24,881 nucleotides of DNA from a virus. Shown here in pieces: positions 1 through 24,881 of this stretch. The first letter of the stretch is position 1. The number at the start of each line of letters is the position of its first letter. The position numbers and the translations under genes were made by a program. The stretch spans positions 1 to 24,881 of IMG/VR virus record IMGVR_UViG_3300025849_000206; one strand, 5' to 3'. The notes beneath the pieces are model-generated. The model did not search any database, was not told the origin of the DNA, and saw only the letters and a list, made by a program, of their open reading frames with translations.

Positions 1-333
1 ATAGCATCTACAGCAATAGCAAATACTGACACAGACCTGCTACTTGTCCCAGGCGGCAAATCTTATGCTGTTTTGACAATTATGGTTTGTAATACAGACA
101 CACCAAATCCTGTTCATCAAGAACATGGAATAACAAATTTTGATTTACATCTTGTAGCAAGCGGAGATGCAAAGTCAGATACTAATAAAGTGATTAATTC
201 TTTACAATTACCAGCAGGCGAAACATTTACATTTGATAGTGAAAAGATTGTTTTAGAAGCAGGCGATAAAATTGTAGCACTTGGTGAATCCCCTACAAAC
301 TTAGTTGCAACAGTAAGTTTCTTGGAAGTGTAA
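1..333 (+). CDS. Small beta-sandwich structural protein (5' end missing)
   Basis: The frame is open from base 1 to the TAA at 331-333, so the start lies outside the window; the ATG at 73 is internal, because the codons before it read on in the same style (a VPGGKSYAVLTIMV stretch crosses it). About 110 residues are visible. The pattern is alternating hydrophobic beta strands around a central N-T-D turn, then an LPAGETFTFDSEKIVLEAGD segment and a C-terminal strand. The same plan (VPA/CPA-x-Y-AV...N...EYxVE...LxxGxxIV) is seen in the proteins at 11798 and 22905, so I treat the three as one family of small virion or fibre-connector proteins. I recall similar short proteins in marine phages but no accepted name. 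It is followed after one base by the next gene, suggesting translational coupling. Exact role unknown. Confidence 0.8.
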   Translation: MASTAIANTDTDLLLVPGGKSYAVLTIMVCNTDTPNPVHQEHGITNFDLHLVASGDAKSDTNKVINSLQLPAGETFTFDSEKIVLEAGDKIVALGESPTNLVATVSFLEV

Positions 334-334
334 T

Positions 335-835
335 ATGAGATTAATAAAAGCACAAAGTACTAATTTAAGAAGTATACAAGGTACTGGAATTAAATATGAT
401 ATCAACGGATTTAACCGAATGGGCGGTGAAACAGGCATAGTAGTTCCACTAGGTACTACTGCTCAAAGACCTATATTCCCAGAAAAAGGTGTAATGAGAT
501 ATAACACAGACCTTGAGGCTTTTGAAATTTATGCAGATGGTGCTTGGGGCGAAGTACGTAAAAAAGAACCAACTGAAATTGTACAACAAAATTTAGGAAA
601 CGGTGATGCTAGTGAAACAATATTTGGACCATTAGTAAACGGAGATATTAATTTTCCAGCACCAGCATCAGCAAGAAATTTATTGGTGTTTATTGAAAAC
701 GTGTTCCAAATAGCAACAACAAACTATACATTAATCCAAAATCCAGCAGGAAAAGCAGAAGGCTGGTATATATCATTTAGTAGTGCCCCTGACGTAGGCA
801 AGCCGGTTACAGTATTACATAATTTTGATAAATAA
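335..835 (+). CDS. Fibre-associated protein with RYNTD module
   Basis: A 166-aa protein. Residues about 33-75 hold a fibre module (VPLGTTAQRP, then GVMRYNTD, then FEIY and GAWGEV). Degenerate copies of this module close the giant proteins at 1852 (GTTGQR...TRWN...EVY) and 6913 (GTTAQR...LRYNT, and VQRP...MMRYN). The C-terminal half (LLVFIENVFQIATTNYTL, then FSSAPDVGKPV) resembles a small beta domain found at the ends of marine phage structural proteins. No enzyme motif, signal peptide or membrane segment is visible. The ATG lies one base after the preceding stop, with only a weak GGAAG-like site at 324-328, so it is probably translated by coupling. Likely a small fibre tip, collar or adaptor protein; this is inference from the shared module. 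Confidence 0.75.
   Translation: MRLIKAQSTNLRSIQGTGIKYDINGFNRMGGETGIVVPLGTTAQRPIFPEKGVMRYNTDLEAFEIYADGAWGEVRKKEPTEIVQQNLGNGDASETIFGPLVNGDINFPAPASARNLLVFIENVFQIATTNYTLIQNPAGKAEGWYISFSSAPDVGKPVTVLHNFDK
827..834 (+). promoter_or_regulatory. Candidate T4-type late promoter (GATAAATA)
   Basis: GATAAATA matches the T4 late consensus TATAAATA at seven of eight positions. It overlaps the stop codon of the 166-aa protein and lies 21 bases before the ATG of the Cys-rich gene, with AGGAG at 843-847 between them. It is one of seven such octamers in the window, most of them just upstream of genes. Confidence 0.5.
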
Positions 836-855
836 AATTACTAGGAGAACAAAGA

Positions 856-1812
856 ATGGCATCGTTAAAATCATTACTAGGAAGTAGAAACTTTACTCAA
901 GATGAAGGTAACCTTGAAAAAGGTAGAATTTATGCATATATGAACGGTCAGATGTACAGTAAAATGTGTAATGGCTTTTGTTTCATTGCACCCGGTAACG
1001 GTGTAGCAACTATCGATTCATGGGGAGCAGGTGGCTCAGGCGCAAGAATGTGTTGTTGCGGAGGCGGACTACCAGGTAATTCAGCGGCATATACACGTAA
1101 GAAACACAGTATGTCCAGCGGACAAAGAGTTTGTGGATGTATTGGTAAATCATGCGGTAATGCTAGTTCATTATGTTTTAGAGGATGTTCAGAACCTACA
1201 ATGTATTGCTGGTTTAGTTCAGGTAGTAATGGTTGTGTTTGTACACAAGGTGGTAGAGGCGGAACAAGTTTTTGTTCAACTTCTCCAAGTTTATATTGCT
1301 GTTATCGTGCAAATGGTTTTTGTGCAACAAACAGAGGACCAAACTGTGGTTTAGTATGTAATCACTGTAGTGGTATGTTCTGTGCAAGATCATTTGGTGG
1401 AGAAACTAACTGTTGCGGTATTACATCGTGTGCAAGTTTCTTAGGTTGTTATCCACAGTGTACATGTATGCACTATTATCATGTTTCAGTTCCAGCAGGT
1501 ATTTTCTCAAAAGAAGGTCTTATGGTAACATATGGCACAGAAGAAAATAATCCATATTCACGTTGGTCAGGAATGGGCGCACACCAATTTAGTTTAGCAT
1601 TAAATGCGGCAAGTAGAAATCCATCAAGAGGTGTTTATCACGGTAGTTGTTGGATGGGTAACAGAGCATGTCAGTGTTATGAGCAATTAGGTTGTGGTCA
1701 CTTTGTACCATACGGAACAGGCGGTATGGCGGCTAACCCATGTCCAGGTGTTAGAGATCACGGCTGGCGCGGCGGCGACGGTGCTGTACGTATTAAATTC
1801 GTCGAAGGTTAA
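856..1812 (+). CDS. Cys/Gly-rich adhesin-like protein, copy 1
   Basis: A 318-aa protein with 32 cysteines by my count (about 10%), many of them in Gly-rich context. The N-terminus (MASLKSLLGSR...NLEKGRIYAY) is shared with the genes at 23594 and 24567. Residues 56-62 are WGAGGSG, typical of the glycine-rich domain of phage fibre tips, followed by a CCC run at 66-68, CFRGCSEPTM from 107, SRWSGMG from 235 and CPGVRDH from 296, and a closing strand RIKFVEG. There is no signal peptide or membrane span. The start is supported by AGGAG at 843-847. Gly-rich phage adhesins such as the gp38-type tips of T-even relatives bind host receptors through polyglycine-stacked cores; adhesin function here is inferred. 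The Cys load is very unusual and suggests bound metal or disulphides formed after release. It could instead be a virion decoration protein. Confidence 0.8.
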   Translation: MASLKSLLGSRNFTQDEGNLEKGRIYAYMNGQMYSKMCNGFCFIAPGNGVATIDSWGAGGSGARMCCCGGGLPGNSAAYTRKKHSMSSGQRVCGCIGKSCGNASSLCFRGCSEPTMYCWFSSGSNGCVCTQGGRGGTSFCSTSPSLYCCYRANGFCATNRGPNCGLVCNHCSGMFCARSFGGETNCCGITSCASFLGCYPQCTCMHYYHVSVPAGIFSKEGLMVTYGTEENNPYSRWSGMGAHQFSLALNAASRNPSRGVYHGSCWMGNRACQCYEQLGCGHFVPYGTGGMAANPCPGVRDHGWRGGDGAVRIKFVEG

Positions 1813-1825
1813 TCTAAAAAAATCA

Positions 1826-1833
1826 AATAAATA
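1826..1833 (+). promoter_or_regulatory. Candidate late promoter (AATAAATA)
   Basis: AATAAATA lies in the 39-base gap before the first giant gene, 18 bases upstream of its GTG start and just ahead of the ribosome site. It differs from the T4 late consensus only at the first base. The stretch that follows, AATACTGTG, recurs upstream of the paralogous gene at 6913 (6847-6855). Confidence 0.5.
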
Positions 1834-1840
1834 CTGTGTC

Positions 1841-1854
1841 AGGAGAATTAAGTG
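1841..1854 (+). promoter_or_regulatory. Ribosome site fixing a GTG start
   Basis: AGGAG at 1841-1845 sits six bases before GTG at 1852. Translation from this GTG gives MAQVGRISGPLL, which lines up with MAIGRISGPLL of the ATG-started paralogue at 6913. That alignment makes GTG the start in preference to any downstream ATG. Confidence 0.75.
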
Positions 1855-4800
1855 GCACAAGTAGGTAGAATATCTGGACCGTTATTAACGGCAAATCTAG
1901 AACGTCAAGGCAAAGATTTAGACTTTAGAAATCTTCAAGCCAGCACTCCCATAATTAAATTAAAAGTTGATACCAATCGAATTGGTGTCAACACAACGTC
2001 TCCTGTATTTGATTTAGATGTTAACAGCACACTAGCAGGTACTTTTTTAACTACTTCATCTTTAAGTCCAGGCAATTTTACTATATCTAACAATGATATA
2101 AATGCATTAACTGGATCTATTAATTTTAAAAATGATGTGCGTTCTAGTGGTATTGCTACTCAGCAATTATTGTTTAGAGATAATACTATTAGTTCTTATG
2201 TAACTGATGCTGATATAAATCTTTTACCTAATGGAACAGGAACAATAGAATTGCAAGGCGATACTAATGTTACTGGTAACTTAAACGCAACTGGTAACAT
2301 TACCTTAGACGGTAATATAATTTTTGGTGATAGTACTACAGACAGTGTAACACTAAACGCAGATGTTGCAAGTAATATTATTCCGGATGCAGATAATACC
2401 TATAACTTAGGATCAATATCTAATAGATGGGATCAAATTAACTTTGGTACTATGGAAATCCAAACAATACTTGGTAATAGTATATCTCTTGAAAATGGCT
2501 TAATAGATATAACTGAACGCCAAGGTAATATTTTTTATGTAGACAAAAACGGTAATGATTCAAATGTAGGAGATCATCCTAACGGTGCATTCCTTACATT
2601 AACAAGAGCATTAAGTTTTGCAGATGCAAGTATTCAAGGCCCTGTAGTCATACATTTAGCGCCTGGAGAATACCAAGAAGCATTTCCGTTAACAGTGCCT
2701 ACAAATGTAACTATTACTGGTGAAGATATTCGTAACACAGTTATAAAACCTACACTAGCAACAAATACAGCAAATGCTTTTTTAGTTGACGGCGAAGTTA
2801 CAATAGAAAATTTAACAATTAAAGACTTTTACAGTCCGGGATATGCGTTTGCATTCAAAACAAATGCAACAATTACTTCACGTAGTCCTTATATAAGAAA
2901 TGTATCTGTTATTACAAAAGGTAGTGTAACAAGCATAACTGATCCTAATGGTTACGATCAGGGAGATGCTGGTAAAGGTGTTTTAGTAGACGGAGCAAGT
3001 GTAACTAGTTCAAGTCAAGAAGCAAGTATGTTATTCCACAGTGTAACATTTATCACACCGGGCGTTGAAAGTGTTAAGTTAACAAATGGCGTAAGAGTTG
3101 AATGGTTAAACAGTTTTGTTTATTTTGCACAACAAGGTATATTACTTGAAAGAGGATCAACAGGACATCTAAGCACCGACGGTTCTACTATACAATATGG
3201 TGCTGAAATACGTTGTATTGGTAGTGCAAATGTGTACGGCGAATTTGGAATAAAAGCAGACGGCGCAGGCACAAATGCATACTTGGTAAATCATAATTTT
3301 ACCTATATAGGTACAGGCAAAAGCACAGCAAATGACGATACACTATCAATACATGCAAATGAAGTTGTAGAAATAAATTCAGGCAGAGTAAATTATACAA
3401 CTGTAGATGAACAAGGAAATTTTAGAGTTGGTACTGCACTTTTTGTAAATCAAGATACAGGCAAAACTGAAATACAATCTGCAAGTATTGATTTTAGTAA
3501 CACAGATTCATTAACTATAGTAACAGGAGGTTCAACAGTAACCATAGATGATACTAGAGTTAGAACAGATTTTATAAGATTAAGAGATAATAAACTTGAA
3601 ACCTTAGTTGGCAATTTAAAAATAAATTCAGCATTAAACACAGTTAATATTAATGCAAATACAAATATTACAGGTAATTTAGATACTACAGGAAACACAA
3701 CTATAACAGGATCGTTGGTTAGTTTAGGTGACGCAGACACAGATAATATTAGTTTCAATAGTGATGTAACATCAGGCATGACGCCGAATGTAAATTCTGC
3801 TTATGATCTAGGATCAACAACAAAAAGTTGGAGGACTGTGTTTGCTGAAAAATTAACAACTGATGTATTTGACGTAGAAGGTAATAGATTTACAACAAAA
3901 GATTCTAATGCAGATTTAGTATTAGAAGCAAGCGGAACTGGTAAAGTAAATTTTGGTAATTTAATAATAGACGGAACTTTTACCCAAACAGATGTTAGTA
4001 CATTAGACAGCGGCGATGTAAACTCTGATGCTATTGTTACAGATAATATTAATATTAGTTTAAACAGTACTTTAAATAATGTAACTACTCCTACATTAAA
4101 TGCAAACGGTGTTGCAAATTTTGATAGTGTAGGATTTGTAGGAAATAGAATTACTACAAACGAGAGTGATGCAAATTTAGAGTTACAACCATCAGGCACT
4201 GGTATAGTTAGAATACCTGGCAATGTTCTTGTTGAAAATACAATTATGGCGCCAACTGCAAACTATAGTTTTGCAAGTGCTACTATGACAACAACAAGTG
4301 GTGAAAACCTTGTTACTGATAATTTAAATTTAGAACAAATGATCACAGGTGATATTTTATTTGAAGGTAATGTAATCACTACAAGAAGTTCTAATACCGA
4401 CTTAGAATTTAGATCGACAGGAACAGGCACTGTAGATATACAAGAAAATGTTGAAGTAGGACAAAACATTTCTGTTAATACTATTTCAGGAGTTGCTCCT
4501 AATATTACTGCAACTGACATTACAGCAAACTTTGCAACTATAAACACATTCTTTAGTGCTCAATCTGCTATAGTTGGTTCTATTAGTTTAGCAGGTAATA
4601 GAATACAAACTATTGAAAGTAATGCGGATTTAGAGTTTGATGCAAGCGGAACAGGCCAAATTATACTAGACGAAAATGTTATAATACCAAATCTTACTGT
4701 AGACGGAAATACAAATATTACTATTTCTACTGCACCTTCTGCTACATTTGATAATGCTACAATTACAAATAACGTTATTGCTCCTAGTAGTATTACTATA

Positions 4801-6771
4801 GAAGGTGTACAAATTTTTGGAAACAAAATACAAACAAAATCTTCTAACAGTGATTTAGATTTACGTGCAAGCGGAACTGGTGCTATACGTTTTAAAGAAG
4901 ATACAAATATATCTCAAAATTTAACAGTAAATGGTACACTTACTGCATACAATATTGGTATAGACGGAGATGTTGATCTTAATGAATTAGAAACAGACGG
5001 AAATATAGAATTTAATGACAATTATGTAACAACAACAGCATCAAACAGTGACTTAGAACTACGAACATCAGGATCTGGATTTATAGACTTACAAGGTATA
5101 AAAATAAGAGACAATGTAATACAAACAACTTCCGCAGATATTTTACTTGATCCTACTGATGTTCTTGAAGTTAATGGAACAGGAAGTGTTGTTTTACCAA
5201 ATAGTACTGTGTCAGGATCTCCAGACCCAGAATACAACAATGGCGCTTTTAGTAATGTTACAGGCGACGGTAGTGATTTCTTTAAACGTGAAGTTACAGT
5301 TAACGGTGTAAGAATTGTAGCGGCAGGCACAGTTGGAGGGCAAACAGCAGTTCCTGATTCGTTTGTTGAAAAAGTAGCACGTATGTTTGAATTATTCTTA
5401 GATAAGGATGCCACAGGCATTAATGAATCTGCACAAAGAACTGTAATTAAAACATTAAGTGGAGATGCAGGCACATATCATGCGGCAGTTGGACCAACAC
5501 TACAACGAGTAGCAAGAGGTGCTGGCGCAGATTATACTCCAAACTTCTTAACTGATGCAGGTATTGCTTCTTATAACTTGTCACCACTATTTGATAGTCA
5601 CGTTGCCAATGATATGGTTTGGTATCTAAACTCAACTGGTGATGCCCCTGGAGACGGCGACAATGATGCACAAGAAGTAATTGAACACGTATTTCATACA
5701 TTACATATGCACGGTCTTGACGCAGTATCATTAAAAATGTATCCTTATATTAGTGCAGACTGGGCAACTGGTCCATTGTATGCGGCTATGGAAGAAGCAT
5801 ACGATGCAGGCAAATGGGATTCATCAGGATATGGTGGAAACGCTTGGAAGACTGATGGAGATGCATTTGAAGTAGCGGCTAAAGAATATTTGTTCCTGTT
5901 AAACTTTGGTATGTTTGAATACTCAAGTCTATGGGATGGTGGAAGTCTTAGTCCTGAATGGACAGACGATATGCGTACACAATCCGGCATACAAGCAAAT
6001 AATCCATTAGGCTATGCATTACACAATACATATATTGCTCCTGTTATTAGTAAGCCTTCGTTGACAACAATTAGAACTATATTCCAAGACGGTGACGTAG
6101 GCGATCCAACAGTTGCAGGTGCATCAGGATATGTAGTAGACAACTACACTCCGGTATTTTCAAATAATATTGGTGCTGTGCAATATAATTCAGATGTTAA
6201 TCAAATAGTAGGATTTACAAATTCTGTAAAAAGAGTATTAGGTCCCGGATTATATAGTGATGATTTACAAACATTTGTTAATCCAAAACCCGACAACACA
6301 ATAGAATTTATCGCACAAGGTATTAATAGTATGACAACATCTTATGGCGCAACTACAATGGATCGTATTGAATTGAGTGGTATAGACATTGATGGAAATA
6401 CATTATCTACAAATATTACAAACAGTGATTTGATACTTTTACCAGAAACAGGACAAGGCAAAGCACAGTTTGAAGATTTGCACGTACTTGATAGCACAAT
6501 TACTAATACATCGGGTGGCGCGGCAAGTATAGGATACACAGACAACGGATATATTAAATTCAATCAAACTAGTGGAATGAGAATACCTGCAGGAACAACA
6601 GGACAACGAATAGCAACTCCTGAAGTTGGCACAACACGATGGAATCTTGCTTTAGGAAACTTAGAAGTGTACGGAGTTACTGGTTGGACAGATGCTTCAG
6701 GATCTGGAGCCACAGTTAGTGCCGCTGAAATGGACGAGATAATGAATGAATTTATTCTTATCTTTGGTTAA
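1852..6771 (+). CDS. Giant beta-helix fibre protein with inserted zincin-like domain
   Basis: A 1639-aa protein, paralogue of the 1626-aa protein at 6913. Order of parts: N-terminal GRISGPLL segment (1-25); beta-structured repeats with DADNTYNLGSISNRW (to about 220); a DUF1565/pectate-lyase-like beta-helix opening at FYVDKNGND (about 226), with SPYIRN, GDAGKG and GSANVYG landmarks; a QGNFRVG module near 520; then SGTG-type tandem repeats (about 675-1090). Residues about 1140-1430 form a globular insert absent from the paralogue, containing EVIEHVFHTLHMHG (1275-1288) and a helical EVAAKEYLF segment (from 1340), which together suggest a metal-binding, metallopeptidase-like fold. A trimer-type tip follows (GTTGQR...TRWN, then a final helix). 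Most likely a tail or head fibre. Fibre role is well supported by architecture; catalysis by the insert is inferred and the motif is not a canonical HExxH. Confidence 0.85.
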   Translation: MAQVGRISGPLLTANLERQGKDLDFRNLQASTPIIKLKVDTNRIGVNTTSPVFDLDVNSTLAGTFLTTSSLSPGNFTISNNDINALTGSINFKNDVRSSGIATQQLLFRDNTISSYVTDADINLLPNGTGTIELQGDTNVTGNLNATGNITLDGNIIFGDSTTDSVTLNADVASNIIPDADNTYNLGSISNRWDQINFGTMEIQTILGNSISLENGLIDITERQGNIFYVDKNGNDSNVGDHPNGAFLTLTRALSFADASIQGPVVIHLAPGEYQEAFPLTVPTNVTITGEDIRNTVIKPTLATNTANAFLVDGEVTIENLTIKDFYSPGYAFAFKTNATITSRSPYIRNVSVITKGSVTSITDPNGYDQGDAGKGVLVDGASVTSSSQEASMLFHSVTFITPGVESVKLTNGVRVEWLNSFVYFAQQGILLERGSTGHLSTDGSTIQYGAEIRCIGSANVYGEFGIKADGAGTNAYLVNHNFTYIGTGKSTANDDTLSIHANEVVEINSGRVNYTTVDEQGNFRVGTALFVNQDTGKTEIQSASIDFSNTDSLTIVTGGSTVTIDDTRVRTDFIRLRDNKLETLVGNLKINSALNTVNINANTNITGNLDTTGNTTITGSLVSLGDADTDNISFNSDVTSGMTPNVNSAYDLGSTTKSWRTVFAEKLTTDVFDVEGNRFTTKDSNADLVLEASGTGKVNFGNLIIDGTFTQTDVSTLDSGDVNSDAIVTDNINISLNSTLNNVTTPTLNANGVANFDSVGFVGNRITTNESDANLELQPSGTGIVRIPGNVLVENTIMAPTANYSFASATMTTTSGENLVTDNLNLEQMITGDILFEGNVITTRSSNTDLEFRSTGTGTVDIQENVEVGQNISVNTISGVAPNITATDITANFATINTFFSAQSAIVGSISLAGNRIQTIESNADLEFDASGTGQIILDENVIIPNLTVDGNTNITISTAPSATFDNATITNNVIAPSSITIEGVQIFGNKIQTKSSNSDLDLRASGTGAIRFKEDTNISQNLTVNGTLTAYNIGIDGDVDLNELETDGNIEFNDNYVTTTASNSDLELRTSGSGFIDLQGIKIRDNVIQTTSADILLDPTDVLEVNGTGSVVLPNSTVSGSPDPEYNNGAFSNVTGDGSDFFKREVTVNGVRIVAAGTVGGQTAVPDSFVEKVARMFELFLDKDATGINESAQRTVIKTLSGDAGTYHAAVGPTLQRVARGAGADYTPNFLTDAGIASYNLSPLFDSHVANDMVWYLNSTGDAPGDGDNDAQEVIEHVFHTLHMHGLDAVSLKMYPYISADWATGPLYAAMEEAYDAGKWDSSGYGGNAWKTDGDAFEVAAKEYLFLLNFGMFEYSSLWDGGSLSPEWTDDMRTQSGIQANNPLGYALHNTYIAPVISKPSLTTIRTIFQDGDVGDPTVAGASGYVVDNYTPVFSNNIGAVQYNSDVNQIVGFTNSVKRVLGPGLYSDDLQTFVNPKPDNTIEFIAQGINSMTTSYGATTMDRIELSGIDIDGNTLSTNITNSDLILLPETGQGKAQFEDLHVLDSTITNTSGGAASIGYTDNGYIKFNQTSGMRIPAGTTGQRIATPEVGTTRWNLALGNLEVYGVTGWTDASGSGATVSAAEMDEIMNEFILIFG
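3877..5100 (+). repeat. SGTG-type tandem coding repeats, first giant protein
   Basis: Consecutive units each carry the pattern N-x-I-x-T-x-x-S-N-x-D-L-E-L-x-x-S-G-T-G. Equivalent codons start at 3877, 4138, 4363, 4591, 4816 and 5014, giving steps of 261, 225, 228, 225 and 198 bases, all multiples of three. A more distant copy (NTLSTNITNSD) occurs near 6400 after the inserted domain. The units probably form a trimeric fibrous shaft. Confidence 0.8.
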
Positions 6772-6797
6772 CTAAGTCATTATATTATCTACATTCA

Positions 6798-6805
6798 CAT
6801 AAATA
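6798..6805 (+). promoter_or_regulatory. Candidate late promoter (CATAAATA)
   Basis: CATAAATA lies in the 141-base gap between the first two giant genes, 107 bases before the ATG at 6913. If T4-type spacing applies, transcription would start just where the adjacent hairpin (6810-6845) begins, placing the hairpin at the extreme 5' end of the message. Confidence 0.5.
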
Positions 6806-6809
6806 CAAT

Positions 6810-6845
6810 ATAACAAAAGAATCAGACCTAAAATTCTTTTGTTAT
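6810..6845 (+). terminator. Perfect 13-bp stem-loop, terminator or 5' RNA cap hairpin
   Basis: ATAACAAAAGAAT (6810-6822) is the exact reverse complement of 6833-6845, with a 10-base loop CAGACCTAAA. It lies 38 bases after the stop of the first giant gene, the expected place for a terminator. However, the stem is A+T-rich and no T-run follows the 3' arm (the next bases are TAATACTGTG), although TTTT sits inside the arm. Because a late-promoter octamer ends five bases upstream, the hairpin could instead protect the 5' end of the next transcript. Confidence 0.45.
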
Positions 6846-6846
6846 T

Positions 6847-6907
6847 AATACTGTGGTCAACCCGCAATGCAAGGTGGTTGGAGGGACAAGATCCCCGTGT
6901 TAAGGAG
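6847..6907 (+). other. G+C-rich leader block before the second giant gene
   Basis: Bases 6861-6900 are about 60% G+C (24 of 40) in surroundings near 36%. Short pairings are possible: CAACC at 6858-6862 with GGTTG at 6876-6880, and GGGA at 6883-6886 with TCCC at 6892-6895. The leader of the paralogous gene at 1852 has AATACTGTG followed almost at once by AGGAG; here the same AATACTGTG (6847-6855) is separated from AGGAG (6903-6907) by this extra block. I recognise no known riboswitch or tRNA in it. Confidence 0.4.
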
Positions 6908-6912
6908 TAGAG

Positions 6913-9900
6913 ATGGCAATAGGTCGCATATCCGGTCCGCTCTTAAAGTCAAATCTCATTAGAAATGGGATAGACCTGGCTTTTGAGACAGACCTTTTAT
7001 ACTTAGATGTAACTAACAATCGCATCGGTATTAATACAGCAACTCCAGAACACGATCTAGACGTTAACGGTACTATTAGAACTACAAATTTGTTGTTAGA
7101 CAAACTAACAGCAGGTAGTATTACGATTGAAAATAATGATATTACAAGTAGCACAGGAACTATTGATTTAGGTACTGCTGATCAAGTTGTATATCAAAAT
7201 AAACTTGTAGTTGATAGTTTTGAAATTAACGACAATACAATTAGAACAACAGATTCAAATGCAAACTTAGAACTAGATCCAAGTGGTACAGGAACTATTG
7301 AATTACTTGCAAATACTAACGTATCAGGAAATTTACATGCAACTGGTAATATTAGTGCAGACGGAGACATTGTACTTGGTGATGCAGATACTGACAGTAT
7401 TAATTTTAATGCAGAGATTGCAAGTAATATTATTCCAGACGGAGGCGGATCATTTACATTAGGCGAGGCTGGAAAAACATGGAGTACTGTATTTGCAAAT
7501 ACAGTAGACGGCCAAACTATAAATGCAAATCAAGTTAATATTGCAGGTATAAATTTAAATACAAGACATGCTAATACTTTATATGTTAGTGAAAACGGTA
7601 GTAATAATAACGCTGGTAATCATCCACAATCGCCTTATCAAACTGTTGAAAAAGCATTACAAAATGCTACTTCAGGAGACACAATCCACATTTATCCAGG
7701 CGAATATCAAGAAAGACTTCCTCTAGTAGTTCCTGTAGGAGTTACAGTTAAAGGCCATAGTATGAGAAGTGTAACTATCAAACCTGATAGTGTTGACTCA
7801 GAAGATGTATTTCATCTCAATGGCGAAACAACTGTTGAAGATTTAACAATCAAAGATTTTTACTATAACAGCGGAACTAATGTAGGACATGCATTTAGAT
7901 TTGCACCTAGTTTTAAAGTAACATCACGCAGTCCTTACATTAGAAACATAACTGTTATTACAAAAGGTAGTGTAACAAATGCTAGTGATCCAAGAGGATT
8001 TAATCAAGGTGATGCAGGTAAAGGTGCATACTTAGATGGTAGTGTTGCACATGCAGATTCAAAAGAAGCAAGTTGCTTATTCCATGCAACAACTTTCATT
8101 ACTCCAGGCGTTGATGCATTAACATTTACAAATGGTGTTAGAATAGAATGGCTAAACTCATTTACGTATTTTGCTAATAGAGGGTTTTATGCTGTTAACG
8201 GATCAACTGGTTTAAAAGGATCAGGAGAAACAGAATTTAGAGTAAGTGACGTAGACGGATCATTTAGTGCTGGAGAAACTTTTGCAGTAAACAGTATTGA
8301 CGGAAGTACTGTTATTGCTAGTGGCACTATTGATAGAGTTGATGCTGATGATAAATTTTATATTTCAGGCAACGTATCAGGTATAACAGAAGCAACAACA
8401 CGTACTGCAAAAACAATTAAATTTAACGGCAATGCAAAATTACAAACTGGTAATAAAAAGTTTGGATCTGCAAGTGCAAATTTAGATGGAATAAACAGTT
8501 ATCTAAGTGTAGGTGCTAATGACGATTTTGGATTTGGTACAGATGATTTTACATTAGAAGCATGGATTTACGCGGCATCTACTACAGGTGAGCAACCAAT
8601 TTATGATCTACGTGCAGGAATTGCAACAGATACTGCACCTTACTTTTACTTAGATGGTACAACCTTAAAATACCAAGTCGGTAATGCTACTCCTGTAATA
8701 AGTGGCGGCACTATTACAGTTAATACATGGCACCACGTTGCTGTAAGTAAAATTAGTACAGGTACACGCATGTACTTGGACGGTAATCAAGTAGGTAGTA
8801 CATATGTAGATAATAATGATTACGGTTTTACAAAACCTGTGTTTATAGGTGCTAATTTTGATCTAGCAAATTATTTTACAGGTAATATTGATGATGTTAG
8901 AATTAGTAACAGTGCAAGATATTTAGATACAACATATACTGTTCCTACAATGCAAATTACTGGCGATAGTAATTGTGTACTATTAACACATTTAGATGGT
9001 GCAAATAATGCAACCACAGTTGAAGAAGATATTAAGGTAAAACAAAACTTAACATTTAGTGGCGGAGCAACTGCTAACTTTATTGACTTATATAATACAA
9101 CTGACTTTGGTGGCGAACTAAGATCAATAGGCTCAGCAAACGTTTATGGTAACAAAGGTGCAGTAGGCGACGGTACTGGTGTTATTATGTATCTAATAGG
9201 ACATAACTTTGCATATATTGGTAATGGTAAAGAAGTTACTAATGACGAAACTACAGTAGTACAAGCAAACGAAGTTGAAGAATTAAACAATGCAAAAGTA
9301 AGATTTACAAGTGTTGACCACAAAGGTGATTTTAGAGTTGGTGATAATTTTTATGTTAATCAAGAAACAGGCGAAGTTGTATTTGATGCTGTTAACTTAA
9401 ACATTACAACACCAGATGGTATTACATTTGGCACCGGCGGCAATGTAACATTTATTGATGGAACAAAAATTGAAACAGGCGATTTTAGATTAAGTGGAAA
9501 CACTATTGAAACGCTTACACAAAACTTTGTTATTGATAGTGCAACAAATATAGTTGACATTGAAGCAGATACTAATATTACAGGAAATTTAAGTGTTACT
9601 GGTAATTTTACACTAGGTGGTAATATTACAATAGGTGATGCAGATACTGATAGTGTTGAATTTGCTTCAGATATAAACAGTGATATTTTACCAAACACTG
9701 ACAATACTTTTGATTTAGGTAGTACAAGCAAACGCTGGAAAAACATTTACACTAACAATTTTGACAACGGCAATTTAAAAATTGAAGGTAATAAAATATC
9801 AACACAAGATAGTGATAGTGATTTAGAACTAGTTGCATCAGGCACAGGATCAGTTACTGTTCCTAATAACAATGTTGAGATTACAGGAACGTTTACGGCA

Positions 9901-11793
9901 AACGACACTGCTACATTTAACAATACTGTTACAGTAAATAATGATTTAAATGTTACAGGAGATTTAAATGCTCTTGGAAGTATTACAATTAGTGCTGATC
10001 TTACAGTAGAAGACGGTCTTACTGTTAATGGTAATACACAATTAGAAAATATTAATATTGCTGGTAATAAAATACAAACTACTGAATCAAACAGTGACTT
10101 AGAATTAGATGCCGCAGGCACAGGAAGAGTAGTATTTCCAAATGCAGATTTAGAAGTTGGTGGAGATATTGTTGTTAATGGGTCTGCACAATATGCAAAT
10201 TTAAGTGCAAGTGGAACTATTACTGCTGATACAGTTACAGTAAACACAGCAACTATTAACGGTCAATTAAACTTAGAAGATATTGAAATTAATGACAACT
10301 ATATTACAACTACAGAATCTAACAGTAACTTAGAATTACGTGCAAGTGGTACAGGTAAAGTTGTATTTCCTGATAATGATGTTAATATTACAGGAGACTT
10401 AGATGTTACAGGAACAGTATCATTTAACACATTATCTGGTAATGTTTACACAACAAATAGTTTGACAGTAAATGAAGAATTAACCATTAATGGACAAGTA
10501 CAATTTGAAGATATCGAAATTAATGACAACTATATTACTACAACATTATCTGATAGTGATTTAGAATTACGTGCTAACGGAACTGGACAAATTGTATTTA
10601 GAAACAATACAAATGCTACAGGCAATTTAACTGTTGACGGAATTACAACATTCACAGGATCTGTTACAGGAACAACAGCAACGTTTGACGATGTAATTAT
10701 TAATAATAATATGACTGTACAAGGTCAAATTAATTTTGATAACATACAAATTAATGATAATTTTATTACAACAACAGAATCAGACAGTGACTTAGAACTA
10801 CAAGCAAATGGTGCAGGAAATGTTATTATTCCTAGTAACAATGTTGTTGTTGAAAAAGATTTAACTGTACAAGGTGTGCTAAATGCAGATAACTTAGATG
10901 CACTAGGTAGAGTAACAGCAAATAGTTTTAGCACTGGTGATATTTTAATCGATGATAATTTTATTACAACAACACAATCTAACAGTGATTTAGAATTAAG
11001 AGCAAATGGTACTGGTAACGTAACATTAGATGATATAAAATTTAACAACAATATCATAAGCAGTACAGCAGATATGGTATTGAATCCAGGCAGTGGTATA
11101 CTTGAAATTGATAGTGTTGATAGTATGATACTTCCAAACGGTACAACTGCACAGCGTAACACTTCTGCACAAACTGGTATGCTACGCTATAACACAACTA
11201 CTAACAATTTTGAAGGATATAATGGTTCTTGGGTAATATTAGATGGTGGATTACAAGATAATGATGGTGATACAAAGATTACACCAGAACTAACACCTGG
11301 TGCAAATGACAATGTAATTAGATTCTACAATGCAGGAGCATTGACAGCAGATCTTACAAGTCAAAGATTTAGTACCAATAAACTAATTGTTGATGATATC
11401 GAAATCGACGGCAATGAGATAAAAACGATAACTACTAACACAGACTTAGTGTTGTCAGGAAACGGTACAGGTGGTATTCTATTAGATCACTTTAAATTTA
11501 ACGGTTCTACAATCACAAACACTGTGTCAGATGCTATTACAATATTTGACTCTACAGCAACAGGATATTATAAATTTGCTGGAACCGGTGGTGTTGTAAT
11601 ACCAACAGGTAATAATGTTCAAAGACCTACACCGATTAATGCTGAAGAAGGCATGATGAGGTACAACAATGAAGACGATCGTGTTGAGATCTTTGACGGA
11701 ACAAACTGGGTTAGTGTTGCAGGGTCAAGCGGCGGAATAAGTAGAAATGATGCGGAAGGTATCGCACTAGAATTTGTATTAGTATTAGGATAA
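6913..11793 (+). CDS. Giant beta-helix fibre protein with inserted LamG domain
   Basis: A 1626-aa paralogue of the protein at 1852, with ATG preceded by AGGAG at 6903-6907. It shares the GRISGPLL start, the RIGINTATPEHDLDVNG strand repeat, and a DUF1565/pectate-lyase-like beta-helix from about residue 221 (LYVSENGSNNNAGNHP). Between the GSTG and ELRSIGSANVYG landmarks of that helix about 290 extra residues are present. Their second part (about 515-672) is a typical LamG/concanavalin-like sandwich: ANLDGINSYLSV, FTLEAWIYA, WHHVAVSK, MYLDGNQVG, GNIDDVRISNSARY. After the GDFRVG module (about 800) come SGTG repeats to residue about 1375, then two RYNT-type modules at the tip and a final helix EGIALEFVLVLG. 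LamG domains usually bind glycans, so receptor binding is a reasonable inference. It lacks the His-rich insert of its paralogue. Confidence 0.87.
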   Translation: MAIGRISGPLLKSNLIRNGIDLAFETDLLYLDVTNNRIGINTATPEHDLDVNGTIRTTNLLLDKLTAGSITIENNDITSSTGTIDLGTADQVVYQNKLVVDSFEINDNTIRTTDSNANLELDPSGTGTIELLANTNVSGNLHATGNISADGDIVLGDADTDSINFNAEIASNIIPDGGGSFTLGEAGKTWSTVFANTVDGQTINANQVNIAGINLNTRHANTLYVSENGSNNNAGNHPQSPYQTVEKALQNATSGDTIHIYPGEYQERLPLVVPVGVTVKGHSMRSVTIKPDSVDSEDVFHLNGETTVEDLTIKDFYYNSGTNVGHAFRFAPSFKVTSRSPYIRNITVITKGSVTNASDPRGFNQGDAGKGAYLDGSVAHADSKEASCLFHATTFITPGVDALTFTNGVRIEWLNSFTYFANRGFYAVNGSTGLKGSGETEFRVSDVDGSFSAGETFAVNSIDGSTVIASGTIDRVDADDKFYISGNVSGITEATTRTAKTIKFNGNAKLQTGNKKFGSASANLDGINSYLSVGANDDFGFGTDDFTLEAWIYAASTTGEQPIYDLRAGIATDTAPYFYLDGTTLKYQVGNATPVISGGTITVNTWHHVAVSKISTGTRMYLDGNQVGSTYVDNNDYGFTKPVFIGANFDLANYFTGNIDDVRISNSARYLDTTYTVPTMQITGDSNCVLLTHLDGANNATTVEEDIKVKQNLTFSGGATANFIDLYNTTDFGGELRSIGSANVYGNKGAVGDGTGVIMYLIGHNFAYIGNGKEVTNDETTVVQANEVEELNNAKVRFTSVDHKGDFRVGDNFYVNQETGEVVFDAVNLNITTPDGITFGTGGNVTFIDGTKIETGDFRLSGNTIETLTQNFVIDSATNIVDIEADTNITGNLSVTGNFTLGGNITIGDADTDSVEFASDINSDILPNTDNTFDLGSTSKRWKNIYTNNFDNGNLKIEGNKISTQDSDSDLELVASGTGSVTVPNNNVEITGTFTANDTATFNNTVTVNNDLNVTGDLNALGSITISADLTVEDGLTVNGNTQLENINIAGNKIQTTESNSDLELDAAGTGRVVFPNADLEVGGDIVVNGSAQYANLSASGTITADTVTVNTATINGQLNLEDIEINDNYITTTESNSNLELRASGTGKVVFPDNDVNITGDLDVTGTVSFNTLSGNVYTTNSLTVNEELTINGQVQFEDIEINDNYITTTLSDSDLELRANGTGQIVFRNNTNATGNLTVDGITTFTGSVTGTTATFDDVIINNNMTVQGQINFDNIQINDNFITTTESDSDLELQANGAGNVIIPSNNVVVEKDLTVQGVLNADNLDALGRVTANSFSTGDILIDDNFITTTQSNSDLELRANGTGNVTLDDIKFNNNIISSTADMVLNPGSGILEIDSVDSMILPNGTTAQRNTSAQTGMLRYNTTTNNFEGYNGSWVILDGGLQDNDGDTKITPELTPGANDNVIRFYNAGALTADLTSQRFSTNKLIVDDIEIDGNEIKTITTNTDLVLSGNGTGGILLDHFKFNGSTITNTVSDAITIFDSTATGYYKFAGTGGVVIPTGNNVQRPTPINAEEGMMRYNNEDDRVEIFDGTNWVSVAGSSGGISRNDAEGIALEFVLVLG
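9784..11040 (+). repeat. 77-codon tandem coding repeats, second giant protein
   Basis: Equivalent codons of the repeat (N-D-N-Y-I-T-T-T-x-S-x-S-D-L-E-L-R-A-x-G-T-G) start at 9784, 10060, 10291, 10522, 10753 and 10951. The steps are 276, 231, 231, 231 and 198 bases, so three consecutive steps are exactly 77 codons. DNA similarity between neighbouring units is visible as well as protein similarity. The last step, 198 bases, matches the last step in the first giant gene. Confidence 0.85.
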
Positions 11794-11797
11794 ACAT

Positions 11798-12127
11798 ATG
11801 GCAACGTTTTTTAGAACAAGAGTAATTAAAGATATAGGAACACAAAAGATTGTGGTGTTTGAAGTACCAAGTGCAACTAACGCAACAGTAATTGGACTTA
11901 ACTTAGCAAATACTACAGACTTTGCAGTGCAAGGAAGTATTTTGATAAAAGATGACACGAGTGTAGAAGGATTTTATGTCAAGGATGTAATGATTCCACC
12001 ACAAACGGCATTTAAAGCAATGATTGGCGGCGAAAAGATTATTTTGCCAACATCACATCAATTAATAGTACAGTCAAGTGCAACTGATAGCATAGATGCT
12101 ATTATTAGTTATGTGGATATTCAATAA
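11798..12127 (+). CDS. Small beta-sandwich structural protein, second copy
   Basis: A 109-aa protein starting four bases after the stop of the second giant gene, in a likely operon. It is all beta in pattern: KIVVFEVPSATNATVIGLNLAN, then an IPPQTAFKAMIGGEKIILP segment and a terminal SIDAIISYVDIQ strand. It shares the plan of the proteins at 1 and 22905: a variable strand, an N-containing turn, an amphipathic loop with P-x-x-x-F, and G-x-K-I. No catalytic motif, signal or membrane segment is visible. Its position directly after a giant fibre gene suggests a connector, cap or decoration protein for the fibre. Function is inferred only from context. Confidence 0.8.
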   Translation: MATFFRTRVIKDIGTQKIVVFEVPSATNATVIGLNLANTTDFAVQGSILIKDDTSVEGFYVKDVMIPPQTAFKAMIGGEKIILPTSHQLIVQSSATDSIDAIISYVDIQ

Positions 12128-12137
12128 GGAGAAGTAA

Positions 12138-12866
12138 ATGAGTCAATATGCAGGAAATGATATAACAAGCGTAACTGGAAACATTGATGGTAGATTCATG
12201 TATGCTTTACGTAGAACAGATCAAGGCGAATTATTTTTCACAAAAATTGATCAAATGGACAACAATGCTTCAATTCAAATTAATAAACCTGGTGATCCAG
12301 AACAAAATTATAATGACTTTGAACAAGGTATAGACTTCTACGAAGGTAGAGATCAAAATCATGAAATTGTATATCCAAATTTAAACTACGAACAATTACG
12401 TTGGGACAATAGACATATTAATTATTATGTTAATGATGACGGAGAATTTGTACTTAAATTTAACGAGCCACATACATATTCTTCTGATGTTAGTAGTGAC
12501 GGACTTACAGAGTATAATAAAAACTTTTATCAAGTTACTGTTGCATCAGGAACTAATCAATACGGAACAGGAAATAAATTTCACTTTAACGGAATTACAA
12601 GTCCTACACTTAATTTATATGAAGGACAAACTTACACATTTGGACAAAGTTCAACAACAAATAATACACATCCGTTAAGATTATCAACAACTCCAAATGG
12701 AATACACGGTGGTGGTGTAGAATATACAACTGGAGTTACAATATTAGGTGTGCCAGGTATCGAAGGTAGTTATGTTAAGTTTAAAGTGCCAACTAACGCA
12801 CCAACTTTATATTACTATTGTGTTAATCATTCGGGCATGGGCGGACAAATAAATACACTTACATAA
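12138..12866 (+). CDS. Structural protein with C-terminal cupredoxin-like domain
   Basis: A 242-aa protein, preceded by AAGGAG at 12126-12131. The first 115 residues are an acidic, Asn-rich region of unknown fold. The C-terminal region (about 125-242) is cupredoxin-like: LYEGQTYTFGQSS, THPLRLSTTPNG with His178, then LYYYC-V-N-H-S-G-M with Cys228, His231 and Met234. These are the residues that hold type 1 copper in plastocyanin-like proteins, although Cys-x2-His-x2-Met is shorter than the plastocyanin Cys-x2-His-x4-Met spacing. There is no signal peptide, so it is unlikely to be an electron carrier of the periplasm. I recall similar domains in marine phage and metagenomic proteins. A copper site or a purely structural use of the fold are both possible; a fibre-associated virion protein is the best guess from its neighbours. 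Confidence 0.8.
   Translation: MSQYAGNDITSVTGNIDGRFMYALRRTDQGELFFTKIDQMDNNASIQINKPGDPEQNYNDFEQGIDFYEGRDQNHEIVYPNLNYEQLRWDNRHINYYVNDDGEFVLKFNEPHTYSSDVSSDGLTEYNKNFYQVTVASGTNQYGTGNKFHFNGITSPTLNLYEGQTYTFGQSSTTNNTHPLRLSTTPNGIHGGGVEYTTGVTILGVPGIEGSYVKFKVPTNAPTLYYYCVNHSGMGGQINTLT
12848..12855 (+). promoter_or_regulatory. Candidate late promoter (AATAAATA)
   Basis: AATAAATA lies inside the last codons of the cupredoxin-like gene, 30 bases before the ATG of the giant gene at 12886. The form AATAAATAC is the same as that upstream of the giant gene at 1852. The ribosome site of the downstream gene is weak (ACAGGA, 12872-12877). Confidence 0.4.
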
Positions 12867-12885
12867 TTAGTGAACAGGAAAAACA

Positions 12886-15800
12886 ATGGCAGAATTTAGA
12901 ATTGATAGAATTAGATTTAACTGGAAAGGTGTTTGGGCCGGTGCAACACCATATAGAAAAGATGATGTTATAAGTTACGGTGGTAAAGTATTTGTTGCTT
13001 TAACTGGACATACTTCAAGCGCAGACTTTAATACAGATTTAGACTTTCTTGTAGCAGGTGAATCTACTCCTAAATGGGAGCAAATGGGAGACGGACGTCA
13101 GTGGAAGGGCGAGTGGCAACCAGAAGAATTCTACAAAGTAAATGATGTAGTCAAATACAGAGGTATACTTTATAACTGTATTGATAGCCATACTAGTGCA
13201 TCTACAATTACATTAGGTCTTGAAAATGATGAAGCCAAATGGGGACCTTTTGCAAAAGGTAATAACTATCTTGCAACATGGACTGCTAGTACAGTATATA
13301 AAAAGAATGATTTAATAAAATACGGCGGCACTATGTATGTATGTGTAGTTGATCACACAAGTAACACTGTAGTAAATGGATTAGAAAACGACCAAGAAAA
13401 ATGGGCAACTTATACTAGAAGTGATAATTGGTTAAATGTTTGGTTAGAAAATACTAGATATAAACCAGATGATATTGTTCGTTATGGCGGCAATGTATAC
13501 AGATGTGTTGTAGGTCACACAAGTAATGATAATATTAGAGAAGGAATAGGATCTGATTTAGGTGATGATAGTACTGCGGCAAAATGGGAATTGGTACTAG
13601 AAGGAATTGAATACAAAGGCGATTGGGATGGCTCACAATGGTATAAAACTAATGACATTGTAAGATATGGTCCAAATCTATATATTGCAAAACGAGGAAT
13701 GAGTGGTACAGATAGTTTTGATGATGATAATGACTGGGATGTTTGGCTACCAGGATTAGGATTTGAAGAAGTTTGGAGCCCTAATGAAGTTTATCAGCCA
13801 GGTGATTTAGTTCAATATGGTGGCTATACTTACACAGCATTAACAATTAATATTGGTTCTAATCCTAGTGCATTTGGTCTAGAGCAAGACGCCTCTGGCG
13901 CAGACTGGGAAGTTCTAGTTCGAGGCTATGAAATGAAAGGTGAATGGAGTATAGATAATCCATATAAACCAGGAAGTGTTGTAAGAAAAGGTGGTTACTT
14001 GTATGAAGCACTCGTAAATATTCTTCCAGTTGAATTAGTTGAACCCGGTGATCCTGATACTGATACATCAGCAAGTTGGAAGTTAATTAAAACTGGAATT
14101 GCTTGGAAAGGCGAATGGAAAGAAAGTGGAACTAATGATTTAGGTGATAGTACATCTAGAATATATTATCCAGGCGAAGTTGTAATGGACGAAAGCGAAA
14201 CATATATTTGTAAAACACAACATTACAGTGATCTATTTGAAGCAAGGCCAAGAATTGATGCTGAAACTACTGCTGGTAATGATTACTATTGGACAAAATA
14301 TGCAGGTAATAATGAAACTAGTGCTGAAAATAACGTACTACGTTATAGAGGTGATATTAGAACTTATTCAACTAAAGACGATGGTAGTACAGCAGGTACA
14401 TCAAGACTAGCAATTGGTCCATCAGGCGAACTTTTAAAAGTTGATGAAGATACTACTCTTAAATATGATACATTATTTGAAATTAATAAAGTATGGTACG
14501 TAAGTCCTTACGGAGAAGATCTTCCAACTAATGGATTAAATCCAGCAAAACCATTTAAAACTATAAAATATGCTTGTCAAATTTTACAAGGTAATTTAGC
14601 AGAAAGAGTTCCTGCTACAATATTTGTAGCAACAGGAGTTTATAAAGAATTACTTCCTATTGTTATTCCTAGAGATACAGCAGTAGTTGGAGACGAATTA
14701 AGATCAACAGTTATTATGCCAGCAGATGGTTATGAACTAGACGATATGTTTTATATGCATAACGGTAGTGGATTACGAAACTGTACACTACAGGGATTAA
14801 CAGGTACACTAGGTGCACCTAACGATAATCTAACAAGAAGACCAACAGCAGGTGCTTATGTTTCGTTAGATCCTGCAAACGGAGATGTTGCGGCAACATA
14901 TGCACACATTACAACTAAATCTCCATACGTACAAAATGTAACTACATTCGGAACAGGATGTATTGGAATGAAGGTTGACGGAGATTTACATAATGATGGA
15001 AACAAATCTATTGTTGCTAATGACTTTACACAGATTCTAAGTGATGGTATTGGGTATTGGGCTAATGGCGATGGTAAATCAGAACTTGTGTCAGTGTTTA
15101 CATATTACTGTCATATTGGTTATCTAGCAACAGATGGTGGTAAAGTCAGAGCACTAAATGGTAACAACTCATATGGTGATTACGGATCAGTTGCAGAAGG
15201 CTTTGATGTTGACGAAGTACCAATTTCTGGATCAGTTAATAACAGAAGTCTACCAGCACAAATTGCTCAAACATATACTGATAATGACAAAGTTTTTGGA
15301 GTTGCATACACACATGCAGGTGAACAATACACAAATGCACAAATGACAATTGGTGGCAACGGTCAAGGTGCTGTAGCAACTTTTAATGAATTTAGAAACG
15401 GCGCAGTAAAACAAATATTTGTTACAGAAGAAGATTCAAACTTTATTGGTGGTAGTAACTATCTGTTTAAAGCAAATAAAGCACAAATTGGAACTACAAC
15501 TTCATTGACCCTTAGTGGAGCAGAAACTGCAGATGCAGACGATTATGTTGGACAACGATTGTTTATATACGCAGGTAAAGGTGCAGGTCAATACGCTAAA
15601 ATTAGTTCCTACCAACCATTAAACAAAGTTGCACAAGTTGTAAAAGAACTTAACGGAGAACCAGGTTGGGAACATGTAACAGGAGCACCAATACAATCAA
15701 GTTTAAATGATACTAGTCGTTATTATATTGAACCGAGAGCAGAAATAGCAGAGCCAAACTATCAAGTCGAAAGCGTAGGATTAGGAAGTAGTTCAACGTG

Positions 15801-17778
15801 GCGTGATATTCAAAGAGGTACGTATAGTTCTAGTGATATATGGATAACTGCACACGATGACGGTATAGCAGTAAGTACAGACGGAAACGGATTTTCTTTT
15901 ACTGGAAGATCAGCCAAAGGGGGCTATGTTGCAATAGCAAATGGAAACTTATGTACAATGAATCCAAGTACAGCAGTTGGCACTGGGTCATTTAGTAACG
16001 ATGGCGGCCAAACTTGGACTGATACAACACTGGGTACTGGAGATATCGGTACTATAACAGCACTAGCAGGTCAAGACAACGGCGGCGCAGTAATAGGTAC
16101 ACTAACAGGAGCATCAGCAACAACAACCATACTTAGATCAACAGATAGTGGTAATAGTTGGGGAACAACTACGTTGCCTACAAGTGAAAACTGGAGCACC
16201 TGTGCATACGGTGATGGAGTTTTTGTAGCATTAGCAGGTAATGTTACTACTGCAAGTAATCAAGCAGTATATTCAACAGACAACGGTAATAGTTGGACAG
16301 CAACGACTCTTCCAGCATCAAGTGCATGGTCAAGTGTAACCTGGGGCAAGGATAGATTTGTAGCAACTACAGCAAAAACTGATAGTAGTGTAGCAGAAAC
16401 AGCAGTAAGTCATGATGGTATAACTTGGGTTGCAGGAAGTATGGAACCAGGTGAATGGACTGGCATAGGATATGCACAAGGAACATTTTGTGCTGTGAAA
16501 AGTGATACAGGATCCGAATCAGATGTTATTGCATTTAGTAGAGATGGATATCATTGGAGAACAAAATTATTACCAGCAGGATTTGAAACTAGGGCAGGTG
16601 TTGCAGGCGCAAGTACAGAAAGTAAATGGATCGTTGTAACAAGTAACCAAGGTGATGCTAATAAAATTACATATGGTACACAAGCATTAGGTCGTGCTGT
16701 TGTAAGCAGTGGACGTATTGGTTCGTTTACATTACACGAGCCGGGTGCAGGTTATACAACTGACCCTGTTGTGACAGTGCATGATAATACAAACACATTA
16801 GATGTTACAACTAGAGCAGAAACAGCAAACGGTGTATTACCACAACCAACTATGACTAATAAAGGAGTTGGCTACTTTAGATCAACTGCTGAAGTCACTG
16901 CAGGTGACGGATATGCTGAAATACTACAAATTGCAGATACTTTAATTGTAGAAAATGTAAGTAAACTTCCTGGACCGGGCGATAATATTAGTATTGACGG
17001 TATTGATGGTGTAACATATTTTGTTGTTAAAATACTTACAAGTTCAGGAGTACTAGGAGCATATAATTTAAAACTACAAATTAGTCCAAACTTAGGTAGA
17101 CAAGAAGCACCAGTACATGGTGAAAATATTGTTATTAGACAACAGTACAGTCAAATTAGATTAACAGGACATGATTTCCTAGATATTGGTACAGGTAACT
17201 TTTCAAGCACAGCATATCCTGGACTATATGTATTTGGATACAATCCAGATGAAAATGCAGAACCAAAACAGTTCCAAGAAGTTAGTCAATTCAATGGCGG
17301 GCGTGTATTCTATACAAGTACGGACCAGGATGGTAACTTTAGAGTTGGTGAACTATTTGAAGTTGAACAGGCAACAGGTACAATTAGTATTAATGCTAGT
17401 TTCTTTGAATTAGATGGACTAGAAGAACTTAGACTTGGTGGTGTTGTACTTGGTGGTACAGGTGCTGTGATTAGAGAATTTAGTACAGATCCAACGTTTG
17501 CGGCCAATAGTAATAATATTGTACCAACACAAAGAGCAATCGGCAAATATGTACAATCAAGAGTATCATCAGGTGGTTCAGATCTTAAAGTGAACAGATT
17601 AAATGCTGGTGATATTAGTTTTGAAGGTAATAGAATCTTTAAAGTATTAGGTGGAGGCATTGATATTAATGTTGCCGCTAATATTACAGGCAACGTATCG
17701 GGTGATATGGCGGCACAAGCATACTTCCAGTCTGGAGCATCAGTTCCTGAAGGCGGACCAGGATTTGGCGATGATTAA
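12886..17778 (+). CDS. Giant fibre protein: CBM-like repeats, beta-helix and Asp-box propeller
   Basis: A 1630-aa paralogue of the protein at 17817. The N-terminus (MAEFRIDRIRFNWKGVW) leads into eight CBM5/12-like repeats of W...Y...D-V-V-x-Y-G-G-x-x-Y...H-T-S pattern (to about 450). A DUF1565/pectate-lyase-like beta-helix begins near 535 (VWYVSPYGEDL), with VVGDELRSTVI, SPYVQNVTTFGTG and DFTQILSDGIGYW landmarks. Residues about 966-1264 are a six-Asp-box propeller insert: S-x-D-x-G-x-x-W-type boxes near 997, 1037, 1085, 1130, 1175 and 1218, as in sialidase/BNR folds. The paralogue lacks this insert. The C-terminus has RLTGHDFLDIGTGNF (about 1425) and DQDGNFRVGELF (about 1479). Likely a tail or head fibre with several glycan-binding modules. 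Asp boxes alone do not show sialidase activity; I see no catalytic Arg triad. Confidence 0.87.
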   Translation: MAEFRIDRIRFNWKGVWAGATPYRKDDVISYGGKVFVALTGHTSSADFNTDLDFLVAGESTPKWEQMGDGRQWKGEWQPEEFYKVNDVVKYRGILYNCIDSHTSASTITLGLENDEAKWGPFAKGNNYLATWTASTVYKKNDLIKYGGTMYVCVVDHTSNTVVNGLENDQEKWATYTRSDNWLNVWLENTRYKPDDIVRYGGNVYRCVVGHTSNDNIREGIGSDLGDDSTAAKWELVLEGIEYKGDWDGSQWYKTNDIVRYGPNLYIAKRGMSGTDSFDDDNDWDVWLPGLGFEEVWSPNEVYQPGDLVQYGGYTYTALTINIGSNPSAFGLEQDASGADWEVLVRGYEMKGEWSIDNPYKPGSVVRKGGYLYEALVNILPVELVEPGDPDTDTSASWKLIKTGIAWKGEWKESGTNDLGDSTSRIYYPGEVVMDESETYICKTQHYSDLFEARPRIDAETTAGNDYYWTKYAGNNETSAENNVLRYRGDIRTYSTKDDGSTAGTSRLAIGPSGELLKVDEDTTLKYDTLFEINKVWYVSPYGEDLPTNGLNPAKPFKTIKYACQILQGNLAERVPATIFVATGVYKELLPIVIPRDTAVVGDELRSTVIMPADGYELDDMFYMHNGSGLRNCTLQGLTGTLGAPNDNLTRRPTAGAYVSLDPANGDVAATYAHITTKSPYVQNVTTFGTGCIGMKVDGDLHNDGNKSIVANDFTQILSDGIGYWANGDGKSELVSVFTYYCHIGYLATDGGKVRALNGNNSYGDYGSVAEGFDVDEVPISGSVNNRSLPAQIAQTYTDNDKVFGVAYTHAGEQYTNAQMTIGGNGQGAVATFNEFRNGAVKQIFVTEEDSNFIGGSNYLFKANKAQIGTTTSLTLSGAETADADDYVGQRLFIYAGKGAGQYAKISSYQPLNKVAQVVKELNGEPGWEHVTGAPIQSSLNDTSRYYIEPRAEIAEPNYQVESVGLGSSSTWRDIQRGTYSSSDIWITAHDDGIAVSTDGNGFSFTGRSAKGGYVAIANGNLCTMNPSTAVGTGSFSNDGGQTWTDTTLGTGDIGTITALAGQDNGGAVIGTLTGASATTTILRSTDSGNSWGTTTLPTSENWSTCAYGDGVFVALAGNVTTASNQAVYSTDNGNSWTATTLPASSAWSSVTWGKDRFVATTAKTDSSVAETAVSHDGITWVAGSMEPGEWTGIGYAQGTFCAVKSDTGSESDVIAFSRDGYHWRTKLLPAGFETRAGVAGASTESKWIVVTSNQGDANKITYGTQALGRAVVSSGRIGSFTLHEPGAGYTTDPVVTVHDNTNTLDVTTRAETANGVLPQPTMTNKGVGYFRSTAEVTAGDGYAEILQIADTLIVENVSKLPGPGDNISIDGIDGVTYFVVKILTSSGVLGAYNLKLQISPNLGRQEAPVHGENIVIRQQYSQIRLTGHDFLDIGTGNFSSTAYPGLYVFGYNPDENAEPKQFQEVSQFNGGRVFYTSTDQDGNFRVGELFEVEQATGTISINASFFELDGLEELRLGGVVLGGTGAVIREFSTDPTFAANSNNIVPTQRAIGKYVQSRVSSGGSDLKVNRLNAGDISFEGNRIFKVLGGGIDINVAANITGNVSGDMAAQAYFQSGASVPEGGPGFGDD
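12922..14232 (+). repeat. Eight CBM5/12-like coding repeats
   Basis: Units of roughly 50-60 codons each carry an aromatic W, a Y, then D/N-D-V/I-V-x-Y-G-G-x-x-Y and, in the better copies, a H-T-S end followed by W. Good examples are WQPEEFYKVNDVVKYRG and WLENTRYKPDDIVRYGG. This is the layout of short chitin-binding modules (CBM5/12). Carbohydrate binding is inferred from the family pattern. Confidence 0.65.
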
Positions 17779-17785
17779 AGATAAT

Positions 17786-17793
17786 GATAAATA
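17786..17793 (+). promoter_or_regulatory. Candidate late promoter (GATAAATA)
   Basis: GATAAATA sits in the 38-base gap between the third and fourth giant genes, 23 bases before the ATG at 17817. The sequence continues TATAAAG, and GGTGGAG at 17804-17810 serves as ribosome site. Confidence 0.5.
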
Positions 17794-17816
17794 TAAAGTA
17801 TACGGTGGAGTAACCA

Positions 17817-20800
17817 ATGGCAGAATTTAAACTAGGTAGAATCAGATTTATTTGGAAAGACGAATGGTCTGAAGCAACCACTTACTACAAAGACGATGTA
17901 GTGCGTTACGGTGGTAAGACATTTATGTGTGTAGTAGGACACATTTCGCAAACTGACTTTATGTTGGATCTAAACGATTCTACAGCAAAGTGGCAACAAT
18001 TTGCAGATGGTCAAACTTGGAGAGGCGATTGGGCAACAGGCACTGTTTACAAAATTAACGATATTGTAAAATATGGCGGACAACTTTATATTGCAAACAC
18101 AGGACACATTTCAGACGCTAGTGCCATTGGCGGATTGGAAAGTAATCTAGGCGATGATAGTACTGCGGCATATTGGGATTTATTTGGTGAAGGGTTTGAT
18201 TACAAAGGTGATTGGGCAATTAATACACGCTATAAAGTTAATGATATCGTTAAGTACGGCGCTCGTGTTTATATTTGTAAAACATACCATGTTAGTTCAC
18301 CGAACACAACATCAGGATTAGAACTAAATCAATCAGCATGGGATATTATTAGTGAAGGATTTGATTGGAGAACAGATTGGACTGTTGGTACACGTTATAT
18401 AGTTGGAGATTTAGTTAAGTATGGTGGACAAGTTTATTCTTGTAATACTGGACATACTTCAGCGGCAACGACTGTTCTTGGTCTTGAAGCCGATCAAGCA
18501 AAATGGGATTACTTCCATAAAGGTATTGAATACTTAGGTGAATGGGCAAGTGCTTATAGATATAAAATTAACGATGTTGTAAAAGATTCAGGCGGACTTT
18601 GGATTTGTACAACGTATCATACATCAAGTGTTGCAGTAGACTTAAGATCAGACGAAGCAAACTGGGCACAGTTTATTCCAGGATTAGAATTTGAAGATAG
18701 TTGGGGAGCATATTCATTATACCAACCAGGTGACATTGTTACTTATGGTGGTTACACTTATGTTTCAAAAACAAATAACTCAGAGAAAAAACCAAACGAA
18801 GCACCAAACGATTGGGACGTATTTGCAACTGGCTTTAACTTAAGAGGCGACTACGGTGATGACTCTGCAAGTCAAGATTACTTAACAGGTGATGTTGTAA
18901 GAGTAGGTGGATTTACATATCTTGCTATAGCAAATTCAAATGGCGTTCGTCCACCAAACACAACATATTGGGAAAAATTAAACGAAGGTGCTAACTGGAG
19001 AAACACTTGGACTGACGCAACATACTATGACTTAGGTGATACAGTTCAACAAGGTGTTAACAGTTACATTGCAGTACAATCACATACATCAAGTAATTCA
19101 GTAAATGATCCAGCAACTGATACAGCAGGAGCATTTTGGAACTTCTTTAGTGGTGGTGCTGAATCTGGAAACTTAACAACTACAGGTGATATTGTTTATT
19201 ACGGTGGTTCAGGACCTGCAAGATTACCAGTTGGTAAACCGGGTCAGGTATTAAAAGTTAATGATGCGGCAACTGCTCCTGAATGGACATACTTTGGTCA
19301 AATTAACCATGTATGGTTTGTTGATACAGGTGCTGGTGTAGATGCACCGGCTCCAGATAGAGGTATTACATTAGATAGACCATTTAAAACAGTTCGTTAT
19401 GCAACTGAACAAATTAGAGACGGTGGTGTAAATCAACCAGATCGTATTTTAATCGAAGCAAATAGATCATTCTTACAAGCAGAAGTTACAGAATGGATTG
19501 ATTATCAAATTGCAAATGCTATTTCGCCATTTACTGGTTCATTTACATATGATAAAGCAAAATGTTTAAGAGACACAGGTCAAATTATTGATGCTATTGC
19601 TTGGGATTTGTCACATGGTGGTAATGTTAGAACGAGATTATCAGCACTTTCATACTTCCAACCGGGCGGTGCAAGTTACATTGCAGGACAAACAGGTGAA
19701 ACTGTTGCGGCAATTAATTACTTAAAAAGTATTATGCCAAACATTCTTGCAAAAACAGATCCAGCGGCAAATTATCAAACACTAAACAGTGTTGCAAGTC
19801 CAATTACACAGCAAAAGTTATCAGCATATGAAGAAACAACTGGAGCAATTACAACTATTAATGGATTACTTCCAATTATTACAGATGCTATTACAGCAGG
19901 TGTTATTACTGGTATTCCAGCAGAACTACATGCACAAAAAACAATATTTGTTAAGACTGGACAATACAACGAAGTACTTCCAATTATTATTCCAGAAGAT
20001 GTTGCTATAGTTGGTGACGAACTACGTTCAACAAGAATTTCGCCTGCACCAAGTTTAACTGATGCGGCTGACGTTGCAAAAAGTATTGCGGCACTAACAA
20101 GAGTAAGTGCAGTAGTAAGTAACATTGTACAAAACGTAGCAATTACAAAATCTACAGGTAATACTGATACACAAGTAACTACAAGACCAGCAGGTAGTGC
20201 TAGTGCAGGTACAGCGGCAGAAAACTTATTTAGAGAAATTTATGACTACATTGATTGGGGCATTAATGGTGCTTCTGGAGATAGTACAGAGCCTACAACC
20301 AGAGGCGTAAACAATCCAGAAACATCAACAGGTTACACATACGCAGTAGAAACATTAGAAGCAAATAGAGATTTTATTATTGCAGAAGTACACGCTTATA
20401 TTGCAGTAACTTATCCAAGTTATACATATACACTAGCGGCTTGTGCAAGAGATATGAATGCATATATTGATGCTGTCAAACATGATTTAATTTACTCAGG
20501 TAATTATAGATCATTATTAGCGGCAAAATATTATGTACACTCAGTAGAAGGTTGTTTATTAAAAGACATGTTCTATGCACGTAATGGTACAGGTATAAGA
20601 AACTGTACTCTTACAGGATTAACAGGAACACTAAGTGGTGCAAATGCATACGGAACTAAACGTCCAACATCAGGTGCTTACGTTTCACTAGATCCAGGTT
20701 GGGGACCAGCACATACTGATGCATGGATTACTAACAAATCACCTTATGTACAAAACGTAACTACATTCGGTACAGCATGTATTGGATTAAAAGTAGATGG

Positions 20801-22892
20801 TGACTTACATGATGGCGGTAATGATTCAATTGTTGCCAACGACTTTACACAAATTTTAAGTGACGGTATTGGTTATTGGGTTACAAACTTAGGTAGATCA
20901 GAACTTGTATCAGTGTTTACATACTACAACCACATTGGTTACCTTGCAGAAAACGGTGGTAAGATTCGTGCTACAAACGGCAACAACTCTTACGGTGATT
21001 TTGGATCAGTTGCAGAAGGCATTGACTCTACAGAAACTCCAGTATTAGGTGAAGTTGATAACCAACAATTAGAAGCACAAATTGCAAATGTTGTTACAGA
21101 TGGTGCAAATGAAATACTACAATTAGAATACGGAAATGCAGGTACAGGATATACTACAGAAGCAACAAGTGCAATCCTTACAGTTGACACAATTATTAAC
21201 AATGACCCAGACAGAACTACTGGTACATACAAAGGTATTACAGGTTCGACTTCAGGAAGTGGTACTGGACAAGAATTTGATATTCAAGTAACAGCAGTAG
21301 GTGGTGTCGAAGTTACAGTAATTAAAGGTGGTACTGGACACGCACCAAATGATGTTATTACAATTAGTGATAGTTTAGTAGGTGGTGGTGGAGCCGCAGA
21401 TGTAACATTCCAAGTTGACACAATTGGCGCGGCAACACGATATACACTAGCAGGTGAAGGCTTTGGAGCGGCAGTTGACACAGTAACAGTTAGAAACGGT
21501 GCAGTATTTGAAGTACAGTTAGAAGAAGATTCAACTGTTTATGGTGGTGATGGCTTTGTTACTATTGCCTCAAATGCACAGTCTGGTAATGCTACACAAA
21601 TTACACTAGCGGCAACAGATGTTAATCCAACTGGTACATATAATGGTATGATGATTTATATTGTAAGTGGACTAGGTGCAGGACAATTTGGTGTTATTGG
21701 ATCATACGATGCGTCAACAAAAATTGCAACTATTACAAAAGAATCAAATGGTAGTGCAGGCTTCGAACATATTAAAGGTTCAGCGATTGCAACAACACTA
21801 GATGCAACAACATCATATGACATTACTCCAAGAGTAATTTTCAGTGAGCCTTCAAGCGGTACACGAGCAAGAGGTAGAGCAAGAGTAGCAGATGAAAAAG
21901 TTGTTGAGGTTAAAATTATTGAGCCAGGTAGCGGTTACACAAGCGCACCGTCAATGACATTAATTGATCCAAGTCATACTATCGAAGTTCCGCATACAGT
22001 AAGAATTGGTAACGGAGTACTAGGACAACCAACATACTCAAATAGAGGTACAGGGTTTATTACAGCAAGTGCTGAAGTTGTTGGTGATGGTCTCGCAGAT
22101 ATTAGACAACTTGGTACAAAAATTAGAGTTGATGGACTTGATAGCATTCCACAAAAAGGTGCTAACGTTGAATTTGCAAGTTTGCCGAATAGATGGTTTA
22201 AACTTGTAAGTATTACTAACTTATTAGGTATTGGTCCATATAGTGCATTACTACAGATTAGTCCTGCATTACAAGCAGACGAAAGACCACCTCATACAGA
22301 TGCAATTACAATTAGACGTAGATATTCACAAGTACGTTTAACAGGACACGATTTCCTAGATATTGGTACAGGTAACTTTAGTAATACAAACTACCCAGGT
22401 GAACCATTAACAGATCCAGATCCACAGTATGAAACAAATGACTTTGGTGGAGGAAGAGTGTTCTACACAAGTACTGACCAAGATGGTAACTTTAGAGTTG
22501 GCGGATTGTTTAACGTTGAACAGGCAACAGGTATTGCTACACTAAACGTTGAAGCATTTAACATCTCAGGATTAAACGAACTACAACTTGGTAGTGTTGC
22601 ACTTGGTGGTGCAGGAGCAGTTATCACAGAATTTAGTACAGATGGTACATTTAGTGCTGATAGTGATAGTGTTGTTCCGACACAAAAAGCAATTAAAACG
22701 TATATTACATCACAAATTGGTGGTGGTGTTGCTACACTAAACGTTAACAGTGTAACAGCAGGTACAGTTGAGATTACGCAAAATCAAATATCAACTACCG
22801 ACGGCGGTAAGATAAATATACTTAACGCAGTAAACTTTAAAGGTGGAATAGACGGTGCTCCTGTAGCATTAAGTATGTTCCTAAGTAATTAA
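17817..22892 (+). CDS. Giant fibre protein: CBM-like repeats and beta-helix with helical inserts
   Basis: A 1691-aa protein, the largest in the window and paralogue of the protein at 12886. It begins MAEFKLGRIRFIWKDEW and has eight CBM5/12-like repeats (to about 430). The beta-helix begins near 498 (VWFVDTGAGVD) and contains IVGDELRST, SPYVQNVTTFGTA and DFTQILSDGIGYW. Two related alpha-helical repeats interrupt it: residues about 547-611 (EANRSFLQAEVTEWIDY, CLRDTGQIIDA) and about 845-912 (LEANRDFIIAEVHAYI, CARDMNAYIDA). A Gly-rich segment near 1134-1210 (TGSTSGSGTGQEFDI) follows. The C-terminus shares RLTGHDFLDIGTGNF and DQDGNFRVGGLF with the paralogue. The Asp-box propeller is absent: its place near EPSSGTRARGRA runs directly to GSGYTSAPS. 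Likely a receptor-binding or long fibre component; the exact virion location is unknown. Confidence 0.87.
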   Translation: MAEFKLGRIRFIWKDEWSEATTYYKDDVVRYGGKTFMCVVGHISQTDFMLDLNDSTAKWQQFADGQTWRGDWATGTVYKINDIVKYGGQLYIANTGHISDASAIGGLESNLGDDSTAAYWDLFGEGFDYKGDWAINTRYKVNDIVKYGARVYICKTYHVSSPNTTSGLELNQSAWDIISEGFDWRTDWTVGTRYIVGDLVKYGGQVYSCNTGHTSAATTVLGLEADQAKWDYFHKGIEYLGEWASAYRYKINDVVKDSGGLWICTTYHTSSVAVDLRSDEANWAQFIPGLEFEDSWGAYSLYQPGDIVTYGGYTYVSKTNNSEKKPNEAPNDWDVFATGFNLRGDYGDDSASQDYLTGDVVRVGGFTYLAIANSNGVRPPNTTYWEKLNEGANWRNTWTDATYYDLGDTVQQGVNSYIAVQSHTSSNSVNDPATDTAGAFWNFFSGGAESGNLTTTGDIVYYGGSGPARLPVGKPGQVLKVNDAATAPEWTYFGQINHVWFVDTGAGVDAPAPDRGITLDRPFKTVRYATEQIRDGGVNQPDRILIEANRSFLQAEVTEWIDYQIANAISPFTGSFTYDKAKCLRDTGQIIDAIAWDLSHGGNVRTRLSALSYFQPGGASYIAGQTGETVAAINYLKSIMPNILAKTDPAANYQTLNSVASPITQQKLSAYEETTGAITTINGLLPIITDAITAGVITGIPAELHAQKTIFVKTGQYNEVLPIIIPEDVAIVGDELRSTRISPAPSLTDAADVAKSIAALTRVSAVVSNIVQNVAITKSTGNTDTQVTTRPAGSASAGTAAENLFREIYDYIDWGINGASGDSTEPTTRGVNNPETSTGYTYAVETLEANRDFIIAEVHAYIAVTYPSYTYTLAACARDMNAYIDAVKHDLIYSGNYRSLLAAKYYVHSVEGCLLKDMFYARNGTGIRNCTLTGLTGTLSGANAYGTKRPTSGAYVSLDPGWGPAHTDAWITNKSPYVQNVTTFGTACIGLKVDGDLHDGGNDSIVANDFTQILSDGIGYWVTNLGRSELVSVFTYYNHIGYLAENGGKIRATNGNNSYGDFGSVAEGIDSTETPVLGEVDNQQLEAQIANVVTDGANEILQLEYGNAGTGYTTEATSAILTVDTIINNDPDRTTGTYKGITGSTSGSGTGQEFDIQVTAVGGVEVTVIKGGTGHAPNDVITISDSLVGGGGAADVTFQVDTIGAATRYTLAGEGFGAAVDTVTVRNGAVFEVQLEEDSTVYGGDGFVTIASNAQSGNATQITLAATDVNPTGTYNGMMIYIVSGLGAGQFGVIGSYDASTKIATITKESNGSAGFEHIKGSAIATTLDATTSYDITPRVIFSEPSSGTRARGRARVADEKVVEVKIIEPGSGYTSAPSMTLIDPSHTIEVPHTVRIGNGVLGQPTYSNRGTGFITASAEVVGDGLADIRQLGTKIRVDGLDSIPQKGANVEFASLPNRWFKLVSITNLLGIGPYSALLQISPALQADERPPHTDAITIRRRYSQVRLTGHDFLDIGTGNFSNTNYPGEPLTDPDPQYETNDFGGGRVFYTSTDQDGNFRVGGLFNVEQATGIATLNVEAFNISGLNELQLGSVALGGAGAVITEFSTDGTFSADSDSVVPTQKAIKTYITSQIGGGVATLNVNSVTAGTVEITQNQISTTDGGKINILNAVNFKGGIDGAPVALSMFLSN
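17853..19107 (+). repeat. Eight CBM5/12-like coding repeats, second set
   Basis: The same unit as in the gene at 12886. Good copies include WATGTVYKINDIVKYGG, WAINTRYKVNDIVKYGA and WTVGTRYIVGDLVKYGG. The later units are degenerate (DYLTGDVVRVGG, YDLGDTVQQG). An array of short aromatic sugar-binding modules is the simplest reading. Confidence 0.65.
19455..20553 (+). repeat. Two dispersed copies of a helical NR-x-F-I repeat
   Basis: Copy 1 is at about 19455-19650 and copy 2 at about 20355-20553. Both read L/I-E-A-N-R-x-F-I/L-x-A-E-V-x-x-x-I, then a T-Y/F segment, C-x-R-D-x-x-x-x-I-D-A, then D-L-x-x-x-G-N-x-R. They lie either side of the LPIIIPEDVAIVGDELRST part of the beta-helix. I recall similar helical units in cyanophage fibre proteins. 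Confidence 0.65.
22811..22818 (+). promoter_or_regulatory. Weak candidate late promoter inside a gene (GATAAATA)
   Basis: GATAAATA occurs 86 bases before the ATG at 22905, inside the end of the fourth giant gene. The octamer is as good as the others but the distance is longer, so it may be chance in A+T-rich coding DNA. Confidence 0.25.
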
Positions 22893-22904
22893 CGGAGAAA
22901 CAAA

Positions 22905-23225
22905 ATGGCAACAGGAAGAATAGGCGCATCAGATTTGAGTGTGGGAGCAAATACTACAGTATATGAATGCCCTGCAGATAACTATGCGGTTGCAAGTTTA
23001 AATATTTGCAACAGAGGAAACCAAGCAACGTCAATTAGAATTGCTGTTGCTGATCTGGCTACACCAACAGTAGGCGAGTACATTGAATATGAAGTAGAAG
23101 TACTAGCAAAAGGTGTATTAGAAAGAACTGGAATAGTTTTAGCCGCAGGGCAAAAAATTGTATGTTACGCCTCAGGTGCTAACATTTCAGCAGTCGCTAT
23201 GGGCATTGAAACGTCTACGGCATAA
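22905..23225 (+). CDS. Small beta-sandwich structural protein, third copy
   Basis: A 106-aa protein with CGGAG at 22893-22897 before its ATG, 12 bases after the fourth giant gene. The sequence is all beta: TTVYECPADNYAVASLNICN, RIAVADLATPTVGEYIEYEV, GVLERTGIVLAAGQKIVCYA, then SAVAMGIE. I recall very similar short proteins in many marine phage genomes, usually left as structural or hypothetical. It shares a plan with the proteins at 1 and 11798. All three sit beside fibre or adhesin genes, so a connector or surface-decoration role is likely but unproven. Two Cys residues are in strands; no metal motif is seen. Confidence 0.8.
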   Translation: MATGRIGASDLSVGANTTVYECPADNYAVASLNICNRGNQATSIRIAVADLATPTVGEYIEYEVEVLAKGVLERTGIVLAAGQKIVCYASGANISAVAMGIETSTA

Positions 23226-23228
23226 ATA
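23221..23228 (+). promoter_or_regulatory. Candidate late promoter (CATAAATA)
   Basis: CATAAATA overlaps the TAA stop of the small beta-sandwich gene and lies 20 bases before the ATG at 23249, with AGGAG at 23232-23236. The arrangement (octamer over the previous stop, then AGGAG, then ATG) repeats that at 827-856. Confidence 0.5.
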
Positions 23229-23248
23229 CATAGGAGAAGGATAAAACC

Positions 23249-23581
23249 ATGGGAAGATATATAACAACTACAGGTACTGCTGGTGTTACTAGTCGAGAAA
23301 TTAGTACAACTTTTAGTGCCACGGTAAACGATAGAATACTAGCAAATAGTGCCAGTAGTGCTTACACTATTACGTTACCGACGAATGCTTCATTGTTAGT
23401 AAATGATACAATACAAATTATTGATATTTCAAACAATGCGGCAAGTAATAATCTTACTGTTGGTAGAAACGGTAGTTTAATTAACGGAGCCGCAGAAAAC
23501 TTAGTCATTGACGTAAGTGGTGCGATTGTTACATTAATTTACACAGGTTCTACATACGGTTGGGTCGTTGGCTCGGTATAA
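23249..23581 (+). CDS. Small beta-rich fibre-tip-like protein
   Basis: A 110-aa protein. The sequence alternates short beta strands and Asn/Gly turns: YTITLPTNASLLVNDTIQII, NLTVGRNGSLINGAAENL, then AIVTLIYTGSTYGWVVGS. This TLP...D-x-I...V/I-x-R-N-G-x-x-I-N-G...LIYTGSxYGW pattern is common at the end of phage tail fibres, where it trimerises or forms the tip; here it is a free-standing gene. No catalytic or transmembrane features are visible. It is placed between a small beta-sandwich gene and the Cys-rich genes, all closely spaced, so it is probably co-expressed with them. Role as a tip or adaptor is inferred. Confidence 0.78.
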   Translation: MGRYITTTGTAGVTSREISTTFSATVNDRILANSASSAYTITLPTNASLLVNDTIQIIDISNNAASNNLTVGRNGSLINGAAENLVIDVSGAIVTLIYTGSTYGWVVGSV

Positions 23582-23593
23582 TAGGGGAAACAA

Positions 23594-24550
23594 ATGGCAT
23601 CATTAGAAGCATTAATCAAAGCGAAACAGCCTCAGTCTGAAGAAGAAAATCTAGAGTCAGGCAGACTGTATAGTTTTTCGGAAGGAAATACTTACACAAA
23701 GTTTTGTAAGTGTTCATGTTGGTGTCCAAATAGTAACGGTACAGCAGTAATTGAAGTTTGGGGCGCAGGCGGCTCAGGCGCAAAAATGTGTTGCTGTGGT
23801 AACGGATTACCAGGTAACTCAGGATCATATTCAAAAACAACAAAGGTAATGACTCCATCAGATTACATGTACGGTTGTACAGGATTTGCATGTGGTAATT
23901 CAGACGCACTATGTTTTAGAGGTTGCTCAGAACCAACAATGGTTTGTATGGTAGCGGCATCAGGAAACAGTTGTATGTGTGCAAGAGGTGGTAAAGGTGG
24001 CATAAGTTACTGTTCAACAGGTTCAAGTATGTACTGTTGCTTTAGAGCAGGCGGATTTTGTTATACTAACACAGGTCCAAACTGCGGTACAATTTGTAAC
24101 CAATGTTCAGGACAATGGGACGCTATAGCATATGGCGGAGACGTAAACAGATGCGGAAATATTTCATGCATGGGCTTTCATGGTTGTCGCCCTTCATGTG
24201 TATGTTTATTTAGAGGCATGGTAGCATTTCCTCCAGGAATGATTACAGAGTGCGGCGGAATTGTACAGTACGGTATGTCAGATGACTCAGCACACTCACG
24301 TTGGTCAGGTATGGGGCAATTTGAAGCAAATGCAATGATTAACGGTGCAGGCAGATCACCAGGTCAAGGACTAACATGGAAAGCATGTTACCAAGGTGAT
24401 ACAAGTTGTGGTTGCTATGAGACTAATGGTTGTCAAAGTACATTACCATATGGCGTTGGAGGTCCTGGACCTCAACCTTGTCCAGGTGTGAGAGATCACG
24501 CAACACGCGGTGGTATGGGTGCAATTAGAATTAAGTTTATAGAAAGTTAA
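23594..24550 (+). CDS. Cys/Gly-rich adhesin-like protein, copy 2
   Basis: A 318-aa protein, exactly the length of copy 1 at 856, also with 32 cysteines by my count. Shared anchors: MASLxxL N-terminus with NLESGRLYSF; WGAGGSG; a CCC run again at residues 66-68; CFRGCSEPTM; YCC; GPNCGxxCNxCSG; SRWSGMG; CPGVRDH and a final RIKFIES. Between the anchors residues diverge freely (for example HVSVPAGIFSKEG against MVAFPPGMITECG), which fits a conserved Cys/Gly scaffold with variable loops. AGGGGAAA at 23582-23589 is the likely ribosome site. Receptor binding is inferred; metal binding or late disulphide formation could explain the Cys content. Confidence 0.8.
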   Translation: MASLEALIKAKQPQSEEENLESGRLYSFSEGNTYTKFCKCSCWCPNSNGTAVIEVWGAGGSGAKMCCCGNGLPGNSGSYSKTTKVMTPSDYMYGCTGFACGNSDALCFRGCSEPTMVCMVAASGNSCMCARGGKGGISYCSTGSSMYCCFRAGGFCYTNTGPNCGTICNQCSGQWDAIAYGGDVNRCGNISCMGFHGCRPSCVCLFRGMVAFPPGMITECGGIVQYGMSDDSAHSRWSGMGQFEANAMINGAGRSPGQGLTWKACYQGDTSCGCYETNGCQSTLPYGVGGPGPQPCPGVRDHATRGGMGAIRIKFIES

Positions 24551-24566
24551 GGAACAGGAGTAATTT

Positions 24567-24881
24567 ATGGCAGGATTAAGAGCAATATTAGAAAGCAGAA
24601 CAACGCCGTTCGCAGAGGATAACCTTGAAAAAGGCAAATTGTGGGCTTACTCGACTGTTGCTACATATTCAACCTTTCCAGGTTGCTTTTGTTGGATTTC
24701 ACCGGGTACAGGTACAGTAGAACTTGAAGTCTGGGGAGCAGGCGGCGGCGGTTCTAGAATGTGTTGTTGTTCAGCAACAATATCAGGAAACTCTGGAGCG
24801 TACAGTAAAAGAAATATTTCAGTGTCAACAAATTGTTACATATGTGGACACGCAGGTAAAAGTTGTCGAAACGGTAGCCTT
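24567..24881 (+). CDS. Cys/Gly-rich adhesin-like protein, copy 3 (3' end cut off)
   Basis: The ATG at 24567, with AGGAG at 24556-24560, opens a frame that runs to the window end (105 codons, no stop). The protein begins MAGLRAILESR, with NLEKGKLWAY at 18-27, then CFCWISPGTG, WGAGGGGS and a CCC run at residues 66-68, the same position as in both full-length copies. It is therefore a third member of the family, in tandem with copy 2 and separated from it by 16 bases. The C-terminal two thirds lie outside the window, so whether it is intact cannot be judged. Confidence 0.8.
   Translation, partial: MAGLRAILESRTTPFAEDNLEKGKLWAYSTVATYSTFPGCFCWISPGTGTVELEVWGAGGGGSRMCCCSATISGNSGAYSKRNISVSTNCYICGHAGKSCRNGSL

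Follow-up and report, generated by a model that had tools for sequence, protein, structure and literature searches.

A 24,881-bp stretch of viral DNA (IMG/VR record IMGVR_UViG_3300025849_000206, hereafter the window) lacks every GCWGC and every AGCT site on both strands (positions 1-24881), and the same two words are absent from the 181,934-bp contig of its longest-known relative (G001). The interpretation that we favor, at a probability of ~85%, is that these sites were purged under Type II restriction by the hosts, with a DpdA-like transglycosylase as the likely second layer. The host and its enzymes remain unidentified.

The window and its relative G001

The window covers tail genes of a large uncultured phage that is probably marine. 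In the list of open reading frames all CDSs lie on the + strand. A Cys-rich CDS (856-1812, 318 aa) has a diverged copy at 23594-24550 (318 aa; DNA repeat match). The CDS at 1852-6771 (1639 aa) contains a region (5223-6093) that similarity searches match at 78% identity to Synechococcus phages S-RIM2/S-RIM12, where it is annotated as hypothetical protein or baseplate wedge subunit; it has stretches in common with the CDS at 6913-11793 (1626 aa; DNA repeat match). Two short CDSs (11798-12127, 109 aa; 12138-12866, 242 aa) are followed by one of 1630 aa (12886-17778), whose homologous ORF in G001 is o132 (78%) and whose start resembles that of a tail-fibre-like CDS at 17817-22892 (1691 aa; S-CAM3 matches annotated tail fiber-like protein). 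The latter was the query that retrieved the 47 relatives considered below. CDSs of 106 aa (22905-23225) and 110 aa (23249-23581) complete the map.

On the evidence of its gp23, gp20 and gp43 homologues, G001 is assigned to the T4 superfamily. Among the matches listed, the best for capsid (≤71%), portal (≤56%) and polymerase (≤45%) were jumbo T4-related phages of Proteobacteria, and on that ground a cyanophage label for G001, taken from tail-gene matches, was dropped. No tRNA was found in G001, and one scan of genome contigs with its TonB-receptor gene, made in search of the host, returned no relative.

GCWGC and AGCT are absent beyond expectation

Exact searches of all 24,881 bases found neither GCAGC nor GCTGC. 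The initial annotation had claimed this absence for positions 856-24550; it holds there, but it is not limited to that span and covers the whole record. The chance expectation then given (~17) was too low: dinucleotide shuffling of the window (100 replicates) predicts 26.9 ± 5.0 GCWGC sites, and shuffling synonymous codons in 13 CDSs (500 replicates) predicts 31.9 ± 2.4 (z = -13.4). The proposal that only a W centre is avoided was borne out: GCGGC (44) and GCCGC (6) are present, and GCSGC is fivefold commoner than synonymous-codon shuffles predict (50 vs. 9.8). When GCNGC was counted by frame, the W forms were 0 and the 50 GCSGC words, of which the GCGGC at 1084-1088 (+ strand) is an example, fell in the Ala-Ala phase (34/50) or the next phase (16/50), with 0 elsewhere. 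AGCT is a second, larger hole, which the initial annotation had missed (0 vs. 54.6 ± 5.9, synonymous-codon shuffles, z = -9.3). Since GCAGC and GCTGC are reverse complements, absence by itself does not distinguish a GCWGC (TseI/ApeKI) from a GCAGC (BbvI) specificity.

With codon-preserving nulls, G001 would be expected to have 214.8 ± 6.5 GCWGC and 471.8 ± 17.0 AGCT sites in 182 kb, and it has 0 of each.

The data support selection on the DNA word. Alanine codons followed by GC in the window are GCG (28) or GCC (6) and never GCA or GCT (n = 34), in agreement with the earlier tally of Ala-Ala pairs, and the remaining Ala codons are mostly GCA (430) or GCT (130), with 18 GCC and 11 GCG (n = 589). 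The same holds in G001 for Ala before GC (GCA/GCT in 0/238), for Gln between G and C (CAG in 0/47) and for Ser after xGC (AGC in 0/72). GCWGC is thus gone in all coding phases, which supports the earlier suggestion that selection acts on DNA and not on protein or on codon or tRNA supply.

Relatives have lost different words

Of the 47 relatives, 17 have no GCWGC, 11 have no AGCT and 7 lack both, and others lack CATG, CTAG, GTAC, RCTAGY or RCATGY; from one window alone, the purging of other sites by relatives could not have been seen. These data show that (i) purging extends further for GCWGC than for AGCT among tail-gene relatives; and (ii) the two losses are separate, each gained or lost independently. 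GCWGC is only partly depleted in three contigs (G016, 53/185; G021, 41/161; G006, 13/73), and a single strict selection alone does not account for this. Where G011 has GCWGC sites, G001 has GCSGC at 21/59 aligned positions.

Elimination was scored at an observed/expected ratio <0.1 with an expectation >15. In three sets of segments the eliminated words were nearly all palindromic; the only asymmetric 5-mers were GCAGC (20 and 8 segments), GTAAC (2 segments), which is one half of GTWAC, and CGAAA (1 segment).

Probable Type II restriction by the hosts

The criterion for Type II avoidance is met by GCWGC and AGCT in the window (0/31.9 and 0/54.6) and in G001 (0/214.8 and 0/471.8), and the eliminated words are palindromic specificities of the Type II kind whose loss exceeds codon use under codon-shuffle nulls for both DNAs. 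We take GCWGC/GCAGC to be the recognition sites of TseI/ApeKI/BbvI, and AGCT that of AluI. The missing words equal these sites, although no such enzyme was found and the host is unidentified. Hosts of this lineage would carry orthodox Type II enzymes with TseI/BbvI specificity (GCWGC) and AluI specificity (AGCT); these would cut any unmodified site as the phage DNA enters, and selection would remove every such site. If the hosts' enzymes change, separate gain and loss of GCWGC and AGCT purging would be expected, and purging would be needed only at sites that the phage leaves otherwise unprotected. Searches for DNA methyltransferases of the C5, N4/N6 and D12 types (PF00145, PF01555, PF02086) gave 0/28 among the relatives' records, G001 included, many of them fragments.

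Site elimination is a known phage strategy, reported for 7.1% with Type II and <0.5% with other types (PMC6286503). The near-zero Type II palindromes of the lytic phages described there (Rusinov et al., 2018) resemble those found here; what sets the present case apart is that two words of 4 and 5 bp have vanished altogether across 182 kb in a relative from the T4 superfamily, and that the missing word varies between lineages of one group. Among environmental prokaryotes, m4C methylation occurs at GCWGC in Chloroflexi and at AGCT in Thaumarchaeota (PMC6329791).

A gene with a transglycosylase fold

The group carries a DpdA-like gene with a predicted tRNA-guanine-transglycosylase (TGT) fold near QueE; the G001 copy is ORF o018 (521 aa). 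A narrow-alignment AF2 model (pLDDT 49) was replaced by one from a wider alignment (pLDDT 69.6, pTM 0.75), with which Foldseek gave 22 matches at E ≤ 0.001 (best E 1.1e-6, TM-scores 0.34-0.52, rmsd 7-10). All 22 were TGT proteins, including QTRT2, a subunit without catalytic function. Against 1iq8_A, VIA-align gave Z 18.2 with 305 aligned residues and rmsd 5.2. D107-S-G-G-x-Q and D152 are invariant in 8/8 aligned o018 homologues, four of which are 32-42% identical to the first; DSGGFQ is the catalytic Asp motif of TGT. By sequence, o018 matched neither the Pfam TGT family nor any solved structure searched, and the CAjan protein annotated queuine tRNA-ribosyltransferase likewise had no Pfam TGT match. 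By its model o018 has a TGT fold and may be a DpdA-like guanine transglycosylase; no chemistry has been shown.

A QueE-like gene accompanies 24/24 loci having 9 kb downstream and 8/56 others. Long contigs contained FolE (5/6) and QueD (2/6), with QueC and QueF in 0/6 each; in G001 itself, neither FolE nor QueD was found. As in the DpdA phages CAjan and 9g (PMC6884629, PMC5567051), a TGT-fold protein seems to occur with some preQ0-pathway genes, here QueE, FolE and sometimes QueD. The protein differs from CAjan DpdA in length (521 vs. 306 aa) and, as noted, has no Pfam sequence match. CAjan DpdA modifies GA and GGC (Kot et al., 2020, as cited in PMC8306585), whereas the context inferred here is G before a purine.

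Eliminated palindromes lack GA and GG

At gene-holding loci, GA or GG occurred in 0/11 cluster events of robust palindrome elimination, when compared with 30/42 in controls (p = 1.8e-5). The controls were two phage groups, N4-like and HMO-2011-like, and mixed words were set apart. A broader cluster-level test gave 0/29 vs. 30/42 events (p = 1.2e-10), but it counts some lineages repeatedly, through different regions of the same genomes, and the gene-locus test is the more reliable. When each distinct eliminated word in the broader test is counted once, GA/GG is found in 0/8 for this group and in 5/10 for the controls (p = 0.036). GATC, GGCC, CCGG, TCGA, GANTC, CCWGG and GGWCC were eliminated in 0 of the loci powered for each. 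This G-purine rule is post hoc, having been noticed in the data and tested afterwards. Control loci are genome pieces, where a missing DSGG[FY]Q motif does not prove the gene absent, and the relatives of CAjan DpdA, with 3 loci, offered too small a sample to test the rule independently.

The rule has exceptions and limits (GGYRCC, 0/10 and 1/11; GGTACC, 1/15; GGWWCC, 1/14; GTSSAC, 0/15; and GWGCWC in 4/62 at an expectation of 11-15), and some GA/GG-free words were never lost (ACGT, 0/266; CGCG, 0/113).

One explanation would be two layers, in which 7-deazaguanine shields G-purine sites and purging removes the rest. A DpdA-like transglycosylase would replace G before a purine by 7-deazaguanine, sites with GA or GG would be chemically shielded and need no purging, and sites with every G before a pyrimidine (AGCT, GCWGC, CATG, CTAG, GTAC, GCGC) would be unshieldable and deleted lineage by lineage. 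This explanation is itself post hoc, and we give it an even chance. The rule could instead merely mirror which restriction enzymes the hosts happen to carry, without any phage DNA modification, which we consider possible rather than probable. The hosts are unidentified and may be unlike those of the two control groups, the N4-like controls likewise never lose GATC (0/76) or GGCC (0/73), and PA5oct and Vibrio phage 2.275, in which a transglycosylase homologue is present, have no eliminated palindrome in ~49 kb each. Against a mere host repertoire, CCWGG is eliminated in 31/74 N4-like and 26/29 HMO-2011-like loci and GATC in 36/68 HMO-2011-like loci, but in 0/200 and 0/266 loci of this group, respectively, which fall into 53 sequence clusters. 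In 35-kb pieces of relatives without a detectable transglycosylase homologue, G-purine words are scarce (Atu_ph07, CCWGG 0/22; GAP32, GAYRTC 1/20; XaC1, GAYRTC 3/24).

Published digests fit the G-purine rule only in part. DNA of 9g is cut fully by RsaI, partially by HhaI and BstUI, and also by AluI, and it resisted BamHI and EcoRI; against the rule, TaqI (TCGA) cut it fully and HindIII (AAGCTT) did not, and the authors saw no flanking pattern (PMC5567051). MED16 DNA is cut at GA/GGC sites (PMC8306585), and CAjan DNA is uncut by HaeIII but fully cut by EcoRI (PMC6884629). No report of complementarity between shielding and purging was found in the literature searched, subscription papers being outside its scope.

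Alternatives to host restriction

The phage might itself encode GCWGC- and AGCT-specific endonucleases, for host DNA degradation or exclusion of rivals, and lack the sites for immunity. A nuclease sparing its own genome would give the same complete, palindrome-specific loss, and G001 has nuclease-like genes (o157, HNH-like by eye with no Pfam match; o105, SegE GIY-YIG). Homologues of o105 and o157, however, are also found in contigs that keep GCWGC (G011, 83% and 78%; G020, 70% and 73%), and near relatives that lack different words (AGCT, CATG, CTAG, GTAC) would each require a different nuclease. We regard this origin as improbable. Most G001 ORFs lay outside the nuclease-domain scan, and this alternative stays open.

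Removal of the words by mutation or translation bias (methylated-cytosine deamination, tRNA supply, codon-pair bias) is scarcely credible and already contradicted: context-dependent codon choice is real in the window and G001, and deamination-type AGCT changes (AGTT, AACT) are as many as AGCA + TGCT in the G016-G001 pair (53/259 vs. 47/259, direction not polarised), but they are fewer in the closer G004-G001 pair (17/137 vs. 51/137), codon-preserving nulls are exceeded (z = -9 to -33) with all three phases hit, deamination does not give GCSGC enrichment, and a biased mutation spectrum would by itself be unlikely to bring the counts down to zero.

Implications

Purging of restriction sites by phages is already known, but it is less well understood what decides which sites are purged and which are retained. 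The loss of two short words from the whole of a 182-kb T4-superfamily contig is an extreme case. What is new here is a TGT-fold gene in the group together with the absence of GA/GG among its eliminated palindromes. If the relation is true, the set of purged words is a genomic footprint that would give the sequence context of a DNA-modifying enzyme without chemistry. If shielding and purging are complementary, composition alone would predict the modified contexts and the hosts' enzymes for many metagenomic phages.

Words missing from the window

The initial annotation had claimed that GCAGC and GCTGC (together GCWGC) are absent from this 24,881-base virus fragment, whose long genes run in one direction. 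An exact search found 0 of each, and both shuffle nulls were far higher, at 26.9 ± 5.0 with dinucleotide shuffles and 31.9 ± 2.4 with 500 synonymous-codon shuffles of 13 CDS. GCSGC (GCGGC and GCCGC) was observed 50 times against 9.8 expected. The recoding of Ala-Ala pairs reported there was confirmed in 34 of 34 cases, the Ala codon before GC being GCG in 28 and GCC in 6; elsewhere, GCG or GCC made up 29 of 589 Ala codons. The absence of GCWGC is real, and the selection on DNA that had been proposed is supported in a restriction-driven reading.

A 4- to 6-mer scan revealed AGCT as a second missing word (0 vs. 54.6 ± 5.9 under the codon null). The remaining 4-mer palindromes of the window lay within 2 SD of this null, save GGCC (8 vs. 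18, z -2.7), GATC (79 vs. 62, z +3.0) and AATT (246 vs. 299, z -5.4). AATT was also below the codon null in G001, the longest relative (1836 vs. 2132), and is unexplained in both.

Separable losses among relatives

With the longest window gene as query, 47 loci were recovered (the counts of two of them, L009 and L014, are identical). GCWGC was at zero in 17 of the 47, AGCT in 11 and both in 7. In G001 (181,934 bases), GCWGC was found 0 times vs. a codon null of 214.8 ± 6.5 and AGCT 0 times vs. 471.8 ± 17.0 over 176 mechanically chosen ORFs, and neither word occurred outside these ORFs. The 96-kb contig G002 held one GCWGC and no AGCT, only GCWGC was missing from G004 and G005, depletion was partial in G016, G021 and G019, and G011 was normal. 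For G020, the GCWGC count of 145 equalled the first-order expectation (145) vs. a maximal-order expectation of 214. Since relatives lose GCWGC or AGCT in differing combinations, the two losses are separable.

Codon choice in G001 followed the missing words. Ala before GC was encoded by GCG (157/238) or GCC (81/238), and elsewhere by GCA or GCT in 3,426 of 3,739 cases; Gln between G and C was always CAA (47/47), and Ser after xGC was never AGC (0/72). GCWGC sites of G011 were matched by GCSGC in G001 at 21 of 59 aligned positions, and the commonest G001 counterpart of AGCT sites in G004 was TGCT (40/137). In the more distant G016-G001 pair (n = 259) the leading counterparts were AGCA (31), AGTT (30) and AACT (23), the last two indicating that transitions are common in that pair.

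Among the matches listed, the best for the G001 capsid, portal and polymerase were jumbo T4-related phages of Proteobacteria; as none of these best matches was a cyanophage, a cyanophage affinity was rejected for G001. This phage contig also encodes a TonB-dependent receptor with a DUF6580 protein (L059:12126-14338; G001:112126-114338), a region without a match in the other contigs compared, and a radical-SAM and PP-loop (QueC-like) gene cluster (L056:265-12694; G001:40262-52694). TAAATA was low in all ten contigs compared, G001 and nine others (G001, 62 vs. 140.7 by codon shuffle), which may reflect the role of TATAAATA as T4-type late promoter.

A patchwork of eliminated words

We scanned 320 palindromes over 127 segments (the window, contigs and two relative sets, leaving out L134 and loci already inside a longer contig), with elimination defined as an expectation of at least 10 and at most 10% observed. 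Among the segments powered for each word, elimination was seen for GCWGC in 25/112, AGCT in 19/127, CATG in 6/127, RCTAGY in 2/110, GCGC in 2/119, RCATGY in 1/105 and CTAG in 1/127; low-expectation 6-mers were also eliminated here and there. Two further sets (60 and 80 usable loci) added GTAC, TGCA and GTWAC. CATG was wholly missing from L053/G025 (G025, 0 vs. 116), as from L171, L173, L174, L175, L213, L236, L245, L322, L336 and L341-L346, and the degenerate six-base word RCTAGY from G021 (0 vs. 44) and G019 (0 vs. 25).

Changing host restriction would leave such a patchwork of Type II-like missing words across lineages. Such restriction-site avoidance is already established (PMC6286503), and GCWGC and AGCT belong to the words known to be methylated in environmental prokaryotes (PMC6329791). 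Three DNA-methyltransferase families had no match among 28 records.

A predicted DpdA-like transglycosylase as a possible second layer

The window itself holds no transglycosylase; its longest close relative, G001, has such a gene, o018 (L054:10408-11970), with a DSGGFQ motif and no Pfam match. Its structure, predicted with 26 homologues (pLDDT 69.6, pTM 0.75), matches tRNA-guanine transglycosylases: these were 22 of 22 Foldseek matches at E ≤ 0.001, at modest TM-scores (0.34-0.52), and comparison of the model with archaeosine TGT 1iq8_A gave Z 18.2 (305 residues at 5.2 Å). Homologues (13 records) were found in PA5oct-like phages, Phosso and Vibrio phage 2.275. A QueE-like gene lies near the PA5oct homologue, and in Vibrio phage 2.275 annotated preQ0 reductase, queuosine biosynthesis, GTP cyclohydrolase and QueD genes follow.

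A QueE-like gene lay downstream in all 24 loci with 9 kb of downstream sequence. The transglycosylase was present in six of six long contigs, but five were already known carriers at selection; FolE was found in 5/6 and QueD in 2/6, and QueC and QueF in 0/6 above the search cut-off, G001 o067 falling just under that for QueC. G001, in which neither FolE nor QueD was found, would have to draw on precursors from its host. DpdA enzymes insert 7-deazaguanine into phage DNA and block restriction (PMC6884629); CAjan DpdA is reported to act on GA and GGC (PMC8306585).

A post hoc rule for the eliminated words: no G before a purine

Among 287 loci of the phage group to which the window belongs, 266 reached at least 6 kb. 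At an expectation of at least 12 and at most 10% observed, none of seven words with GA or GG was eliminated (GATC 0/266, GANTC 0/266, TCGA 0/244, GGCC 0/212, CCWGG 0/200, CCGG 0/131, GGWCC 0/69). Those eliminated were AGCT (60/265), GCWGC (33/216), CATG (16/266), CTAG (8/265), GTAC (6/266), GCGC (3/188) and TGCA (1/266); ACGT (0/266) and CGCG (0/113) were not.

Control loci, all genome pieces and none with DSGG[FY]Q, were run through the same pipeline. HMO-2011-like loci (68 of 80 used) had eliminated GATC (36/68), CCWGG (26/29 powered), GGCC (3/65) and AGCT (4/68), and N4-like loci (76 of 79 used) CCWGG (31/74), GGWCC (5/69), GTAC (7/76) but not GATC (0/76). A 50-kb stretch of HMO-2011 (L378; related loci L379-L458) had GATC at 0/157 and CCWGG at 0/70. 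At an expectation of at least 20, 160 transglycosylase-holding loci in 15 clusters gave 0 elimination events with GA/GG and 11 without, whereas the 62 control clusters yielded 30 with, 12 without and 3 that were mixed (p = 1.8e-5). At 12, the counts were 0 and 17 (1 mixed) vs. 72 and 34 (16 mixed) (p = 5.0e-8), and four further settings gave p from 3.2e-7 to 7.1e-5. The rule was seen in the data first and tested afterwards, the clusters are approximate, and the control phages may have other hosts.

Relatives in which no homologue was detected had few G-purine words in pieces of 35 kb: CCWGG was missing from Atu_ph07 (0/22) and GAYRTC was low in GAP32 (1/20) and XaC1 (3/24), with GCGC also missing from the latter two (0/20 and 0/16). 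Of the carriers, PA5oct and Vibrio phage 2.275 had nothing below 10%, and Phosso had AGCGCT at 0/14 and CCATGG at 3/16.

Agreement of the rule with published digests is in part only. G before a purine pairs with C after a pyrimidine on the opposite strand, so the pattern is equally compatible with a mark on cytosine. The loss of GCWGC is a known strategy carried to an extreme, and a second word had been overlooked; what is new, and can be tested, is the proposed complementarity between the purged words and a predicted DNA modification.
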